Source: an uncultured Chthonomonadaceae bacterium (GTDB lineage Bacteria > Armatimonadota > Fimbriimonadia > Fimbriimonadales > Fimbriimonadaceae). From it: a stretch of 64,000 nt of DNA. The position numbers were made by a program, and so were the translations under genes. Below, one piece after another: positions 1-64,000 of the stretch. The notes beneath the pieces are model-generated. The model did no database searches. It was not told the DNA's origin and saw only the letters and a program-made list of their open reading frames with translations. The number at the start of each line of letters is the position of its first letter. Position 1 is the stretch's first letter. The stretch is taken from NCBI GenBank assembly GCA_946479035.1, contig CAMLDW010000004.1, positions 1 through 64,000 on the forward strand, in the 5' to 3' direction.

Positions 1-63
1 CGATCCGGAGGCCGCCCAGGAGGTCGGCCCTCCATTTTCGGTGCTGCGGAGCGGCACGCGCGA

Positions 64-138
64 CCCCCACCCTAACCTTGGCGCGGGCGAAGTCTCCGCT
101 GGAGACTTCGCGCGGCCAATCCCAAGGGGGAGGGAAGG
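64..138. repeat. Palindromic intergenic repeat, long form
   Basis: The block opens with CCCCCACCCT (64-73) and closes with GGGGGAGGGAAG (126-137). Its core is a perfect 11-bp inverted repeat, GCGAAGTCTCC (87-97) and GGAGACTTCGC (101-111), around a 3-nt loop. The same two outer motifs bound the shorter copy inside aroA at 1256-1297, so this looks like a dispersed palindromic element. Bases 1-63 hold no gene I can support. Confidence 0.7.
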
Positions 139-177
139 CGGAGCGGCGCAATCCCCAGCGGAGGCTGGGAGTTGCGG

Positions 178-1494
178 CTACGGTTTCGGCGACATCGCGG
201 CCAGGTGGCGGAGGTGGGACTCGAAATCTGGATAGCTAGTGAGGACGGAGTCGGCGTTTTGGACGCGCGTGGTGCCCGTTGCGAGCAGGCCGGCGATGGC
301 GAAGGCCATTGCAATTCGGTGGTCGTGCATGGCGTCGACGGTAGTGGCGGTGAGGGGCGTGGGCCCGGTGACGTCGAGTCCGTCTTCGTAGGTCTGGACA
401 GTGGCGCCCATGCTGCGAAGGTTTTTTGCGACCGTCTCGATGCGGTCGGACTCTTTGACGCGTAGCTCCTTCGCGTCGCGGATCTTCGAGGTGCCTTCGC
501 ACTGCGTCGCAAGGACGGCGAGGACCGGGACTTCGTCGATCAGGCGCGGGACGAGCGCGCCAGAGACCTCGAACGGCCTCTTGTCGTTCGCTTGGACGGT
601 GATGTCGGAGACGGGCTCTCCCATCTGGTCGGGCTTGATCTCTTCTGAGACGTTTGCGCCGACTTGTTTGAGGACGTCCAGGACTCCGGTGCGCGTGGGG
701 TTGGTGCCGACCTGTGTAAGTGTAACTTGCGATCCGTCGATCGCAGCGGCGGCGCAGAGGAAGAAGGCCGCGCTCGAGATATCGGCGGGGACGTCGAACT
801 CGAAAGCGTTCCACGTTTGGCCGCCTTCGATCTCGACCGAGTTCTCGTCCACTGCGAGACGGACGCCGAGGGCGGCGAGCATGCGTTCGGTGTGGTCGCG
901 GCTCTTTGTGGGCTCTGTGAGAATTGTTCTGCCTGCGGCGCGAAGTCCGGCGAGGAGGATGCAGCTCTTGATCTGCGCGGAGGCGACGGGGGAGGAGTAT
1001 GCGATTCCGCGGAGGCTTTTGCCGAGGATGGCGAGGGGCGCGGTGTCGCCCTTGACGTCTGCGCCCATGAGCGCGAGCGGCTCGACGATTCTATTCATCG
1101 GCCTTTTGCTCAGTGACTCGTCGCCGACGAGGACCGCGCGGAGGCCCGGCTCGGAGGCGAGCACTCCTGCGATGAGGCGCATGGTTGTGCCGCTGTTGCC
1201 GCAGTCGAGGTCGTTTTGCGGCTGCAAGAGTCTTGGTGGCGGCGAGACGAGGATGCCCCCACCCTGGCCCTCCCCCGCACGGAGCGGGGGAGGGAAGTGT
1301 TGGAGTTTGGCGCCGAGGTGCTCGATGATCTTGCGCGTACAGTCGGTGTCTTGGGCGACGAGCGGGTTGAAGACGCGGGAGGAGCCGGTCTTTGCGAGCA
1401 GTGCGAAGATGTAGGCGCGGTGGGTGAGCGACTTGTCGCTCGGAGGACGCAGGGTGCCGGTCAGGGGACCGGACCTCTCGACCTCGAGGGTCAC
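178..1494 (-). CDS. aroA: 3-phosphoshikimate 1-carboxyvinyltransferase (EPSP synthase)
   Basis: Joins shikimate-3-phosphate and phosphoenolpyruvate to form EPSP, the sixth step of chorismate synthesis, in the cytoplasm. The 438 residues show the family motifs: SDKSLTHRAY near residue 19 (substrate-binding Lys), DCGNSGTTMRL near 97, and LRVKESDRI in the C-terminal half. The start overlaps the tyrA stop by 4 bp, so the two are translationally coupled at the end of a UPF0182-tyrA-aroA operon. Residues about 66-80, a Pro/Gly-rich run, are encoded by a palindromic repeat inserted before the DCGNSGT motif and are absent from the usual family pattern. The insertion keeps the frame and all motifs are present, so the enzyme is probably active. 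Confidence 0.95.
   Translation of the reverse strand: MTLEVERSGPLTGTLRPPSDKSLTHRAYIFALLAKTGSSRVFNPLVAQDTDCTRKIIEHLGAKLQHFPPPLRAGEGQGGGILVSPPPRLLQPQNDLDCGNSGTTMRLIAGVLASEPGLRAVLVGDESLSKRPMNRIVEPLALMGADVKGDTAPLAILGKSLRGIAYSSPVASAQIKSCILLAGLRAAGRTILTEPTKSRDHTERMLAALGVRLAVDENSVEIEGGQTWNAFEFDVPADISSAAFFLCAAAAIDGSQVTLTQVGTNPTRTGVLDVLKQVGANVSEEIKPDQMGEPVSDITVQANDKRPFEVSGALVPRLIDEVPVLAVLATQCEGTSKIRDAKELRVKESDRIETVAKNLRSMGATVQTYEDGLDVTGPTPLTATTVDAMHDHRIAMAFAIAGLLATGTTRVQNADSVLTSYPDFESHLRHLAAMSPKP
1256..1297. repeat. Palindromic repeat inside aroA, short form
   Basis: Bounded by CCCCCACCCT and GGGGGAGGGAAG like the copy at 64-138. It contains an 11-bp perfect inverted repeat, CCCTCCCCCGC (1268-1278) and GCGGGGGAGGG (1284-1294), with a 5-nt loop. 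Read on the minus strand it adds about 15 residues to aroA without breaking the frame. Confidence 0.75.
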
Positions 1495-2303
1495 TTCGAC
1501 TCCTTCGCCTGGGTGATGAGCGCTTCGAGCTTAGTTGCGTCGCCTTTTTCTAGCGCCTTTGTGAACTCTTCCATCGTTTTGTCGTGCGCTTTGATGGCTT
1601 CGAGGACTGACTTTTTGTTCGCAAGGAGGATGTCTGCCCAGAGCGCTGGGTTGGAGCCGCCGACGCGCGTGACGTCGGACCAGCTTGGCCCTGAGATCTC
1701 CCTCTGTTCGAGAGAGGCGGACTCGATGAGGAGCGCGGACGCGAGGACGTGAGGGAGGTGGCTGAGGAGCGCGACGTGCCGGTCGTGGTCTTTTGGGGTC
1801 ATGACGACGAGGTGCGCGCGGAAGTGCTTCGCCATTGCGCGGACGAGCTGTACCGCAGATTCTTCCGTCTCTTTGAACGGACAGATGATCCATTTGGCGT
1901 CTTTGAAGAGGTCGGGTCGCGCTTCGTGGGGTCCGGCGCTGTCGCGGCCGGCCATGGGGTGGCCGGGGACGAATCGTGCGCGCAGGTCCTTGGGGACGGC
2001 GTCGACGACGTGCATCTTGACGCTTGCGACGTCGGTGACGACGGTCTTTTCGTCCTTCCACGATGCGATCTGCCTGATGAGGTCTGGGATCTGGCCGGGC
2101 GGAGCCGCGAGGACGATTAGGTCTGCGCCGTGCAGGTCATCGAGCCGGCTGCAAGTGCTAGTGACGTAGGTGGCGGCGTTGGCGCGCGCGCTCCGGTCCG
2201 GATCAAAACCGATGACGCTGCGGGCGAAGCCTGCGGCGAGGCCCTGGGCGACCGAGGAGCCAATGAGGCCGAGGCCCGCGACGCCGACCGTTCCACACAC
2301 CAT
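1491..2303 (-). CDS. tyrA: Prephenate dehydrogenase
   Basis: NAD(P)-dependent oxidative decarboxylation of prephenate to 4-hydroxyphenylpyruvate in tyrosine synthesis. The 270-residue protein opens with a Rossmann dinucleotide-binding loop, GLGLIGSSVAQGL at residues 10-22, followed by an acidic FDPD near 33-36 at the end of beta-2. The motif GHPMAGRD near residue 114 is typical of the family. There is no chorismate mutase or ACT extension, so this is the minimal form. It lies 4 bp after the UPF0182 gene and overlaps aroA by 4 bp, consistent with one aromatic amino acid operon. Confidence 0.93.
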   Translation of the reverse strand: MVCGTVGVAGLGLIGSSVAQGLAAGFARSVIGFDPDRSARANAATYVTSTCSRLDDLHGADLIVLAAPPGQIPDLIRQIASWKDEKTVVTDVASVKMHVVDAVPKDLRARFVPGHPMAGRDSAGPHEARPDLFKDAKWIICPFKETEESAVQLVRAMAKHFRAHLVVMTPKDHDRHVALLSHLPHVLASALLIESASLEQREISGPSWSDVTRVGGSNPALWADILLANKKSVLEAIKAHDKTMEEFTKALEKGDATKLEALITQAKESK

Positions 2304-2307
2304 GGTC

Positions 2308-5097
2308 TTATTTTGCCAGACCGCGGAGCTTTTCGCGCGCCTGCTTCTGGAGCTCGCCGTATTTGGCCCAGTCGCCCGCGCGGAGCGCGGCGTCTGCGTC
2401 GTCGAACAGGCGCGCGATTTCGGCGAGCTGCTGTTTGACGGTCTGCGGCACTGAGGACGTGGTTTGTCCGGCTGTGGGAGGCACGCCGTCGATCTGACCG
2501 TTCTCGATGGCGACGGCGGGGGCGTTGTTGAAGAGCAGTGCGAGTGCCTGCTCGTACGTGTCGCCGACTACGACTTTGTTCTGAAGTCCGAGGACGATCT
2601 TGCGCAGCTCGGGGATGGGGCGCGACTTGCTCTCGAGGAAGAGCGGCTTGACGTAGAGGAGGCTGCTGCCGAGCGGGATGACGAGGAGGTTGCCCGGGAC
2701 GATGGTGGACTGGTCGTTGTTGAACTGGCGGTTGATGTTGGAGACGTTCTGGTCGGCGGCGAAGCTGGCCTCCATCTGGAGCGGGCCCTGGGTTTGCGTG
2801 TCGCGCGGGAAGCTGAAGAGGAGGACGCGGCCGTACTGGTCCGGGTCGCAGTGCGCGGCCATCCAACCGATCATGTTGTTCTTGGTGTTGGGGGAGAAGG
2901 GTCGGATGAGCATGAAGCCGTCCTTGCTCGCTCCGGGGATGCGCATCTGGACGTAGTAGGGCTCGATCTGTTTCTTGGCGCCGTCGGCGCCGATCTCTTG
3001 CGGGATCTGCCAGGCGTCCTCGTTGGTGAGGAACTTGGTGGGGTTGGTGACGTGGTACTGGGCCATCACCTCCGACTGTGCTGCAAAGAGGTCTTCGGGG
3101 TAGCGGTAGTGCATGCGCGCCCAGCTGGGGACCTCGCTTGCTGGGCGGACGAGGCCAGGGAAGACGGACATCCATGCCTTCAGGACCGGCTCTTCGGGTT
3201 CGATGGCGTAGGCGTCCATGTCGCCGGTGTAGGCGTCGACGACGATCTTGACGGAGTTGCGGATGTAGTTGACGCCGTTGGTGTAGTCGCTGTAGGGGAC
3301 CATGTCGGAGACGGTGTAGGCGTCGAGGATCCAGTAGATGCGGCGGTTTTCGATGACGATGTAGGGGTCGTAGTCGAAGGTGAGGAAGGGATAGATGCGG
3401 GAGGCGCGGTCGGCGATGTCGCGGTGGTAGACGAGGCGGGTCTCGTCGGTGATGTCGTGGGAGGTGTAGAGCTTGATCTCGCCGAAGAGGGTGGAGTAGG
3501 CGAACTTGGTGAGCGCGCCGTTGACCGCGACGCCTCGGTTGCCCTGCCAGGTGTGTAGCTTTTCGGTCTCGCCTGGGTAGTCGAACTCCTGGAGCTTGGT
3601 CTTGAGGAGGACGTAGCTGTCGTGCTCGAGGGAGCCGACGGGATAGTGCGCGAAGTAGGTGCGCTGCTCGTCGAGGGGGAAGAGGTCGCCCTGTTCCGGC
3701 GGGAAGTTGCGAAGCCAGTAGACGGGCTGGCCGTAGTCGACCGCTTCGTTGGCAGGGGTGACGACGGCGCCGAAGCCGTGGGTGTATCGCAGGTGCTGGT
3801 TCTGCCAGTTCTGGTACTTCCTGTCGAGTCCGAGGTCGTCGATGTCGCGCGGGGAAACCATGACCATGCGCTGGAGCCCGCCGACGGTGTAGCGGTCTAC
3901 GTCGACGTCGAAGAACTTGTAGTAGCTACGCATGGACTGTCGCTCGTCGTAGACGCGCTGGATGACGGTGGGGTCCCAGAGGCGCATGGACTTGAGCGAG
4001 GCCTGTGCGGCGAGGAGCTCTGCGGGGGTCGGTTCGGCCTTGACGTTAAAGTCGCGGACCTCGAACTGGTCGAGGCCATAGGCGAAGCGGGTGCTCTCGA
4101 TCGCGCGCATGGCGTAGGGCGGTTCGAGGGTGAGGGAGTTGGAACCGACGGTGATCTGCTGGATATAGCCGGGGACAAACCCGAAGAGCACGAGCCCAGC
4201 GACAAGGAGCACCGGGACGCCGACGGCGAGCGCGCGCCAGGGCTTGCCAAGGCGCGCGTTGAGGACCGTCAGCACGCCGACGAGGGCGACCGCTGCGCTC
4301 ATGTAGAGGTAGAAGGCGACGACCTTGCTCTGCGAATAGCCGGGGCCGGTGAACTGCTGGCCCTGCACGAGCCCCATCAGGAAGCGGGCGACGAGCATGC
4401 GGGCGGCGACAACGAAGAGGGTGAAGCCGGAGAGGAGGGAGAGGTGCGTACGCATCGGTCCCTGGCTGAGGTGGACCTTTGCGATCTTTGCGAGCCCGCG
4501 CGTGCCGAGGTAGCCGAGCAGAACGACGACGAGCGTGACGATGCAAAGGCCGAGGACAACGTCCGCGAGGGTGCTGTAGAGCGGCAGCTTGAACACGAAG
4601 AAGCCGATGTCCTTGCCGAAGAGGGGGTCGTTGCGGCCGAAGGGGACGTAGGCTTGGAACGCCCAGAGCTGCCTATAGGCGGCGCCCATGGTGGCGGCGA
4701 CTGCGAAGCCGGCGACGAGCGCGACGCCGAGGCAGAGGACCTTTGCGAACTTTTGCAGCGCGGAGAGGACGTTGGCGGCCGCGCGCGAGCTCTCGTCGGA
4801 CGGCGCGGAGTCGAAGACGCTCTGGAAACTGAGGGAGCGGACGGCGTTGAGGTAGATGAAGAAGAAGGAGAGGACGAGGCCGAGGCACCAGAGTAGGGTC
4901 TGGGCGCGCAGGGTCTTGGCGAAGACTTCGGGGTGCCGGGCGTCCTGCGAGAACCAGAGCCAGTCGGTGTAGGCCTCGACGAGGGACTTGCCGAAGGCGA
5001 AGAAGAGCACGACGACGGCGATGAAGACGACGAGCTTGACCGTGGAGCCGGTCCTTCTCTTGCGACCATCTTCGAGCCGGAGGTTGCTGGGGTCCAT
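2308..5097 (-). CDS. UPF0182 family large membrane protein
   Basis: A 929-residue integral membrane protein of the UPF0182 family, whose function is not established. About seven hydrophobic segments lie in the first 300 residues, starting with VKLVVFIAVVVLFFAFG near residue 20. A large soluble domain of about 600 residues follows, presumably outside the cytoplasmic membrane, with family-like stretches such as ILDAYTVSDMVPYSDYTNG and a Ser/Pro-rich C-terminus. It is the first gene of the operon with tyrA and aroA, 4 bp upstream of tyrA. The family match is by overall architecture and characteristic phrases. No enzymatic motif is visible. Confidence 0.9.
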   Translation of the reverse strand: MDPSNLRLEDGRKRRTGSTVKLVVFIAVVVLFFAFGKSLVEAYTDWLWFSQDARHPEVFAKTLRAQTLLWCLGLVLSFFFIYLNAVRSLSFQSVFDSAPSDESSRAAANVLSALQKFAKVLCLGVALVAGFAVAATMGAAYRQLWAFQAYVPFGRNDPLFGKDIGFFVFKLPLYSTLADVVLGLCIVTLVVVLLGYLGTRGLAKIAKVHLSQGPMRTHLSLLSGFTLFVVAARMLVARFLMGLVQGQQFTGPGYSQSKVVAFYLYMSAAVALVGVLTVLNARLGKPWRALAVGVPVLLVAGLVLFGFVPGYIQQITVGSNSLTLEPPYAMRAIESTRFAYGLDQFEVRDFNVKAEPTPAELLAAQASLKSMRLWDPTVIQRVYDERQSMRSYYKFFDVDVDRYTVGGLQRMVMVSPRDIDDLGLDRKYQNWQNQHLRYTHGFGAVVTPANEAVDYGQPVYWLRNFPPEQGDLFPLDEQRTYFAHYPVGSLEHDSYVLLKTKLQEFDYPGETEKLHTWQGNRGVAVNGALTKFAYSTLFGEIKLYTSHDITDETRLVYHRDIADRASRIYPFLTFDYDPYIVIENRRIYWILDAYTVSDMVPYSDYTNGVNYIRNSVKIVVDAYTGDMDAYAIEPEEPVLKAWMSVFPGLVRPASEVPSWARMHYRYPEDLFAAQSEVMAQYHVTNPTKFLTNEDAWQIPQEIGADGAKKQIEPYYVQMRIPGASKDGFMLIRPFSPNTKNNMIGWMAAHCDPDQYGRVLLFSFPRDTQTQGPLQMEASFAADQNVSNINRQFNNDQSTIVPGNLLVIPLGSSLLYVKPLFLESKSRPIPELRKIVLGLQNKVVVGDTYEQALALLFNNAPAVAIENGQIDGVPPTAGQTTSSVPQTVKQQLAEIARLFDDADAALRAGDWAKYGELQKQAREKLRGLAK

Positions 5098-5244
5098 TCG
5101 AGGTGCGCCTGAGTGTGGCTTAACCTAGACTTACGGGCCGGGATGACGGCGCGCTGAGCGGTGCGGGGGTCGATAGACCGCATGGGGGAGGGCCCGGCAG
5201 AGATCCACTGAACATGGTCTGGAAGGGAGCGTTAGGCAGGTAAG

Positions 5245-5270
5245 GGCCCGTGGTATTGCGGGCCTTGTTT
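5245..5270 (+). terminator. Terminator-like hairpin in the leader of the Gly-rich gene
   Basis: GGCCCG (5245-5250) pairs with CGGGCC (5259-5264) and is followed by TTGTTT. It lies 11 nt before the start at 5282, within the 184-bp divergent gap 5098-5281, which holds no other gene I can see. It could be an attenuator or the end of a short leader RNA. Confidence 0.4.
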
Positions 5271-5281
5271 CGAGGCGAAAA

Positions 5282-5983
5282 ATGAAAAGAATTCTCGTGG
5301 TTGTGATCGCCCTGGCAGCGGTGTCCACACTGGCACTGGCTCAGGGCGGAGGCGGTGGCGGCGGTCAGAGGGGCGGCCAGCGCGGATTTGGCGGGCAGAA
5401 CGGCGGCCCGGCTGTGCTGAGCCGTGACGACGTCGGTACCGAGCTCAAGCTGACGGAAGACCAGAAGACGAAGATCCAAGAGGCGATCCGCGCCAGCAGG
5501 CCGCAGGGCGGCGCAGGCGGAGGCGGCGGCGGCGGAGGCGGCGGCGGCGGCGGCCGAGGCGGCGGTTTCGGCGGCGGCGGCGGCGGCACGCCGGAGCAGC
5601 AGATGGCTCTGGACGCGAAGCTGCACGAAGTGCTCAGCGCAGACCAGTACAAGCGGTACCGCGAGCTGAGCCGTCAGCGCGGCGGCGGTTTCGTGCTGAC
5701 TTCGGTGGTCGAGTCGAAGGAGTTCGCTATCACGGACGCACAAAAGAAGCAGCTGACCGACCTGCAGACACAGATGGGCGAAGAAATGCGCTCTATGTTC
5801 CAGGGCGGCGGCGGAGGCGGCGGTGGCGCCGACTTCCAGGCGATGCGTGAGCAGATGACGAAGCTCCACGACTCTTACAGCGCGAAGATGCTGGCCGTGC
5901 TGACGAAGGATCAGAAGACGAAGTGGGACGGCTCGCTCGGCAAGCCGTTCAAGTTCGTCGATCCTCCGCCACCGGCCAACTAG
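5282..5983 (+). CDS. Secreted Gly-rich protein with LTxxQ-like motifs
   Basis: A 233-residue exported protein of unknown role. Residues 1-20 form a signal peptide ending at LALAQ. Two polyglycine tracts, near residues 23-38 and 78-102, and a third near 176-184, flank helical segments. These carry periplasmic LTxxQ-like motifs: LTEDQKTKI near 57, ITDAQKKQL near 150 and LTKDQKTKW near 208. The C-terminus GKPFKFVDPPPPAN resembles the end of the protein encoded at 36806-37558 ([15 protein letters not shown]), so the two look like distant paralogs. A GAGG Shine-Dalgarno precedes the ATG. A Spy/CpxP-like periplasmic role is possible but is only an inference. Confidence 0.8.
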   Translation: MKRILVVVIALAAVSTLALAQGGGGGGGQRGGQRGFGGQNGGPAVLSRDDVGTELKLTEDQKTKIQEAIRASRPQGGAGGGGGGGGGGGGGRGGGFGGGGGGTPEQQMALDAKLHEVLSADQYKRYRELSRQRGGGFVLTSVVESKEFAITDAQKKQLTDLQTQMGEEMRSMFQGGGGGGGGADFQAMREQMTKLHDSYSAKMLAVLTKDQKTKWDGSLGKPFKFVDPPPPAN

Positions 5984-6011
5984 TTTCGGCTCTCGCCGAA
6001 CTCACCACAAT

Positions 6012-6039
6012 CGGCGCCCCGACGAGAGTCGGGGCGCCG
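6012..6039 (+). terminator. Strong hairpin after the Gly-rich gene
   Basis: A 12-bp perfect stem, CGGCGCCCCGAC (6012-6023) and GTCGGGGCGCCG (6028-6039), is closed by a GAGA tetraloop 28 nt after the stop. It has no strong U-tract, so it may act as a terminator or as a 3'-end stabiliser. Confidence 0.6.
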
Positions 6040-6155
6040 TGCTGTGCGGGCTTGGCGCGTCGGGCGTAGGGGTCTGGGGGACAGGGTAGCGAGGGAAGGA
6101 CAAGGGTGGGGGCTTGCGGCGGTGGGACGATTGGCATTTCTCGAGACGTGCAGAC

Positions 6156-6161
6156 CATACT
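6156..6161 (+). promoter_or_regulatory. Leaderless-type -10 (CATACT) for the DinB gene
   Basis: CATACT lies 6 nt upstream of the ATG at 6168, with no Shine-Dalgarno between. This is one of many starts in the window with this arrangement. Confidence 0.5.
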
Positions 6162-6167
6162 AGACAC

Positions 6168-6638
6168 ATGTCTCAAACCATGTGTCAGATGCTTGCTCAA
6201 AACGTGCGGGTCAACAACCGGATGCTGTCGTATGCGATCGAGACGTCGCCCTGTGCGAAGGACTGGTCGCCGGAGATCAAAGGGAAGGGTCGCTCGATGC
6301 TGCAGCAGGCCGACGAGTGCGTGCAGCTCAACCGCTATGTCGCCGCCGAGATCAACGGCAAGAAGGGCTCGTTTTCAGAGACGCCGGTGATCGCCGACTC
6401 TGCCAGCGCGCACAAGGCCGTCGCGGAGAGCGCAGAAGAGCTCGCGAAGGCGCTTGACGGCGCGGACGACTCTGTGCTGCAGCGGCCGGTCGAGTTCCCG
6501 TTCGGCACTTTCCCGACGGCGATCGCCGTGAACATCGCGATGAACAACGCGACGTACCATTGGGGCCAGGTGAACTACATCGAGCTGCTGGACGGCAACA
6601 CTGAGTTCCGGATTCCGCCGGAGTTCGCCGCGCGCTAG
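6168..6638 (+). CDS. DinB-like four-helix protein
   Basis: A 156-residue cytoplasmic protein that resembles the DinB/YfiT metal-binding four-helix bundle family, whose members are often thiol-dependent transferases or of unknown function. Typical features are the N-terminal helix VRVNNRMLSYAI, the EFPFGTFPTAIAVNIA segment and the closing NNATYHWGQVNYIELLDG, where families of this fold usually carry an H-x3-H pair. Here only the first His is seen, so metal binding may be altered. The start at 6168 was chosen because CATACT sits 6 nt upstream; an in-frame start at 6114 would be possible but places the promoter inside the gene. Confidence 0.7.
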   Translation: MSQTMCQMLAQNVRVNNRMLSYAIETSPCAKDWSPEIKGKGRSMLQQADECVQLNRYVAAEINGKKGSFSETPVIADSASAHKAVAESAEELAKALDGADDSVLQRPVEFPFGTFPTAIAVNIAMNNATYHWGQVNYIELLDGNTEFRIPPEFAAR

Positions 6639-6697
6639 CCTGGACAGCACTTTCGCCTCGGAGCAGGGCTCTATACTGAGCCTGCCCGAGGCGAAGA

Positions 6698-7996
6698 ATG
6701 AACTTGCCGACTAGCAGGAGCGTGCTGCGCGCGAGCGCGTTGGCTTGGGCGCTCTTCTGGTTGGCAGCCGCCGCGCTGGTTGTGCAGGGCGTGTCGCTTG
6801 TGCAGCGCGGGAGCAAGGAAGAGAGCGACATCGGTGTGTTCTATCGCACGGGGCTGCTCCTTGACGGTGGCGCAAGCGGGGAGATCTACACGCAGCGCGA
6901 CTCGGTGACGGGGTGGCCGATCGCGATCCCGCCCGCCGGGACGCTGTTCTTTCAGCCCTTCGTGCGGTTTGGGCCGGTCATGTTTTCGGTCGTTTGGGCC
7001 GCGCTCAATCTGCTGCTCGCGGGGCTTGCGCTGCTGGCGCTGCGGGGGCTGTGCTCGAGGCTACAGGGCCCTTTCGTAGGGCTGTTCCCGTTGTTGGGGG
7101 CGGTGTTCCTGTTGCTCGCTGGCGGGAGCGTGCAGGTCGGTCAGTTCAGCCTCATGTTCGCGGCGTGCTGGATTTGCGCGCTTTGGTGCCTAGCTGCGGG
7201 CCGAGTGAAGGCGTCGTCGCTGCTTTGGGCGGTGCCTGCGGCGATCAAGGTGTATCCGCTGCTGCTTTTCGTCGCGCCTCTCTCGGGAGCTCCAGACAGC
7301 CGCGCTATGTTCCGTCGCAGCGCGACCCTGCTTTTGGCGCTCGTCATCGCGTTCGTCGCCGTGCCGTTCGCGTTCTATGGGGCGCGCGCGTGGTCGCTCG
7401 AGACGTCGTTCGTCCAGAACATCGTGTTGGACCCGCACGGACGGATGAAGTGGATGCAGGCGCTGGGAACCACGGCGAACCAGGGGCTGGACGCGGTACT
7501 CATCCGCTACCTTTCGTACTATCCGAAGTTCCACGACGCTTACACGTGGGTGCCGACGCTGCGGTGGGACCTGAACGACGTGCGCGCACTGGGGCACTTA
7601 GTTCGCGCGGCGCTGGTGGCGGTCACTCTGGCCGTTGTCGTAAGGTTCCGCCGTCGTCGCCCCGACCCGACGCTTGAAGATCTGGTCACGCTCGCCGGCG
7701 TGTGGTCGGCGACGCTGTACGTCTGCCTTCCTGAGACGCGCGCTCGGTACGCGGTGTACGCGTTCCTCGGGTTTGTGCCTTTCTTGCTGTTGGTAGTTCG
7801 CGCGAGGGGGGAGAGTTCGTTTTGGGCCTTGTGTCTGTCGTTGGTCGTCTGCTTCTTGCTCGTGCTGGGGGCGGTGCCGTATCCGCTCGACGTGGTGGGA
7901 GCCGGCTTCGTGGGGAGCGTCGGTCTTTGGGTCGCGAGCCTAGTTCGGATCACCCGGGGCGGCGGGGACTATGATCGGGCGGGCCGCGCTTCGTGA
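6698..7996 (+). CDS. GT87-type polyprenyl-sugar glycosyltransferase (DUF2029-like membrane protein)
   Basis: A 432-residue polytopic membrane protein with about ten hydrophobic helices. The N-terminal region after the first helix carries DIGVFYRTGLLLDGG and the luminal-type loop with PPAGTLFFQPF, both typical of the GT87/mannosyltransferase (GT-C fold) family, which use polyprenyl-phosphate sugars to glycosylate envelope molecules. A mid-protein AVPAAIKVYPLLLF segment is also family-like. A TATACT at 6672-6677 and a GAGG at 6687-6690 precede the ATG, so this gene appears to have a normal short leader. It stands alone, convergent to the gene at 8043-8537. The acceptor is unknown. Confidence 0.82.
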   Translation: MNLPTSRSVLRASALAWALFWLAAAALVVQGVSLVQRGSKEESDIGVFYRTGLLLDGGASGEIYTQRDSVTGWPIAIPPAGTLFFQPFVRFGPVMFSVVWAALNLLLAGLALLALRGLCSRLQGPFVGLFPLLGAVFLLLAGGSVQVGQFSLMFAACWICALWCLAAGRVKASSLLWAVPAAIKVYPLLLFVAPLSGAPDSRAMFRRSATLLLALVIAFVAVPFAFYGARAWSLETSFVQNIVLDPHGRMKWMQALGTTANQGLDAVLIRYLSYYPKFHDAYTWVPTLRWDLNDVRALGHLVRAALVAVTLAVVVRFRRRRPDPTLEDLVTLAGVWSATLYVCLPETRARYAVYAFLGFVPFLLLVVRARGESSFWALCLSLVVCFLLVLGAVPYPLDVVGAGFVGSVGLWVASLVRITRGGGDYDRAGRAS

Positions 7997-8012
7997 AGAA
8001 GACGGCCCGCCC
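7977..8012. terminator. Hairpin spanning the GT87 stop codon
   Basis: GGGCGGGCC (7977-7985) pairs perfectly with GGCCCGCCC (8004-8012). The TGA of the GT87 gene lies in the loop. Placed between convergent genes, it could stop transcription from either side; no clear U-tract is present. Confidence 0.5.
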
Positions 8013-8042
8013 AAATCTCCAATGGACGAGGCTCGGCCCGGG

Positions 8043-8537
8043 TCAACCCCGACCGTGCTTGCCCTTTTCGCCTTTGCCGCCGTGCGCCTGGTTGCCGTGC
8101 GACTTGTTGCCGTGGTCCGATCGGACCTCAACGCGGGCATAAGAGGCGTAGTGCCTGTCGTCGCCGCGTGTGCGCCGGTTGCCATAGTCGCGCGACACGT
8201 AGACGGGGCGACGGACAAAGACGGGTTCGCGCACGTACACTGGCCGGTGGATGACACGCACTGGGCGGTCGACCACGAACACAGGGTCGTGGAACAGGTA
8301 GACGGGCCGGGCCACGTAAAACGGCTCACATCGGTCGTAGTAGTGGTCCTCGTAGTAGAACCGGTCGTACCCGTAGTAGGGGTCACCTGAACGCAGGCTC
8401 ACGAACAGCTCGTTGCCGTAGCGATCGTACGTGCTGTACTGGATCGCCGCCGTAACGTGTGTGTTGCTGTGGTGGCCTGTGCCCTGCGAACCGGCCGAAA
8501 TGATCAGCGCGGCTGCAGCTAGAAAGATCAGGTTCAT
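8043..8537 (-). CDS. Secreted protein with tandem RPVYV-type repeats
   Basis: A 164-residue exported protein that I do not recognise. The start at 8537 follows a strong AGGAGGTG Shine-Dalgarno and gives a signal peptide of about 17 residues (MNLIFLAAAALIISAGS). The middle holds a Tyr-rich stretch and then a tandem series of 7-9-residue units ending in PV(Y/F/R)V or similar: ARPVYLF, HDPVFVV, DRPVRVI, HRPVYVR, EPVFVR, RPVYVS. The C-terminal 40 residues are His/Gly/Lys-rich and would be positively charged. An alternating beta-strand repeat is likely. No function can be assigned. Confidence 0.75.
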   Translation of the reverse strand: MNLIFLAAAALIISAGSQGTGHHSNTHVTAAIQYSTYDRYGNELFVSLRSGDPYYGYDRFYYEDHYYDRCEPFYVARPVYLFHDPVFVVDRPVRVIHRPVYVREPVFVRRPVYVSRDYGNRRTRGDDRHYASYARVEVRSDHGNKSHGNQAHGGKGEKGKHGRG

Positions 8538-8573
8538 CAGATTCACCTCCTGCCTAATGCGACGCTCCAGGCT

Positions 8574-8616
8574 GGGCCCATGTTTCCCAAAAGGGCACAT
8601 TGGGCCCGGTTTTTCA
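8574..8616 (+). terminator. Terminator-like hairpin upstream of the MmgE/PrpD gene
   Basis: GGGCCCATGTTTCCC (8574-8588) folds on GGGCACATTGGGCCC (8593-8607) with an AAAA loop and small mismatches, followed by GGTTTTTC. On the plus strand it would stop transcription arriving from the left before the MmgE/PrpD promoter; on the minus strand it would be in the leader of the gene at 8043-8537. Confidence 0.45.
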
Positions 8617-8691
8617 GTCTAACGGCATGGCGGCCCGAGCGCCGGAGAAACCCATGGCAACCAGTACGAATCTAGATTCAGCGGTAGCAGA

Positions 8692-8697
8692 TAGAAT
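8692..8697 (+). promoter_or_regulatory. Leaderless-type -10 (TAGAAT) for the MmgE/PrpD gene
   Basis: TAGAAT lies 7 nt before the ATG at 8705. It decides against the earlier in-frame starts at 8627 and 8654, which lie upstream of it. Confidence 0.55.
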
Positions 8698-8704
8698 CAG
8701 CGCC

Positions 8705-10309
8705 ATGTCCACGAGCGTACGGCTTGGGCGCGACACGAACCAAGCGCTGGGAATCGGCGAGTTTGCCATCGCCTTTATGAGCGGCAAGCTCGGCGAGGGG
8801 CCGAGCGAGAAGGCGCTCGAGCGCGTGCGGATGTTCCACACGGACAGCGTGCTCTGCGGCCTCTCGGCGCTTGCGCTGAAGACGAACGCGCCGACGCTGC
8901 TGCGTAAGGAGGCGCTCGACTACCCTTCGAGCGACGTGGCGCACTGCTTTGGCAGCGATGTGCGCGTGAAGGCTGAGAAGGCGATCGTCGCCAACTGCGC
9001 GGCGGTACGGGAGTGGGACGGTAACGGGACGAACTTCGGCTACAACGCTGCGCGGGGGCACTCTGCAGGCGAGTTCGGCCACAACGACTTTTACCCGGTG
9101 GTGGTGGCCGCCTGCCAGCAGAGGGGCCTCGACGGCGCGACGGCGCTGAGGGCGATGCTCTTGCTGGACGAAATCCGGTGCCGGCTCGCGGAAGTGTTCT
9201 CGCTAAAGTCATACAAATTGGACCATGTCGTGCACGGTGCGATCGGGTCTGCGGCGGTATACGGCGCGCTGATGGGAGCGAGCGCGGAGCAGATCGAGAG
9301 CGCCATCGGGATGTACGTCGCCCATTACATACCTTGGCGCGCGATCCGGGCGGGGAAGCAGCTATCCGACTCGAAGGGCGCTTCGGCGGGGATCTCGGCG
9401 GAGGCGGCGGTCCTGTGCGTGAAGCGTGCGATGGCGGGGTTCGCGGGGCCACGGGACGTCTTCCGCAACCCTGAGGCGATCTTTCGGTACTTCGAGCCGA
9501 CGACGCACGGCCCTGAGAGATGGAAGGAGGAAGGGGACTCTCCGTTCGACCTGGTACTCACGCACTCGGGCGACGACTTCGCCGTGATGGGGATGCACTT
9601 CAAGCTCGGCCTCTACGAGCACCAATCGGCGGGCGCGCTGCAAGGCATGACCGAGCTGCTCGTTGCGCACCCGAAAATGGCGAGCGACGGGGGCAAGAGG
9701 ATCAAGCGGATCAAGATCACCGCGTACGAGCCTGCGTTCGGGATCATTGGGAACCCGGCGAAGATGGACCCGCGGACGCGTCAGAGCGCGGACCATTCGA
9801 TGGCTTACATCGTTGCGACGCTCGTGCGAAAGGCCACTGAGCTTGAAGCGATGCCTTCGACCGCAGACGAGGCGTGGAAGGCACTGATGCTCTCTCCGTA
9901 CGACTACGAAGAGTCCGAGTCATCGATCTTCCATCCGTTGACGCGGTCACTGATGTCGCGGATCGAGTTCTTGCACGGAGGGCCGGACTACGACGCGCGG
10001 TACCCGGACGGGATCCCGACTAGCGTCCACATCGAGGTGGACACACTGCAGTCGGTGGCCGAGGGAGGTGCGAAGGAGATCCATTCTGGGATCGTGATGT
10101 ATCCCGCGGGCCACGCGCGCAACACGACTATGGACCTTGCGGGCCTGCTGGGCCACAAGTGGGCGATGCTGGGTGCGATCGCGCTGCCGGACGGCGGGGA
10201 CGTGACGTTGCTCATCGACCGCTTCGAGCGGATCGGTTCGCTCGACGCCAAGGGAATCGGGGGGATATACGGCGCGGAGATAGCGCAGGGCCGCAAATAC
10301 CGGGGCTGA
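8705..10309 (+). CDS. MmgE/PrpD family protein (2-methylcitrate dehydratase-like)
   Basis: A 534-residue cytoplasmic protein of the MmgE/PrpD family, which includes 2-methylcitrate dehydratase (propionate oxidation) and cis-aconitate decarboxylase. Family phrases include FHTDSVLCGLSALAL near residue 40, the GHSAGEFGHNDFYPVVVAA segment, DHVVHGAIGSAAVYGALMG and the HSMAYIVATLVR region, where family enzymes carry active-site residues. No prpB or prpC lies nearby, so the substrate is uncertain. The start at 8705 is chosen from the TAGAAT 7 nt upstream. The gene is not in an operon; the next gene begins 17 bp later with its own -10-like hexamer. Confidence 0.85.
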   Translation: MSTSVRLGRDTNQALGIGEFAIAFMSGKLGEGPSEKALERVRMFHTDSVLCGLSALALKTNAPTLLRKEALDYPSSDVAHCFGSDVRVKAEKAIVANCAAVREWDGNGTNFGYNAARGHSAGEFGHNDFYPVVVAACQQRGLDGATALRAMLLLDEIRCRLAEVFSLKSYKLDHVVHGAIGSAAVYGALMGASAEQIESAIGMYVAHYIPWRAIRAGKQLSDSKGASAGISAEAAVLCVKRAMAGFAGPRDVFRNPEAIFRYFEPTTHGPERWKEEGDSPFDLVLTHSGDDFAVMGMHFKLGLYEHQSAGALQGMTELLVAHPKMASDGGKRIKRIKITAYEPAFGIIGNPAKMDPRTRQSADHSMAYIVATLVRKATELEAMPSTADEAWKALMLSPYDYEESESSIFHPLTRSLMSRIEFLHGGPDYDARYPDGIPTSVHIEVDTLQSVAEGGAKEIHSGIVMYPAGHARNTTMDLAGLLGHKWAMLGAIALPDGGDVTLLIDRFERIGSLDAKGIGGIYGAEIAQGRKYRG

Positions 10310-10315
10310 TCGGTC

Positions 10316-10321
10316 AATAAT
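10316..10321 (+). promoter_or_regulatory. Leaderless-type -10 (AATAAT) for the gene at 10327
   Basis: AATAAT lies 5 nt before the GTG at 10327 and only 7 nt after the previous stop codon. There is no Shine-Dalgarno. Confidence 0.4.
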
Positions 10322-10326
10322 GGGGC

Positions 10327-11103
10327 GTGGTCATTGCGATAATGGCTCTGACGGTGCAGGGCTCGGCAACCGTGTTCGCCGACGGGTTCGAGTCGGGGAA
10401 GCTCGACGGATGGGGGGACAACCGAGGGACGATGGAGGTCGTTCCGGACGGCGCATACGAGGGGAAGAGGTGCCTCAAGTACACGGGCGAGGTGGGAAAG
10501 GGCGAGGGCGCGCACCTGGTGCGGTGGTTCATGCCTGGGTACGACGAGATCGCGATCAAATGGGCGGTGAAGTTCGCTCCGGACTTCGACCAGGGGACCT
10601 TCATGCACCTTTGCGCGGTGGGCGGCAACAGGACCGACAGCAAGTGGTCCTCGATGGGGCAGGCGGGGAAGAGGCCGAACGGAAGTGACTTTTTCGTAAC
10701 GAACCTGGAACCGTGGAAGGACTATGGACGAAACCCGTCGCCTGGCCGGCTCATGTTCTATTCGTACTGGCCGGAAATGGCGAAGTCGCCGGACGGGATG
10801 TACTGGGGAAACAACCTGCTTTCCGACCCACCGCAGCTCGTGCCTTTGCAGAAGTGGGTGGTGATGTCGCTGTGGATCAAGCTGAATGCGCCAGGAAAGA
10901 GCGACGGCGAGCAGGCGTTCTGGATGGACGGGAAGCTGGGCGGCCATTGGAGGGGAGTGCGGTTCCGCGATTCCGACGTGTTGCGGCTCAACTCGTTCAC
11001 GCTGGACCTTTATCTGCACGACTCGCCAAAGGTGAACACGGTCTGGTTCGACGACGTTGCGATCTCGCGGGAGAAGTTCCCATGGATGGCGCTTGGTGAG
11101 TGA
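10327..11103 (+). CDS. Secreted ConA-like (polysaccharide lyase-type) protein
   Basis: A 258-residue exported protein starting at GTG with a short signal peptide (residues 1-18). The order of segments, ADGFESGKLDGW, then EIAIKWAVKFAPDF, then QKWVVMSLWIKLN, then EQAFWMDGKLGGHWRGVRFR, then NTVWFDDVAIS, resembles the concanavalin-like jelly roll of polysaccharide lyases such as the PL14/PL20 group, in which a beta-sandwich binds an acidic polysaccharide. The match is by pattern only and I cannot point to the catalytic residues, so it may instead be a carbohydrate-binding protein. It is a single gene, convergent to the gene at 11139-12119. Confidence 0.65.
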   Translation: MVIAIMALTVQGSATVFADGFESGKLDGWGDNRGTMEVVPDGAYEGKRCLKYTGEVGKGEGAHLVRWFMPGYDEIAIKWAVKFAPDFDQGTFMHLCAVGGNRTDSKWSSMGQAGKRPNGSDFFVTNLEPWKDYGRNPSPGRLMFYSYWPEMAKSPDGMYWGNNLLSDPPQLVPLQKWVVMSLWIKLNAPGKSDGEQAFWMDGKLGGHWRGVRFRDSDVLRLNSFTLDLYLHDSPKVNTVWFDDVAISREKFPWMALGE

Positions 11104-11138
11104 CCGGTGAGCGTGGGAGCGCTGGAGCCCCGGGGCCG

Positions 11139-12119
11139 TCACTTCTTGAAGGGAATCGACCTAAACTCAACGATCCTCTTTGGCCTTGCTCGCAGTGTGA
11201 ACGTGCGAGTAGCGGAGTGCGAGCGCAGTCCGTAGACCAGGAAGAGGTCCATGCCCGCGAATTCTTTTCCTTGCTCTTCTCCCGGGATGTGCTGCGTGAG
11301 GACCGGTGGGAGGAGCTTTGCGTCTTCGGGAGGATCGTTCGTAACGATCTCGAGCTCTGCGTCGCGCAGTTCGATCGGCAGGGTGAACGTAAAGTAGTAG
11401 CCTTTGTAGTCTACGATCTGTTCGACACCGTTGACCGTCTTGAAGTCGCTGAGGTTCTGATAGCGCATCATCGCGGTGATCTTTCCGTCGAGCAGCTTGT
11501 CCTCAGGCCCGAAGGGGAAGTCGACGATTTTCGTCCATTCGCCCCCTGGCACTTCTAGCCGAAAGTCGAAAGTGGAGTCCTTGGAGTCTTTTGGAAGGAT
11601 CGGTTTGACGATGCGCGCGACGCCGACATAGGCAGCGTCGCCCGTGCCCTGCACAGTGCGGATGCCGAGAGCGTTCGGCAAAAAGGTGCGGTTGACGTCG
11701 GTCCGAAAGTCGTTCGCGGTCGTGGGGCCGCCGGTGAGGCGGAACGCCATTGCAAACGTGCGCCCGTCCTTGTCTTTTCCGAATACCTCGCGGACGTACT
11801 GTTCACCGGACCGTTTGTCGAGGTTCGTCTCGCCTTCTTCTTGCGGCGGTCGGTCGTCAAGGATCTTCCAGAAGAGTTCGGAGCGGGGACGGTCGACGAG
11901 GTGGCCCTCGGCGTCCCAGACCTGGCCCAGGGGGTCGGAGAGGTCGAGCGCGCCGACCAGCTCGATCGCGCCGCCACCGGGAAAGCTCGCCTTGCCGTGC
12001 GCGGCTGTGACTACGATGGCCGGCTTGAGTCCGAACTGGGCGAGAGGGTGGTCGCCGGTCGTGTCCTGAGCGGAGGCCGACGGCGCGAAGAGCAAGGATG
12101 CGATGAGGAGCGCGCCCAT
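11139..12119 (-). CDS. Secreted protein of unknown function
   Basis: A 326-residue protein with a signal peptide (MGALLIASLLFAPSASAQ). The mature part looks all-beta, with alternating hydrophobic and charged residues and no Cys cluster or catalytic motif I recognise. An in-frame ATG at 12131 overlaps a TAAAAT hexamer (minus strand of 12130-12135), so the start at 12119, 10 nt after it, is preferred. It is divergent from the sortilin-like gene, and their promoters share about 70 bp. I cannot assign a function. Confidence 0.75.
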   Translation of the reverse strand: MGALLIASLLFAPSASAQDTTGDHPLAQFGLKPAIVVTAAHGKASFPGGGAIELVGALDLSDPLGQVWDAEGHLVDRPRSELFWKILDDRPPQEEGETNLDKRSGEQYVREVFGKDKDGRTFAMAFRLTGGPTTANDFRTDVNRTFLPNALGIRTVQGTGDAAYVGVARIVKPILPKDSKDSTFDFRLEVPGGEWTKIVDFPFGPEDKLLDGKITAMMRYQNLSDFKTVNGVEQIVDYKGYYFTFTLPIELRDAELEIVTNDPPEDAKLLPPVLTQHIPGEEQGKEFAGMDLFLVYGLRSHSATRTFTLRARPKRIVEFRSIPFKK

Positions 12120-12129
12120 CTTCCAACCC

Positions 12130-12135
12130 ATTTTA
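12130..12135 (-). promoter_or_regulatory. -10-like TAAAAT for the gene at 11139-12119
   Basis: TAAAAT on the minus strand lies 10 nt before the ATG at 12119. It overlaps the alternative ATG at 12131, which argues against that start. Confidence 0.4.
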
Positions 12136-12174
12136 GCACCGCTTTGGCCTTGTCAGGGGCCCGGGAGGTTCGGG

Positions 12175-12180
12175 CATACT
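12175..12180 (+). promoter_or_regulatory. Leaderless-type -10 (CATACT) for the sortilin-like gene
   Basis: CATACT lies 9 nt before the ATG at 12190, with no Shine-Dalgarno. It excludes the longer in-frame start at 12103. Confidence 0.5.
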
Positions 12181-12189
12181 CGGCACACG

Positions 12190-15075
12190 ATGTTGAGCAG
12201 CCTGATCGTTTTCTCCGCCCTGCTGATGCAAGACCAGCAGCGGCCCCCCGTGACCAACCCGCCATCGAAGGAAGAGGAGCTGAAGGCTCACAACCTGCCG
12301 AAGGTGTCGCCGATGTCGGCCTCGATCCGTCTCGACGCCTTTGAGAAGCGCACTCAGATGGAGCGGGACAGCATCTTTCAAAAGGTGATGTGGCGCAGCG
12401 TGGGGAGCGAGGTCCAGAGCGGGCGCGTGGTAGACGCAGAGAGCCCGATGTCGGAGCCGCTCACGCTATACGTCTGTTTCGCGACAGGCGGGCTATGGAG
12501 GACGGAGGACGACGGGATCACGTGGAAGCCGCTGTTCGACGGATACAGCAGTTGCGCGATCGGCGACCTGGCTGTGACGGCGGACGGGAAGACGCTCTGG
12601 CTGGGCACGGGCGAGAACAACTCGGCGCGCACGCACTACACGGGCACGGGAGTATTCAAGAGCACGGACCGCGGGGCGACGTGGCAATACATGGGGCTCG
12701 CCGAGACGCTGCACATCGGTCGCATCGTGCTCGACCCGAAGAACGCTAACAACGTTTACGTAGCGGCGATGGGGGGCCAGTACAGCGAGAGCAACGACCG
12801 TGGCGTCTACAAGACGAACGACGGCGGCAAGACGTGGAAGCACGTTCTGGCCGTCAACGACTACGCTGGCGGGATCGACATTGTTATGAAGCCTGGCGAT
12901 TCGAGAGTGCTGTACGCGGCGCTGTGGGGCCGGGACAGAAGGCCGTGGAGCATCGTGGAGGCAGGGCCGGGCGGCGGGATCTACAAGTCGACCGACTCAG
13001 GAGAGCACTGGACGCAGATCGAGGCGTTGCCGCACGGGTTTGAGGCAGGGCGCGCGGGGCTCGCGGTCACGCCTGCGGACCCGGACCGAGTGTACGTCTA
13101 CATGGACACGTACAACGGGGACTCGGGCACGGAGTGGGACGACGAGCGCGTACCTGACGGGCAACTGACGCCATGGCGGTTCTGGCGTTTGAGCGACGAC
13201 CTGCTCAAGCAGGTGCCGGAGGCGACACTGCGCGACTTCTTGAAGAACCGGTTGCCGAACACGTCTTCGCTCGACGACGTCGTGGCGAAGGTGAAGGCGG
13301 GAACTATGGGAGTGAACGACGTCGCGACGCTTCTTTTGCAGCGTACGCCTAACCTTTTCTTGCAGCGAGAGACCTTGTACAAGGTCTATCTGACGAAGGA
13401 CAACGGAAAGAACTGGGCTCAGATGGCGACGCTGGGCGAGCAGATGAACTACTACACCGGCCGCGTCTGCGCGGACCCGCGGAACGCAGACGAGATCTAT
13501 GTGACGGGGAACCAGACGCTGCACTCGACGGACGCGGGGCGCTCGTTCGAGGTGGTCGCGCGGCGCAACCACGTCGACAAGCACGTGCTGTGGATCGACC
13601 CGCGCAACTCAGACCGCCTGCTGGACGGCAACGACGGCGGGCCCTACCTGAGCATGGACCACGGCAAGACGTGGCGGCACCTGAACAACACAGCCACGGG
13701 CCAGTACACGACGATCGCGGTGGACACTAAGACGCCGTACAACATCTACGGCGGGCTGCAGGACAACGGGACGATGAAGGGGCCGAGCACGTACCGGCCC
13801 GGATTCACCGACCTAGACGCGTGGACGGACGTGGGTGGGGGCGACGGCTCTGCTGTCGCGGTCGACCCTCGCAACGGCGGTGACCTGATCTACGTCTCGT
13901 CGCAGTTCGGCGCTTTCAACGCGTACAACCAGGCGACGGGACAGCGGTGGTCGGTGCGCCCTTCCGGCCGCGACCTGCGGTTCAACTGGATCGCGCCGAT
14001 CTGCCTGAGCAAGTTCCACCCGGACATCCTCTACATCGGTTCTCAGTTCTTGCACCGGTCGTTCGACCAGGGGAGGCACTGGGAGGCGATCAGCCCCGAT
14101 TTGACGAAGCACGTGGCGGGCGGGGACGTGCCGATCTCGACACTGACGACGATCGACGAGAGCCCGCTCAAGTTCGGAGTGATCTACGCGGGCGCGGACG
14201 ACGGCTCGGTGCACGTGACGAAGGACGGCGGTGTGACATGGGAGGAGATCGGGACGCCCGTACCGGAGAGGTGGGTGACGCGCATCGTCGCGAGCAAGTA
14301 CGACGCTGGGACGGTCTTCTGCACTCAGAGCGGATATCGCGAGGACGAGTGGACGCCGTACGTGTGGAAGTCGACCGACTATGGGAAGACATGGTCCTCG
14401 ATCTCGGCGAACCTGCCGTTCGAGCCGGTGAACACGATCCGTGAAGACCCCAGCGACAAGGACAGGCTCTATGTCGGGACCGACATGGGCGTTTTCGCCT
14501 CGATCGACGGTGGAGCCTCGTGGATGGTGTACGGCGGAGGGCTTCCGCACGTGCCGGTCCACGACCTGGTGATCCAAGAGCAGGCGAAGGACATGGTGAT
14601 CGCAACGCACGCGCGCAGCGCGTGGGTAATCGACCTGGAGCCGCTCGACGAAGCGACGGCAGAACTGCGCGCCGAGGACCTGCACGTGTGGGACGTGGAC
14701 GACATGACGGGGCGCGACCAGTGGGGCTATGACCGAAAGCAGCCCTGGGACAAGAGCGACCCGGCGGACCACCAGCTCATCGGGCGATTCTGGTCGAAGG
14801 CGCGCGGGGCGGCGTCGATCAAGGTGATGGACTCGACAGGAAAGACGGTGAAGGAGGCGAGCGTCGAGGCGACGCCTGGGTTCAACACCTACCAGGTGAG
14901 CACGATGCTTGAGCCCCGGAAGTCGAGCGACCCGAACAAGGTCGAGCACCCGAAGACGCTGGCCGAGGCGCTTGCCGACCCGTACCCGCGTGCGACCTTC
15001 ATCGCCAAGGGCACATACAAGCTCGAGATCACGGTGAACGGGGTGACGAAGAGCATTGAGTTCGAGATCCGGTAG
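12190..15075 (+). CDS. Secreted VPS10/sortilin-type beta-propeller protein (BNR repeats)
   Basis: A 961-residue protein with a short N-terminal signal segment (MLSSLIVFSALLMQ). It carries many BNR/Asp-box type repeats, seen as S-x-D-x-G-x-T-W: STDRGATWQ, KTNDGGKTWK, STDSGEHWT, KDNGKNWA, SMDHGKTWR, KDGGVTWEE, STDYGKTWS and SIDGGASWM. These form sialidase-like or sortilin-like beta-propellers, often annotated as glycosyl hydrolase or photosystem-assembly-like proteins. The sialidase Arg triad cannot be identified, so an enzyme activity is not supported. A C-terminal region of about 130 residues looks like a beta-sandwich. The start at 12190 is set by CATACT 9 nt upstream. It ends 41 bp before the convergent holA. 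Confidence 0.82.
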   Translation: MLSSLIVFSALLMQDQQRPPVTNPPSKEEELKAHNLPKVSPMSASIRLDAFEKRTQMERDSIFQKVMWRSVGSEVQSGRVVDAESPMSEPLTLYVCFATGGLWRTEDDGITWKPLFDGYSSCAIGDLAVTADGKTLWLGTGENNSARTHYTGTGVFKSTDRGATWQYMGLAETLHIGRIVLDPKNANNVYVAAMGGQYSESNDRGVYKTNDGGKTWKHVLAVNDYAGGIDIVMKPGDSRVLYAALWGRDRRPWSIVEAGPGGGIYKSTDSGEHWTQIEALPHGFEAGRAGLAVTPADPDRVYVYMDTYNGDSGTEWDDERVPDGQLTPWRFWRLSDDLLKQVPEATLRDFLKNRLPNTSSLDDVVAKVKAGTMGVNDVATLLLQRTPNLFLQRETLYKVYLTKDNGKNWAQMATLGEQMNYYTGRVCADPRNADEIYVTGNQTLHSTDAGRSFEVVARRNHVDKHVLWIDPRNSDRLLDGNDGGPYLSMDHGKTWRHLNNTATGQYTTIAVDTKTPYNIYGGLQDNGTMKGPSTYRPGFTDLDAWTDVGGGDGSAVAVDPRNGGDLIYVSSQFGAFNAYNQATGQRWSVRPSGRDLRFNWIAPICLSKFHPDILYIGSQFLHRSFDQGRHWEAISPDLTKHVAGGDVPISTLTTIDESPLKFGVIYAGADDGSVHVTKDGGVTWEEIGTPVPERWVTRIVASKYDAGTVFCTQSGYREDEWTPYVWKSTDYGKTWSSISANLPFEPVNTIREDPSDKDRLYVGTDMGVFASIDGGASWMVYGGGLPHVPVHDLVIQEQAKDMVIATHARSAWVIDLEPLDEATAELRAEDLHVWDVDDMTGRDQWGYDRKQPWDKSDPADHQLIGRFWSKARGAASIKVMDSTGKTVKEASVEATPGFNTYQVSTMLEPRKSSDPNKVEHPKTLAEALADPYPRATFIAKGTYKLEITVNGVTKSIEFEIR

Positions 15076-15085
15076 GCAGTCGGCC

Positions 15086-15110
15086 CCTCTCCCCTCATAG
15101 AGGGGAGAGG
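15086..15110. terminator. Bidirectional hairpin between convergent genes
   Basis: An 11-bp perfect stem, CCTCTCCCCTC (15086-15096) and GAGGGGAGAGG (15100-15110), has a 3-nt ATA loop. It lies between two convergent stop codons and could terminate both. It resembles in style the C/G-rich palindromes at 64-138 and 1256-1297. Confidence 0.55.
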
Positions 15111-15116
15111 AGGTGC

Positions 15117-16217
15117 TTAGTTGCCTCTGCAAGCGGCGGACATGCGGAGGACCATTTCTTCGACCGCCTCGTTCGTGGAGAACGAGGGAAGGAGCCCTTT
15201 GATCTTTGCGTCCGCGTCGGAGAGCTCAGAGAAGACCTGCCTGATCTGTGCGAGCGAGAGCCTCCGCGCGGCGCGAAGCGCGCGGTTCTGCGACCATTCG
15301 CGCTCCTGGTCGATGCGCGGGCGGGCGGGGAACATGGCGAGGACGGCCGGCGAAGGACTGGAGGGACGGCAGTTCGCGTCTAGACAGAGGCGCGCCTGCC
15401 AGATCACCCGGAACTGGCGGCCGATGTTGGGGAAGATGCGAGAAAACGCCTGGCCCTCGATCTTGTCGTTACGGCTTGTGAGGGTGCGCAGCTGTTTGAG
15501 CGCCGCGCCAGAGTCTCCGGCGACGACGGCGTCCACGAGCTGATAGACGTTGTACTCCTGCTCTGGCGCGACGACGGTGCGCACGTCGGACTCGTGTATC
15601 ACCTCTGCCTCGCCAATGAAGGCGGTCAATTTGTCCAGCTCTGCGAGGGCAATCGAGACGCTGCCGCCGGCCATTTCCGCAAGGAGGGCGGCGGAGGCCG
15701 GAGTCATTTGTTTGCCGCGCTCCTTGGCGATCTTGCGGAGCTTGTCGGCGAGGTCCTTGTCGTTGGCCTCGAAGGTTACGATGCAGCCATCAGCGTTTGT
15801 GACGATTTCGAGCCAGCGCTTGGCGACGGACTGCAGCCTTGACTGCTTATCGTCGTCGCCTGTCTCATCGTCGGCGACGAGCACGAGCATCGCAGTCTGA
15901 GGCAGAGCGAGGAGCTCTTTGGTGAGCGGGTGGTCCTTGGACTTTGGTTTTTCTTCCCATACATGGGCAGGGTCGACACGCAGGAGGTTCCTCACGACAA
16001 CGACGCGCCTCACTGCGATGAACGGGACGCTCGCGGCGGTGGCAGTCCACTCCGTGGGCGGGCGCTGGTCCGCGATGATCGTCTCGGCCTCTGGGTCTTT
16101 TTCGTCCATCCCCAGCTCTTTGAAGAGCGCCTTGAAGGCGTCGCGACGCAGCGCGTCCTCGTTCCCGGCGATCAGGACGACGCGCTTATCAGACGGCTTG
16201 GATGCTGACTTTGCCAA
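15117..16217 (-). CDS. holA: DNA polymerase III delta subunit
   Basis: Clamp-loader subunit that opens the sliding clamp for chromosome replication. The 366-residue length and layout fit the family: an N-terminal AAA-like domain opening VVLIAGNEDALRRDAF, mid segments ELDKLTAFIGE and VYQLVDAVVAGD near residue 205, and a C-terminal helical collar with SLAQIRQVFSELSDADAKIK. The start is placed at the TTG at 16217 because a CATAAT hexamer lies exactly 6 nt upstream, overlapping the stop codon of the transglutaminase gene. A longer in-frame ATG at 16286 would overlap that gene by 62 bp and adds a non-family N-terminus. Confidence 0.85.
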   Translation of the reverse strand: MAKSASKPSDKRVVLIAGNEDALRRDAFKALFKELGMDEKDPEAETIIADQRPPTEWTATAASVPFIAVRRVVVVRNLLRVDPAHVWEEKPKSKDHPLTKELLALPQTAMLVLVADDETGDDDKQSRLQSVAKRWLEIVTNADGCIVTFEANDKDLADKLRKIAKERGKQMTPASAALLAEMAGGSVSIALAELDKLTAFIGEAEVIHESDVRTVVAPEQEYNVYQLVDAVVAGDSGAALKQLRTLTSRNDKIEGQAFSRIFPNIGRQFRVIWQARLCLDANCRPSSPSPAVLAMFPARPRIDQEREWSQNRALRAARRLSLAQIRQVFSELSDADAKIKGLLPSFSTNEAVEEMVLRMSAACRGN

Positions 16218-16223
16218 CGACAG

Positions 16224-16229
16224 ATTATG
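16224..16229 (-). promoter_or_regulatory. Leaderless-type -10 (CATAAT) for holA
   Basis: On the minus strand CATAAT is followed by 6 nt and then the TTG start of holA. The hexamer overlaps the TAA stop (16225-16227) of the upstream transglutaminase gene, so holA could be expressed apart from the operon. Confidence 0.5.
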
Positions 16230-18318
16230 GCCTTTCTTTCCTGAGAAGCCGCAGGGCGCCGCGCATTGCGGCAATACGAGATGCAAGGCTGGCGAGTTTG
16301 TCCTGTTGAGGCAAGTTCGAAGAGAACATGGCAGACTCGAACTCTACAACGAGATCGTCAGCAAGGATCCTGGCGGACCCGAGGCGGGGACCGACGATGT
16401 GCACGTACTCGCGGGTCGTCTGGCTAAACCGCTTGGGCGCGCCGACGAAGCGCTCAATCGCCATGTAGAAGGCGGCGTGCAGCCTGGCTACTTCGGAGGC
16501 AGTGCGGACTCGCGCGTGCTCACCCGGTTGGACGCGGAGGCGGAGCATAAAGTAGACGGGGGCGGCGAGAGCCACGACGACAATGCCGATGATGATGTTC
16601 CTGAACCATCCTTGTCGGTAGAACGGTTCGGAACCCTCAAGGGCGCCGACTCCGCTCCCGTCTACGCTGGGGGCTCCCTCTGTCGGGTCGAAAGGCACCC
16701 AGCCAACGCCTTCGAAGTAGATCTCGCACCATGCGTGGTAGTCGCGCGCTCGGACGGTAAAGAATCCCTCGTCATCCCTGAGCGGCTCGTTGACGATATA
16801 GCCGATGACGTAGCGGGATGGCATCCCGACGGACCGTGCCATGAGCGCCATGCTGCTTGCGAAGAGGTCGCAGTAACCCTCGTGGGACTGGAAGAGGAAG
16901 TATTCGACGGCGTCTTCCGACTGTGGCGTCTTTCGCGCGTTGGTGTTGTAGACGACGCGCTCTTCGATCGCCCTCTCAATCGCCGCGGCTTTGTCATAGT
17001 CGCTCACTGCCCCAGCGGTAACTCGGTAGGCAAGGTCGCGTACTTTTGAGGAGACCTTGTCCTTGCTCAGGTAGAGCGGTTCAGTAAACTTCAGGTCAGG
17101 CGGGAGCGTAGCGCTGTGACCGTCTGGGCCGGTAGTCGGAACGAGCGCGTAGGCAGTGAGGCGCTCTGAGGACTTCAGCGGGCTTTCCAGAACGACCCAT
17201 CCCTGCGGAAGGAAGGTTAGCGCGCTGGCGCGTCCGAGGACCTCAACGACCGGCCCAGGAGCGATGATGCTCGCAAACACGTTGTTGGACTCTTTGAGGG
17301 TAAACGGGATGACCTGTCCGCCTTCGATCGGCTCTTGCGGCGGTGCGTCGAAGCCCGGCCAGGCAAGAACGCCGCCGTGGGGGCCGGCAGAGGCCGCGAG
17401 CCGCTCTGCCTTGTGCACTTGCAGCGGACTGTCTGTGGGCAGGGAGACCCTTGTGGCTTTCCATCCGTGGCCGGTATAGGTGGAAAAGGAATTGAGGCGC
17501 AGGTAGCGCGGTCGGTCCATCTTGACTTTGAAAACCTGCTGATTAGTAAGGGCAGCAGGACCGGTGCCGACGCTGACGTCGTACTGCTCCTCGGCGGCCG
17601 TGTTTGGTGTCGTCGGCTGGTTTTGTTGCGGAAGGGTGACTTGGACCTTGCCAGCGACGTCCTTGAGCGAGATGCGGAGCACGGGCGCCCCCATGAAGCT
17701 GAAGATCACGATCGTGAGCGCAGAGGCAAGCGCCCATTCTGGCCCGGCCATCCACTTCCAAGCCCCGCGCCTCAGGAGGTCAGGCTCTTCGATGCCTGCG
17801 CGCTTGGCGCGCTCGATCATCGCGCGGTGGTGAATGCGCGCATAGAGCAGCGCTATTGTGAGCATAAAGACGAAAAAGAGCACGGTTGCTGGCGCGAAGG
17901 TATCGAACGTGCCGACGAGCCCGAAGATCGCGATGCATGGGAGGGAAAGGAAGAGAAGCGTTTGATCGCGCCACGCAAAGAGACTGCCGATGAGCAGGAT
18001 CCAGCACAGGGCCGCTGCCGCCAGAAGCTCGACCGGGAAGCCGCCCCCGGGCAAGATGTCGTTGAGCGAGTTGACAAGGCCTATCGCTAGGATCCCAAGC
18101 ACGGCCCAGAAGTAGCTGTCGTAGTTGGCAATCTTCTTGCCACGTACGATCTTGGCGACGGCGTAGCCCGAGATCGCGGCGACCATGATGCCGGATGTGA
18201 AAGCCAGGGCCAAAGGTGCGTTGTGCAAGCTCATGCCGATCGAATAGACCGCAAGGACGCAAGCGAGAGTCGCGAGCGCGTGGTCGATCGGGCCGAGCAC
18301 CGGATCGAGCCGCTTCAT
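16225..18318 (-). CDS. TgpA-like transmembrane transglutaminase (DUF3488-type)
   Basis: A 697-residue membrane protein. The N-terminal 210 residues form about seven hydrophobic helices, followed by a periplasmic domain with the transglutaminase/protease core: Cys in GYCDLFASSMALM near residue 482, His in DYHAWCEIYF near 527, and the Asp of FDPTEGAP shortly after. A last transmembrane helix lies near residue 570 and a C-terminal helical DUF4129-like tail follows. TgpA-type proteins usually occur with MoxR and DUF58 genes, as here, with 4-bp overlaps. The physiological substrate is unknown; a role in envelope peptide or protein processing is inferred. Confidence 0.88.
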   Translation of the reverse strand: MKRLDPVLGPIDHALATLACVLAVYSIGMSLHNAPLALAFTSGIMVAAISGYAVAKIVRGKKIANYDSYFWAVLGILAIGLVNSLNDILPGGGFPVELLAAAALCWILLIGSLFAWRDQTLLFLSLPCIAIFGLVGTFDTFAPATVLFFVFMLTIALLYARIHHRAMIERAKRAGIEEPDLLRRGAWKWMAGPEWALASALTIVIFSFMGAPVLRISLKDVAGKVQVTLPQQNQPTTPNTAAEEQYDVSVGTGPAALTNQQVFKVKMDRPRYLRLNSFSTYTGHGWKATRVSLPTDSPLQVHKAERLAASAGPHGGVLAWPGFDAPPQEPIEGGQVIPFTLKESNNVFASIIAPGPVVEVLGRASALTFLPQGWVVLESPLKSSERLTAYALVPTTGPDGHSATLPPDLKFTEPLYLSKDKVSSKVRDLAYRVTAGAVSDYDKAAAIERAIEERVVYNTNARKTPQSEDAVEYFLFQSHEGYCDLFASSMALMARSVGMPSRYVIGYIVNEPLRDDEGFFTVRARDYHAWCEIYFEGVGWVPFDPTEGAPSVDGSGVGALEGSEPFYRQGWFRNIIIGIVVVALAAPVYFMLRLRVQPGEHARVRTASEVARLHAAFYMAIERFVGAPKRFSQTTREYVHIVGPRLGSARILADDLVVEFESAMFSSNLPQQDKLASLASRIAAMRGALRLLRKERP

Positions 18319-19517
18319 CCGAGCCTCTCGACCCTTGGCATGACCTTGACGGTTGCGCCGGCGGCCTCTAGCCTGACGAGGTAAGTCGGATCGGCGGCGT
18401 TGGCGAGGTCGTCACGACGCGCTCCTGCTTGTCGGTAGTCGTCGAGGTCGTATACGAGGCAGACGAAGCGGACGTCTGGAAGAGAGAGAATAGTCTCGGG
18501 GAGCCTTGCGTCCTGCACAGCGATGAGTAATGCGACGGTCGAGCCGCGCGCAAGGTGGCGGCGCACCTGCACGATGTCATCGCTAATAGTGCTCGGTTGG
18601 TCGGCGCGGACGTCGGTCAAGAGGTCGCGGACGTCGCGGAGCCTGGCCTCGGGGTGGGCGGTGACGGCGAGCGGGTCTTCGTGGACGGGGAAGCTGATGC
18701 CGGCGCCGCCCTTTAGATAGTGTTCTGAGAGAAAGAGGGCGTGCCCACACATGGCCTCGAGGGTCGATGCTTTTTCGTTTCCCACTTCGGTGCCCTGGGT
18801 GCGCTGTAGGACGAAGTGGATGAAGACTCCAGACCCTGTCTCGAACTCTTTGACCATCAGCTTGTTGCTTCGCGCGCTTGACGGCCAATGGACGTATCGG
18901 AGCGGGTCGCCTGGCGAGTACTCGCGAATCGTGCGCGGATCGAGCCCGCTGCCGCGCGCGCGTCCTGTCTCGAGGTCGCTCACGCCCCAGCCAGCGACCG
19001 GATTGATCTCGATCGAGACGGGGATCGGGGCGGGATAGACGGTCAGCTCGATCGGGTCGGTGCGGTAGGTCCGTTCGCGATTAACTAGGCCGAGCGCGTC
19101 TGTGCCACGCACACGCAGGCCGGACCACTTGTAGCGGCCGCGCCGCATAGGTCTGAAGGTGTAGCGGGTCTGGATAGGCTGGTCGAAGGAGGGCGCGACC
19201 GGGAGGCTGGGGCGCACACCTTGGGCGACGAGGCTCTTTGGGAGGTTGTCGATTACGGAGATGAGCGGGCGCATGATGCGGCGCTCGCTCCAAACGGTGA
19301 TCTCGACCGTGACTGGCTCGCCGATCTGCACGGCCGGCGGGGCGTACCTCTCGAAGCGGAGCGCGCGGACGGAGAGCCAGGCTTGCAGCGCGGAGGCTCC
19401 GAGGGTCGCCATGACAGCCGTCACCATGTAGAAGAGGGGCGGCGAGTTCACAAGGATCGCCATCACCATGAAGAACATGGAGGCGACTGAGAGCGCAAGC
19501 GACGCGTATCGGTTCAT
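18315..19517 (-). CDS. DUF58 domain protein
   Basis: A 400-residue protein with two N-terminal transmembrane helices (residues about 7-27 and 30-48), then a beta-rich region and the DUF58 core around GDPLRYVHWPSSARSNKLMVKEF near residue 206, whose D-x-R-x-I/V-x-W pattern marks the family. A degenerate von Willebrand A fold follows. DUF58 proteins work with MoxR AAA ATPases, possibly as partners in folding or assembly of envelope complexes. The gene overlaps both moxR and the transglutaminase gene by 4 bp (ATGA type), so all three are translationally coupled. Confidence 0.9.
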   Translation of the reverse strand: MNRYASLALSVASMFFMVMAILVNSPPLFYMVTAVMATLGASALQAWLSVRALRFERYAPPAVQIGEPVTVEITVWSERRIMRPLISVIDNLPKSLVAQGVRPSLPVAPSFDQPIQTRYTFRPMRRGRYKWSGLRVRGTDALGLVNRERTYRTDPIELTVYPAPIPVSIEINPVAGWGVSDLETGRARGSGLDPRTIREYSPGDPLRYVHWPSSARSNKLMVKEFETGSGVFIHFVLQRTQGTEVGNEKASTLEAMCGHALFLSEHYLKGGAGISFPVHEDPLAVTAHPEARLRDVRDLLTDVRADQPSTISDDIVQVRRHLARGSTVALLIAVQDARLPETILSLPDVRFVCLVYDLDDYRQAGARRDDLANAADPTYLVRLEAAGATVKVMPRVERLG

Positions 19518-20470
19518 GCGGTCGGAACGGGCGCAGGGACTGTTTCTAGGATCTGTCTAACGACGTCTTCGCCCTTGGTGCCGCGCGCCCTGACCTCTCC
19601 TCGCAGGATGAGGCGGTGGCCGAGGATCATGGGCGCGACGTACTTGACGTCGTCTGGCCGGACGAACTCGCTGCCCTCCAGCGTGGCCTTGGCTTGAGCG
19701 GCGTGCATGACGTAGAGGGAGCCGCGCGGCGAGGCGCCAAGGAAAAGCTGGCTGTTCTCTCGAGTGGCGCGCACGATGTCGACGCAGTACTCGCGGACGG
19801 AATCGTGGACGAAGACGTTCCGTACGCCTTTCTGCGCGGCGACCATTTCTTGGAGGGTCACGACCTGCTTGACGTCTTCGATCGGGTTGTTGATGCGTTG
19901 GTGGTCGAGGATCTCGCTCTCGGTCTGTCGCGACGGGTAGCCGAGCGAGACGCGTGCGAAGAAGCGGTCGAGCTGCGCCTCTGGCAGCGGATAGGTGCCG
20001 GTCATCTCGATGTTATTCTGGGTGGCGAAGACGAAGAACGGTTCGGGGAGCTTGCGCGTTACGCCGTCGGTGGTGACCTGCCGCTCTTCCATCGCCTCGA
20101 GCAGCGCGGACTGCGTCTTTGGGGTCGCGCGGTTGATCTCGTCGACGAGCACGACGTTTGCGAAGAGGGGCCCTTCGCGGAACTCGAAAGTGCTCTCCTT
20201 TTGGTTGTAGATCGAAGACCCTGTGATGTCGCTCGGCAGGAGGTCGGGGGTGAACTGGATGCGCCGGAACTCTCCAGCCATAGTACGGGCGATCGCCTTG
20301 GCGAGGGTAGTCTTGCCGACACCTGGCACGTCCTCGATGAGCAGGTGCCCTTCGCAGAGCAATACGAGGATAGAGTCGATCACAGTCGCCTCCTTGCCCT
20401 CGATGGCGCGGCCTACTTCTTGGGCCATGGCGCGGGCCAGCTTTCCGATCTCAGATGGGTTCAGAGGCAA
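19514..20470 (-). CDS. MoxR-type AAA+ ATPase
   Basis: A 318-residue cytoplasmic AAA+ ATPase of the MoxR group. It shows Walker A (EDVPGVGKTTLAKA near residue 45), Walker B followed by the MoxR-typical VVLVDEINRATPKTQSALL near 110, the sensor-1 FFVFATQNNIEMTGTYPLPEAQLDRF, and an arginine-finger region. These ATPases act as chaperones that activate or assemble partner complexes, commonly with VWA or DUF58 proteins encoded next door. The start is a TTG at 20470 preceded by GGAG at a normal distance. It heads the moxR-DUF58-transglutaminase operon. Confidence 0.92.
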   Translation of the reverse strand: MPLNPSEIGKLARAMAQEVGRAIEGKEATVIDSILVLLCEGHLLIEDVPGVGKTTLAKAIARTMAGEFRRIQFTPDLLPSDITGSSIYNQKESTFEFREGPLFANVVLVDEINRATPKTQSALLEAMEERQVTTDGVTRKLPEPFFVFATQNNIEMTGTYPLPEAQLDRFFARVSLGYPSRQTESEILDHQRINNPIEDVKQVVTLQEMVAAQKGVRNVFVHDSVREYCVDIVRATRENSQLFLGASPRGSLYVMHAAQAKATLEGSEFVRPDDVKYVAPMILGHRLILRGEVRARGTKGEDVVRQILETVPAPVPTA

Positions 20471-20540
20471 GTGTATTCTCCGGTGCTCTGCAGATTATTA
20501 CGGACAAAAGGTGTTAATGGCTCGCCGAAAGGGCTGGTTC

Positions 20541-21908
20541 CTAAATCGCCGGAAGGGAGGCGGCGGCGACGGCCTGTCCGACGCGGCGGGCCCTTTCGTC
20601 TGGCAGGCTGACCTTGATGCTTCTCGCAAGTTCCGGGAAGTCAATGTCCAGCACGCTTTGGGCCGACTCGACGATGATCGGGCCGCCGGAGCCGCTCGTT
20701 ACCCGGCCGAGAACCAGGACGTGCGCGAGGTCATAGAAGGCCGCGTAGTGGGCGATCGCGTATCCGAAATAAACGCCGATGGTCTCCCAAATCCGCCTTG
20801 CACCCTCGTGGCCAGTCTCGAGAGCGCCTTGGACGATCTTGAGTTTTTCTGCAAGGACGTCGGTGCCTGCGAGATCGATACCGACCGAAGGGGCGAGGCG
20901 GAACACGGCTTGCTGAGTTAGGTATTGGACGCCGCATCCGATGTCTCCGGACCACTCGTCGCGCGGTGCGGTGGGTGCGCAGTCGATCGGGGTGAAGGCG
21001 AGCTCGTTCAGCCAGCCCGTGATGTTGCCGTTCGTGTCGACGTAGCCGCCGGCCTCGCTGCTGCCCATCGCAATGCCGAGCAGGCGTCCTTCATCGAGCG
21101 AGATTGCGCCGGCCAGCGCCGTGACGTCGCCGTCGTTTGCGACCTCGAGCGGCACCCCGAACTCGCTCTGCAACCGCATGAAGACGTCCCTAGCCTTTGG
21201 ATAGTCGTGCTTGGAAACGCGGCGGAAGATGGAGGCGACCATGACGCGCTTGTCCACGATCACGCCAGCGCTGCTGCCGCCGATCGCGTCGAGGCGCGGC
21301 AGGTGACGCTTTGCTGACTCGATCGCGCGTTTGATCTCGCAGTAATGGTACTCGGGGTCGCTGTGACCTTGGGGATCCCAGACCGTCTCTTCGGTGAAGA
21401 CTTCGTTGCCATCGATGACCGCGGCGACCTTCCGGTCGCTTGCGCCGAGGTCGAATCCGATGCGGCACCCTTCGAAGTGGCGCCCGATGGGAAGGGAACG
21501 TGTGCGCTCCTCTGGAACTTCGCTCAGCGGCGAGTGCACTACCTGGAGGTCGCTCTCGAAGACAGTGCTCGCGACGAGGTTTGCGTCGAACGCGCGCGGC
21601 CCGTTCAGGCTGAAGCAGTTCGCGACGTGCTCGGCAACATGACTTGTGCCGCTGACGACGATCTTGTGCCCTCCGCGCTGCCAGAGGAGGAACTTCACGG
21701 TGCGCTCGATGTGCTCGTTGTTGAGATCAGCGTCATCGCCGACGCGGGTCTCAAACCTCGTTGCTGACCCGTCTGGCCTCTCGATTCCGATCACGCACGG
21801 CTCGCTCGCGGTCTTGAGGAAGGCGCGGTCCGCCAGCGCCAGAGGCCGAAAGGCGGGATCGAGCTTGGGCGTGACGGTCGGTGTCGCGAGGTCGGCGAGT
21901 CGGGGCAT
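20541..21908 (-). CDS. ROK-family protein with N-terminal extension
   Basis: A 455-residue protein whose residues about 170-455 resemble ROK sugar kinases/regulators. The phosphate-binding motif is altered (GFDLGASDRKVAAV instead of D-x-G-G-T), while AIGGSSAGVIVD, VANDGDVTALAGA and LLGIAMGSSEAGGYVD fit the family core. The usual C-x-C-G-x2-G-C zinc motif is only partly kept (DIGCGVQYL). The first 165 residues have no motif I recognise and no clear helix-turn-helix. The start at 21908 has TAATCT 13 nt upstream. It is divergent from a second ROK gene with only 41 bp between starts. Kinase activity is doubtful from the altered loop. Confidence 0.72.
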   Translation of the reverse strand: MPRLADLATPTVTPKLDPAFRPLALADRAFLKTASEPCVIGIERPDGSATRFETRVGDDADLNNEHIERTVKFLLWQRGGHKIVVSGTSHVAEHVANCFSLNGPRAFDANLVASTVFESDLQVVHSPLSEVPEERTRSLPIGRHFEGCRIGFDLGASDRKVAAVIDGNEVFTEETVWDPQGHSDPEYHYCEIKRAIESAKRHLPRLDAIGGSSAGVIVDKRVMVASIFRRVSKHDYPKARDVFMRLQSEFGVPLEVANDGDVTALAGAISLDEGRLLGIAMGSSEAGGYVDTNGNITGWLNELAFTPIDCAPTAPRDEWSGDIGCGVQYLTQQAVFRLAPSVGIDLAGTDVLAEKLKIVQGALETGHEGARRIWETIGVYFGYAIAHYAAFYDLAHVLVLGRVTSGSGGPIIVESAQSVLDIDFPELARSIKVSLPDERARRVGQAVAAASLPAI

Positions 21909-21921
21909 CGGGCGGCCCCAC

Positions 21922-21943
21922 AGATTACCAGCGGTGGCATAAT
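21922..21943. promoter_or_regulatory. Overlapping divergent -10 hexamers of the two ROK genes
   Basis: CATAAT (21938-21943, plus) lies 6 nt before the GTG at 21950. TAATCT (minus strand of 21922-21927) lies 13 nt before the ATG at 21908. The 41-bp gap leaves no room for separate -35 regions outside the coding sequences, so the two promoters must interfere or be co-regulated. Confidence 0.55.
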
Positions 21944-21949
21944 CTGCCC

Positions 21950-22966
21950 GTGCCAGAGCCGTGCGTCGTCGGGGTCGATCTGGGCGGGACAAACATCCGC
22001 GCCGCGGTCGTGGGTGCAGACGGCGCTTATCTTTCAGAGATGGCGTGCGCAGCATCGCACGCGGAAGAGGGCGAGGAGGCGACGCTCGGAGCGGTGGTCG
22101 AGGCAGTCAAGGAGTGCCTGGCCGGTTATTCGGGCAAAGCATCGCGCGTCGGCCTCGCGATCCCAGGCCACACGAACGACAGGGAGGGCGTCGTGCACTG
22201 GTCGCCGAACTTTGGGGTGCGGCTCGACGGCGTGCTTCACTATTGGAAGGACGTGGACGTGCGCGGCCCGCTGGAGACGTCTCTCGGCACGAGGGTTACG
22301 ATGGCGAACGACGCGAACGCCGCAGCAGTGGGCGAGTACCGCTTTGGAAGCGGCCGCGGAAAGGCTCACTGCCTGGTGATGATCACGCTCGGGACGGGAA
22401 TAGGCGGCGGCGTGGTGCTCGGGCCAGAGAGCGTGGGCGGAAAGGCGAGCGGCCCGCTGCTCTTGCTCGGGGGGAACCTTGGGGGCGCGGAGCTCGGGCA
22501 CACTGTGATCGCGCGCGGCGGACTAGACAGCAGCGCGGGTGCGTACGGGACCGTCGAGGCGTACTGCCAGCGCGACGCGATCGTTCGGCGAGCGCAGCAC
22601 AAGCTCGTCCGCGGGCGTTCATCTTTGGCGTTGGAGCTTGCAGGCGGGGACATGGGGGGCGTGACGCCGGAGTTTCTAACCAAAGCAGCTGAGAAAGGGG
22701 ACGAAGTCGCTCGGGAGGTCTGGCGCGAAGTGGGCGGCTATTTAGGAACCGCCGTTGGAAGCCTGATCAACGTCTTTGCGCCGGACGTGTTCGCGGTGGG
22801 TGGACAGATCGCGCTTGCAGGGAAGTGGCTGATGGATCCGGCGATCGAGGAGGCGCGCAACGTTGCGATCCCTTCGCTCTTTCGAGATTGCAAGGTCAGC
22901 GTAGCAGAAAAGATCGCCGACGCGGGCGTGCTGGGAGCGGCGGCGGTGGCGCTCGGGGCGGAGTGA
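21950..22966 (+). CDS. ROK-family sugar kinase (glucokinase-like)
   Basis: A 338-residue ROK protein. It has the ATP phosphate loop GVDLGGTNIRAAVV near residue 8, the catalytic segment VTMANDANAAAVGEYRFG (Asp of DAN as base) near 115, and the second phosphate loop MITLGTGIGGGVVLG near 142. GGAELGHTVI near residue 180 includes the sugar-binding Glu and His. The zinc-binding Cys cluster that normally follows is missing, replaced by GGLDSSAGAYGTVEAY. Phosphorylation of glucose or a related hexose is likely. The GTG start at 21950 follows CATAAT by 6 nt. A small gene follows at 2 bp. Confidence 0.85.
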   Translation: MPEPCVVGVDLGGTNIRAAVVGADGAYLSEMACAASHAEEGEEATLGAVVEAVKECLAGYSGKASRVGLAIPGHTNDREGVVHWSPNFGVRLDGVLHYWKDVDVRGPLETSLGTRVTMANDANAAAVGEYRFGSGRGKAHCLVMITLGTGIGGGVVLGPESVGGKASGPLLLLGGNLGGAELGHTVIARGGLDSSAGAYGTVEAYCQRDAIVRRAQHKLVRGRSSLALELAGGDMGGVTPEFLTKAAEKGDEVAREVWREVGGYLGTAVGSLINVFAPDVFAVGGQIALAGKWLMDPAIEEARNVAIPSLFRDCKVSVAEKIADAGVLGAAAVALGAE

Positions 22967-22968
22967 GA

Positions 22969-23130
22969 ATGAAGGAAGACTACGAGTTCGACGTCGAGAC
23001 AGTTGAGATCGCAGAAGGGAGAGCGCTCTACCTTTACACGTTTCCGGCCGGCGAGGAAAACGCTGGCCCCAAGGGCCGAGCAGCCGACAATACAGAAGGC
23101 CGAGGGGCCGGGGACGACGCCCCGGCGTAG
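22969..23130 (+). CDS. Small protein after the ROK kinase
   Basis: A 53-residue protein starting 2 bp after the ROK stop. The first 28 residues (MKEDYEFDVETVEIAEGR, then ALYLYTFPAG) look like a real amphipathic beta/alpha segment. The rest is Gly/Ala/Asp-rich and is encoded by palindromic DNA, including a hairpin at 23107-23126, so the tail may be a later addition or a terminator read as protein. No function can be assigned. Confidence 0.55.
   Translation: MKEDYEFDVETVEIAEGRALYLYTFPAGEENAGPKGRAADNTEGRGAGDDAPA
23107..23126 (+). terminator. Hairpin at the end of the ROK transcription unit
   Basis: GCCGGGG (23107-23113) pairs with CCCCGGC (23120-23126). It ends 2 nt before the small gene's stop codon and 6 nt before the TATCCT (23132-23137) that probably drives the E2 gene. 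No U-tract follows. Confidence 0.4.
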
Positions 23131-23160
23131 GTATCCTTTCGAGCGAGGCTTCAGCGCGCA

Positions 23161-24381
23161 ATGACCGAAGTGATCATGCCCAAGATGGGCGACGGGATGG
23201 AGGAGGGCACTCTCCTCGATTGGCTCAAGAAGGACGGTGACCAGGTCAAGTCCGGCGAGGTCCTCGGCAACATACAGACCGACAAGGCGACGCTCGAGCT
23301 AGAGTCGCCTGGCACCGGGGTTCTGACAGGAATCCTGGTGGCAGCGGGCCAGACGGTGCCGGTCGGGGTTCCCATCGCCGCGATCCTGAAGGTCGGTGAG
23401 TCGCTTCCTGCGGGATGGGGCAAATCGAACGGGAAGCCTGCCGCTGCGTCCAGTTCAGTCGAGGCCAAGGCTGGGCCTGCACAAGCGGCGCGCGAGCCGG
23501 TTGCCTCGGCGCCCGCCGCCTCGCAAGCGGGGAGGGTAAAGGCAAGCCCACTCGCGAAGCGCCTTGCGAAGGAGGCTGGCGTGGAGATCGGTGGTCTCGA
23601 CGGCAGCGGTCCCGGTGGGCGGATCGTCGCGAGCGACGTTCGGTCTGCCGGCGCTTCGGCTACGAAACCGCCCGTCGTCGCCGCGCTCGCCGCGACGGCA
23701 GAGGACAGGCGCGTGCCGCTCAACGCCTTACGCCGCATTACCGCGCAAAGGACGCAAGAGAGCATGCAAACAGCTCCGCACTACTACGTGACGGTGGAGG
23801 TGGACGTCGAGAAGATCGAGGCGCTGCGCGAGTTCTTCAAAGAGGAGGAGAGCGGCAAGGTCAGCGTCAATGATTTCGTCGTGAAGGCGTGCGCCGTCGC
23901 TCTACAGCAGATGCCGGAGGTCAATGCGAGCTTCCAGGGCGACCACGTGCTCGTCCATGGGGCGGTACACATCGGTGTGGCGGCGGCAGTGGAGGGCGGG
24001 CTGCTCATGCCCGTGATCAAGAACGCGCGCGGGATGACGCTTCGCCAGATCGCGGACGCGACTCGCGCGCTCGTCGAGAAGGCGAGGGCTGGGAAGCTGC
24101 ACCCGGACGAGATGAGCGGCAGCACCTTCTGCATCAGCAACATGGGGATGCTGAACGTGGAGAGTTTCACGGCGATCATCAACCAGCCTAACGCTGGGAT
24201 CATCGCCGTCTCGACGGCAAAGCGGCGCGTGGTGCCTGCGAGCGACGAGGAGGTCGAGATCCGCATGATGATGAACATGACGGGCTCGTTCGACCACCGG
24301 GTCGTGGATGGTGCGATGGGTGCGAAGTTCATGAACGCCGTTCGAGAGCAGCTAGAGAACCCGACGCGGCTGCTTAGCTAG
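23161..24381 (+). CDS. 2-oxoacid dehydrogenase E2 (dihydrolipoamide acyltransferase)
   Basis: Core acyltransferase of a pyruvate or branched-chain 2-oxoacid dehydrogenase complex. In order along 406 residues: one lipoyl domain with the lipoylated Lys in IQTDKATLELESP (near residue 42), an Ala/Pro-rich linker, a peripheral-subunit-binding domain (ASPLAKRLAKEAGVEIGGL near 128, with GSGPGGRI), and the catalytic domain ending with the active-site FDHRVVDGAMGAKF near 378. No E1 or E3 gene is in the window, so the other subunits are encoded elsewhere and the exact acyl group is open. TATCCT at 23132-23137 is the likely -10. Its TAG stop shares the tetranucleotide CTAG with the stop of the convergent gene. 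Confidence 0.93.
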   Translation: MTEVIMPKMGDGMEEGTLLDWLKKDGDQVKSGEVLGNIQTDKATLELESPGTGVLTGILVAAGQTVPVGVPIAAILKVGESLPAGWGKSNGKPAAASSSVEAKAGPAQAAREPVASAPAASQAGRVKASPLAKRLAKEAGVEIGGLDGSGPGGRIVASDVRSAGASATKPPVVAALAATAEDRRVPLNALRRITAQRTQESMQTAPHYYVTVEVDVEKIEALREFFKEEESGKVSVNDFVVKACAVALQQMPEVNASFQGDHVLVHGAVHIGVAAAVEGGLLMPVIKNARGMTLRQIADATRALVEKARAGKLHPDEMSGSTFCISNMGMLNVESFTAIINQPNAGIIAVSTAKRRVVPASDEEVEIRMMMNMTGSFDHRVVDGAMGAKFMNAVREQLENPTRLLS

Positions 24382-24959
24382 CCGAGCGGAAACGCCTTCA
24401 AAGAATAGAGCGCGGGCCCGGCGCTCGTGCTTCGAGAAGAGAGCACATGGAGGGCGTCGAGGGTGAACCGCCCGAGCTCGCCGACGTTGGCGTGCTTGAG
24501 CGAGCGTCCCATCTCGGTCCGCGCGCTCTCGTCGAACTTGCGCAGCAGCCCGATCTCAATCACCGGCTCGTAGGGCTTTTCATCTATCGCCGTGACGAGC
24601 GGTCTGACGCACAGAGCGAGGTCTTGGCGCAGCTTCTTGAGAGCCTCCGTATCGCCTGCGATCCCGAGCCACGCCGACTTTGGCATAGTCATGTTGGGAG
24701 AGCCCCCAGCGCCGGAGAGTGTGAGCCGGATCGCGGAGTGCCGTGCCGCGACCTGCTCGACGAGCGTGCCGACCCTGAGCAGGGTGGGAGGCCCAACCTC
24801 GCCGACACTGACGAGCAGGAGCGCGAGCTCTCCTTGAGGGATCCAACGGATCGCGTCGCCGCCAGCGCGCCGCTTGATCTGGAACTGCGCCTCCTTGATT
24901 TTTTCGAGCAATGGCACAGGAAGCGGGGCACCTATCCAAGACCGGAACAGCTCGGCCAC
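24378..24959 (-). CDS. ThpR/LigT-fold protein lacking both HxTx catalytic motifs
   Basis: A 193-residue protein that aligns by eye with RNA 2',3'-cyclic phosphodiesterases (ThpR, 2H superfamily). It shows the N-terminal PVPLLEKI helix, IRWIPQGELALLLVSVGEV where the family has WVPPENLHLTLKFLGEV, the KSAWLGIAGDTEALKKLRQDL segment, and a C-terminal PYEPVIEIGLLRKF where PHLTLGR is normal. Both catalytic HxT motifs are therefore replaced (ALL and VIE). A catalytic role is unlikely; ligand or RNA binding remains possible. It is the last gene of the ECF-led operon, 9 bp after the TrkA gene, and its stop overlaps the E2 stop in a shared CTAG. Confidence 0.7.
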   Translation of the reverse strand: MAELFRSWIGAPLPVPLLEKIKEAQFQIKRRAGGDAIRWIPQGELALLLVSVGEVGPPTLLRVGTLVEQVAARHSAIRLTLSGAGGSPNMTMPKSAWLGIAGDTEALKKLRQDLALCVRPLVTAIDEKPYEPVIEIGLLRKFDESARTEMGRSLKHANVGELGRFTLDALHVLSSRSTSAGPALYSLKAFPLG

Positions 24960-24968
24960 GGGGTGATT

Positions 24969-25634
24969 CTACTGCTTGCCGACGAGCGCTTCCCGCAGGG
25001 AGTCGGCCTGTGTGGTTTCGACAATAGCCACGAGCATGTCGTCGACTTGCAATATCGTTTCTTTGGAGGCCTGCATCCCGTGCCCGTCTCGGACGAGGTA
25101 GGCGATGAAGCTGCCGGGGGGCAGGTGGATGTCGCCGACGGTTTTGCCGATGAGCGAGGAGCGCGGGGAGAGCACGTTTTCGACGATCTCCACGTTTCCG
25201 CGGTGCAATGCGGCCACGGGGACAAGGTCGTCGCTCGAGATCTGCTGCACGATCAAGCTGTAGATGATGCTCGTCGCGCTGACCGTCTCCGTGATGCCGA
25301 TCTGGCGGAAGGTCTCCTCGTGGCTAGGGTCGTTCACGCGCGCGATGATGCGATCGACCTTCCAGACCTCTTTGGCCAGTTGGCACACGACGAAGTTGTC
25401 CTCGTCCTCGCCTGTGACCGCGGCAAGGACGTCTGCGCGGTTGAATCCAGCCTCCTTCTGCGTATAGACCTCGCAGCCGTCGCCGTAGAGCACGTGCTCG
25501 TCGCCGAGTAGATTGGCCAGCTTGCCAGCGGTACCGGCGTCCTTTTCCAAGATCAGGACCTCCTCGCCGCGCGCGATGAGGCGCTTCGCGAGCTGGATAC
25601 CGACGTTGCCGCCACCGACGAGGATCATGTACAC
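24969..25634 (-). CDS. TrkA-type potassium-channel regulatory protein (TrkA_N + TrkA_C)
   Basis: A 221-residue cytoplasmic regulator of a K+ transporter. The N-terminal Rossmann RCK domain begins MYMILVGGGNVGIQLAKRL, with Glu in LILEKD at the end of beta-2, which suits NAD(H) binding. A TrkA_C domain follows from about residue 140 (SSLIGKTVGDIHLPPGSF). Classical TrkA has two N+C units in one chain; here there is one unit plus a separate half-protein encoded 4 bp upstream. No TrkH/KtrB channel gene is in the window. Confidence 0.88.
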   Translation of the reverse strand: MYMILVGGGNVGIQLAKRLIARGEEVLILEKDAGTAGKLANLLGDEHVLYGDGCEVYTQKEAGFNRADVLAAVTGEDEDNFVVCQLAKEVWKVDRIIARVNDPSHEETFRQIGITETVSATSIIYSLIVQQISSDDLVPVAALHRGNVEIVENVLSPRSSLIGKTVGDIHLPPGSFIAYLVRDGHGMQASKETILQVDDMLVAIVETTQADSLREALVGKQ

Positions 25635-25638
25635 GGCG

Positions 25639-26091
25639 TTAGAACTCCAGCACCTTGGGAAGGACGTTGTACTTGTCGATTTCTTTGTACGTCTCGCTCG
25701 TTAGCCAGTCGCGGCACATGCCTGAAAGGAGGCTGCTGGCGTTTATGCAGAAGATCCCCATCTTCCGGTACGCGTCTGCTCGTTGCGGGTCTGCGACTTT
25801 GACGCAGACCTTTGCGTTAGGGTACTTGCTGCGAATGATGTGTGCAGCCATGAGGTTGGTGTTGTCGCCGCGCGTCACGGCGAAGAATGCGTCGGCCTGG
25901 TCCACGCCCGACTTGGCGATCACGTCCTCATCTAGCCCGTTCCCCAAAACGATCCGGCACGGGTACTGTTTGCCGAGCCGGCGGAGCGACTCTGGGTTCC
26001 GCTCGACGACCGTGACCTTGTGCCCTGCCGCAGAGAGCTCGAGGGCCAGGGTAGCTCCTGTGCGTCCGCAGCCCAATATGACGACGTTCAT
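25639..26091 (-). CDS. TrkA_N (RCK) domain protein without TrkA_C
   Basis: A 150-residue protein made of one NAD-binding RCK domain: MNVVILGCGRTGATLALEL (residues 1-19), Glu in VTVVERN, GNGLDEDVIAKSGV and AFFAVTRGDNTNLMAA. The chain stops after a short helical tail with no TrkA_C domain. The start at 26091 begins right at the Rossmann strand; a longer in-frame ATG at 26205 would run into glnD. It lies between glnD (11 bp) and the full TrkA protein (4 bp), so the two TrkA proteins probably act as a heteromeric gating ring. Confidence 0.86.
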   Translation of the reverse strand: MNVVILGCGRTGATLALELSAAGHKVTVVERNPESLRRLGKQYPCRIVLGNGLDEDVIAKSGVDQADAFFAVTRGDNTNLMAAHIIRSKYPNAKVCVKVADPQRADAYRKMGIFCINASSLLSGMCRDWLTSETYKEIDKYNVLPKVLEF

Positions 26092-26102
26092 TCGGCGAAC
26101 CA

Positions 26103-28478
26103 CTATACCTTTTGGGATTTGAGGGCCTCTGCGACCGTCTCTGGGTCGAGTTGCGCTCCCTCCGGGCCCGTCACGTAGAACGCGGCCGTGCCGCTGCCCG
26201 CCCACTGCCCGACCCGGGCGCTCAGGATGTTGACGCCCCCCAGCGAGAGCTGCCGCGCGAGCCTATAAGCCAGACCGCGGCCCCTCGGCGCCTGCACTTC
26301 GACGATCGCCGGATGGCCGGCGATGAACTGGTAGGTGAGGTCCTGTTGCGTCCGGTCGGGATCCTTCTTGGCTTCGACCAGCGCGTCCCGCGCTTCAATC
26401 CTGCCTTCGAGCACGCTCGTCAACGTCTCGACGAGACGCCTTGCCGTGGCACGAGGGACGGGCCTGCCGCCGAACGCGACAGTAATGGTGTCGAGCGCGA
26501 CGGGCACAGTGTCGTTCGTGGTCGAGGCGCGGATTGCGATGATGCTGAGGTCGAGCGCGTAGAGCACCGCGAGTATTCGGCTGAGTAGGCCCTTGGCGTC
26601 CGGGCAGCACACGGTGACGTCGGTCGCGCCCATTTCTGGCATGTCGTGCAGAACGACCGTTGAATCGCCCTTCTTCGCTGCTTGAACAAGCCCGAAGTGC
26701 GCTCGAGAGAGCGACGGTTCGGTACTGATCAAGTAGTGCGCGGGCATCGAGTCGAGGAAGGCCTCGAACTCCTTGGGATGAACGTCGCCCTTTGAAAGCT
26801 CGAGCATGCGCCGACGGTAGATCGCTGAGTCGGTCGACGGCGCTTCGCCCGCAGTCATCGCGCTGAGGGTGCGCACATAGAGCTCCCGGACGAAAGTTTC
26901 CTGGGCAGGTGTCCAAGCCTGTGAGTTGACGGCCGTGACGTCTGCCCAAGTCAGTAGGGCAAGCATTGCGAGCCGCTCGGGGCTCTGCACCTTGTGTGCG
27001 AACTCGATCGCCGTCTCTGGGTTGAGGACGTCGCGCATTCGCACCGTGCGGTCGAACGCGAGGTGCTCCTCGACGAGCCAGCAGACCGTGTCCTTTGTGG
27101 ACTCGTATACCCCCCAGCGCGCGCATACTTCCGCCGCGATCTGCGCGCCGATCTCTGGATGGCGCGCCTCGTCCTGCGCGCGCCCGACGTCGTGCAGCAG
27201 CGCCGCAAGGTAGAGCGGCGCAGGGTCGCGGAGCTCCACGAACAGTGATCCGACGAAGGTGTCCGGCGGTGGCGAATCGAGGCTCCTAATGACTCGCAGC
27301 GTGTGTTCGAAGACGGTGAACTCGTGCGATGGGTCTTCAGGCATCAAGGTGCGGCAGGCTGTCAGTTCGGGCAGGAGCACGTCGAGCACGCCGCTCCTGT
27401 CCAGGTTCCTGAGCGTGCTCTCACCTGCAGAAACGGCTGCGAACGCCTCGCTCGCCTTGGCACCCTGGACAGGGTCGGCTTTGATGTCAGCGACGCGCAG
27501 GCCGAGCCGCGTGGCGTTAGCGATTCCCTTGGCCGCCTGACCAGCCGTGGCCCGCGCATCGATGCGGGCTTCGCCTCGCACGGCCTCGACGTGCGGCGCC
27601 AGTGGAAAGCGAGAATCTTGCAGGCGGTCGAGGCACTTCCTGAATACGTCGTCGAGCACGGCCAGCGAACCCGCCAAGCGCGAGCCGAAAGCGCGCGGCT
27701 CTTCGCCAAGCAGCGCAGCGACTTCGGCGCGGCGGCCGTGAGCCAGCGTGTCGAAGTGCTTGCCGGTGACAAGGTGCAAGAGGTTTCTAGCACGCAGCAC
27801 CTCGTCGTAGGCGCCTGTCGGGCGGGACATCCGTTCGCCGATTGCCGCACCGATCCAGTTCGCAGTCTGAAAGCTGCGCAGTCCGCCAGCGCCGTGCTTG
27901 AGGTCCGGCTGCGTGGCGTACGGCGTGTCATTGGAGCGCTCGTGCGCCGCCCTCTGCTCTTCGATCTTGTCGATGACAAATTCGGCGACGGGAAAAGTCG
28001 CCCAGAATGCGCTCATGAGCGTCTCGTGCGCCTCGTGTGAGCCGACTACGCAGCGCGCGTCGAGCAGTCCGCTGCGCGTCTTGGGGTCGAGCCCTGCGCA
28101 ATCGGCCACGAAGCGCAGCGAGTAGCCGAGCTTAAGTCCGAGCCCGTCGACGATCGAATCGTGGGCGCCACGGAACAAGACCTTGACCGCGCGCTCGAGC
28201 TCAGGGTGCGACTCGTCGAGAGGAACGACGGTCAAGTCGACGTCGCTCCACGGGGCGAGCTCTCTGCGGCCGTAGCCTCCCGTTGCTATGACTGCGAGCT
28301 GGGGCAAGTCCTCGATCTTGGAGATGAGCCCGGCGAACACCCCGCGAACGAGCTCGTCCAGCACGTCCGTTTGCCGCTCGCACCAATCGAGGCCAGAGGG
28401 CTGCTCGCGCAGGTCTTGCAACAGGCCCTTCCGCCTCTCAGAAAGGCGCTCGGTGCGTTCTCCGTCTGTGATGCTCAT
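26103..28478 (-). CDS. glnD: GlnD-type PII uridylyltransferase/uridylyl-removing enzyme
   Basis: Bifunctional nitrogen sensor that adds and removes UMP from PII proteins in response to glutamine. Along 791 residues: nucleotidyltransferase motif ATGGYGRRELAPWSDVDLTVV near residue 65, PII-UTase linker helices (KHGAGGLRSFQTANWIGAA), an HD hydrolase domain with LLHDVGRAQDEARHPEIG near 430, and two C-terminal ACT domains (TDVTVCCPDAKGLLSRIL near 620 and PAIVEVQAPRGRGLAYRL near 730). It is shorter than many GlnD proteins but has every domain. It overlaps the upstream membrane-protein gene by 4 bp, placing it in an operon led by an ECF sigma factor, an unusual setting. Confidence 0.9.
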   Translation of the reverse strand: MSITDGERTERLSERRKGLLQDLREQPSGLDWCERQTDVLDELVRGVFAGLISKIEDLPQLAVIATGGYGRRELAPWSDVDLTVVPLDESHPELERAVKVLFRGAHDSIVDGLGLKLGYSLRFVADCAGLDPKTRSGLLDARCVVGSHEAHETLMSAFWATFPVAEFVIDKIEEQRAAHERSNDTPYATQPDLKHGAGGLRSFQTANWIGAAIGERMSRPTGAYDEVLRARNLLHLVTGKHFDTLAHGRRAEVAALLGEEPRAFGSRLAGSLAVLDDVFRKCLDRLQDSRFPLAPHVEAVRGEARIDARATAGQAAKGIANATRLGLRVADIKADPVQGAKASEAFAAVSAGESTLRNLDRSGVLDVLLPELTACRTLMPEDPSHEFTVFEHTLRVIRSLDSPPPDTFVGSLFVELRDPAPLYLAALLHDVGRAQDEARHPEIGAQIAAEVCARWGVYESTKDTVCWLVEEHLAFDRTVRMRDVLNPETAIEFAHKVQSPERLAMLALLTWADVTAVNSQAWTPAQETFVRELYVRTLSAMTAGEAPSTDSAIYRRRMLELSKGDVHPKEFEAFLDSMPAHYLISTEPSLSRAHFGLVQAAKKGDSTVVLHDMPEMGATDVTVCCPDAKGLLSRILAVLYALDLSIIAIRASTTNDTVPVALDTITVAFGGRPVPRATARRLVETLTSVLEGRIEARDALVEAKKDPDRTQQDLTYQFIAGHPAIVEVQAPRGRGLAYRLARQLSLGGVNILSARVGQWAGSGTAAFYVTGPEGAQLDPETVAEALKSQKV

Positions 28479-30043
28479 TTGCGCGTAAGGTAGTAGGTCG
28501 GCTCATTCTGGAAGATTTTCGAGAGCGAGTCCCCGACCGACTTGTCCATGGCGATCGCAAAAGGCACGACGACGACGCCCGCGGCGAAGCATCCTAGGCA
28601 CACGGTAGCGCCGAACTTGGCAAGGGAGGGGCCAGCCAGCCTTTCGGCTGGGATTCGTGATAAAAAGCCCCAGACCGAGGCCGTCACCGCCGCAAGGCTG
28701 ACGACGACGCCGGCGAGGCTCAGGAGCGCGAAGTCGCTGAGCGCCAGGCCCTTGGCCACGCCAGCCTCTTCAAGGAGGTATTGGCCGGGCAGGGACCGCT
28801 CAACCAAGCAGACCGCCATTACCAACGAGAAGCCAACGGACAGGATCGCGATCGTCAGGGAGTACGCTGTTCCAAGCCCGCCGGGAGCGGCTTGCCTTTG
28901 GTTGTCGTGCCGGATGCCGAATGTACCGAGGGAGACCGACGCCCACAGAGCCGGGAAGAAGAGGCGCGTCGCGAAGTAGACGGCCCCGCCTAGGATTACT
29001 CCGAGGAGTTGCGTCCACGGCGGCGTCAACAGTCGTTGGAGAAACCTTGACCGTTCGAACATCCATCCGAGAAGGTAGATCGCGGCCCCAATTACGCCGA
29101 TGGATACTAGAGCGCCCGGGAGGGATCCCACCACCATGCTTTCTAGAACGAGCGCCGTATAGTGCCGTTTGGTCTCCTTGGGGCTGATGAGCGCTGTGCG
29201 TCCGTCGTTTTCTCGATATGTCGCGGCTACTTCCAGGTCGGAAGGCGGCTTTTGTGCAGCTGCGAGGTCGATAAAGTCGTCTCGCGCGGTGATGAGTGTG
29301 CGCGGGCTGACCTTTGCGGCGGTGCCCTTGAGCTCTTGAGGCGAGGTGAGCGTGCAGTATGCAGCGAGCTCGGTTATCTCTATTCCAAGAACGGCGCCTT
29401 CCACGCTCTTGCAGCCGTCGCGGACGAGCCTACCATTGCGCAGCGTGGCGAGCCTGAGCTCGAATTCCTTTGCTCCGTCTCCGCGCAGAACCTGCCTCGC
29501 GTAGGCAAGCACTGTACGCGGCACTGCCGATGACTTACGGCTGGCGACCAAGGCGTAGTGCCAGCTCAGGAGCGTGCCCGACTCTTTCTGCACGCCGTCC
29601 ACTACCCTGGCCAGCCGGTCGTTTTGGTAGTCATCCCAGCGGCTGGCAAGCGACGCCGTTCTCCAGGCCTTGATGGAAACTTCTTCGTTGCCCAAGCGGC
29701 GTTGAAAAACTGCCTCTGCCTGGCGCCAATAGGCGTTGTCGGGGTCGCGCTCGGCTGCGGCCTGTGCGACCTCGACGAGCAGAAGCGTCTGCTCACGGGT
29801 CAGTTTTCTACCGCCGAACTCGCGCTCGCAGGCAGTCACGATCCAGAGGCTAGCGTCTTCGAAAGTGCGCGGCTCGGGCAACGCACCGAGGTTTTCGGGC
29901 AGGCTCGCGGTCTGGTGGAGGTACGGCGAGTCGCCCAGCACCCAGACGCCTTGCGTGATGTAAGGGCGCGAGAACGGGTGCAGCAAGAGGACCAGGAAGG
30001 CGCCCACGAGCACCCCGTAGAAAGCGCGCAGGGACGGGCTCAT
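28475..30043 (-). CDS. Membrane protein of unknown function in the ECF sigma operon
   Basis: A 522-residue protein with one transmembrane helix at residues 8-24, a soluble region of about 270 residues (probably periplasmic), and five helices from about residue 307 to 505. The soluble part includes a helical stretch with regularly spaced Ala, Trp and Arg residues (TPR-like in feel, for example LLVEVAQAAAERDPDNAYWRQ split over two helices), but no clear motif. It overlaps the anti-sigma gene and glnD by 4 bp each. A role in signal sensing for the anti-sigma factor can be imagined from position, but nothing in the sequence proves it. Confidence 0.72.
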   Translation of the reverse strand: MSPSLRAFYGVLVGAFLVLLLHPFSRPYITQGVWVLGDSPYLHQTASLPENLGALPEPRTFEDASLWIVTACEREFGGRKLTREQTLLLVEVAQAAAERDPDNAYWRQAEAVFQRRLGNEEVSIKAWRTASLASRWDDYQNDRLARVVDGVQKESGTLLSWHYALVASRKSSAVPRTVLAYARQVLRGDGAKEFELRLATLRNGRLVRDGCKSVEGAVLGIEITELAAYCTLTSPQELKGTAAKVSPRTLITARDDFIDLAAAQKPPSDLEVAATYRENDGRTALISPKETKRHYTALVLESMVVGSLPGALVSIGVIGAAIYLLGWMFERSRFLQRLLTPPWTQLLGVILGGAVYFATRLFFPALWASVSLGTFGIRHDNQRQAAPGGLGTAYSLTIAILSVGFSLVMAVCLVERSLPGQYLLEEAGVAKGLALSDFALLSLAGVVVSLAAVTASVWGFLSRIPAERLAGPSLAKFGATVCLGCFAAGVVVVPFAIAMDKSVGDSLSKIFQNEPTYYLTRK

Positions 30044-30477
30044 TGCGTCGGATCGGCGCTGAGCGAATCCCCGAAGTCAGGGATGTCGAGCTGCCGTTCC
30101 GTGCTCAATTGTGCCTCACGGTCCTTGAGGTTGACGTCGTTGGCCCTCGGGGCCGCGAAAAGGATCTGTAGCACGGCCATCATTGCGACGCTCGCTACCA
30201 CAGCGCCCGCGACGGCCGGCATCCAGTAGGAGACTGCGCGCGCGCGCTGCTCCACCCGCCATCTGCGGATGAAGCGCGACTCGAAACCGAGGTCCGGAGC
30301 AGGCTCGAACGCTGCTGCCCGAAGCGCTGCCATCGCCGCCATGGTGACCGCATGGTCTGTCTGGCACTTGTCGCAGGCCTGCTCGTGGCGCGAAAGGAAG
30401 GCTTCTTGCCGCTGAGACGCACGACCGTCCTCAGAAAGCAACTTGATGCGCCTGTACTTTGCGCAGGCGTTGAACAT
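30040..30477 (-). CDS. Zinc-finger anti-sigma factor
   Basis: A 145-residue single-pass membrane protein. The N-terminal cytoplasmic part contains the zinc-binding anti-sigma (ZAS) pattern H-x3-C-x2-C in HEQACDKC at residues 31-38, with an upstream Cys near residue 5. A transmembrane helix (MPAVAGAVVASVAMMAVLQILF) covers about residues 86-107, and a short outer tail of about 37 residues follows. It lies 2 bp after the ECF sigma gene, as expected for a cognate pair that is released by an envelope signal. The start at 30477 was chosen because longer in-frame starts fall within the sigma gene. Confidence 0.82.
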   Translation of the reverse strand: MFNACAKYRRIKLLSEDGRASQRQEAFLSRHEQACDKCQTDHAVTMAAMAALRAAAFEPAPDLGFESRFIRRWRVEQRARAVSYWMPAVAGAVVASVAMMAVLQILFAAPRANDVNLKDREAQLSTERQLDIPDFGDSLSADPTQ

Positions 30478-30479
30478 GC

Positions 30480-31040
30480 TTACGCTTCTCCCGTCGCTGC
30501 GACCCACAGGACCCTGAACCTCTCCCTTGCGGTGTGGAGCCTTGATCGGACCGTGCCCACAGGCACGCGCATCATGTCCGCGACCTCCTCGTAGCTGAGC
30601 TGCTCCATCTCTCGCAGCACCAGCGTCAGTCGCAGCTCTGGCGAAAGCTCTTCCAGGAGGTCGTGGATGACGACCTTGGTCTCGATCTGCTGACCGCGGC
30701 TCGGCTCGGGCTTGTCCACGACCATGGACTCCGTCTTTCTTGAGCGGAGCCGGTCCATGCACAGCCTGATGCAGATCTTGTAGATGTACCCCGAGAAGGC
30801 GCTGTCCTCGCGCAGCTTGTGCAGCTCGCGGAACGCTTTGAGGAACGCCTCTTGGGTCACGTCCTCTGCCTCAAACGAGTCGCGAAGGACGTTGGCGGCC
30901 ACGCGCACGAGCCGGGTGCGGTGCTTGGCGATCAGGGCGGCCATGGCGGACTCGTCCCCATGGCGGCAGCGCTCGATCCACTGTAACTCCTCGAGCGCCT
31001 GCTCGTTCCTTGACTGTATGGCGACTTGTGCCCTGTCCAT
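30480..31040 (-). CDS. ECF (group IV) RNA polymerase sigma factor
   Basis: A 186-residue sigma-70 family protein with only regions 2 and 4. Region 2 includes DVTQEAFLKAFRELHKLRED near residue 62, with the AFSGYIYKICIRLCMDRLR helix that recognises the -10. Region 4 includes LPSELRL-like ELSPELRLTLVLREMEQLSYEEVADMM near 132 and the recognition helix VPVGTVRSRLHTARERFR. AGGAG lies 5 nt before the ATG and TAGAAT (31055-31060, minus) is the likely -10, so the operon is transcribed from a normal-looking promoter with a leader. It heads a seven-gene operon. Confidence 0.93.
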   Translation of the reverse strand: MDRAQVAIQSRNEQALEELQWIERCRHGDESAMAALIAKHRTRLVRVAANVLRDSFEAEDVTQEAFLKAFRELHKLREDSAFSGYIYKICIRLCMDRLRSRKTESMVVDKPEPSRGQQIETKVVIHDLLEELSPELRLTLVLREMEQLSYEEVADMMRVPVGTVRSRLHTARERFRVLWVAATGEA

Positions 31041-31054
31041 GACGGCTCCTGTCT

Positions 31055-31060
31055 ATTCTA
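31055..31060 (-). promoter_or_regulatory. -10-like TAGAAT of the ECF sigma operon
   Basis: TAGAAT on the minus strand ends 14 nt before the sigma ATG at 31040, with an AGGAG Shine-Dalgarno between. It contrasts with the leaderless-type starts elsewhere. About 60 bp lie between this hexamer and the divergent TAGAAT at 31119-31124. Confidence 0.5.
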
Positions 31061-31118
31061 TCACGACGGGTCCGGAAAGCCAAGAAGTTCTGGCCGGGGC
31101 GCTTTCCAGGTTCGCCGG

Positions 31119-31124
31119 TAGAAT
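31119..31124 (+). promoter_or_regulatory. -10-like TAGAAT for the LptA/LptD-like gene
   Basis: TAGAAT lies 15 nt before the ATG at 31140, giving a leader of only about 8 nt and no Shine-Dalgarno. Confidence 0.45.
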
Positions 31125-31139
31125 CCGCTGACCCAGCCC

Positions 31140-32687
31140 ATGCTCTTTTCCGTCCCCATCCTGCTGCCCAGCCAGCCGGGAGCGGCCCCGCCCGCCCTGG
31201 CCCTGCAGCAGGGCCAGACGATGGAGTACCAGGGGCTGAAAGTCGAGTACCAGACGGTCTCCTTCGAGGCGGACGGCTCTACGGCGGTGTTCGGAGGGCC
31301 GATCAAGGCGACCTACGACCAGACCGTGATCACGTCGCAGACGCTCAAGCTGAACTACCAAGAACAGACGGGGGTCGCTGAGGGCGGCGTCGTGCTCACG
31401 GACCCCGCCGCGCACATGACCACGGACCGGCTGGAGTTCAACTGGAAGCTGAAGACCGGCTCGGCCAATAAGGTGTACGTGCAGGTCGGCAACATGCGGA
31501 TCCGCGCTGAGACCTTGGACATCGCGCCGGAAGAGTGGAACATGAAGTCGGTCCGTGCCACGCTCTCTCGCCGAAAGAACCCGCAATACGAGATCATCGC
31601 CAAGAGCGCGCGCATCAAGCCCGGCCAGGAGGGCGTTGCGAGCAGAGTCTCGCTCAACTTGTTCGGGCTTCACATCGGCAGCGTGCCGGAGATGCGTTTC
31701 GGACTAGACCCGCGCATCGACGGGTTTAACCTGCCCTCCATCGTGGAACGCAAGGGCGCAGGGCTCGGCGTCTCGTGGAACAGCAGCTTCTTTCTCGGAG
31801 AGAAGTTCGTGCTCGGCGGCACCTTTGGCGCTTTCCCGCAGCGGTTTCCAGGCTACAGCGCGGACATTACATGGATGGACGCGGACCCGAACAAGGTGTT
31901 CCGCCGGCTCAAGCCGCAAGAGGACCTGATCGAACAGACCGGAGACGGTTGGTTCGACAACATATCCGTGCGCGGGCCAAGGAGCGAGGCCCTCACCATC
32001 GGCAGCCCGCGCCTTCTGTACAAGCTGGGCACGCGCTGGAACGGCAGCACTTTTGCACGCCCCGATAACTCGAAGGACGTCTCGAAGGCTTACGAGGCGG
32101 TCGTCGAATCGGCGGGCAGAGCGGACGGATTTAGCCTGCGCATCAACGCACGGATGCAGGACATCCGAGAGTCCTCAGACTCGCCGTTCGTCAACCGCTT
32201 TGCCTCTCAGTTGACGGCGCTCAGCCCCGCGTGGTATCTGGGCAGGGGCCTCGGTCTGCAGGTGCGCGCCGATGTCTTGAACACGATGAGCGCCGACAAC
32301 CAGTTCGGGTGGGTGCGCGGCCAGGCGTCCCTGCTCTGGAGCCCGATGAACGGGGTGACCATGGGGCTCGCGTACTCAGACTCTGACACGTTCGGCACGC
32401 CGGACTTCGGTTTTGATCGAAGGCTCTACGACCGTGCCGTGCACGGACGCATCGACTACATTCGTGGACCGTTCACACTGCGAGGGCTATGGAAGTACGA
32501 CCCTGTTTCTCACGCCATCTTTGACCACGAGTATGAGTTCGCGATCGTGGCAGAGAGCTTCGAACCGTTTATGGTGTGGCGCCAACAGCCGAGCGACTTT
32601 CGCATCGGCGTGCGGTTCAGGATCTCTGAGTTCCGCCAGCGCTTGCAGAGACGGCAAGTCAAACGGGAAGTGCAGCAGCCGTTCTAA
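31140..32687 (+). CDS. LptA/OstA-LptD-like outer-membrane LPS transport protein
   Basis: A 515-residue exported protein. After a short signal segment (residues 1-20), residues about 25-150 form the repeating beta-jelly-roll of the LptA/OstA domain (GLKVEYQTVSFEADGSTAVFGG is typical, followed by VITSQTLKLNYQEQTGVAEGG). The remaining 350 residues have alternating strands with aromatic girdles (GLGVSWNSSFFLG, ALSPAWYLGRGLGLQVRADVL) that fit an LptD-like beta-barrel. Such proteins carry LPS to the outer leaflet, which agrees with kdsB in this window. It is shorter than E. coli LptD and has no Cys pairs. Its stop overlaps the convergent small gene's stop by 4 bp. Confidence 0.75.
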   Translation: MLFSVPILLPSQPGAAPPALALQQGQTMEYQGLKVEYQTVSFEADGSTAVFGGPIKATYDQTVITSQTLKLNYQEQTGVAEGGVVLTDPAAHMTTDRLEFNWKLKTGSANKVYVQVGNMRIRAETLDIAPEEWNMKSVRATLSRRKNPQYEIIAKSARIKPGQEGVASRVSLNLFGLHIGSVPEMRFGLDPRIDGFNLPSIVERKGAGLGVSWNSSFFLGEKFVLGGTFGAFPQRFPGYSADITWMDADPNKVFRRLKPQEDLIEQTGDGWFDNISVRGPRSEALTIGSPRLLYKLGTRWNGSTFARPDNSKDVSKAYEAVVESAGRADGFSLRINARMQDIRESSDSPFVNRFASQLTALSPAWYLGRGLGLQVRADVLNTMSADNQFGWVRGQASLLWSPMNGVTMGLAYSDSDTFGTPDFGFDRRLYDRAVHGRIDYIRGPFTLRGLWKYDPVSHAIFDHEYEFAIVAESFEPFMVWRQQPSDFRIGVRFRISEFRQRLQRRQVKREVQQPF

Positions 32688-32899
32688 GCGGTCTTAAGGG
32701 TGCGCCGTTGGATCGGCCGGCAGGAGACTACTCGGTCGAGCCGGATCTCACCGATGTCCAGGATCAGGCACGGGCCGTAGAGCGGCAGAAAACCGATGTC
32801 GAACAGCTCAGCGGTCTGGAAGAAGACGTTTCCGGACTTGTCCGTGTACTCGACTTCTACGACCTTGCCGACGTGCGCCTTGACCTCAGAAGATAGCAT
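32684..32899 (-). CDS. Small protein of unknown function
   Basis: A 71-residue cytoplasmic protein. The composition (VGKVVEVEYTDKSGNVFF, then a Pro/Leu-rich turn and LDIGEIRLDRVVSCRPIQRR) suggests a compact SH3-like or Sm-like beta-barrel. The start at 32899 leaves a residue order without the Pro/Arg-rich N-terminal junk of the longer in-frame version. The stop TAG shares CTAA with the LptD-like gene's TAA. No family is recognised. Confidence 0.65.
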   Translation of the reverse strand: MLSSEVKAHVGKVVEVEYTDKSGNVFFQTAELFDIGFLPLYGPCLILDIGEIRLDRVVSCRPIQRRTLKTA

Positions 32900-33011
32900 G
32901 GGTGAAACCTCGCGCGGCAGCCAACGCGCCGCGCACAGGTTGATTCTCGGCGGCGGGCGGTGGAGGCTCACCGGCAAGAGTAACGGTTCGGGCGGTGGGC
33001 CCGGGGCCCTA

Positions 33012-33161
33012 TATCCTTGGTTAGCGGGAACCTGGCGGGGCCGGTGGGTGTATTCCATTCAGCCTCCCAAGCAAACGGCCGTGCGGCCAATCGCATTTCA
33101 GGCGCGCGGTCAGGAAGGCTACTTTTCTCCAGCCGGCCCGCGAAAGCGGGCCGGTCTTTCT
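33012..33161 (+). ncRNA. Candidate small RNA or attenuated leader upstream of dnaE
   Basis: The 355-bp gap 32900-33254 has no convincing gene. It has a TATCCT hexamer (33012-33017), then about 115 nt, then a textbook intrinsic terminator: CCGGCCCGC (33133-33141), GAAA loop, GCGGGCCGG (33146-33154), TCTTTCT. An upstream segment, GGCGGGGCCGG (33034-33044), can also pair with the terminator's left arm with one bulge, so an alternative fold is possible. I do not recognise a known RNA family (not 4.5S, tmRNA, RNase P or a tRNA). Confidence 0.45.
33133..33161 (+). terminator. Intrinsic terminator
   Basis: A 9-bp perfect G/C stem with a GAAA tetraloop is followed by TCTTTCT. It is the clearest Rho-independent terminator in the window and lies 59 nt before the dnaE -10. 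Confidence 0.75.
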
Positions 33162-33219
33162 GCCGGTGTGTGGAGAACGCGGCGGGTTTCCAAGCTCCTA
33201 CGGGCGCCGGTTCGCCGTC

Positions 33220-33248
33220 CATACTTGTTGCCGGGCCTACGGCCCGGC
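33220..33248 (+). promoter_or_regulatory. dnaE -10 (CATACT) with 5'-end hairpin
   Basis: CATACT (33220-33225) predicts a start of transcription near 33231-33232. The first bases of the mRNA would then be the 8-bp hairpin GCCGGGCC (33230-33237), TAC loop, GGCCCGGC (33241-33248), ending 6 nt before the ATG at 33255. Confidence 0.5.
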
Positions 33249-33254
33249 GACCCC

Positions 33255-36200
33255 ATGGGCAGGCCCTTCGTACACCTACACAACCACACGGAGTACAGCC
33301 TCCTCGACGGCGCGAACCGGATCCCCGAGATGGTCGCGCGCACGAAGGAGCTGGGCATGTCCGCGCTCGCCATCAGCGACCACGGTGTGATGTTCGGCGC
33401 GATGGAGTTCGCGTTCGAGTGCGAGCGGCAAGGGATCAAGCCGATTATCGGCATGGAGGCGTACGTTGCGCCTGGCGGGCTGCACAACAAGCAGGGAAGA
33501 GAGGAGTCGCAGGGGTACCACCTGCTGCTGCTCGCGCGCAACGACGAGGGTTACAAGAACCTTTGCCGTCTGCACTCGGTCGCCGCGCTCGAAGGGTTCT
33601 ATTACAAGCCTCGCATCGATCACGAGCTTTTGCGAAAGCACTCGAGGGGGCTGATCTCTTCGAGCACGTGCCTGGGCAGCGAGATCAACCAGTTCCTGCT
33701 CGCAAACGACTACGAGAGCGCCCTGCGCACCGCGCGGATGTACAAGGAGATGCTCGACGAGGGGTGCTACTTCATCGAGCTGCAGGACCACGGCCTGCCG
33801 GAGCAGCACAAAGTCAACGGGCAACTGCTCAAGATCGCGCAGGAGCTGGACCTTCCTCTCGTTGCGACGAACGACGCCCACTACCTGTGCAAGAGCGACG
33901 CCGAGCCGCACGACGTGCTGCTCTGCATCGGCACCGGCTCGCTTATCGAGGACGAAAAGCGGCTCCGTTTCGAGACGCAGGAGTTCTACGTCAAGTCGCC
34001 AGAGGAGATGGCGCGGCTGTTCTCCGCGCACCCCGAGGCGATCGAGAACAGCTTGCGCTTTGCTGAGATGTGCGACGTGCGGGTCTCGAGCCAGCGGGCG
34101 GCTATGCCGACCCCGGACCTCCCGCCCGGCTCGACTCCGCGCGAGTTCTTGAAGGAGCTGGCGGAGAAGGGACTGCAGAACCGCGTGCGTGGCGCGACGG
34201 ACGTTCACTGGCAGCGCCTGGAGTTCGAGCTCGGCGTCGTCGCGCAGACCGGCTTCGAGTCCTATTTCCTGCTCGTTCGCGAGTTCACGAACTTCAGCCG
34301 ATCGCAGGGGATCATGACTGGCGTGCGCGGTTCGGCGGCAGGATCGCTCGTCTCGTACGCGATCGGGATCACCGACGTGGACCCGATCGAGTACGACCTG
34401 ACCTTTGAACGGTTCCTCAACCCGGAGCGCGTGAGCATGCCGGACATCGACCTCGACTTCGAGGACGAGCGGCGCGAGGAGGTGATCCGTTGGGTGACGG
34501 AGAAGTACGGCAAGGACCGGGTCGCGCAGATCGTGACGTTCGGGACGCTCGGCGCAAAGGCCGCGATGCGCGATGCAGGCCGCGTCATGGGGTACGCGCC
34601 GATGGAGGTCGACAAGCTGTGCAAGCTGGTCCCGAGCGGCCCCGGTTGGAGCATCGACCGCGCACTGAAGGAGTCGGCGGAGTTCCGATCGGCGGTCGCG
34701 CAGGACCATCGGACGAAGAAGCTCGTGGACACCGCCAAGAGCGTCGAGGGGATCGCGCGGCACAGCGGAGTCCACGCCGCCGGGATCGTGATCTCCAGGG
34801 AGCCGCTGAGCGAGCACATCCCTCTCTATCGCTCGGGCGACGGGCAGGCGATCACGGGCTATGAGATGGGCGTGCTCGAGCAGGTCGGCCTGCTCAAGAT
34901 GGACTTCCTCGGACTTTCCAACCTCACAGTGCTGTCCAAGGCGGTAGCGAACATCCAGCGAACCCACGCGGAACTCTCTGACGACGAGAAGCTACAGCAC
35001 CCCGTGCTTGTCGGAGGCGTCGGTGCGATTCCGCTCGACGACCCGAAGACGTACGAGATGCTCGGGCGCGGGGACACGATCGGCGTGTTCCAGCTCGAAT
35101 CGGCCGGTATGCGCCGCAACATCATCGAGCTCAAGCCGCAGAACGAGCGCGAGCTCGCCGCGATGGTCGCTCTCTACCGTCCCGGCCCGATGGAGCACAT
35201 CGCGCGCTACGTCGCCAACAAGCACGGACGACAAAAGCCGGAAGTGCTCGACGCGCGCATGGGGCCGATCTTGGAGGAGACCTACGGCGTAATCGTCTAC
35301 CAGGACCAGGTCCTCAAGGTCGTGCAGGCGCTCGCCGGGTTTAGCCTCGGCAAGGCGGACATCCTGCGAAAGGCGATGGGGAAGAAGAACCTCGACACGA
35401 TGGAGCAGATGCGCGACGAGTTCTTGCAAGGGTGTGCCGCAAACGGAGTGGAGAAGGGTGTGGCCCTGAAGGTGTGGGAGCTCCTGCTGCCGTTCGCCGG
35501 CTATGCCTTCAACAAGGCGCACGCTGTGTGCTATGCGATCATCGCCGCGCAGACGGCGTACCTCAAGGCGAACTACCCCGTCGAGTATATGGCCGCGCTG
35601 CTCGCCGTGTATCGCACCAAGGAGGATCGCGTCACGACGTTCATCGAAGAGTGCCGGCACCAGGGCATCGACGTGCTCCCCCCCGACGTAAACAGGTCCG
35701 GCGTGGACTTTGAGATCGAAAGGTCGGGCAGCAAGCAGGCCGTGCGGTTTGGGCTCGGCGCGATCAAGAACGTCGGCGAAGGGCTCGTGCGGCATATCAT
35801 CAAGGCGCGCGAGGGCAAACCGTTTACGCACCTATTCGAGTTCTGCGCCGAGGTGCGCGAGGGCGGCCTCAACCGGCTCGGGCTCGAATCGCTGATCAAA
35901 GCAGGCGCGCTCGACAGCGTCGACAGGAACCGCTATCGCCTGCTGAACGCGGCAGAGGCGGCGATCGAGTTCGGACACCGCTCTTTGCGCGAGCGAATGG
36001 TCGGGCAGGACTCGCTCTTTGGCGGCGAGGCGCCTGGGTCGCAGATCCAGCTTCCGTTGCTGCCACAGGCGACTCCCCCGACGCGCGGAGAGATCCTGTC
36101 GTGGGAGAAAGAGGGGATGGGGATCTACGTCTCCGACCACCCGCTGCGCGGCTATGAACGGACGCTCGCCGAGGCCGCCAGCCACACGTGTCAAAGCGTG

Positions 36201-36788
36201 GCGGAGCTCCAAGAAGGGACGCGGGTGCGCCTTGCAGGTGTGGTCGCATCTGTGCGCGAGATGACGACGCGCCGTGGCGAGCGCATGGCGACGCTCGTGC
36301 TCGAGGACTTCAGCGGCCAAACCTCGTGCATGATGTTCCCGCAATCGTTCGCCAAGCTGCGCTCCCGCATCGATCGGGACGCGGTCGTGTGCATCAAAGG
36401 CACGGTCAAGCACAGGCAGCGGCCGGGCGCGACGGAGATCGAGGTAGAGGTCGCAGTAGACGACGTCGAGCAGATCGCCGCGCTGCCCATTGCGGACCAG
36501 CTCGACGACTCGGTCGCGGGCACCGTGATCGTGCGCGTGTTCAGCGCCACCAAGGCTGAGCTGTTAGAGCTACGGCGCATCATCGAGGCGAACCCTGGCG
36601 AGTTCGAAGTCGTTATTCAGTTGGGGGACGACCCCAAAGCCCAGCCGATCGTGCCTTTGCACAGGGTCAGGGCGGACGACGGTTTCTTGCGGCAGGTCAA
36701 GCGGGTACTCTCCCGTTGCGAGACCGACCTAGTCATTAATAGGCATCGGTCCCAATCGGAGGAACCGACCCCCGCAGGTGTTCGTTAG
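33255..36788 (+). CDS. dnaE: DNA polymerase III alpha subunit
   Basis: Main replicative polymerase, 1177 residues. Domains in order: PHP domain beginning FVHLHNHTEYSLLDGANR at residue 4, palm with the catalytic PDIDLDFEDERREEV near residue 396, thumb/fingers with KMDFLGLSNLTVL near 550 and AYAFNKAHAVCYA-like GYAFNKAHAVCYAII near 750, a helix-hairpin-helix (LESLIKAGALDS near 880), and an OB fold (VRLAGVVASVREMTTRRGERM near 994). There is no intein and no exonuclease insertion, so it is DnaE1 type. The start is set by the PHP motif and the promoter. Earlier in-frame starts from 32796 run through the terminator and are rejected. Confidence 0.96.
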   Translation: MGRPFVHLHNHTEYSLLDGANRIPEMVARTKELGMSALAISDHGVMFGAMEFAFECERQGIKPIIGMEAYVAPGGLHNKQGREESQGYHLLLLARNDEGYKNLCRLHSVAALEGFYYKPRIDHELLRKHSRGLISSSTCLGSEINQFLLANDYESALRTARMYKEMLDEGCYFIELQDHGLPEQHKVNGQLLKIAQELDLPLVATNDAHYLCKSDAEPHDVLLCIGTGSLIEDEKRLRFETQEFYVKSPEEMARLFSAHPEAIENSLRFAEMCDVRVSSQRAAMPTPDLPPGSTPREFLKELAEKGLQNRVRGATDVHWQRLEFELGVVAQTGFESYFLLVREFTNFSRSQGIMTGVRGSAAGSLVSYAIGITDVDPIEYDLTFERFLNPERVSMPDIDLDFEDERREEVIRWVTEKYGKDRVAQIVTFGTLGAKAAMRDAGRVMGYAPMEVDKLCKLVPSGPGWSIDRALKESAEFRSAVAQDHRTKKLVDTAKSVEGIARHSGVHAAGIVISREPLSEHIPLYRSGDGQAITGYEMGVLEQVGLLKMDFLGLSNLTVLSKAVANIQRTHAELSDDEKLQHPVLVGGVGAIPLDDPKTYEMLGRGDTIGVFQLESAGMRRNIIELKPQNERELAAMVALYRPGPMEHIARYVANKHGRQKPEVLDARMGPILEETYGVIVYQDQVLKVVQALAGFSLGKADILRKAMGKKNLDTMEQMRDEFLQGCAANGVEKGVALKVWELLLPFAGYAFNKAHAVCYAIIAAQTAYLKANYPVEYMAALLAVYRTKEDRVTTFIEECRHQGIDVLPPDVNRSGVDFEIERSGSKQAVRFGLGAIKNVGEGLVRHIIKAREGKPFTHLFEFCAEVREGGLNRLGLESLIKAGALDSVDRNRYRLLNAAEAAIEFGHRSLRERMVGQDSLFGGEAPGSQIQLPLLPQATPPTRGEILSWEKEGMGIYVSDHPLRGYERTLAEAASHTCQSVAELQEGTRVRLAGVVASVREMTTRRGERMATLVLEDFSGQTSCMMFPQSFAKLRSRIDRDAVVCIKGTVKHRQRPGATEIEVEVAVDDVEQIAALPIADQLDDSVAGTVIVRVFSATKAELLELRRIIEANPGEFEVVIQLGDDPKAQPIVPLHRVRADDGFLRQVKRVLSRCETDLVINRHRSQSEEPTPAGVR

Positions 36789-36795
36789 ACACCTG
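36775..36795 (+). terminator. Hairpin over the dnaE stop codon
   Basis: CAGGTGT (36775-36781) pairs with ACACCTG (36789-36795); the dnaE TAG lies in the loop. It lacks a U-tract and sits just before the GGGAG Shine-Dalgarno of the next gene, so it may tune translation rather than stop transcription. Confidence 0.35.
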
Positions 36796-36805
36796 GGAGC
36801 CAGCC

Positions 36806-37558
36806 ATGGTGATCAGACCCGTTTTTCGGCTCGTGACGGCGCTTATCGCGGCGTCGCTTGGGACTGCCGCCTCGGCCAAGGAGATGGACGCCTTCGACGC
36901 ACAGTACGCGGACATCTCGATCCTGCAGCTGAAGCCGATCCAGGCGGAGCTAGGGGTCACAGAGGCGCAGCGCACGAAGCTGAACGCGCACGCAGCTTGG
37001 CTTAACGGCCAGACCTCGTCGATCGACTCGCAAGTCAAGAGCGGGAAGCTCAAGGCCGAGGATGCAAACAGGCAGATGGAAGGGATCCTCGCTTCCTTCA
37101 AGTCGCGCATTCTGGGCGAGCTGACTGCCATGCAAATCAAACGGCTGCGCGAGATCACGCTCCAGCGTGACGGCCTCATTCCTCTGCTCGACAAGCAGGT
37201 CGCCGACAAGATCGGCATGACAAGCGCTCAGCTCACCAAGCTCCGCGACGCCTACCTTGAAAACGACAAGAAGGCGAAGGACATCCAGACCGCCGCGTTC
37301 AAACCGATCTTTGACAAGTACGCCGCCATGAAGCCCAAGAACGACGCCGAGAAAAAGGCGCTTTCTGACCAGGCGAACAAAGAGCTCGAGGCGGCGAAGT
37401 CACGGATCCAGCCGCAGCTCGAGGAGCTCGGCAGGCAGTTCGCGCAGTTCGTCGACGCGGCGCTGAGCAAAGGCCAGCACGAGGCGTTCGAATCGCTGAA
37501 GGGCAGGCCGTTCAAAGTTCCCGCGCAGACGCCGCCCAAGACCGGCTCAGGCGGCTAG
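36806..37558 (+). CDS. Secreted helical LTxxQ-like protein
   Basis: A 250-residue exported protein of unknown role. The signal peptide ends at TAASAK near residue 24. The mature part is almost all helix with coiled-coil-like charge patterns and three motifs of the LTxxQ type: VTEAQRTKL near 50, LTAMQIKRL near 106 and MTSAQLTKL near 134. The end [17 protein letters not shown] matches in style the C-terminus of the Gly-rich protein at 5282-5983. A GGGAG Shine-Dalgarno precedes the ATG 17 bp after dnaE. A periplasmic sensor/chaperone role like CpxP/Spy is possible only by analogy. Its TAG shares CTAG with the convergent gene. Confidence 0.75.
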
Positions 37559-38148
37559 CGCGCTACCAGGTCGCACGCCTCGGGCGGCATCCAGTGCGCG
37601 TCTTTGCCCTCCCACTTCACGTTGCAGCCGATCGGGTTCGTGAGCGCAATCTTCGGCACCTCGCCCGCCAGCACCGAGTCGAGCGCGTCCTCGAGCTCGT
37701 TGGTCTTTGCTTGCGTCCAGTCGCGAGGGTTGTCGATCGCGCGCCCGGTGTAGACCAGACTGCGGTCCTTGTCGAAGACAAAGAAGTGCGGCGTGCGCAG
37801 TGCGCCGTACCTCAGTGCGACCTGCTGAGAAGCGTCGTGCAAGTAGGGCCAAGGGAACCCGTGCTCCTTCATCCGCGCGACCATGTGCGGGAAGTCGTCG
37901 TCTTCGTGCGTCTTGGCGCTGTTGCTGTTGATCGCAACGAACTTGACCCCCATGGGCGCGCACTTCTGCGCGGTCTTGTGCGTCTGTTCGTCGCTGCCAA
38001 GCACGTAAGGGCAGTGGTTGCACGTGAAGAACACTACGAGCGCTGGCGCGCCGGCGAAGCTTTCAAGGCTGTATGTCTTTCCGTCCGTGGCAGGCAAAGA
38101 AAAGCCCGGTGCCTGCGCTCCGATTTCGAGCGTAAACGGTTTCGTCAT
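37555..38148 (-). CDS. Thioredoxin-fold (AhpC/TSA-like) protein
   Basis: A 197-residue cytoplasmic protein of the peroxiredoxin-like group (PRX-like 1). The core [20 protein letters not shown] near residues 35-54 carries a C-x2-C pair, so it can act as a thiol-disulfide oxidoreductase; [20 protein letters not shown] and [20 protein letters not shown] are typical neighbours in this family. There is no signal peptide. It is a single gene, convergent with the LTxxQ-like gene with a 4-bp shared stop, and divergent from the HD gene. Confidence 0.87.
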
Positions 38149-38168
38149 GCGAGGAGGCTACCACGGGC

Positions 38169-38174
38169 TAGACT
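38169..38174 (+). promoter_or_regulatory. Leaderless-type -10 (TAGACT) for the HD gene
   Basis: TAGACT lies exactly 6 nt before the ATG at 38181, with no Shine-Dalgarno. Confidence 0.5.
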
Positions 38175-38180
38175 GCGCGC

Positions 38181-38768
38181 ATGGGCGGGTTGGAACAGCG
38201 GCTGGCGTTCGTCGAAGAGATCGACAAGCTCAAGAGCGTCGTGCGGCGCACTCGTCTCATCGGTGAGGAGCGCCGGGAGAACTCGGCCGAGCACTCGTGG
38301 CACGTGGCAACGATGGCGCTCGCGCTCGGTCCGCTCGCGCCGCCTGGTGTGGACCCTGACCGCGCCATCAGGATGCTGCTCGTGCACGACATCGTCGAGA
38401 TCGACGTCGGCGACACCTTTGCCTACGACGTCGAGGGGCACAATGACAAGCCGCATAAGGAGATGAAGGCGGCCGAGCGCATCTTTGGGCTCTTGCCGGG
38501 CGAGACTGCGGGCGAGCTGCGCACGCTCTGGGAAGAGTTCGAATCAGCGCAGACGCCGACCGGTGCTTTCGCGCACTCCGTAGACCGCTTCCTCCCCATC
38601 CTGCACAACTACCGCACCGACGGGTACGCGTGGCGCGAGCACGGCATCTCGCGCTCGCAGGTCTTGCAGCGAAACGCGGTGATCGAGCGCGGCTGTCCCT
38701 GCCTCTGGCCGGTGCTGCTCCGCTTGGTAGAGGACGCCGTCGCGCGCGGAATGCTCAAGGACGCCTGA
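38181..38768 (+). CDS. HD-domain 5'-nucleotidase (YfbR/HDDC2-like)
   Basis: A 195-residue cytoplasmic metal-dependent phosphohydrolase. The signature residues are the first His in ENSAEHSWHVATMALAL near residue 38, the HD pair in MLLVHDIVEIDVGD near residue 72, and a conserved Asp in the helix FAHSVDRFLPILHNY near 133. Members of this group dephosphorylate 5'-deoxyribonucleotides. The start follows TAGACT by 6 nt. The gene is followed 26 bp later by the amidohydrolase gene, which has its own -10. Confidence 0.87.
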   Translation: MGGLEQRLAFVEEIDKLKSVVRRTRLIGEERRENSAEHSWHVATMALALGPLAPPGVDPDRAIRMLLVHDIVEIDVGDTFAYDVEGHNDKPHKEMKAAERIFGLLPGETAGELRTLWEEFESAQTPTGAFAHSVDRFLPILHNYRTDGYAWREHGISRSQVLQRNAVIERGCPCLWPVLLRLVEDAVARGMLKDA

Positions 38769-38782
38769 CCCTCGCGACCCAG

Positions 38783-38788
38783 TAGAAT
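38783..38788 (+). promoter_or_regulatory. Leaderless-type -10 (TAGAAT) for the amidohydrolase gene
   Basis: TAGAAT lies exactly 6 nt before the ATG at 38795, with no Shine-Dalgarno. Confidence 0.55.
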
Positions 38789-38794
38789 CCCGCC

Positions 38795-40408
38795 ATGCTC
38801 TTTGCGCTCGCCTCCGCGATGCTTTTCCCGCAACCGGCGGACCTCGTCGTAAAGAACGCCGTGGTCTGGTCTGACGGCATGACCGGCTTTGCGTCGTTCA
38901 TCGCAGTTCAGGGCGGCAAGTTCGTTTACATCGGGAGGGAGGACGCGAACTACGTCGGGCCAAGTACAGTGGTCGTTGACGCGCACGGACAGACGGTCTT
39001 GCCGGGCCTAATCGATTCGCACGTGCACATGCTCAGCGGCGGAGCAAGCCTCACCGACGTCCAACTGCGAGACGCGAAGGACAAGGCCGACTTCATCGCG
39101 AAGCTAAACGCGTATGCGCTGGCACACCCGGAACGGACTTGGATCACCGGTGGGCGCTGGTCGACCGAAAGCTGGGCGGACAAGACTGAGCCTACGCGCC
39201 AGTGGCTCGACGAGGCCGTCCCAGACCGCCCCGTGTTCCTCAGTCGGATGGACGGGCACTCGGCCGTCGCCAGCACTAGGGCCCTTCAGCTCGCGGGCGT
39301 GACGAAGGAGACGCCGGATCCGGCGGGCGGTCGTATAGTACGCGAACAAGACGGCTCGCCGGCCGGCATCCTTAGGGAGACGGCAACGGGGCTCGTCGGG
39401 CGGTTCATCCCGAACAAGGCTGTGTCTGTGCGCGCCGACGATCTGCGCGCCGCGATGAAGGAGGCGAACGCGCTCGGCATCACCAGTGTCGCCGACATCC
39501 CGGTCGAAGGCGACCTCGACGCGTACCAGCAAGTCGCGAAGTCGGGCGGCTTCACCGTCCGGTTCGGGCTCTATCCGGTCCTCGGCACAGGGTCCGTCGC
39601 GCGCGTCAAGTCTGAGTTCCAGCCAGTGCCGGGGTTCTTGGAGCTCAAGGGCGTCAAGGTCTACATGGATGGCTCGCTTGGCTCGCGCACCGCGTGGATG
39701 GCAGAACCGTTCAACAACAACCCGGCCGACGGCGCGGACAACCGCGGCCTTCCCAGGCCGGAAGTGACCAACGGGACGATCAAGCGCATCTCTGAGATCT
39801 GTGCGACGAACAAGCTCCAACTGATCGGGCACGCGATCGGCGACATGGCGAACCACGTCCTGCTCGGCATCTTCCAAGGCGCTTGGTCGGACGTGCGCTC
39901 GGCTCGTCCGCGGCTCGAGCACGCCCAACACCTCATGCCTGCGGACATCCCGCTGATCGGAAGGCTCGGCGTGGTCTGTTCAATGCAACCGTTCCACAAG
40001 GCGGACGACGGGCGTTACGCCGAGTCTTACATCGGAGCGGAGCGCTCGAAGTCCAGCTACGCATACAAGGACATCCTTGATTCCGGCGGGATCCTCGCGT
40101 TCGGTTCCGATTGGCCGGTGGTGACGAACAACCCGTTCGTGGGGGTCGAGGCGGCGGTGACGGGCCGGACCTTGGCCGGCACCTTTTGGCAGACTCAGAA
40201 CAACATCACGGTGATGGAGGCGCTGCGCGCCTACACTTGCTCAGGCGCGTATGCGATGTTCTGGGAGGACAAGGTCGGCAAGATCGCTCCAGGGTTCTTC
40301 GCGGACTTTGTCGTATTGAACCAGTCCGTGTTCGGCCCAGCGCCCAAGTGGGGCGAGATCGCGCCGATCGCAACATACGTGAGCGGCAAGAAAGTGTTCG
40401 GGGACTAG
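38795..40408 (+). CDS. YtcJ-like amidohydrolase
   Basis: A 537-residue metal-dependent hydrolase of the amidohydrolase superfamily (YtcJ/LAF3 group). The N-terminal beta-sandwich (ADLVVKNAVVWSDG near residue 15) is followed by the metal-binding H-x-H in LPGLIDSHVHMLSG near 70, a mid-barrel His in QLIGHAIGD near 350, a second His in RLEHAQHLM near 373, and the C-terminal FGSDWPV Asp near 436. Substrate unknown; relatives act on N-substituted amides or cyclic ureas. The first residues are mildly hydrophobic, so export cannot be excluded. Its TAG shares CTAG with the lemA stop. Confidence 0.88.
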   Translation: MLFALASAMLFPQPADLVVKNAVVWSDGMTGFASFIAVQGGKFVYIGREDANYVGPSTVVVDAHGQTVLPGLIDSHVHMLSGGASLTDVQLRDAKDKADFIAKLNAYALAHPERTWITGGRWSTESWADKTEPTRQWLDEAVPDRPVFLSRMDGHSAVASTRALQLAGVTKETPDPAGGRIVREQDGSPAGILRETATGLVGRFIPNKAVSVRADDLRAAMKEANALGITSVADIPVEGDLDAYQQVAKSGGFTVRFGLYPVLGTGSVARVKSEFQPVPGFLELKGVKVYMDGSLGSRTAWMAEPFNNNPADGADNRGLPRPEVTNGTIKRISEICATNKLQLIGHAIGDMANHVLLGIFQGAWSDVRSARPRLEHAQHLMPADIPLIGRLGVVCSMQPFHKADDGRYAESYIGAERSKSSYAYKDILDSGGILAFGSDWPVVTNNPFVGVEAAVTGRTLAGTFWQTQNNITVMEALRAYTCSGAYAMFWEDKVGKIAPGFFADFVVLNQSVFGPAPKWGEIAPIATYVSGKKVFGD

Positions 40409-40959
40409 AACTGCACCTTGACCGGCTCGCGCGCGGCTGGCTCGTCTAGTTCGAACAGCTCCTTCGGCTGGAAGTTGCCCATGCCGGCGATGATGTTCGT
40501 CGGGAACGCCTCGAGCTTCGTGTTGTAGCTCGTCACCACGTCGTTGTAGTACTGCCGCGCGAACGAGATCTTGTTCTCGGTGCTGCGCAGCTCTTCCTGC
40601 AACTGGATCATGTTCGTGTTCGCCTTCAGGTCCGGGTAGGCCTCTGCAAGCGCAAAGAAGCCACCGAGCGCAGACGCCACGGCGTTTTCCGCTTGCGCCT
40701 TGTCCTTCACCGAAGTCGCGCCGACGGCGCGGTTGCGCGCCTGGATGACCTTCTCGAGCGTGTCCTGCTCGAACTTCATGTATCCCTTGACCGTCTCCAC
40801 CAGGTTCGGGATCAGGTCGTAGCGCCGCTTGAGCTGCACGTCGATCTGTGCCCAGGCGTTCATCGATTCGCGTCGCGCCACGACCAAGCTGTTGTACGCG
40901 CCGATGACCGCGATGACGACCACGACGGCCAGGATGACGAGGAACCAGACAAAACCCAT
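40405..40959 (-). CDS. lemA: LemA family protein
   Basis: A 184-residue membrane-anchored protein. One N-terminal helix (VWFLVILAVVVVIAVIGAYNSLVVAR, split here over two halves) is followed by a long helical coiled-coil domain with the family motif WAQIDVQLKRRYDLIPNLV near residue 37 and YNTKLEAFP near 146. Function is not established; LemA proteins often occur with a TPM-domain protein, which is not seen here. A TACAAT on the minus strand about 15 nt upstream and an AAGGA near the ATG support the start. It is convergent with the amidohydrolase gene. Confidence 0.92.
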   Translation of the reverse strand: MGFVWFLVILAVVVVIAVIGAYNSLVVARRESMNAWAQIDVQLKRRYDLIPNLVETVKGYMKFEQDTLEKVIQARNRAVGATSVKDKAQAENAVASALGGFFALAEAYPDLKANTNMIQLQEELRSTENKISFARQYYNDVVTSYNTKLEAFPTNIIAGMGNFQPKELFELDEPAAREPVKVQF

Positions 40960-40996
40960 TTCTTTCCTTGCTGGATTGTATACGGACCGGGCCGCC

Positions 40997-41425
40997 TCAA
41001 CGTTGCGCCTTGCGGTCCAACCGCACAGGGTGGGTGTCGAACCCGGCAGGGTCGGTGAACAGCAGGGAGTCGTCCTTCTGCCAGTCCAAAGTCAGGTCCC
41101 GGTTCATCGCCTGGGTGCCAGGGCCGGAAAGCGAGACGGGCTGGCCGAACCTCGTCTTGATAGTTAGGAAGGCCCGGTCTCCGCCGGAGCGGAAGTCGCC
41201 GGTCTCTGGGATGCCGCTGCGGACCATTTCGAAGGACCCGTCCGGCTTGAGGGTCAACCGGATTCGGTTGATCGTCGCCTTGACCGGGTCGTCCGGAATG
41301 CGGTTGCCCACGAGCTGCAGGTCGCCTTGCCACTCGCCGTACCACTGATGCGCACCGCCGCACCCGCAGAGGGCCAATAGCGTCGGGCCCAGCAAGAAAA
41401 AAGCTACTGTCATACTCCTTGACAT
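40997..41425 (-). CDS. Small lipoprotein of unknown function
   Basis: A 142-residue predicted lipoprotein. The signal peptide MSRSMTVAFFLLGPTLLALC ends at a Cys in a lipobox-like LALC-G setting. The mature part is a beta-rich domain (WYGEWQGDLQLVG, then TLKPDGSFEMVRSG) that looks like a small lipocalin-like or META-like barrel. Starts at 41434 and 41413 are also possible; 41425 is preferred because it keeps positively charged residues before the hydrophobic core. Its ATG overlaps the purL ATG on the other strand in a single CATG. Confidence 0.68.
   Translation of the reverse strand: MSRSMTVAFFLLGPTLLALCGCGGAHQWYGEWQGDLQLVGNRIPDDPVKATINRIRLTLKPDGSFEMVRSGIPETGDFRSGGDRAFLTIKTRFGQPVSLSGPGTQAMNRDLTLDWQKDDSLLFTDPAGFDTHPVRLDRKAQR
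41411..41416 (+). promoter_or_regulatory. Leaderless-type -10 (CATACT) for purL
   Basis: CATACT lies 7 nt before the purL ATG at 41424. It is inside the coding sequence of the divergent lipoprotein gene. Confidence 0.5.
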
Positions 41426-43697
41426 GGCGGCCATCGCTCCGGATGTTTACCTCTCAATGGGTCTAAACGATCTTGAGTACCGGAGAATACTGGAACTGCT
41501 CGGCCGAGAGCCGTCTTACACTGAGCTCGGTATGTTCGCGGTGATGTGGAGCGAGCACTGCGGGTACAAGTACTCACGCCCTATCCTCGCCTACTTCAAG
41601 AAGTACAAGGAGGCGATGGAGGGGAGCGGGCTAGAGAACGCCGGGATCGTCGAGATCGGAGACGGCCTCGGCGTTGTGATGAAGGTCGAGTCGCACAACC
41701 ACCCTTCGGCCGTCGAACCGTATCAAGGAGCGGCGACTGGCGTGGGCGGAATCGTCCGCGACATCTTTACCATGGGCGCGCGGCCGATCGCGTGCCTCAA
41801 TTCTCTACGGTTCGGCCCGGTAGTCGATGGACAGGCGGACACCGCCACCGTCCGGCGAAACCGCTACCTTTTCTCCGGCGTCGTCTCGGGCATTGCGGGG
41901 TACGGCAACTGCGTCGGCGTCCCCACCGTCGCCGGCGAGGTCGCGTTCCATCCGCGCTACAGCGGCAACCCGCTGGTCAACGCGATGTGCGTCGGGATCG
42001 TCGAACTAGACAAGGTCGCCACCGCGGCAGCCGCAGGGATTGGCAACCCGGTCATCTATCTCGGGTCTTCCACCGGCAAGGACGGCATCCACGGGGCGAC
42101 CTTTGCCAGCGACACTTTAGGCGAGGACAGCGACGAGAAGCGCCCCAACGTGCAGATCGGCGACCCGTTTGCGGAGAAGCTATTGATCGAGGCGACGCTG
42201 GAATCGCTCAAGACCGGCGCGGTCGTCGCGATCCAGGACATGGGCGCCGCCGGCCTCACTTGCTCGACCACGGAGATGTCCAGCAAGGGAGGCGTCGGCA
42301 TGGATGTCGACCTCGACCTCGTCCCCACGCGCGAGCCTGGCATGTCCGCCTATGAGATCATGCTCAGCGAGAGCCAGGAGCGCATGCTCGCTGTCGCGGT
42401 GAAGGGAAGGGAGCAAGAGGTGATCGCGGTGTTCAAGAAGTGGGGCGTGAGCGCGGTCGTTATCGGCTACGTCACGGACGACGGGCTCGTCACTTGCCGC
42501 CGGAACGGAAAGGTCGAGGTGCGAATGCCAGCGAAGCTCCTCACGGACGAGTGTCCGACCTATCGCGTCAATCCCGTCGTCCCTGATTACTTCAAAGCAG
42601 CCGCGCGCTTCGACATTGGTTCGGTGCCGGTCGCCGACGGAAACGCGTCGCTCCTCGCTCTTATGGCCTGCCCGACGCTCGCCAGCAAGCGCTGGGTCTA
42701 TGAGCAGTACGACAACCAGGTCCAGACTCAGACCGCGCTGCTCCCAGGCCGCGGCGACGCCTGCGTGCTCTCGCCGCGCGGGACGAAGAAGGGGATCGCC
42801 GTCAAGATCGACGGAAACGGCAGGGCGGTCTACCTCGACCCGTACGTCGGCGGGCAGCTCGCGGTCGTCGAAGCCGCTCGCAACGTCGCGTGCACCGGCG
42901 CGACGCCCACTGCGGTCACGGACGGGCTCAACTTCGGCAACCCGCAACAGCCGCACGTATATTGGCAGTTCGAGCGAGCGGTGAAAGGGATCGCTGACGC
43001 GTGCGAGGCGCTCCAGACCCCGGTCGTCAGCGGAAACGTAAGCTTCTACAACGAGAGCGAACAGGGCGAAGTCCTTCCGACCCCACTTATCGGGATGCTG
43101 GGCGTCCTCGAGGACGCGACGAAGCACGTTGGGATGGCAGTCCCTCCTGGCGGGTGCAAGATCGGGCTGCTCTGGTACCCGATCGAAGTCGGCCCCCAGC
43201 AGGGGCTAGGTGCCAGCGCCTATCTCGCCGAAGTGCACGGTACCGAAGACGGCCGCCCCGTAGCCCCCGACCCAGCCAAGGAGTCTGCACTCTGCAAAAC
43301 GCTCGTTGATTGGATAGGCAAGGGGCTCGTGCAAGCGGCGCACGACGTCAGCGAGGGCGGCACGGCGTTCGCGCTGGCCGAAATGTGCATCGCTGGGGAA
43401 GTCGGCGCGAGCGTCGACCTCAGTGGCGAGCCGTTCGGGTTTGCCAAAAGGCCGGACGCTGCGATGCACGCAGAAATACCTGGTTTTGTGCTCGTCTGTT
43501 ACCAGGATGGCGACTACGAATCGCTCAAAGGCACGCTGCGGCAGGGTTTGTGCCTCACGAGGCTAGGTGCGTCGGACGGGGCTAGGAACGAGATAACGAT
43601 CAAGTTCCAAGGGAACCCGCTCGTTTCGATCCCAGTCTTAAGTGCAAGGACGGCCTATGAAGACAGCGTCCCGCGGTTGATGGGTGCGTCGGCATAA
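41424..43697 (+). CDS. purL: Phosphoribosylformylglycinamidine synthase, PurL subunit
   Basis: ATP-dependent formation of FGAM from FGAR in purine synthesis. The 757-residue size is that of the small PurL used with separate PurQ and PurS. Motifs: LGREPSYTELGMFAVMWSEHC near residue 24, KVESHNHPSAVEPYQGAATG near 90, GVGGIVRDIFTMGARPIA near 110, and DMGAAGLTCSTTEMS near 275. The second half repeats the AIRS-like fold (VEAARNVACTGATPTAVTDG-like segment near 489). No purQ or purS is in the window. The start fits the CATACT 7 nt upstream; the next gene begins 65 bp after the stop with its own promoter. Confidence 0.95.
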   Translation: MAAIAPDVYLSMGLNDLEYRRILELLGREPSYTELGMFAVMWSEHCGYKYSRPILAYFKKYKEAMEGSGLENAGIVEIGDGLGVVMKVESHNHPSAVEPYQGAATGVGGIVRDIFTMGARPIACLNSLRFGPVVDGQADTATVRRNRYLFSGVVSGIAGYGNCVGVPTVAGEVAFHPRYSGNPLVNAMCVGIVELDKVATAAAAGIGNPVIYLGSSTGKDGIHGATFASDTLGEDSDEKRPNVQIGDPFAEKLLIEATLESLKTGAVVAIQDMGAAGLTCSTTEMSSKGGVGMDVDLDLVPTREPGMSAYEIMLSESQERMLAVAVKGREQEVIAVFKKWGVSAVVIGYVTDDGLVTCRRNGKVEVRMPAKLLTDECPTYRVNPVVPDYFKAAARFDIGSVPVADGNASLLALMACPTLASKRWVYEQYDNQVQTQTALLPGRGDACVLSPRGTKKGIAVKIDGNGRAVYLDPYVGGQLAVVEAARNVACTGATPTAVTDGLNFGNPQQPHVYWQFERAVKGIADACEALQTPVVSGNVSFYNESEQGEVLPTPLIGMLGVLEDATKHVGMAVPPGGCKIGLLWYPIEVGPQQGLGASAYLAEVHGTEDGRPVAPDPAKESALCKTLVDWIGKGLVQAAHDVSEGGTAFALAEMCIAGEVGASVDLSGEPFGFAKRPDAAMHAEIPGFVLVCYQDGDYESLKGTLRQGLCLTRLGASDGARNEITIKFQGNPLVSIPVLSARTAYEDSVPRLMGASA

Positions 43698-43724
43698 GGT
43701 TGTGCAAACTGGTGCAAAGCGGTG

Positions 43725-43730
43725 TATTCT
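43725..43730 (+). promoter_or_regulatory. -10 (TATTCT) of the TPR-nadK-phoU gene group
   Basis: TATTCT lies 32 nt before the ATG at 43763, which has a GAGGTGG Shine-Dalgarno. It is the only clear promoter before a run of closely spaced plus-strand genes to 50163. Confidence 0.45.
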
Positions 43731-43762
43731 AGCGGCACTGTTTGAGTTTGTTTGAGGTGGAC

Positions 43763-45634
43763 ATGTCCAAGAAGCTTTCGCTCGTCGTGTTGGCCGTTGT
43801 GATGACCGCGGTCTCTGCCTTTGCGCAGGTCGAGCCGCCGGTCAATGAAAAGGTCCAGAAGGAGGTCGTTGCGGCGGTCGATAAGTACCACGGCGGCGAC
43901 ACGCCGGGCGCCCTAAAGGCGCTTGAGGGTTTGTACACGTTAGACGCTTCGAACTTAGACGTAGTCAACTGGCTCGGCTACCTCTATCTCAAGTCCGGCT
44001 CACCCGAGAAGGCGGTGCCCGTCCTCGCACACGCAGTCGAGCTCCAGCCCAACAACCTGACGGCCCGCCATGACCTTGCGCTCGCCTATATGCAGGCTGG
44101 CCGCAGCGACGAAGCGATCAACGGCTTTCAGGCCCTGGTTCAGCGCTCACCCGACAACGCCGACTACCATGCGACCCTCGGCTCGCTGTACCTCCGCGCC
44201 AAGTCCTATGACAGTGCGGCCAAGGAGCTTGGCGAGGCTCACCGGCTCAAGCCGAGCGACGTTCCTACCATGACGAACCTCGCCTCCGCGCTCGTGCTCG
44301 CAAAGAAAGAGACGCAGGCGATCCCCGTGTACGAGGAGCTGCTCAAGGCGGACCCGGAGAACCAGGTCGCGCTCTCCTGGCTCGGTTACCTCTACGTCCA
44401 GGACAACAAGCCGGACCAGGCGATCCCGATCCTCGAGAAGGCCCGCTCGGTGCGCCCCAGCGACCTCGAGGTACTCAACAACCTCGGCAACGCCTATGTG
44501 GAAAAGGGCGACGACAACAAGGCGCTCGAGGTCTACCAGACCATCGCCAAGCTGAACCCGAACCTCTACCAGGCTTGGTACAACATCGGCAGCATCCAGC
44601 TCCAGCGCGGCAAGAACCAGGAGGCCGTAGACGCTTTCAAGCAGTGCATCACGCGCAATCCCAGCGACGCGTTCGCGCACAACAACCTCGGGCGCGCATA
44701 CGAAGAGCTCGGCAGCACGACGCCCTCCGCGGACAGCTACAAGTCAGCGGCGGACCTTGCTCCCACCAACAAGACTTTTAGCCGGAACGCGGGCCTCGCG
44801 CTCGTACGCGACCGCCGCGAATCAGAAGCGGTCCCTTATCTCGAACGGGCAATCGAGCAAGGTGCCAACGACTCCGGCGTGCGCCTTGTGCTCGCCGAGG
44901 TCTATACGCGACAGGGCCGTACCGCAGACGCCGTCAAGCTCTTAGAGCCGCTCGGAGACGAGATGGGCTCATCCCCGCACTATTGGTACAACCTCGGCGT
45001 CCTTCGCGAAAAGAACGGCGACACGAACGGAGCAGAGTCCGCTTACCGCCGCGCCCTCGCGATCGATCCGACCGACCTCGACGCTATGAACAACCTGGGC
45101 CTGATCCTCTTCAAGTCGGGCCGCTACGAAGAGGCCGTCGGCCATTTTGAAAAGCTCGCAAGCTCGAACCCTGACAGCGCCGACGCAAAGCTCAACCTCG
45201 CCGCGGTTTACAGCAAGCTCGACCGCACGGACGAGGCGATCGCGCTCTGGAAGGATTACCTCCATTTCCACTCGGACCGGCACGCAGTTCGGCTCGACCT
45301 CGCAAACGCGCTCTGGAAGCAGGGCCAGTTCGACTCCGCGCGCTTCCAGTACCAGTACATCTTGAACAGGCAGCCTAGGAACGCGGCCGCCCTCAACGGC
45401 GCCGGGCTCTTCAGCCTCTATCAGCACGACACGAAGGCCGCCGAGACGAGCTTCCGCGCCGCCGTCGACGCCGACAGGGAGTATTTGCCCGCCTACAACA
45501 ACCTCGCCGTCTCGCTAGAAAGGCAGAACAAGGTCAAAGAGGCTATCGCTGTGCTCGAACAAGCGCTCAAAATAAAGCCTGACTTCGAGGACGCCAGGAA
45601 GAACCTGGCCCGCCTCAAAGCCACTGGCGGATAG
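43763..45634 (+). CDS. Secreted tetratricopeptide-repeat protein
   Basis: A 623-residue exported protein. The signal peptide ends at AVSAFAQ near residue 22. Nearly all the rest is TPR repeats of 34 residues, seen by the W/L-G-Y-A-F-A-P pattern, for example NWLGYLYLKSGSPEKAVPVL, then AYMQAGRSDEAINGFQALV, and onward to AYNNLAVSLERQNKVKEAI; about 15 units. Such proteins act as scaffolds, often for envelope assembly. The start at 43763 is supported by GAGGTGG and the signal peptide. nadK begins 1 bp after its stop codon, so a transcriptional link is likely. Confidence 0.88.
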   Translation: MSKKLSLVVLAVVMTAVSAFAQVEPPVNEKVQKEVVAAVDKYHGGDTPGALKALEGLYTLDASNLDVVNWLGYLYLKSGSPEKAVPVLAHAVELQPNNLTARHDLALAYMQAGRSDEAINGFQALVQRSPDNADYHATLGSLYLRAKSYDSAAKELGEAHRLKPSDVPTMTNLASALVLAKKETQAIPVYEELLKADPENQVALSWLGYLYVQDNKPDQAIPILEKARSVRPSDLEVLNNLGNAYVEKGDDNKALEVYQTIAKLNPNLYQAWYNIGSIQLQRGKNQEAVDAFKQCITRNPSDAFAHNNLGRAYEELGSTTPSADSYKSAADLAPTNKTFSRNAGLALVRDRRESEAVPYLERAIEQGANDSGVRLVLAEVYTRQGRTADAVKLLEPLGDEMGSSPHYWYNLGVLREKNGDTNGAESAYRRALAIDPTDLDAMNNLGLILFKSGRYEEAVGHFEKLASSNPDSADAKLNLAAVYSKLDRTDEAIALWKDYLHFHSDRHAVRLDLANALWKQGQFDSARFQYQYILNRQPRNAAALNGAGLFSLYQHDTKAAETSFRAAVDADREYLPAYNNLAVSLERQNKVKEAIAVLEQALKIKPDFEDARKNLARLKATGG

Positions 45635-45635
45635 A

Positions 45636-46484
45636 TTGCGCGCTCATCTCTTAGTCAACCTGTTCCGGGAAGACGCGGTGCAGGCGGCCCAAAAGGTCGT
45701 CTTGCTGCTCAAAGGCCACGGCGTCGAGACATATTGCGACCACGAGTCTGCGGCAGAGGTCGGGGTCGAGATGGTCACGCCGGAGCAGTTCGGCGACGCG
45801 GACCTCGTGGTCGCGATCGGCGGGGACGGCACCTTGATCCGCGCGGCCTATTTGGTCTCCGACCGCGGAACACCCATCATGGGCATCCATTACGGCAGGT
45901 TCGGTTTCGTCACACAGGTTCAGCCGCAGGACGCCGAGGACGTCATCGGGCAGTACCTCGCAGGCGAGATGCCGATCGAAGAGCGGATGATGGTGAAAGC
46001 CGAGCTCGTTCGCGGAGCGGAGCTTGTCGGCGAGCTCCACGCGCTCAACGAGGTCGTCGTCCATCGCACTGGCACGATGAAAATGCTCACGTTCGACGTC
46101 CACGTCGATGGCAGCCAGGTCTCGCGCTATCCCGCCGACGGCGTGATGGTCGCGAGCCCCACGGGCTCTACCGCCTACAATCTCTCCGCCGGTGGCCCGG
46201 TGGTAGACCCAAGGATGGACGCGCTCGTGCTGACCGCGATCATGCCGCACACGCTTTCGGCGCGTTCGCTCGTCCTGCGCCCGGAATCGGTCGTCCAGAT
46301 CAAGGTGGAGGCGCGCGAAGAGTCCCTCCTCATTGCGGACGGCCTTGGTCGGCTCCACATGATCAGCGGAGATACCGTCACCATCACTCGCTCGAACCGA
46401 CGCACGCGGCTCATCGTGACGCGAGACAGCGGTTTCTTCGAAAAGCTCTCTGAGCGGCTCCAATGGAGCCAAGGAACGATCTGA
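45636..46484 (+). CDS. nadK: NAD kinase
   Basis: ATP- or polyphosphate-dependent phosphorylation of NAD to NADP. The 282-residue protein has VVAIGGDGTLIRAAYL near residue 58 (GGDG loop), NEVVVHRTGTMKML near 139 and the ligand-binding SPTGSTAYNLSAGGPVVDP near 176. The start is a TTG at 45636, one base after the TPR stop, giving the usual N-terminus with HLLVNLFREDAVQAA. It is followed by an overlapping ABC ATPase gene. Confidence 0.93.
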   Translation: MRAHLLVNLFREDAVQAAQKVVLLLKGHGVETYCDHESAAEVGVEMVTPEQFGDADLVVAIGGDGTLIRAAYLVSDRGTPIMGIHYGRFGFVTQVQPQDAEDVIGQYLAGEMPIEERMMVKAELVRGAELVGELHALNEVVVHRTGTMKMLTFDVHVDGSQVSRYPADGVMVASPTGSTAYNLSAGGPVVDPRMDALVLTAIMPHTLSARSLVLRPESVVQIKVEAREESLLIADGLGRLHMISGDTVTITRSNRRTRLIVTRDSGFFEKLSERLQWSQGTI

Positions 46485-47431
46485 ACGTGGCCGAGCTTTT
46501 GCGCGTCGAGGATGTGGCGGTCGAGTTTCCGGGGCATGGCGGCAGCGTCCGGGCGCTCGACGGCGTCTCGCTCAGCGTCGCGCCGCGCGAGACAGTCGCG
46601 GTCGTCGGCGAGTCAGGGTGTGGGAAGACCACGCTCGCGCGGGCCGTGCTGGGGCTCCAACCGACCATTGCGGGCAAGGTTTTCTTTCAGGGAGAGGAGA
46701 CGACTGGCGTGCGACTGGGCCTTGCGAGCAAGATCGGAATGGTCTGGCAGGACCCATATGCGAGCCTCGATCCGCGCTGGCGCGTCGACAGGATCATCGG
46801 AGAGCCAGGACGCATCATGGAGACCGAGGTCGACGTCCCGCAGGTCCTCGACGAGGTCGGGCTCGCGAGGGAGATGGCGGACCGCTACCCGCACCAGCTC
46901 AGCGGCGGGCAGCGCCAGCGCGTCGCGATCGGCCGCGCGCTCGCCTTGCGCCCGCCACTTGTCATCTGTGACGAGCCGACCGCCGCGCTCGACCTCAGCG
47001 TCCAGGCGCAGATCCTCAACCTCCTGCGCGACATACAGGCCGAGCTCTCTTGTGCCTTTCTGTATATATCGCACGACCTAACCACGGTGAGGTTCTTGGC
47101 GGACCGCATCGCAGTCATGTACATGGGCCGGATCGTCGAAGAGGGCCCCGCGCCGCAGGTCTTTGAGTCCCCGATGCACCCGTACACGAGGGCGCTGCTC
47201 GACTCCGCTCCGACCCTCGAAAAGCTTGGCCAGCTCCCAGGCGTCGCAAAGGGCGAGATCCCCGATCCCAGAAAAAAGATAGTCGGATGCAGGTTTGCCT
47301 CTCGATGTCCGTACGTCCAAGACGTCTGTAGAAAGGAAGAACCAAAATGGGAACAGGATGGTATGCGCCGCGCTCATTGCAACTTTCCGCTAAGAACGGC
47401 GATCGGAGGCGCGAACCATGAGCAGGCCTGA
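46463..47431 (+). CDS. Oligopeptide/dipeptide ABC transporter ATPase (OppF/DppF type)
   Basis: A 322-residue ATPase with Walker A GESGCGKTTLARAVLG near residue 48, Q-loop MVWQDPYASLDP, signature LSGGQRQRVAIGRAL near 146, and Walker B LVICDEPTAALDLS near 166. The C-terminal oligopeptide-transport extension with Cys residues (GCRFASRCPYVQDVC near 276) marks the Opp/Dpp subfamily, where this tail may bind an Fe-S cluster. No permease, second ATPase or binding protein is nearby, so it is an orphan here. It overlaps nadK by 22 bp if the ATG is used; a GTG at 46487, preceded by AAGGA, is an alternative. Confidence 0.9.
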   Translation: MEPRNDLNVAELLRVEDVAVEFPGHGGSVRALDGVSLSVAPRETVAVVGESGCGKTTLARAVLGLQPTIAGKVFFQGEETTGVRLGLASKIGMVWQDPYASLDPRWRVDRIIGEPGRIMETEVDVPQVLDEVGLAREMADRYPHQLSGGQRQRVAIGRALALRPPLVICDEPTAALDLSVQAQILNLLRDIQAELSCAFLYISHDLTTVRFLADRIAVMYMGRIVEEGPAPQVFESPMHPYTRALLDSAPTLEKLGQLPGVAKGEIPDPRKKIVGCRFASRCPYVQDVCRKEEPKWEQDGMRRAHCNFPLRTAIGGANHEQA

Positions 47432-48119
47432 CCACGCGAGCAGTCGACGCACGTTCGACGAAGAGATCGTCAAGCTCGAGCACGACGTGCTCGCGATGAC
47501 CAGCCGCGCCGAGTCGATGGTAGGCATGGCGGTTGATGCGCTCCAGTCGCTGAACGTCGAGAAGGCTCGCCAGGTCATGCGCGCCGACGACGAGATCGAC
47601 CAGCTCGACCTCGACATTGAGGCCCAGTGTCTGCGCCTACTCGCGCTGCAGCAGCCGATTGCACGCGACTTACGGACCGTAGGCACTGCTCTCAAGATCA
47701 TCACCGACATTGAGCGCATCGCCGACCTTGCTGTCGACATCGCCAAGACGGGAATGAAGATCGACGCCGAGGGAGGGGATCCTTCTTTCATCGACTTTCC
47801 CAAGGTCGCCGGCGTCTCGCGCCTGATGGTGCACGAAGCGCTCGATGCGTTCGTCAAGCGCGACGCGAGCAGGCTGCCCGAGATCGCGCGGATGGAGGAC
47901 GAGGTTGACGCGCTTTACCGCGAGCTCCGCGCCCAGGTCCACTCCTATATGCGCACGCACCCGGACCAGGTCGTTTCCGCCAGCTGGATGCTGCTCGCGC
48001 TCCACCACATCGAGCGCGTCGCCGACCACGCGTTGAACATCGCCGAGAGGGTGGGGTTTATGGTCACAGGCGAGCTCGAGCAGATCTCTGCCTCGCACCG
48101 CCCAGACCCGACGATCTGA
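47418..48119 (+). CDS. phoU: PhoU family phosphate-signalling regulator
   Basis: A 233-residue cytoplasmic protein with two PhoU three-helix repeats. Each carries the metal-binding E/D-x3-D pattern: VMRADDEIDQLDLDIEAQ near residue 53 and LPEIARMEDEVDALYREL near 153. The helix ALKIITDIERIADLAVDIA near 91 and the closing HHIERVADHALNIAERV are diagnostic. PhoU links phosphate uptake to the PhoR kinase, but no pst or phoBR gene is in the window. It overlaps the ABC ATPase gene by 14 bp. Confidence 0.93.
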   Translation: MSRPDHASSRRTFDEEIVKLEHDVLAMTSRAESMVGMAVDALQSLNVEKARQVMRADDEIDQLDLDIEAQCLRLLALQQPIARDLRTVGTALKIITDIERIADLAVDIAKTGMKIDAEGGDPSFIDFPKVAGVSRLMVHEALDAFVKRDASRLPEIARMEDEVDALYRELRAQVHSYMRTHPDQVVSASWMLLALHHIERVADHALNIAERVGFMVTGELEQISASHRPDPTI

Positions 48120-48152
48120 CTCTATTTTCGCCGCGCGCTCGTCTTGTAGAGC

Positions 48153-48527
48153 ATGGTCGCGTTGATCTACGCCCTCGCCCATGCGCAGCACCCGCAGCCG
48201 CAGCCGCCTCCGCGGCCCCAGGGGGTCGTCGTCCAAGAGGGCAGGGGGCCAGTGGCCACGGCTGGCGCGCGGGTCACAGTCCACTTTACGGCCAAGACCG
48301 CCGACGGGAAGACGGTCGCGGACACGCAAGCGCGGGGAATGGCGTTTACTTTTCTGATGGACCAGGATACGGTCGAGCCGTTCTGGAGCGCAGCGGCCCG
48401 CGGCATGCGCGAAGGAGGCGTCAAGGCGGTGAGAATCCATGCCTCGACGGTCGGCGTCGTGGAGGAAGGCGACCCAGAGCTCTCGATTACGATCACCTTG
48501 GTCAAGGTCGCGCCCCTCGGGCGCTGA
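48153..48527 (+). CDS. FKBP-type peptidyl-prolyl isomerase-like protein, small
   Basis: A 124-residue protein with a possible short signal (residues 1-11) and a Pro/Gln-rich linker, then an FKBP-like fold: ARVTVHFTAKTADGKTVADTQ, WSAAARGMREGGVKAVRIHAS and a last strand ELSITITLVKV. The usual Y-x-G-x-L-x-D-G-x2-F-D binding strand is changed to FTAKTADGKTVADT and the C-terminal loop is short, so isomerase activity is uncertain. It lies between phoU and the ABC-2 permease. Confidence 0.72.
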   Translation: MVALIYALAHAQHPQPQPPPRPQGVVVQEGRGPVATAGARVTVHFTAKTADGKTVADTQARGMAFTFLMDQDTVEPFWSAAARGMREGGVKAVRIHASTVGVVEEGDPELSITITLVKVAPLGR

Positions 48528-48538
48528 GGCGAACAGAA

Positions 48539-49414
48539 ATGCGACAGGAGCTCAAGGAACTTTGGCGCTACCGTGAGCTCATGTGGGCGATGGTCGAGCG
48601 CGAGCTGCGCATTCGCTACAAGAACAGCTTTCTCGGGTTCTTCTGGTCGCTCGCCAACCCGCTCGCTACGGTGCTCGTCATCACGATCGTCTTCAAGTCG
48701 TTTCTTCAGAACCGCACGGACAACTACTCCGCATATGTCCTTGCCGCGTACCTCCCCTTCATCTTCCTCCAGATCTGCCTGATGGACTCGGCGCAGTCAG
48801 TGCTCGCTGCGCTGCCGATCATCCGAAAAGTCTACTTTCCGAGGGAGATCCTTCCGCTCTCGAACGTCATCGCGAACTTCATTCACTTTCTGCTCGCGCT
48901 TCTCGTGTACTTCTGCTACCTCTTCGTGCTCTGGGCAGTCACTGGGTTCCACACTTCGCCTTACACTTGGAACATCGGCTTCCTGCCAGTTCTGCTCGTC
49001 GTCAACTTTGCGCTCGCTGCGGGCGTCTCGTTCTTCATCTCCGCCTACAACGTGTTCTACGAAGACGTTAAGTACGTGGTCGGCGTCGCGCTCTACCTCA
49101 TGTTCTTCCTGACGCCGGTCATGTACTTCAGCGAGACCGTCTACTATTCGCTCAAGGCCAAAGGGATGCTCTGGGCGTACTACGTGTACCACCTCAACCC
49201 CGTCGCCACACTCTCGACCGCATACCGCAAGACGCTCGTGCCAACAGGGCAGATCGAGGTGCAGCCTGGGCCGGGGCAGGCTCCAGTCAAGATGTACATG
49301 CTCGAGTTCAACTGGGGTCTCTTCTGGATCGCCGTCGCCGTCTCGTTCCTCATCCTCTGGTCGGGCTATGCGACCTTCAACCGCCTCAAGTGGAGGTTCG
49401 TCGAACGACCGTGA
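48539..49414 (+). CDS. ABC-2 type permease (Wzm/TagG-like polysaccharide exporter)
   Basis: A 291-residue inner-membrane permease with six hydrophobic helices. The N-terminal ELWRYRELMWAMVERELRIRYKNS with the amphipathic interface helix and the following FLGFFWSLANPLATVLVI are typical of O-antigen/teichoic-acid exporters. It overlaps the ATPase gene by 4 bp (GTGA). In a diderm cell the pair would export a polysaccharide or O-antigen to the periplasm. Confidence 0.93.
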   Translation: MRQELKELWRYRELMWAMVERELRIRYKNSFLGFFWSLANPLATVLVITIVFKSFLQNRTDNYSAYVLAAYLPFIFLQICLMDSAQSVLAALPIIRKVYFPREILPLSNVIANFIHFLLALLVYFCYLFVLWAVTGFHTSPYTWNIGFLPVLLVVNFALAAGVSFFISAYNVFYEDVKYVVGVALYLMFFLTPVMYFSETVYYSLKAKGMLWAYYVYHLNPVATLSTAYRKTLVPTGQIEVQPGPGQAPVKMYMLEFNWGLFWIAVAVSFLILWSGYATFNRLKWRFVERP

Positions 49415-50163
49415 GCAACGTCATGGTCGAAGTAAAGGACCTCAAGAAATCGTTCCAGGTCAGCAAAAGCGGTGCGGCTTCGTTCAAAACGCTCCTTCTT
49501 TGGTGGCAGAGGCACGGCAGAGTGCAGACGCACGAGGTCTTGAACGGGATCTCCTTCCAGTTGCACAAAGGCGAGTGCGTCTCGCTGATCGGCCGCAACG
49601 GAGTCGGCAAGAGCACGCTCCTTTCCCTTATCGCGCGCGTTTACAAGCCCACCAGCGGGACCGCGACCGCTAACGGCCGCGTCGCGCCGCTCCTGGAGCT
49701 GGGCGCGGGGTTCCACCCGGACCTCTCAGGCACAGAAAACGTCTTCTACAACGCGATGATGCTGGGGCTCAGCCGGAAGGAGGCGCTCGCCCGCACACCG
49801 CGCATCGCCGAGTTCGCCGAGCTCGGGTCCTACATCGACGCCCCGGTCCGGACATATTCCAGCGGAATGCTCGCGCGGCTCGGGTTCGCCGTGGCGATCA
49901 ACGTGGACGCGGAGATCCTGATCGTGGACGAGGTCCTCGCCGTCGGAGACATGCAGTTCGAGAAGAAGTGCTACGACTACATCGAGTCGTTCAAGGCCGG
50001 CGGCGGCGCGATCCTGTTCGTATCGCACAACCTCGCTGCTGTCGAGCGGTTCTCCGACCGTGTGCTCTGGATCGTCGACGGCAAGGTCGCAGCGGACGGC
50101 CTGGCGCAGGACGTCATTCCGCGCTATCGCGAGGCAATGGCGGCCCCGACGCACGTACTGTGA
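49411..50163 (+). CDS. ABC-2 type ATPase (Wzt/TagH-like)
   Basis: A 250-residue ATPase partner of the upstream permease. It shows SLIGRNGVGKSTLLSLIARVY (Walker A) near residue 59, LLELGAGFHPDLSGTENV, the signature YSSGMLARLGFAVAIN near 149, and Walker B EILIVDEVLAVGD near 169. The chain ends soon after the nucleotide-binding domain, so it lacks the C-terminal carbohydrate-recognition domain of long Wzt proteins. The GTG at 49411 is chosen because it forms the common 4-bp overlap; an ATG at 49390 is the alternative. The last 50 bp overlap the convergent GT2 gene. Confidence 0.92.
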   Translation: MSNVMVEVKDLKKSFQVSKSGAASFKTLLLWWQRHGRVQTHEVLNGISFQLHKGECVSLIGRNGVGKSTLLSLIARVYKPTSGTATANGRVAPLLELGAGFHPDLSGTENVFYNAMMLGLSRKEALARTPRIAEFAELGSYIDAPVRTYSSGMLARLGFAVAINVDAEILIVDEVLAVGDMQFEKKCYDYIESFKAGGGAILFVSHNLAAVERFSDRVLWIVDGKVAADGLAQDVIPRYREAMAAPTHVL

Positions 50164-51046
50164 GCACCCGCAAGAACAACAGCGCCTTGCGCCGCACGCT
50201 TGCGACCGTGCAGGCCGTCAGCACAGTCGCAACCGACCAGACGAGGAACCGCATCAGCGCACCGAATCTGTCCAGAAGGAGCGCCACAATCGCCGCGAAC
50301 CGACCGTGGTGCAAAAGGAAGTAAAGCTCTTTCCCTCGGTTGTAGCGCGCGACCGCCTCCCACCGCTCCTGACTGCTGGAGCCCAAGTCGTGCCGGAACA
50401 CTGCGCCGGGCACGTAGACGATCCGCCCGTGCTTTCGAAGTCGGCGGCAAAGCTCTGTGTCTTCGCAATATAGGAAGAATCGCTCGTCGAACCGCTCCAA
50501 CGTTCTCAACATCAGGCACGCGCCCATCACCTGCTCTACGTCGTAGGTGTCCTTTGCAGGGCCGGAGAGCAATCGCCGTGAGAGCCAATAAGGAGAGAGC
50601 AGGGCGCTGCGCGGAAAGAGCCTCTCAAGGTACGCCTGCTCGCAGAACAGCGCCCACAAGGTCAGTGCCCCGCAGCATGATTCTTGCAGCCGCCCGTCCG
50701 GGAACTGCAGCCTTCCGCCGCACGCTACAACGTCCGGGTGTGCGTCCATGACCCTGACCATGAGCCGCAAGGCGCCAGGTTGCGCCGCTGCGTCGCTGTT
50801 CAGGCACAGCGCCAAGTCGCCCGTCATCGCCTCCAATCCTTGGTTGTTCGCCGCTCCGAAGCCCCTGTTGGTGGCATTGCGTATCAGCCGCACAGAAGGA
50901 AACTCCGCCTCCACCATCTCCGCCGAGCCGTCGCCACTGGCATTGTCAACGACTATCGCTTCGTCCGCATCCCCGAGCGACCGCAAGCAGCGCCGCAAAG
51001 GCTCGCGCGTGTTGTAGCTGACGACGATCACGGAGAGCCGGGACAC
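50114..51046 (-). CDS. Family 2 glycosyltransferase (rhamnosyltransferase-like)
   Basis: A 310-residue GT-A enzyme beginning LSVIVVSYNTREPLRRCL near residue 4, with VDNASGDGS near 33, the GFGAANNQGLEA donor-site segment near 62, CLNSDAAAQPGAL (NSD in place of DxD) near 81, and a C-terminal hydrophobic stretch that may anchor it. It resembles WbbL-type rhamnosyltransferases that extend envelope polysaccharides, consistent with the adjacent Wzm/Wzt pair. It is convergent to the ATPase gene with a 50-bp overlap of coding ends, and divergent from greA. Confidence 0.9.
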   Translation of the reverse strand: MSRLSVIVVSYNTREPLRRCLRSLGDADEAIVVDNASGDGSAEMVEAEFPSVRLIRNATNRGFGAANNQGLEAMTGDLALCLNSDAAAQPGALRLMVRVMDAHPDVVACGGRLQFPDGRLQESCCGALTLWALFCEQAYLERLFPRSALLSPYWLSRRLLSGPAKDTYDVEQVMGACLMLRTLERFDERFFLYCEDTELCRRLRKHGRIVYVPGAVFRHDLGSSSQERWEAVARYNRGKELYFLLHHGRFAAIVALLLDRFGALMRFLVWSVATVLTACTVASVRRKALLFLRVLTVRASGPPLPRDSAE

Positions 51047-51071
51047 CGCCCTTGTTCTACCTGAGCCGTGC

Positions 51072-51077
51072 TAAAAT
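51072..51077 (+). promoter_or_regulatory. Leaderless-type -10 (TAAAAT) for greA
   Basis: TAAAAT lies 9 nt before the greA ATG at 51087 and 25 nt after the start of the divergent GT2 gene, with no Shine-Dalgarno. Confidence 0.45.
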
Positions 51078-51086
51078 AGCACCCGT

Positions 51087-51560
51087 ATGTCGCCGGACGT
51101 CCTTTTGACCAAGGAAGGCTATGAGAGGCTCAAGGCCGAGCTTGAACAGCTCAAGTCGGTCGAGCGCCAGCGAATCGCCGACGTCATCAGGGAGGCTCGC
51201 TCGCACGGCGACCTGAAGGAGAACGCGATGTACCACGAGGCGAAGCTCAACCAAAAGAGACTCGAAGGACGGATCGCCGAACTTGAGAAGGTCGTCAACT
51301 CCGCGCAGATCGTGGAGCGCCCGAGCCACTCGGGAAACATCGCGCATCTGGGGTCCACGGTCACGCTCAAGGATCTCAAATGGAACGACGAGCTCAAGCT
51401 GAAACTGGTCGGAGACTTCGAAGCGGACCCGGGCTCGGACATGATCTCGATCACGTCTCCGCTCGGCAGTGCGCTCATCGGCAAAGTGGTCGGGGACGAA
51501 TTCGAATATGAGGCACCTGCGGGCGTCCAAAAGTACAAGATCCTCTCGATCGCTGACTAG
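51087..51560 (+). CDS. greA: Transcript cleavage factor GreA
   Basis: A 157-residue factor that rescues backtracked RNA polymerase. It has the N-terminal coiled coil (LTKEGYERLKAELEQLKSVER, with the acidic tip in EARSHGDLKENAMYHEAK near residue 42) and the C-terminal FKBP-like domain (ISITSPLGSALIGKVVGDEFEYEAP near 124). Length and the two domains match the family. Its 3' end overlaps the next gene by 53 bp. Confidence 0.95.
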   Translation: MSPDVLLTKEGYERLKAELEQLKSVERQRIADVIREARSHGDLKENAMYHEAKLNQKRLEGRIAELEKVVNSAQIVERPSHSGNIAHLGSTVTLKDLKWNDELKLKLVGDFEADPGSDMISITSPLGSALIGKVVGDEFEYEAPAGVQKYKILSIAD

Positions 51561-52218
51561 CTGTCTGCTTTTCCTGGCGTTCGTCGCCGGCTGTGCCAAG
51601 CCGGCCGAAGTGAGCGTGCCTTCGCAGTCGGACCAGCCTGCGGCCGTCAAGCAGAACAAAGTGGAGTTCGATCCGCAGAGCCAGAGCCTCTCGCTCCTAT
51701 TCGACTCGCAGCGCATCTATTTGGGCGACACGAAGGAAGAGACGGTCGCGCACTCGAATCCACCCCGCAGGAAGTGGGAATTCACGAACCTTCCGCCACT
51801 GCTGGGAGACAGTTTCAGTGCGTTGGGGTGGGAGGCCGACAACGGCTACTCGTTCGGCTGTATCGCGTTCACCGATCCCGGCATAGTCAACGCGAAGGAT
51901 GCCGTCGTCCAGGCGATGCTCACGCGAGACGACGTCGACCAGAAGACGGTCGACGAGACGGTGGCGGAGTACACGAGTGCGTTTGGCCCGCCCGTGCGGG
52001 ACGACACCCCCTACGACGCGCGCGTCGGCTATTGGTTCTGGAACGCGCCTGGACGCCGACTGATGGTCTGTGCGGCTCTGGACGCAAAAGGGAAGAGGTC
52101 ACTGACCGTCGCCCTGGGAGCTCCCATGCTCATGACCTTCCTTGGCATGTCTCCAGAGCAGGCCAAGGCGGACAAGGCAAAGTCGGTCCAGCACCTCAAT
52201 GAGCAGGACGTCCATTGA
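51508..52218 (+). CDS. Lipoprotein of unknown function
   Basis: A 236-residue predicted lipoprotein. A long basic N-terminal region (MRHLRASKSTRSSRS) leads into a hydrophobic stretch ending at the lipobox FVAGC near residue 29. The mature part contains QSLSLLFDSQRIYLGDTKEE and a late segment FGPPVRDDTPYDARVGYWFWN that suggests a compact alpha/beta domain. It overlaps greA by 53 bp in another frame; no better start lies downstream of greA. No family is recognised. The gap after it, 52219-52515, is described separately. Confidence 0.68.
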   Translation: MRHLRASKSTRSSRSLTSCLLFLAFVAGCAKPAEVSVPSQSDQPAAVKQNKVEFDPQSQSLSLLFDSQRIYLGDTKEETVAHSNPPRRKWEFTNLPPLLGDSFSALGWEADNGYSFGCIAFTDPGIVNAKDAVVQAMLTRDDVDQKTVDETVAEYTSAFGPPVRDDTPYDARVGYWFWNAPGRRLMVCAALDAKGKRSLTVALGAPMLMTFLGMSPEQAKADKAKSVQHLNEQDVH

Positions 52219-52330
52219 TGGAACGTTCCGCCCTGGGGTAACGTCTTGAACATTGCCGAGGCGAGGGCCGAGGCAAAATCCAACACATAGGAGGTGTCTA
52301 TTTTTTGAGTAATGATCGTAGTCAAGACCA

Positions 52331-52430
52331 GGGGGGTGCCGGGTTTTAGCGCCCGACTCCACTGGGCCGGGTCCAGCGATGGACCCGAACCTCCCTGGCC
52401 CAACAGCGTGGCCCCGACCCAGTCGGGGCC
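52331..52430. other. Structured intergenic region before kdsB
   Basis: The 297-bp gap 52219-52515 contains three stable inverted repeats: TGGGCC (52363-52368)/GGCCCA (52397-52402), nested GGGTCCA (52369-52375)-GCGA-TGGACCC (52380-52386), and GGCCCCGAC (52410-52418)-CCA-GTCGGGGCC (52422-52430). A 46-codon frame at 52312-52452 exists but an AGGAGGTG lies too far (16 nt) from its ATG. I see no known RNA family; it could be a structured RNA or a dispersed repeat. Confidence 0.45.
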
Positions 52431-52503
52431 GCGTCCATGTTGGATCCCTTGACCGCCCTCATTCTTGAGCCTTTCGGGGATCACCCCCGGGCTCCATCAT
52501 CGG

Positions 52504-52509
52504 TATCCT
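52504..52509 (+). promoter_or_regulatory. Leaderless-type -10 (TATCCT) for kdsB
   Basis: TATCCT lies exactly 6 nt before the GTG at 52516 and fixes that start over the in-frame GTG at 52465. Confidence 0.5.
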
Positions 52510-52515
52510 GCCCGC

Positions 52516-53244
52516 GTGTCCTGCCTCATCGTCGTCCCGGCCCGGATGGGCGCTACGCGCTTTCCCGGCAAGCCGCTCGTCGATCTGCTCGGCAAGCCGA
52601 TGATCCAGTGGGTGGTCGAGCGAGCCATGGAGGCTGGAATTGCCGACCGGGTCATCGTCGCAACTCCCGACCAAGAGATCGTAGACGCTTGCCAGCGCTT
52701 CGGCGCCGAAGCGGTCCTGACCAGCCACCACCACCGTACGGGCACCGACCGCATCGCTGAGGTGGCTTCCAGGGTCACGGCCAACGTCTACGTCAATGTC
52801 CAAGGCGACGAGCCCCTGGTCTTACCGCAGGACATCAAAGCATGCGCTGCTCCTCTGCTAGACGATCCAAAGGTCCAGATGGGCAGCGTGTACTCGATTT
52901 GCCCCAACGACGAGCTCGATAACCCCGCCGTCGTCAAGGTCGTCACTGACCTTGAACAGGACGCGATCTACTTTTCACGCCACAGCATCCCGTTTCCGCG
53001 GAACGCGCGCACCGAGCCGGTCAAAAAGCACGTTGGTCTGTACGCGTACCGGGCCCAGACCCTCGCCGGCTTTTCACAGTGGCAGCAGACACCCTTGGAG
53101 ATTGCTGAAAGCCTCGAACAGCTCCGCTTCCTCGAGCACGGCGTCAAAATCAGAATGTCCAAGGGGCAAGGCACCGCCCTGGCCGTCGACACGCCAGACC
53201 AGGCCGAGACCGTTCGCTCCATCCTGGCGGCCCGGCGAGTCTAA
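52516..53244 (+). CDS. kdsB: 3-deoxy-manno-octulosonate cytidylyltransferase
   Basis: Activates KDO as CMP-KDO for lipid A-core synthesis. The 242-residue protein begins with the nucleotide-binding CLIVVPARMGATRFPGKPL and has VIVATPDQEIVDAC, a central VYVNVQGDEPLV with the metal-binding Asp near residue 95, and KHVGLYAYRAQTL near 172. Length matches the family. Its presence argues for LPS with KDO and so for a diderm envelope. The GTG start follows TATCCT by 6 nt and begins right at the first beta-strand. Confidence 0.95.
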   Translation: MSCLIVVPARMGATRFPGKPLVDLLGKPMIQWVVERAMEAGIADRVIVATPDQEIVDACQRFGAEAVLTSHHHRTGTDRIAEVASRVTANVYVNVQGDEPLVLPQDIKACAAPLLDDPKVQMGSVYSICPNDELDNPAVVKVVTDLEQDAIYFSRHSIPFPRNARTEPVKKHVGLYAYRAQTLAGFSQWQQTPLEIAESLEQLRFLEHGVKIRMSKGQGTALAVDTPDQAETVRSILAARRV

Positions 53245-53263
53245 TAACTCGAAGGGCGACTGA

Positions 53264-53269
53264 TATACT
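53264..53269 (+). promoter_or_regulatory. -10 (TATACT) for rel
   Basis: TATACT, a near-consensus hexamer, lies 16 nt before the ATG at 53286, giving a leader of about 10 nt without a Shine-Dalgarno. Confidence 0.45.
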
Positions 53270-53285
53270 CAGGGCGCCGAGCGTA

Positions 53286-55502
53286 ATGGCGTTTCCCTCC
53301 GACCAGTCTCAAGACAAGCCTCAAAAGGAAGTGCTCAAGGGCCTTCTGGACTCGGTTCGTGAGCGCATGCCCCAAGAGGACCTCGACAAGATAGAGCGCG
53401 CCTACGCCATGGCCGAGCGAGCGCACGAGGGCCAGGTCAGATCCTCTGGCGAACCTTACGTCCGGCACCCGCTCGAGGTCGCAAGGATCGTGGCGGACCT
53501 CCATATGGACGCCGAAACCGTGGTCGCCGCGCTCTTGCACGACGTGCTAGAAGACACGGAGGTCACGCGCGAGCAGATCGATGCGGAGTTCGGCAGCGGC
53601 GTCCTGCAGCTCGTCGAAGGCGTCACTAAGCTCAAGCTCCACGTCGACCCAGGCGCGACTCCGCGAGAGAAGAAGGCTGCCGAGAGCGAACGTTCCGCCG
53701 AAACGCTGCGCAAGATGCTGCTCGCGATGGCGCAGGACATTCGCGTCATGGTCATCAAGCTGGGCGACCGCCTGCACAACATGCGAACGCTCGACGCGCT
53801 CCCGGAGATGCGCCAGGTTCGCATCGCGAGCGAGACGCTCGACATTTACGCCCCGCTCGCCGCCCGGCTTGGCATCTGGCAGCTGAAATGGCAGCTCGAG
53901 GACCTCGCGTTCAAAGTGCTGCACTCGACCGACTTCCAGCGCATCTCCGAAATGGTCGCTCGCACGCGCGCCGAGAGGGAGGGCCTCGTCAACGACGGAA
54001 TCGCCACGCTCCGCAAGCGCCTCGACGACCGCGGGCTCGCGCACGTCGAGATCAACGGAAGGCCGAAACACCTCTATTCGATCTACTCAAAGATGGTCGA
54101 GCAGAAGGTGCCGTTCGAGGAGATCTACGACCTCCTCGCCATACGCGTGATCGTGCGCGACACCTCGGAGTGCTACACGGTGCTCGGCATCGTCCACGAG
54201 CTGTGGCTGCCCATGCCCGGGCTCTTTTACGACTACATCGCGATGCCCAAGCCGAACGGCTACCAGTCGCTGCACACGAAGGTCATAGGCCCCGGCGGCG
54301 ACCCGCTCGAGGTCCAAATACGTACGCGCAGAATGCACGAGGTCGCTGAGTTCGGCATCGCCGCACACTGGAGCTACAAGGAGGGCAAGGAGCGAGCCGA
54401 GCATGCAGAAAAGCTCGCGCGACTTCGCTCGCAGCTCTTCGACTGGTCGAGCGACGCGCGCATGTCCAGCGACTTCTTGCGGTCCGTTTCAACCGACCTC
54501 TTCAGCGAACAGGTCTTCATCTTTACGCCCAAGGGCGACGTGCTCGACCTGCCCAAGAGCTCCACGCCGATCGACTTCGCCTTTCGCGTCCACTCGGAGC
54601 TTGGCCTCCACGTCGTAGGAGCAAAGGTCAACGGCATCATGGTCCCTCTCAACGCTAAGCTGCAGAACGGCGACGTCGTGGAGATGATCACGCGCCCGAA
54701 CGCGCAGCCCAGCCTCGATTGGCTGGAGTTCGTGCGCTCCCAGAACGCGAAGAGCAAGCTGCGGCAGTTCTTTAGGAAAGTCAACAGGTCCGAAAGCGAA
54801 GAGCGGGGAAGGGACGCGCTGGAGAAGGAGATGCGCTCGCGCGGCTTCGACCCCAAACAGGTCGTCAACGACGAGCACCTCGGCAAAGTCGCGGAAAAGC
54901 TGCGCGGCTGCGCAACGCCGAGCGACGTCTGCGCACGGGTCGGCGAAGGTCTCATCTCCGTGCAGAACGTAGCCAACAAGCTCCAGTCGCTCGTGCGCAA
55001 GGACACGGACGAGCCGCCCAAGGCAGCGGCGCGCGCGGTTGAGGCCCCGACGGTCATCACCGGCGTCGACAACGTGATGCTGCGTCGAGCCAAGTGCTGC
55101 ATGCCTGTGCCGGAGGAGGACGTCGTCGGCTATGTTACGCGTGGGCGTGGCATCATGATCCATCGCCGCGTCTGCCCCAACGCCCTCTGGATGATCGAGA
55201 ACGAGCCCGAGCGCATCACGCAGCTCCAGTGGCCCGCAGACGGGAGCAAGTACCCGGTAGACATGCGCATCGTCACGGTCGACCGCCAAGGTCTGCTCAT
55301 GGACATATCCACGATCTTCAGCGACGCCAAGGCAGACGTCACCGCAGCAAAGATCAAGACGTTGCCCAACAACACTGCGGAGATCAACGTCACGATCGCA
55401 GTTCGCGACGTGAGGAACCTCCAGGACGTCATGGTCAGGGTCGGCAACTTCTCGGACGTTATCTCCATCCTTCGCGTCTTTGGCAGGACGACGCAGAAGT
55501 GA
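53286..55502 (+). CDS. rel: Bifunctional (p)ppGpp synthetase/hydrolase (Rel/SpoT)
   Basis: Makes and degrades the alarmone (p)ppGpp. Domains along 738 residues: HD hydrolase (YVRHPLEVARIVADLH near residue 58 and ALLHDVLEDTEVT near 81, both with intact metal ligands), synthetase (GRPKHLYSIYSKM near 259 and YDLLAIRVIVRDT near 281, EVQIRTRRMHEVAEFGIAAHW near 343), TGS (IFTPKGDVLDLPKSSTPIDFAF near 414), a helical/zinc-finger-like region with Cys in RRAKCCMPVPEEDVVGYVTRG near 600, and a C-terminal ACT domain (MRIVTVDRQGLLMDI near 660). Both catalytic halves look intact. dtd follows at 16 bp. Confidence 0.95.
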   Translation: MAFPSDQSQDKPQKEVLKGLLDSVRERMPQEDLDKIERAYAMAERAHEGQVRSSGEPYVRHPLEVARIVADLHMDAETVVAALLHDVLEDTEVTREQIDAEFGSGVLQLVEGVTKLKLHVDPGATPREKKAAESERSAETLRKMLLAMAQDIRVMVIKLGDRLHNMRTLDALPEMRQVRIASETLDIYAPLAARLGIWQLKWQLEDLAFKVLHSTDFQRISEMVARTRAEREGLVNDGIATLRKRLDDRGLAHVEINGRPKHLYSIYSKMVEQKVPFEEIYDLLAIRVIVRDTSECYTVLGIVHELWLPMPGLFYDYIAMPKPNGYQSLHTKVIGPGGDPLEVQIRTRRMHEVAEFGIAAHWSYKEGKERAEHAEKLARLRSQLFDWSSDARMSSDFLRSVSTDLFSEQVFIFTPKGDVLDLPKSSTPIDFAFRVHSELGLHVVGAKVNGIMVPLNAKLQNGDVVEMITRPNAQPSLDWLEFVRSQNAKSKLRQFFRKVNRSESEERGRDALEKEMRSRGFDPKQVVNDEHLGKVAEKLRGCATPSDVCARVGEGLISVQNVANKLQSLVRKDTDEPPKAAARAVEAPTVITGVDNVMLRRAKCCMPVPEEDVVGYVTRGRGIMIHRRVCPNALWMIENEPERITQLQWPADGSKYPVDMRIVTVDRQGLLMDISTIFSDAKADVTAAKIKTLPNNTAEINVTIAVRDVRNLQDVMVRVGNFSDVISILRVFGRTTQK

Positions 55503-55518
55503 AGGGGCGGCGGCGCCA

Positions 55519-56001
55519 ATGAGAGCGGTCGTGCAGCGCGTTTCGCATGCCGCAGTCGCGATCGACGGCCGGATGGTCGGTGAGATCGGTTCGGGCCTCC
55601 TCGTCCTCGTCGGCGCGCACAGGAACGACACGGACGCAAGCGCCAAGAAGCTCGCCGCGCGCGTCGCCAACCTCCGCATCTTCAACGACGCCGATGGGAG
55701 GATGAACCTTAGCCTTGAGGATGCATGCTTGAGACCGCCTCTCCTTTCTGGGGGAGCGGCGAATCGCTCGCGACCCCCCGGCGTCCTCGCAGTTTCCAAC
55801 TTCACCGTCTACGGCGACGCGTCGCAGCGCCGACCGAGCTTCGTCGCCGCCGCGCCCTATGCTGAGGGCGAGCGGCTCTTCGACCTCTTCGTCCATGATC
55901 TCCGCACCCTCGGCCTGCCTACGCAGACCGGAGTCTTCGGCGCGGACATGCAAGTGACCCTCACCAACGACGGCCCGATCACGATCGTCGTCGACTGCTG
56001 A
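55519..56001 (+). CDS. dtd: D-aminoacyl-tRNA deacylase
   Basis: Removes D-amino acids from mischarged tRNA. The 160-residue protein starts MRAVVQRVSHAAVAIDG and has the family QRVSHA, SNFTVYGD near residue 93 (SQFTLYGD is usual) and the second active-site cross-subunit loop ADMQVTLTNDGPITIVVD (NxGP motif). Residues about 70-88 form an insertion that is absent from the usual family pattern, where the sequence runs straight from NLSLxD to GExLxVSQF. It is encoded by inverted-repeat DNA (55726-55783). All catalytic motifs are present, so activity is likely retained. The start at 55519 gives the standard N-terminus. Confidence 0.9.
   Translation: MRAVVQRVSHAAVAIDGRMVGEIGSGLLVLVGAHRNDTDASAKKLAARVANLRIFNDADGRMNLSLEDACLRPPLLSGGAANRSRPPGVLAVSNFTVYGDASQRRPSFVAAAPYAEGERLFDLFVHDLRTLGLPTQTGVFGADMQVTLTNDGPITIVVDC
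55726..55783. repeat. Palindromic insertion inside dtd
   Basis: The segment contains a GGGGG...CCCCC stem around GCGAATCGCTCGC and a nearby CTCC...GGAG pair. It adds about 19 codons in frame, before the VSNFTVYGD motif. Its style resembles the palindromes at 64-138, 1256-1297 and 15086-15110, but I did not find an exact shared end motif. Confidence 0.55.
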
Positions 56002-56082
56002 TCTCCACTATCTGCGCAGGTTCTGCTTTGTCACAGCCAAGGGCTTTTGACTCTCGGCCCACTCATGCCAAACTAACGCCAC

Positions 56083-56826
56083 ATGCCGATAAAGAACGTC
56101 CTCGTCACCGGCTCCTCGCGAGGGATCGGCCGCGCAATCGCGATTCGGCTATCACAGGACGGCTGGCGCATCGCCGTCCACTTCTCAGGAAGTGAGAAGG
56201 AGGCCAAGCAGGTTGCCAAAGAGCTTGGCGACAACTGCCTTGGCGTCTACATGGCGGACCTCTACGACCCGGACCAGGCCGTCGGCCTCGTCAACGGCGT
56301 CATCGAAGAGCACGGCCTCGGCGCGCTCGTCAACAACGCCGGCGTATATCGGCATACCAAGTTCCTCGAAGACACGGAACAGGAGGTCCAGCGCGAGTTT
56401 GATGAGGTCTTTAAGGTCAATTTCCACTCACCGCGCAGGATGACGTTCCACGCTTGCCGCCACTTTGCAAAACAGGGAGGCGGCAAGGTCCTAAACGTCG
56501 TCAGCCGGGTCGCGCACCGAGGAGAGGCCGGCGCGAGCGCCTACTCTTCGAGCAAGGCCGCACTGCTAAACCTGACGCGCGCGCTCGCAGTCGAGACCGC
56601 ACTACAGAACATCCAGCACTTCGCGATCGCGCCGGGCTGGGTCGAGACCGCGATGGTCCGCCCTGACATGGAAAAGCGCCTGCCCGAGATCCTCGGCACG
56701 ATCCCGCTGGGGCGGATGGCGACTCCGGAAGACTGCGCCGGTGCGGCGGCCTACCTTCTTAGCGACGAGGCGGCCTACGTCAGTGGCATCGTCATCGACA
56801 TCAACGGTGCGAGCTACCTGCGGTGA
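56083..56826 (+). CDS. SDR-family oxidoreductase (FabG-like)
   Basis: A 247-residue classical short-chain dehydrogenase/reductase. It has the cofactor motif TGSSRGIGRAIA near residue 9, NNAG near 87, catalytic Ser in VSRVAH near 141, and YSSSKAAL (Tyr and Lys) near 154, followed by APGWVETAM. NADP(H) use is suggested by Ser/Arg after the first Gly. The substrate may be 3-oxoacyl-ACP or another ketone; the neighbourhood has no fatty-acid genes. CAAACT 8 nt before the ATG is a weak -10 candidate. Confidence 0.9.
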   Translation: MPIKNVLVTGSSRGIGRAIAIRLSQDGWRIAVHFSGSEKEAKQVAKELGDNCLGVYMADLYDPDQAVGLVNGVIEEHGLGALVNNAGVYRHTKFLEDTEQEVQREFDEVFKVNFHSPRRMTFHACRHFAKQGGGKVLNVVSRVAHRGEAGASAYSSSKAALLNLTRALAVETALQNIQHFAIAPGWVETAMVRPDMEKRLPEILGTIPLGRMATPEDCAGAAAYLLSDEAAYVSGIVIDINGASYLR

Positions 56827-56874
56827 CCGCCAGCTCAGAGGTAATGGTAGGGGCCCTGACAGCTGTCGGCTAGG

Positions 56875-56880
56875 TATTCT
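56875..56880 (+). promoter_or_regulatory. Leaderless-type -10 (TATTCT) for the M16 gene pair
   Basis: TATTCT lies exactly 6 nt before the GTG at 56887, with no Shine-Dalgarno. Confidence 0.5.
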
Positions 56881-56886
56881 CAGGCC

Positions 56887-58029
56887 GTGCTCGTCACGTT
56901 GTTCGCCGCCCTGGCGATTGCGCACACACAAGAAAAAGCGCCGCTCCCAAACGGAGCTGCAGTCTATGCCGAACGCATGCCCGACGCAAGGGGCTTCACT
57001 CTAGTCTTCTTCGTTTCGTCTTTCGGCCATCCGGAGGCGGAAGGTCGCAGCGGCTTTCGCCACCTGCTCGAGCACTTTGTTGCGAAGGGCACGGGCAGGG
57101 ACCTCAACGACAAGCTGGAAGCGAAGGGCATGACACTTAATGCCAGCACCCTTCCGGACGGGATCCGGTTCGAGATCGAGGGCCCCGCTGGTGCGGTTCC
57201 TGACGCGATCATCGCGCTGAAGGACCTCCTGGCGTTCACGCCGCCGACACAAGAGGAAATCAGCAAGGAGGCGCAAATCATCGCGCAAGAGGCGGCGATC
57301 CGTTCACCGGGCTCCGCGCTCTCGGCCGCGCTCCGCTCGCAGGCCTTCGCCATCCAGGGCGACATGATGGGCAAGGACGAGGACCTGGCAAAAGCGACCC
57401 CCGACGCCCTCAAAGGGCTTTACGACAGCCTGTTCCGTCCCGAAGCGCTCTGCGTCGCCGTCGTGGGAGACATCATGGAGCACGACGCGGTCCAAGCCCT
57501 TACGGCGCTCTTGCAGCCGCTCAAGCCGAAGGGCCGAGTGCCAAACGAGGCGCTCAAGGCGGTCCCTCAGACTCAAGAGGCGATCGTCGGCTCGACCAAC
57601 GGCTCTGCTCGCGGCGCGGTCGTCGGCTCGTTCGGTAAGAGCGAGACTCTCGCGACGATCGCTGCAGCGCTCGCCATCGCATCTGAGGTCCATGGCGCAC
57701 ACGTCGTGGTCGGCGTCTCGCCCATCGGCGGTGTCGTGTCGATCGTCCATCCGGTGCGCGGGGGCCTCGACGACGTCGACCGCCTGGTCCAGCGCGAGCC
57801 GGATCGCCTCCTTGTCATAGCCAAGAGCGCTGTTAGGCTTTACGCGAGCACGACGAACGGAGAGTGCAGAGAAAAGGCGGAGGCGTTTGCGCAGATGCTG
57901 CTCACTGAGCCGTACTTTCGTATGCAGGACGTCATTGCGCGCGCAGGGGACCTTACCCAGGCCGACATCGCTGCTGCACTGCAAAAGTTCCTCACTGCCA
58001 ACTGCGTGAGGGCGGGAGGCACGCGATGA
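56887..58029 (+). CDS. M16-family zinc metallopeptidase (active-type subunit)
   Basis: A 380-residue protein with a possible short signal (residues 1-14). The inverted zinc motif H-x2-E-H is present in FRHLLEHFVAKGTG near residue 58, and the distal Glu lies in KEAQIIAQEAA near 135, so it can bind zinc. One M16 unit is normally paired with a second; the next gene, overlapping by 4 bp, is the partner. Together they would form a peptide-degrading clamshell in the envelope. The GTG start follows TATTCT by 6 nt. Confidence 0.88.
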   Translation: MLVTLFAALAIAHTQEKAPLPNGAAVYAERMPDARGFTLVFFVSSFGHPEAEGRSGFRHLLEHFVAKGTGRDLNDKLEAKGMTLNASTLPDGIRFEIEGPAGAVPDAIIALKDLLAFTPPTQEEISKEAQIIAQEAAIRSPGSALSAALRSQAFAIQGDMMGKDEDLAKATPDALKGLYDSLFRPEALCVAVVGDIMEHDAVQALTALLQPLKPKGRVPNEALKAVPQTQEAIVGSTNGSARGAVVGSFGKSETLATIAAALAIASEVHGAHVVVGVSPIGGVVSIVHPVRGGLDDVDRLVQREPDRLLVIAKSAVRLYASTTNGECREKAEAFAQMLLTEPYFRMQDVIARAGDLTQADIAAALQKFLTANCVRAGGTR

Positions 58030-59216
58030 TCGCCGCCCTTGCGCTCCTTGCTACCACCGCGCCGATTAGGGTCCTCGAAATGGTCGAGGACAGCCCCTAC
58101 TTCGTCGTGCAAGCCTACATCAAAGCCCCTGACATGACCGAGCGCGAGGCGGCGGCGTGGCAGGTGCTAGGACGCGTACTGCTCCAAGGAACAGTCGAGT
58201 ACACCCCGCAGGTCATCCGTGACTATGGATCACAGGCAGGCATGTCGCCGAGCGTAACGGTCATGCCCGACTTTATGCGCCTGCAGATCGTGCTCCCAAA
58301 GGGGGGGCTCAAGCTTGCGGGCGACCTCGTTTTCGCCATCCTCACGCGCCCTGCCCTGCGCGACGAAGACGTCGCGAAAGTGATCGCGGACTTGTCCAAG
58401 GCGGAAAAGACGGCGTGGGCTTCCGCGCTCACAGGTATCGACTACCGCTATGACCGGCTACGCCAGGGCGACGTGAAGAACCTCTGGATTCGTACGGTGC
58501 GGCCAGAGAACCTGAACTTCGTCGTCGGTGGCGGCTTCGACCCGGGCGCGGGCGAGCAAGAGATACAGAGCAGGTTTGAGAACTGGTCTGCTCCGCGCGA
58601 CACGGGCAGTCCGCGCTTCGACAGCCCTGCCAAGCCCGTCACCTCGTTCGACGGACCGATCTCGACGTTCGTGCTCGCGGGCCGCACCATGACCCCGGCG
58701 AGCCCGAGCGGCGCGGCCAAGCTTCTGAGCGTGTTCGGGCTCGGCGTCGGCAAGACCTCCGCCATGCACCGTGTGCTGCGCGAACAGCTGGGCCTCTCGT
58801 ACCTTCAGGCCGCCGTGCTTTGGCCGACCAAGCAGGGATGGACCCCCAACCTCGTGATGGTCCGCAAGACGGAGAGCGACGAAGCTAAGTACGCCACGAC
58901 GATGAAGGACGCCCTTTCCAAGGACATCGAATCCTGGAACGCAGACACGCTGAAGCGCGCGCAGGCGCTCGCTGCCGCAGCCTTCTCGCGCAACCTCGAA
59001 AACTCACCGTTCTGGCTCAGCCCCGACGGCCCGATGACGCAGTCGCTCTTCGACCGCTGCGCCTGGCGCGGCTACCTAGAGATGGCCGGCTCCGGCGCCC
59101 TGCGCGAAAGCGTTCTCGTCGGTGCAATGCAGAACGTCGACATCGACCAGCTCAAGGCCGCGGCCAAGTCGCTTCTCGACGAGTGCAACGTCGGCTGGGT
59201 ACCGGGCCGCCCGTAG
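58026..59216 (+). CDS. M16-family peptidase-like partner lacking the zinc motif
   Basis: A 396-residue protein with the M16 fold order (strand YFVVQAYIKAPDMTEREAAAWQVLGRVLL, then MPDFMRLQIVLPKGGLKLAGDLVF) but no HxxEH; the place where it should occur reads AAAWQVLGRVLLQGT. The C-terminal half has SVFGLGVGKTSAMHRVLREQLGLSYLQAAVLW, matching the substrate-binding R/Y region (REQLGLSY). It is probably the inactive subunit of a heterodimer with the upstream gene, to which it is translationally coupled. Confidence 0.85.
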   Translation: MIAALALLATTAPIRVLEMVEDSPYFVVQAYIKAPDMTEREAAAWQVLGRVLLQGTVEYTPQVIRDYGSQAGMSPSVTVMPDFMRLQIVLPKGGLKLAGDLVFAILTRPALRDEDVAKVIADLSKAEKTAWASALTGIDYRYDRLRQGDVKNLWIRTVRPENLNFVVGGGFDPGAGEQEIQSRFENWSAPRDTGSPRFDSPAKPVTSFDGPISTFVLAGRTMTPASPSGAAKLLSVFGLGVGKTSAMHRVLREQLGLSYLQAAVLWPTKQGWTPNLVMVRKTESDEAKYATTMKDALSKDIESWNADTLKRAQALAAAAFSRNLENSPFWLSPDGPMTQSLFDRCAWRGYLEMAGSGALRESVLVGAMQNVDIDQLKAAAKSLLDECNVGWVPGRP

Positions 59217-59269
59217 AACTACCGGATTGTTTTCGCGCGCGCGCAGAACGGAAGTACCATTAGTGTGCG

Positions 59270-60064
59270 ATGCGTCGCGCAGTTACCACCCTCATCGCCG
59301 TCTCCGTCCTCCTCATGGCCGGTTGCGGCGGAAGCAGCCTCTCCCCCGGGATGGTCGAGGTGCGGCTCGTCGACGCCCCGACGAACCTTGTCTCATCCTT
59401 CTTCGTCACGATCGATCGGATCGATGTGCTCGTCGGCGCCGACTGGCAAACGATCGCACTGCCAGGAAAGCGCGTGGACCTGCTTGCGCTGCGCGACGTG
59501 CCGATCCCCATCGCCAACACTGGCCTCATCGCCGGCTCGTATACGAAGCTCCGCATGAAGGTCCGCGACGCCAGCGTGATCGATTCCAACGGCGTTCAGA
59601 CGGTCGACATCCCTGCTGCCATCCAAAACGGGTTTGAGATCCCGTGCGCCTTTGACATCGTCGAAGCCAAGGTCACAAACCTGCTCATGGACTTCAACGC
59701 CGCGCAGTCTCTCGTCAACCAGAACGGCGGTTACTTGCTGCAACCCGTGGTCCCAACAGTCGTGCAGAGCGATAGCGGCACGATTACCGGCACGGCCCTC
59801 TCGCCGTTCGGCCTGCCTCTTTCGGACGCCAAGGCCTCTGCGCGGTACACGGCCGGAGCCAGCTACCCGCTCGGGTTCGAGATCAATACTAGCGTAACTG
59901 GCACCGACGGTGCGTTCAAGATATGGGCTCTGCTTCCGGGCGAGTACACGCTCAACCTCGTGTGGAAGGATCCCTTCACGAATACTGTCTACAACGCCAC
60001 GGTTCCGGGCGTCATCGTGACGGCAGGGCAGGACTCGTCGATCGGCGACGTCACGTTGAACTGA
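59270..60064 (+). CDS. DUF4382-type lipoprotein with carboxypeptidase-regulatory-like domain
   Basis: A 264-residue lipoprotein (signal peptide ending LLMAGC near residue 19). Residues about 28-160 match the DUF4382 pattern: VEVRLVDAPTNLVSSFFVTIDRIDV, then VDLLALRDVP and GLIAGSYTKLRMKV. A second beta-sandwich from about 165 (GTALSPFGLPLSDAKASA, then GAFKIWALLPGEYTLNL) is a carboxypeptidase-regulatory-like domain. Function is unknown; such proteins sit on the outer or inner membrane surface. TACCAT lies 9 nt upstream. Its end overlaps the convergent nuclease gene by 14 bp. Confidence 0.82.
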   Translation: MRRAVTTLIAVSVLLMAGCGGSSLSPGMVEVRLVDAPTNLVSSFFVTIDRIDVLVGADWQTIALPGKRVDLLALRDVPIPIANTGLIAGSYTKLRMKVRDASVIDSNGVQTVDIPAAIQNGFEIPCAFDIVEAKVTNLLMDFNAAQSLVNQNGGYLLQPVVPTVVQSDSGTITGTALSPFGLPLSDAKASARYTAGASYPLGFEINTSVTGTDGAFKIWALLPGEYTLNLVWKDPFTNTVYNATVPGVIVTAGQDSSIGDVTLN

Positions 60065-60830
60065 CCGGCGCGGGCTTGAACTCCGGGTGCTTCGAGCAGA
60101 GCTGCAGAAAGTCGCAGGTCGGACAAAGCTCCTTTGGCACCGGGACCATGGACTGGTAGTCGCGGCGTAGGATCTCCTCGCCCAACACGACTAGGTCCTT
60201 TTGGAACACCGCGAGGCCCTTTGCACCGAAGTTCACGGTCGCCCGCGCACCGGTGCGAAGCGCGACGATCGATGCGCACACGTCCTTCTCCGGGTGCTTG
60301 CTGCGCAAGAGCAGCGCGTAGCAGTTCATCGCGAGGTCCGTAGCGATGTCTTCTTCGTTCACGGTCTGCCTGCCAGACTTGTAGTCCACGATCTCCAACG
60401 CACCGTCATTGCGCTCGTCGACGCGGTCGAGCCGACCGATCAGCACGAACGGCCCTAGATCCGCGCGCAACAGCTTTTCGATGTAGAGCGTCTTTGCCGT
60501 CACGGGCTGTGCCTTGAAGTTCTCGACGTAAGACTCGATGATCGCCTTGCCTTCGGCCATCGCCTCCATCATCTCCTCTTGGCTCGAGTACCCGGCCTCG
60601 ATCCAGCTCTCCTCGAGCGCAGCGACCGCCTCGTGCGCGGTCGTTACGCCCTTGTCGCCCTCGTCGTGGAACCGCTGGAGCACGCTGTGCAGGGTCGAGC
60701 CGAAGCTGTAGTAGCTCTTCGAGCGCAGGTACCACTTGCCGCGCTCGTCCACATAGGTCCACTTGTACTTGTCTGGACAGGCCAAGTATGTGGAGATCTT
60801 GGAAGGGCTCAGCGACGGCTTTTTCGCCAC
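60051..60830 (-). CDS. PD-(D/E)XK nuclease with Fe-S cysteines (RecB/Cas4/AddB-like)
   Basis: A 259-residue stand-alone nuclease. It has SPSKISTYLACPDKYKW with Cys 18, a GSTLHSVLQRFH helix, the catalytic Asp of IGRLDRVDER near residue 132 and the D-x-K pair of EIVDYKSGR near 145. The C-terminus CPTCDFLQLC adds three Cys (C-x2-C-x5-C), so with Cys 18 it can hold a 4Fe-4S cluster, as in AddB and Cas4. No CRISPR array, cas gene or helicase is nearby. A role in DNA end processing is likely. Confidence 0.87.
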   Translation of the reverse strand: MAKKPSLSPSKISTYLACPDKYKWTYVDERGKWYLRSKSYYSFGSTLHSVLQRFHDEGDKGVTTAHEAVAALEESWIEAGYSSQEEMMEAMAEGKAIIESYVENFKAQPVTAKTLYIEKLLRADLGPFVLIGRLDRVDERNDGALEIVDYKSGRQTVNEEDIATDLAMNCYALLLRSKHPEKDVCASIVALRTGARATVNFGAKGLAVFQKDLVVLGEEILRRDYQSMVPVPKELCPTCDFLQLCSKHPEFKPAPVSST

Positions 60831-60905
60831 GCCCCCATTGTGACAGCGGCAGCGGGAGGGCTAGGTTGGGATGGCCCCGCACTCCCCTCATCGTACAGTC
60901 CGTGC

Positions 60906-60911
60906 CACAAT
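60906..60911 (+). promoter_or_regulatory. Leaderless-type -10 (CACAAT) for the GH20 gene
   Basis: CACAAT lies 7 nt before the ATG at 60919 and decides against the longer in-frame start at 60871. Confidence 0.4.
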
Positions 60912-60918
60912 CCATGCG

Positions 60919-63159
60919 ATGCTCTCGCTCCTCCTTGCCGCCGTCCTCGCGCAGCCACAAGAGCCCGCCGTTTTCCCTCGGCCCCAGCGCCTCGACCTGT
61001 TGAGCGGCACGCCGTTCGAGATCAAGAAGGGGATCACCGTGCTTTCTCGAGAGTCCTCGCCCGCGATGCACCACCTCACCGACCTTCTTGCAAGGTGTAC
61101 AGGCGAAAAGCCGCGCGTCGTCAAGTCCGAGGTCGGGCTGCGCGGGCTGCCGGTCGTGACCGTCCAGAAGAGCAGCGACCTCGGCGCGGAGGACTACCGC
61201 CTATTTGCCCAGGCGAACGACATGGTCGTCAGCTATGGCGGAGACGCGGGGCTCTTCTATGCAGTCCAGACCCTGCGCCAGCTGCTTCCAGACGAGATCG
61301 AGTCACCGGCGCTTGCAAAGGGCACAAAGTGGACAGTCCCAGCCGTGCGCGTTGCAGACCGCCCGCGGTTCTCATGGCGCGGCATGCACCTCGACGTCAG
61401 CCGTCACTTCTTCCCGGTGACGTTCATCAAGCGGTACATCGACTACATCGCGATGAACAAGATGAACGTGTTCCATTGGCACCTCGTCGACGACGGGGGC
61501 TGGCGCATGGAGGTCAAGAAGTACCCGCTCCTGACTGCGGTCGGCTCGGTGCGCGCGGGCACGGGCGAGGGCTGGTCCTATAGCGACATCCGCTTTCTTT
61601 ATAACGACGAGAAGCCACGCTATGGCGGCTACTACTCGCAGGAGCAGATCAGGGAAATCGTCAAGTACGCCGCGGACAAGTACGTCACGATCGTCCCCGA
61701 GATCGAGATGCCCGGCCATACCTCGCCCTCGATCACGGTCTATCCGGACCTCGGTTGCGACGGCGTTGCCCCAGCGAGCGAGAAGGGAAGGACCAACACC
61801 AACGTCTATTGCGCCGGAAAGGAGTCGACGTTCACGTTCCTGGAGGACGTGCTGACGGAGACGATGGACCTCTTTCCATCCAAGTGGATCCACATCGGCG
61901 GCGACGAGGTGGACAAAGGCTATTGGAACAACTGCCCACAGTGCCAAAAGCGGATGAAGGACGAAGACCTCAAGGACTCCAATGAGCTGCAGAGCTACTT
62001 TGTCAAGCGGATCGAAAAGTTCCTGGTCGCGCACGGCCGCCGTCTGATCGGGTGGGACGAGATTCTTGAGGGGGGCCTCGCGCCGGAGGCGACAGTCATG
62101 TCCTGGCGCGGCATCGAAGGCGGCATCGCCGCGGCTCAGGCCGGGCACGACGTCGTGATGTCCCCGACCTCCCACTGCTACTTCGACTACTCCTATGCCT
62201 CGACCTCGACGCAAAAGGTCTATGGCTGGGAGCCCGTTCCCGACGCACTGGGCCCCATCGAAGCGAAGCACGTGCTCGGTGGGCAGGCCAACGTCTGGAC
62301 GGAGTGGATCCCGACGGTCGAGCGCGCCGAGTACATGATCTTCCCGCGCATGCTTGCGACGGCTGAGGTGCTCTGGACCGGCAAGGCGCGACGCGACTGG
62401 GACAGCTTCAACGGACGCCTTGCGCGCGCGTTCAACCGCCTGGACCTGATGGGCGCCAACTACTTTATCCCCGGGCCCGACGTGGACTTTTCGGCTGCCG
62501 TGTTCCAGACCTCGACGACGATCTCTGCCCGCGCTCCGCAGGGCACGCCGTTCACCCTGCGCTACTCGATGGACGGCAAAGACCCGGGCGCGCAGTCGCC
62601 GGCCTACACTGGCCCGATCAGCGTCGCCGAAAGTGCGACGGTCGCCTTCGCGTTCGTCTCCAAGAAGGGCAACACGGGAGACGTCGTTCGAGTGCAGTGC
62701 ATTAAGGCTAGCCCCGGGACAGCCGATGGGCTCGTTGATGGACTCGACTTTGCGGTGTATGAGGGCGCGTGGCAGAAGGTCCCCGACTTCAGCACGCTCA
62801 AACCCGCTAAGACCGGCAGCGCTACGCAGGTCGGGCTTGAGCAACGCACGCGCGACGACGAGTTCGCCGTGCGCTTCACCGGGTACCTCAACGTGGCGCA
62901 AGACGGCGTCTACACCTTCCGCGTTGGAAGCGACGACGGTTCTGTGCTCAAGATCGCGGGCGCGACCGTCATCGACAACGACGGGCTCCATGGCTACAAC
63001 GAAAAAGACGGCGCGGTAAGACTTGGCAAGGGCGTCTATCCGATCGAGATCGCGATGTTCGAGTCTGGCGGAGCAGAGAGGCTCACGTTTCAGATGATGC
63101 CTCCCGGCGGCGCGTGGTCCGCGGCCCCTGCAGGCGCGTTCTTGCGCAAGCCCCAATAG
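60919..63159 (+). CDS. GH20 beta-N-acetylhexosaminidase with PA14 domain
   Basis: A 746-residue exported glycosidase (signal peptide MLSLLLAAVLAQ). Domains: GH20b N-terminal alpha/beta (FPRPQRLDLLSG onward), GH20 barrel with FSWRGMHLDVSRHFF near residue 150, MNKMNVFHWHLVDDGGWR near 179, and the catalytic Asp-Glu in WIHIGGDEVDKG near 327, then a C-terminal fold (FTLRYSMDGKDPG) and a PA14-like domain from about 620 (GYLNVAQDGVYTFRVGSDDGS, a typical carbohydrate-binding PA14 phrase). It would release GlcNAc from chitin-like glycans or peptidoglycan fragments outside the cytoplasm. Confidence 0.94.
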   Translation: MLSLLLAAVLAQPQEPAVFPRPQRLDLLSGTPFEIKKGITVLSRESSPAMHHLTDLLARCTGEKPRVVKSEVGLRGLPVVTVQKSSDLGAEDYRLFAQANDMVVSYGGDAGLFYAVQTLRQLLPDEIESPALAKGTKWTVPAVRVADRPRFSWRGMHLDVSRHFFPVTFIKRYIDYIAMNKMNVFHWHLVDDGGWRMEVKKYPLLTAVGSVRAGTGEGWSYSDIRFLYNDEKPRYGGYYSQEQIREIVKYAADKYVTIVPEIEMPGHTSPSITVYPDLGCDGVAPASEKGRTNTNVYCAGKESTFTFLEDVLTETMDLFPSKWIHIGGDEVDKGYWNNCPQCQKRMKDEDLKDSNELQSYFVKRIEKFLVAHGRRLIGWDEILEGGLAPEATVMSWRGIEGGIAAAQAGHDVVMSPTSHCYFDYSYASTSTQKVYGWEPVPDALGPIEAKHVLGGQANVWTEWIPTVERAEYMIFPRMLATAEVLWTGKARRDWDSFNGRLARAFNRLDLMGANYFIPGPDVDFSAAVFQTSTTISARAPQGTPFTLRYSMDGKDPGAQSPAYTGPISVAESATVAFAFVSKKGNTGDVVRVQCIKASPGTADGLVDGLDFAVYEGAWQKVPDFSTLKPAKTGSATQVGLEQRTRDDEFAVRFTGYLNVAQDGVYTFRVGSDDGSVLKIAGATVIDNDGLHGYNEKDGAVRLGKGVYPIEIAMFESGGAERLTFQMMPPGGAWSAAPAGAFLRKPQ

Positions 63160-63162
63160 GGA

Positions 63163-64000
63163 ATGCGGAACGACCGGTCCTGGGCAGGGTTCACCGCGCG
63201 CTACGGCGCGGCGGGAGAGCACGGCGCATGGAAGGTCGTGATGGACCACTACTACTGGGACCGCCTCAGTGAGGCGTTCCGCGCCGCCGAAGGGCTCGGC
63301 ACAGGCACCGCCGCACATGGCATCGTCAACTACCGGATGATCGAGGGCGAGTTCATGACCCGCGAGCGCGCCCAGATGCACAAAGCGAACGACTGGCTCA
63401 CCATAGAGGCGATCCACGAGCAGACCGTCGAGCCGATATCCTCGCTGCAAGAGCGGGTCGTCGGCGCCGCCGACGCCATCGCGGGAAGGTTCGGCTATGA
63501 GCACGGCCCGCCAGTGCTCCTATCGGTCCTTGCGGAAGAGGCGAACCTTCCGTGGATGCCGGGCCGCCACGGCTACTGCATCGACAAGTTCCCGTACGAC
63601 AAGATCTGCGTTCCGAGTTACTCCATTAAGGACCCCGACGACCTTGCGCACGTCGTCCAGCACGAATACGCGCACGTCGTGTGCCTCAACCTATCACAGG
63701 GCCTTTGCCCGCACTGGCTTGACGAAGCGATCGCGATGGTCGCCGGCGGCGGAGTCGAGCGCCGCGCGTGGCGAGCGCTGGCGGCGGGCAGGGAAGCGTG
63801 GCTTGGCCCGGAAGAGCTGAACGGCGCCTTCCTGCGCGACCGCGAGGACGAGGCGCAGCGGCGTGAAGTGTGGCTCGCCTACCAACAGTCCGCCGCGGTC
63901 GGCTTCTACCTAGCCTCCATCAATGGCGAAGCCGCGCTAGGCGACCTGATGCGCGCCTTCTCGAACAACACGGTCATCCAGGACCTGCTGATGCGTGTCA
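63163..64000 (+). CDS. MA-clan metalloprotease-like protein, cut by window end
   Basis: An open frame of about 279 codons continues past the window end. It starts at the ATG at 63163, 3 bp after the GH20 stop codon. The motif HVVQHEYAHVVCLNL (HExxH) near residue 170 is followed by a downstream Glu in PHWLDEAIA, the layout of the peptidase MA-like (gluzincin) family. There is no signal peptide in the visible N-terminus. The substrate is unknown. Confidence 0.78.
   Translation, partial: MRNDRSWAGFTARYGAAGEHGAWKVVMDHYYWDRLSEAFRAAEGLGTGTAAHGIVNYRMIEGEFMTRERAQMHKANDWLTIEAIHEQTVEPISSLQERVVGAADAIAGRFGYEHGPPVLLSVLAEEANLPWMPGRHGYCIDKFPYDKICVPSYSIKDPDDLAHVVQHEYAHVVCLNLSQGLCPHWLDEAIAMVAGGGVERRAWRALAAGREAWLGPEELNGAFLRDREDEAQRREVWLAYQQSAAVGFYLASINGEAALGDLMRAFSNNTVIQDLLMRV

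What the first reader, a model, noticed from the sequence alone, without database searches (positions are those of the whole stretch)
6156..60919. Widespread leaderless-type gene starts with a fixed -10 to start-codon spacing
At least 13 genes have a TANNNT-like hexamer 5-9 nt before the start codon and no Shine-Dalgarno: 6168 (CATACT, 6 nt), 8705 (TAGAAT, 7), 10327 (AATAAT, 5), 12190 (CATACT, 9), 16217 minus (CATAAT, 6), 21950 (CATAAT, 6), 38181 (TAGACT, 6), 38795 (TAGAAT, 6), 41424 (CATACT, 7), 51087 (TAAAAT, 9), 52516 (TATCCT, 6), 56887 (TATTCT, 6) and 60919 (CACAAT, 7). With a start of transcription about 6-7 nt after the -10, the mRNA would begin at or next to the start codon. Genes inside operons or with signal peptides often keep an AGGAG instead (8537, 31040, 43763). 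Leaderless mRNAs with such motifs are established in Deinococcus and Actinobacteria; their extent in this lineage is my inference.
Basis: partly seen in the sequence, partly recalled or inferred. Interest (0 to 1): 0.7.

Follow-up and report, generated by a model that had tools for sequence, protein, structure and literature searches.

The report
Leaderless gene starts in Fimbriimonadia bacteria
In this little-known group of bacteria, roughly one gene in six to one in three appears to be copied into a message that begins right at the protein start, with no landing strip for the ribosome; this is known in some other bacteria, and appears here as a trait of one class while the sister groups sampled use the ordinary signal.

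Summary
All 13 hexamers lie where stated, none with a Shine-Dalgarno (SD) 4-mer. A gene finder blind to upstream sequence picks 12 of the 13 starts. The window is from a Fimbriimonadaceae relative, Armatimonadota. Over the window and seven relatives, 209 of 1240 starts have a GG[T/C]ANA[A/C]T-like -10 box at 5-9 nt, against 57 of 12263 internal in-frame ATG/GTG. Distance has a sharp lower edge at 6 nt and a tail to about 12. Marks of a promoter that starts at the codon: pyrimidine at -1, few TTG starts, rarity inside operons and with SD, and the same box before 23 of 31 tRNA genes. At purL the box is 6-7 nt from ATG in 22 of 22 Fimbriimonadia sequences examined; in 20 other Armatimonadota, 16 have SD and 2 the box. 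Eight other Armatimonadota genomes show no clear peak. This is TA-led leaderless expression, known from Deinococcus-Thermus and Actinobacteria, here typical of one class. 5'-end mapping is lacking. New member of a known kind.

The parts
6156..6161 (+). -10 box CATACT, 6 nt before ATG 6168
   Evidence: score 3.7, below cut; gene finder prefers start 6189
8692..8697 (+). -10 box TAGAAT, 7 nt before ATG 8705 (MmgE/PrpD family)
10316..10321 (+). AATAAT, 5 nt before GTG 10327; probably not a real -10
   Evidence: score 0.6
12175..12180 (+). -10 box GG-CATACT, 9 nt before ATG 12190 (similarity to F510_1955-family glycosylhydrolase, below that model's cut-off)
16224..16229 (-). -10 box CATAAT, 6 nt before TTG 16217 (DNA polymerase III delta C-terminal domain)
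21938..21943 (+). -10 box GG-CATAAT, 6 nt before GTG 21950 (ROK family)
   Evidence: same box and spacing in G001
38169..38174 (+). -10 box TAGACT, 6 nt before ATG 38181 (HD domain); divergent partner at 38155-38160
   Evidence: G001 has TACAAT at 6 nt
38783..38788 (+). -10 box TAGAAT, 6 nt before ATG 38795 (amidohydrolase-like)
   Evidence: G001 has TATCCT at 7 nt; two more distant orthologues (G002, G014) have no box
41411..41416 (+). -10 box CATACT, 7 nt before ATG 41424 (purL)
   Evidence: [T/C]ANNNT at 6-7 nt in 22 of 22 sequences examined
51072..51077 (+). -10 box TGC-TAAAAT, 9 nt before ATG 51087 (GreA/GreB family)
   Evidence: [T/C]ANNNT at 6-12 nt in 21 of 21 sequences examined
52504..52509 (+). 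-10 box GG-TATCCT, 6 nt before GTG 52516 (cytidylyltransferase)
56875..56880 (+). -10 box GG-TATTCT, 6 nt before GTG 56887 (M16 peptidase-like)
60906..60911 (+). -10 box CACAAT, 7 nt before ATG 60919 (glycosyl hydrolase 20)
   Evidence: the G001 orthologue has no TANNNT at 5-10 nt

Best explanation
These are promoters, most likely of the housekeeping sigma type, whose -10 box (consensus G-G-[T/C]-A-N-A-[A/C]-T) ends 6 to about 12 nt before the start codon, so that transcription begins at the first base of the start codon or up to a few bases before it, and the mRNA has no room for a Shine-Dalgarno sequence. A frequent G at promoter position -14 (TGN at greA) and little or no -35 box suggest extended -10 recognition. 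Ribosomes presumably engage the 5'-terminal AUG or GUG directly, as for known leaderless mRNAs. Genes inside operons more often use Shine-Dalgarno, with an intact anti-Shine-Dalgarno. The arrangement is typical of class Fimbriimonadia. Shown by computation: motif, positions, conservation at two genes, contrast with other Armatimonadota sampled. Inferred: transcription start, sigma factor, mode of ribosome binding.
For: Positional peak in all 8 groups with a blind gene finder: 209 of 1240 starts vs 57 of 12263 internal codons and 12 of 1240 on the opposite strand. Unsupervised EM gives GGTANAAT/GGTANACT as top motif in 6 of 8 groups and in the pool; mixture weight 0.30. Pyrimidine at -1 in 61 of 79 genes with strict TANNNT at d=6 vs 500 of 998 without TANNNT at 5-10 nt; TTG starts 0 of 79 vs 79 of 998. 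Motif in 120 of 440 genes whose upstream neighbour is on the other strand, 24 of 367 with a same-strand neighbour closer than 30 nt; Shine-Dalgarno 4-mer in 16 of 209 with motif vs 371 of 1031 without. Same box 4-20 nt before 23 of 31 tRNA genes, which are not translated. purL 22 of 22, greA 21 of 21. TANNNT ratio 0-1.3 in 8 other Armatimonadota genomes, 5.5 in D. deserti plasmids, 1.3 in E. coli.
Against: No 5'-end data. 660 of 1240 starts have neither motif nor SD 4-mer, so a third mode or poor start calls remain. EM did not give the motif as top in G020 and G014, though counts there show the peak. Conservation over all orthologue pairs in register is modest: both 8, one 23, none 134. The matrix was trained on the same 8 groups; in named loci outside them 37 hits vs 5.0 expected, and five of these loci have none at 5-9 nt (L009, L012, L016, L017, L018). 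The TTG effect weakens with the matrix (8 of 209 vs 78 of 1031, p 0.053), with [T/C]ANNNT at 6 nt it is 3 of 116, and the window's 16217 is itself a TTG start at 6 nt. TTGACA-like hexamers at -35 are in excess in two groups (G001 0.31 vs 0.10, G014 0.36 vs 0.13). Two of 20 purL genes outside the class also have the box at 6 nt.
Confidence: 0.91

Rival explanations
1. The box is not a promoter but a ribosome-recruiting AU-rich element (S1-type or Bacteroidetes-like) in a longer leader.
For: AT-rich biases upstream of starts in some phyla may be S1 sites (PMC5397173, passages read); Shine-Dalgarno is often absent here.
Against: The same box precedes 23 of 31 tRNA genes; sharp edge at 6 nt; pyrimidine at -1 with the start codon as +1; rarity inside operons, where a ribosome site would still be needed.
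Confidence: 0.04
2. The box is a real promoter element but mostly makes short-leadered mRNAs (2-8 nt) translated by some other route. This overlaps the best explanation at its edge, so the odds do not sum to one.
For: The tail at 8-12 nt and greA, where 10 of 21 have strict TANNNT at 9 nt and the range is 6-12.
Against: The mode is 6 nt and the initiator signature is strongest there: C at -1 is 63% at d=6, then 46, 40 and 32% at d=7, 8, 9, and 34% without motif. Leaders of a few nt are usually counted as leaderless (M. tuberculosis: within 5 bp, PMC3898074 passage).
Confidence: 0.25
3. Artefact: start codons were chosen because a TA...T hexamer stood near, or AT-rich intergenic sequence gives chance hits.
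Against: The gene finder never sees upstream sequence; internal codons, opposite strand and distant positions are low; 8 sister genomes processed the same way show no clear peak.
Confidence: 0.01

Closest known systems
TA-led leaderless genes of Deinococcus-Thermus and Actinobacteria (Zheng et al. 2011, PMC3160421, passages read)
   Same: TANNNT about 12 bp upstream of the start, used by tens of percent of genes in those clades.
   Different: Here the middle of the box is informative (A, then A or C) although 6 of 8 groups are above 58% G+C. Armatimonadota is not named in the table passage I saw, which is cut at 'Other Bacteria'.
-10-motif adjacent to ORFs in Deinococcus-Thermus (Zhong et al. 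2025, PMC12340547, sections 7, 11 and 12 read)
   Same: Box about 6-7 bp before the ORF, -35 not needed, almost a third of genes, conserved between species.
   Different: There tested by mutation, RpoD interaction and reporter; here by sequence only. Most frequent form TACACT there; GGTANAMT here.
Leaderless transcriptome of Mycobacterium tuberculosis (Cortes et al. 2013, PMC3898074, passages read)
   Same: TANNNT without a conserved -35; C most common at -1; leaderless and Shine-Dalgarno genes coexist.
   Different: Start sites mapped there, not here. Fimbriimonadia keep bS21, while the control genomes Corynebacterium glutamicum, Thermus composti and Deinobacterium chartae gave no bS21 match.
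Low Shine-Dalgarno use in Fimbriimonadia (PMC10783764, passages read)
   Same: A table lists 25 for class Fimbriimonadia and 70 for Chthonomonadetes of the same phylum; the column appears to be the percentage of genes using the anti-SD interaction.
   Different: The passages I read do not link this class to leaderless transcription.

Membership tests
TA-led leaderless genes of bacteria | TANNNT-like signal about 10-12 bp upstream of start, above background | tested here: met
TA-led leaderless genes of bacteria | No Shine-Dalgarno at the same genes | tested here: met
   16 of 209 vs 371 of 1031
TA-led leaderless genes of bacteria | Commoner at first genes of transcription units | tested here: met
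   120 of 440 vs 60 of 413 vs 24 of 367
TA-led leaderless genes of bacteria | Transcription starts at the start codon | not testable with these tools
   only indirect: -1 pyrimidine and start-codon use at d=6
TA-led leaderless genes of bacteria | mRNA translated without a leader | not testable with these tools
   none
Deinococcus-type -10-adjacent promoter | No -35 box required or present | tested here: inconclusive
   pooled TTGACA-like at spacers 15-19: 0.188 vs 0.147 per site, n=213; but 0.31 vs 0.10 in G001 (n=29) and 0.36 vs 0.13 in G014 (n=25)
Deinococcus-type -10-adjacent promoter | Recognised by the housekeeping sigma factor | not tested
   inferred from use at tRNA genes
Extended -10 promoters | TGN before the box | tested here: not met
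   18 of 213 pooled; but 17 of 21 at greA by eye
Extended -10 promoters | G at promoter -14 | tested here: met
   0.67 in matrix; 19 of 22 at purL, column -15. Also before TANAMT at 15-70 nt (39 of 90) and in sister groups (57 of 103), vs 49 of 89 at 6-9 nt, so not special to leaderless starts

The most novel reading that the evidence does not exclude
The ancestor of class Fimbriimonadia, inside a phylum whose other sampled members use Shine-Dalgarno leaders, slid its promoters toward gene starts across the whole genome, shortening leaders of mRNAs and perhaps of pre-tRNAs alike, with largely -35-independent -10 recognition, while keeping anti-Shine-Dalgarno, bS21 and S1. That would make it a within-phylum switch of initiation mode that can be followed gene by gene.
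Probability: 0.35. Interest if true: 0.6.

Novelty: new member of a known kind. Interest (0 to 1): 0.45.

Why it matters
It adds a class of bacteria to those with large-scale leaderless expression and shows a contrast inside one phylum, at the same gene (purL). That gives a way to ask which change in promoter placement or ribosome permits the switch, and it matters in practice: gene starts in these genomes should be called with a -10 model as well as a Shine-Dalgarno model.

Tried and rejected
Led nowhere or against: unsupervised EM in G020 and G014 gave other, weakly defined motifs. A general -35 box: not seen in the pool, but an excess in two groups. GG as a leaderless-specific mark: rejected, it also precedes distant boxes and boxes in sister groups. 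Ribosomal correlates: bS21 present in all 14 Fimbriimonadia of the phylum draw; S1 matches in 31 of 31 class genomes and 61 of 61 phylum genomes, none over the model's curated cut-off, mostly over the same model stretch in both; CCTCC intact in all 33 16S tails printed. None of these explains the switch. A third footprint gene (38181) was dropped: only 8 of 61 genomes had it. One search failed by a script error and was rerun. tRNA and Rfam scans of the window found nothing. A weak excess in Chloroflexota loci (18 hits vs 7.9 expected in 227 genes) was not pursued; Zheng et al. list 4 of 12 Chloroflexi genomes with leaderless genes.

Rows and choices: genes with open starts or less than 80 nt upstream were dropped; 20 of 1240 genes have no known upstream neighbour and are not in the operon split. 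Named loci outside the 8 groups exclude L001 and L006, but L019 is another stretch of G008, a training genome. L032 is G053, a class genome, yet was counted with the other Armatimonadota; this raises that control slightly. That the other 107 genomes of the phylum draw lie outside the class is my inference: the 14 shared handles are exactly the first 14 of the class list. For purL, L319's ATG one codon upstream of the match was used, and two of the 22 sequences share their last 40 bases (21 distinct). In one search the start codon was taken by nearness to the match.
Full report
What the window is. No whole genome is held for it. Its DnaE is 79% identical to that of a Fimbriimonadaceae metagenome assembly (CRAIB_MAG79, L006, handle G001) and about 50-63% to other Fimbriimonadia. 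It is 63.6% G+C and has no tRNA or Rfam match.

The observation. All 13 hexamers and distances are as written, and none of the 13 has a Shine-Dalgarno 4-mer. I wrote a gene finder that uses only codon usage and start-codon type, never the upstream sequence; it called 55 genes and chose 12 of the 13 starts (6189 instead of 6168). Sixteen of 55 window genes have the motif at 5-9 nt against 0.6 expected from positions 20-69, and 3 of 544 internal in-frame ATG/GTG have it.

I sampled about 200 kb from each of seven relatives (with L001 and L006). Strict TANNNT at 4-9 nt: 11 hits at 55 starts (window), then 33 at 179, 35 at 191, 43 at 170, 31 at 169, 23 at 157, 29 at 159 and 31 at 160, against 0.7-2.3% at internal codons. 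With the matrix, 209 of 1240 starts against 57 of 12263 internal codons and 12 of 1240 on the opposite strand. The matrix was trained on these groups; in named Fimbriimonadia loci outside them, 37 hits at 5-9 nt in 232 genes against 5.0 expected, and with plain TANNNT 39 against 8.9. Matrix counts at d = 4, 5, 6, 7, 8, 9 are 3, 5, 77, 54, 37, 36: a sharp edge at 6, then a tail. Unsupervised EM found the motif as top in 6 of 8 groups and in the pool, but not in G020 and G014. The mixture weight is 0.30.

Why a promoter that starts at the codon. If the last T of the box is -7, d=6 puts +1 on the first base of the codon. Bacterial starts favour pyrimidine at -1 and purine at +1 (recalled; also PMC3898074 passage). 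The base before the codon is a pyrimidine in 61 of 79 genes with strict TANNNT at d=6 and in 500 of 998 without TANNNT at 5-10 nt; TTG starts are 0 of 79 and 79 of 998. The TTG effect is weaker with looser definitions: 3 of 116 with [T/C]ANNNT at d=6, 8 of 209 against 78 of 1031 with the matrix (p 0.053), and the window's own 16217 is a TTG start at 6 nt. The C preference at -1 fades as d grows: 63, 46, 40, 32% at d = 6, 7, 8, 9, against 34% without motif. The motif is found in 120 of 440 genes whose upstream neighbour is on the other strand, 60 of 413 with a same-strand gap of 30 or more, and 24 of 367 with a smaller gap; Shine-Dalgarno 4-mers run the other way, 23, 31 and 41%. Motif and Shine-Dalgarno tend to exclude each other: 16 of 209 against 371 of 1031. 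The same box stands 4-20 nt before 23 of 31 tRNA genes in Fimbriimonadia loci, 23 hits in 17 positions against 4 in 51 positions further up, so it is not a ribosome site. In other Armatimonadota 5 hits are found before 32 tRNAs, but the matrix is tuned to Fimbriimonadia.

Form of the promoter. In the pool there is little sign of a -35 box: TTGACA-like hexamers at spacers 15-19 sum to 0.188 per site against 0.147 elsewhere, n=213; G001 (0.31 vs 0.10) and G014 (0.36 vs 0.13) do show an excess. G is common at -14 and -13 (0.67 and 0.60), but also before boxes 15-70 nt away and in sister groups, so it belongs to the promoter, not to leaderlessness. A few tRNA genes have TTGACA-like hexamers at the usual spacing (L005, L178, L145).

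Two genes followed through the class. At purL, 22 sequences (window, G001 and 20 more of the 59 class genomes with a match) all have [T/C]ANNNT at 6-7 nt, 18 of them strict TANNNT; one has a Shine-Dalgarno 4-mer; background is 0.02 per position. At greA, 21 sequences (window and 20 of 61 genomes) all have it at 6-12 nt, 18 strict, 10 at 9 nt, one with a Shine-Dalgarno 4-mer; by eye 17 of 21 have TGN before the box. So spacing is nearly fixed at purL and looser at greA.

Extent. Eight other Armatimonadota genomes (100 kb each, 80 kb for G089) give observed-to-expected ratios of 0 to 1.3 for TANNNT at 5-9 nt and an SD-like motif as top in each; with the matrix 0 to 1.6. D. deserti plasmids give 5.5, E. 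coli 1.3. For purL in 20 other Armatimonadota (of 104 such genomes with a match), 16 have a Shine-Dalgarno 4-mer and 2 (G120, G088) have the box at 6 nt; five (L326-L330) carry TATAAT 39 nt upstream plus an SD-like 4-mer. Some presumably deep members of the class look more Shine-Dalgarno-rich (L018, L020, L032), on few genes.

Machinery. CCTCC is intact in all 33 16S tails printed, 13 of them Fimbriimonadia; bS21 is present in 14 of 14 Fimbriimonadia of the phylum draw; an S1-like protein in 31 of 31 class genomes. The cell therefore keeps the ordinary route and seems to add the leaderless one. What made the switch possible is open.

Literature. Searches for leaderless with Armatimonadetes, leaderless with Armatimonadota, and Fimbriimonas ginsengisoli with transcription gave listings in which I found no report of leaderless transcription in this group; of those papers I opened only PMC10783764 (passages) and PMC4072686 (term search), the rest I saw as listings. 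PMC10783764 lists class Fimbriimonadia at 25 and Chthonomonadetes at 70 in a table of anti-SD use. The F. ginsengisoli genome paper has no 'leaderless', 'Shine' or 'promoter' in its main text (PMC4072686). The GeneMarkS-2 and D. deserti papers are not held, so an entry for Fimbriimonas there cannot be ruled out; the bacterial-domain survey in PMC12340547 (section 11) may also include it in supplementary figures that I did not see.

Verdict.

Noticed in passing
window 38149-38180: A 32-bp gap between two divergent genes (redoxin and HD domain) holds a -10 box for each, both exactly 6 nt from their ATG, also so in G001. Any -35 boxes would have to lie inside the opposite gene.
   Followed up: partly
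L041, L043, L061, L070 (Chloroflexota loci): Weak excess of the -10 box at 5-9 nt in some Dehalococcoidia and Anaerolineae loci: 18 hits against 7.9 expected in 227 genes over 17 loci.
   Followed up: no
L342 (G120) and L344 (G088): purL with GGTATAAT or GGTATACT 6 nt before ATG in Armatimonadota outside the class, in an otherwise SD-type genome for G120.
   Followed up: no
16S 3' flank, L081-L085, L209, L218, L220-L225: The TTTCTAAGG stretch after CCTCC, seen in most other Armatimonadota tails printed, is replaced in these Fimbriimonadia; helix 45 near the tail also shows a paired change in most of them (by eye).
   Followed up: no
window 30480-31040 (-): ECF-type sigma factor gene with an SD-like CAGGAG start.
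   Followed up: no
window 50164-51086: A 923-nt stretch without a called gene or Rfam match, upstream of greA.
   Followed up: no
window 65-140: GC-rich self-complementary sequence near the start of the window, possibly a small repeat element (by eye).
   Followed up: no
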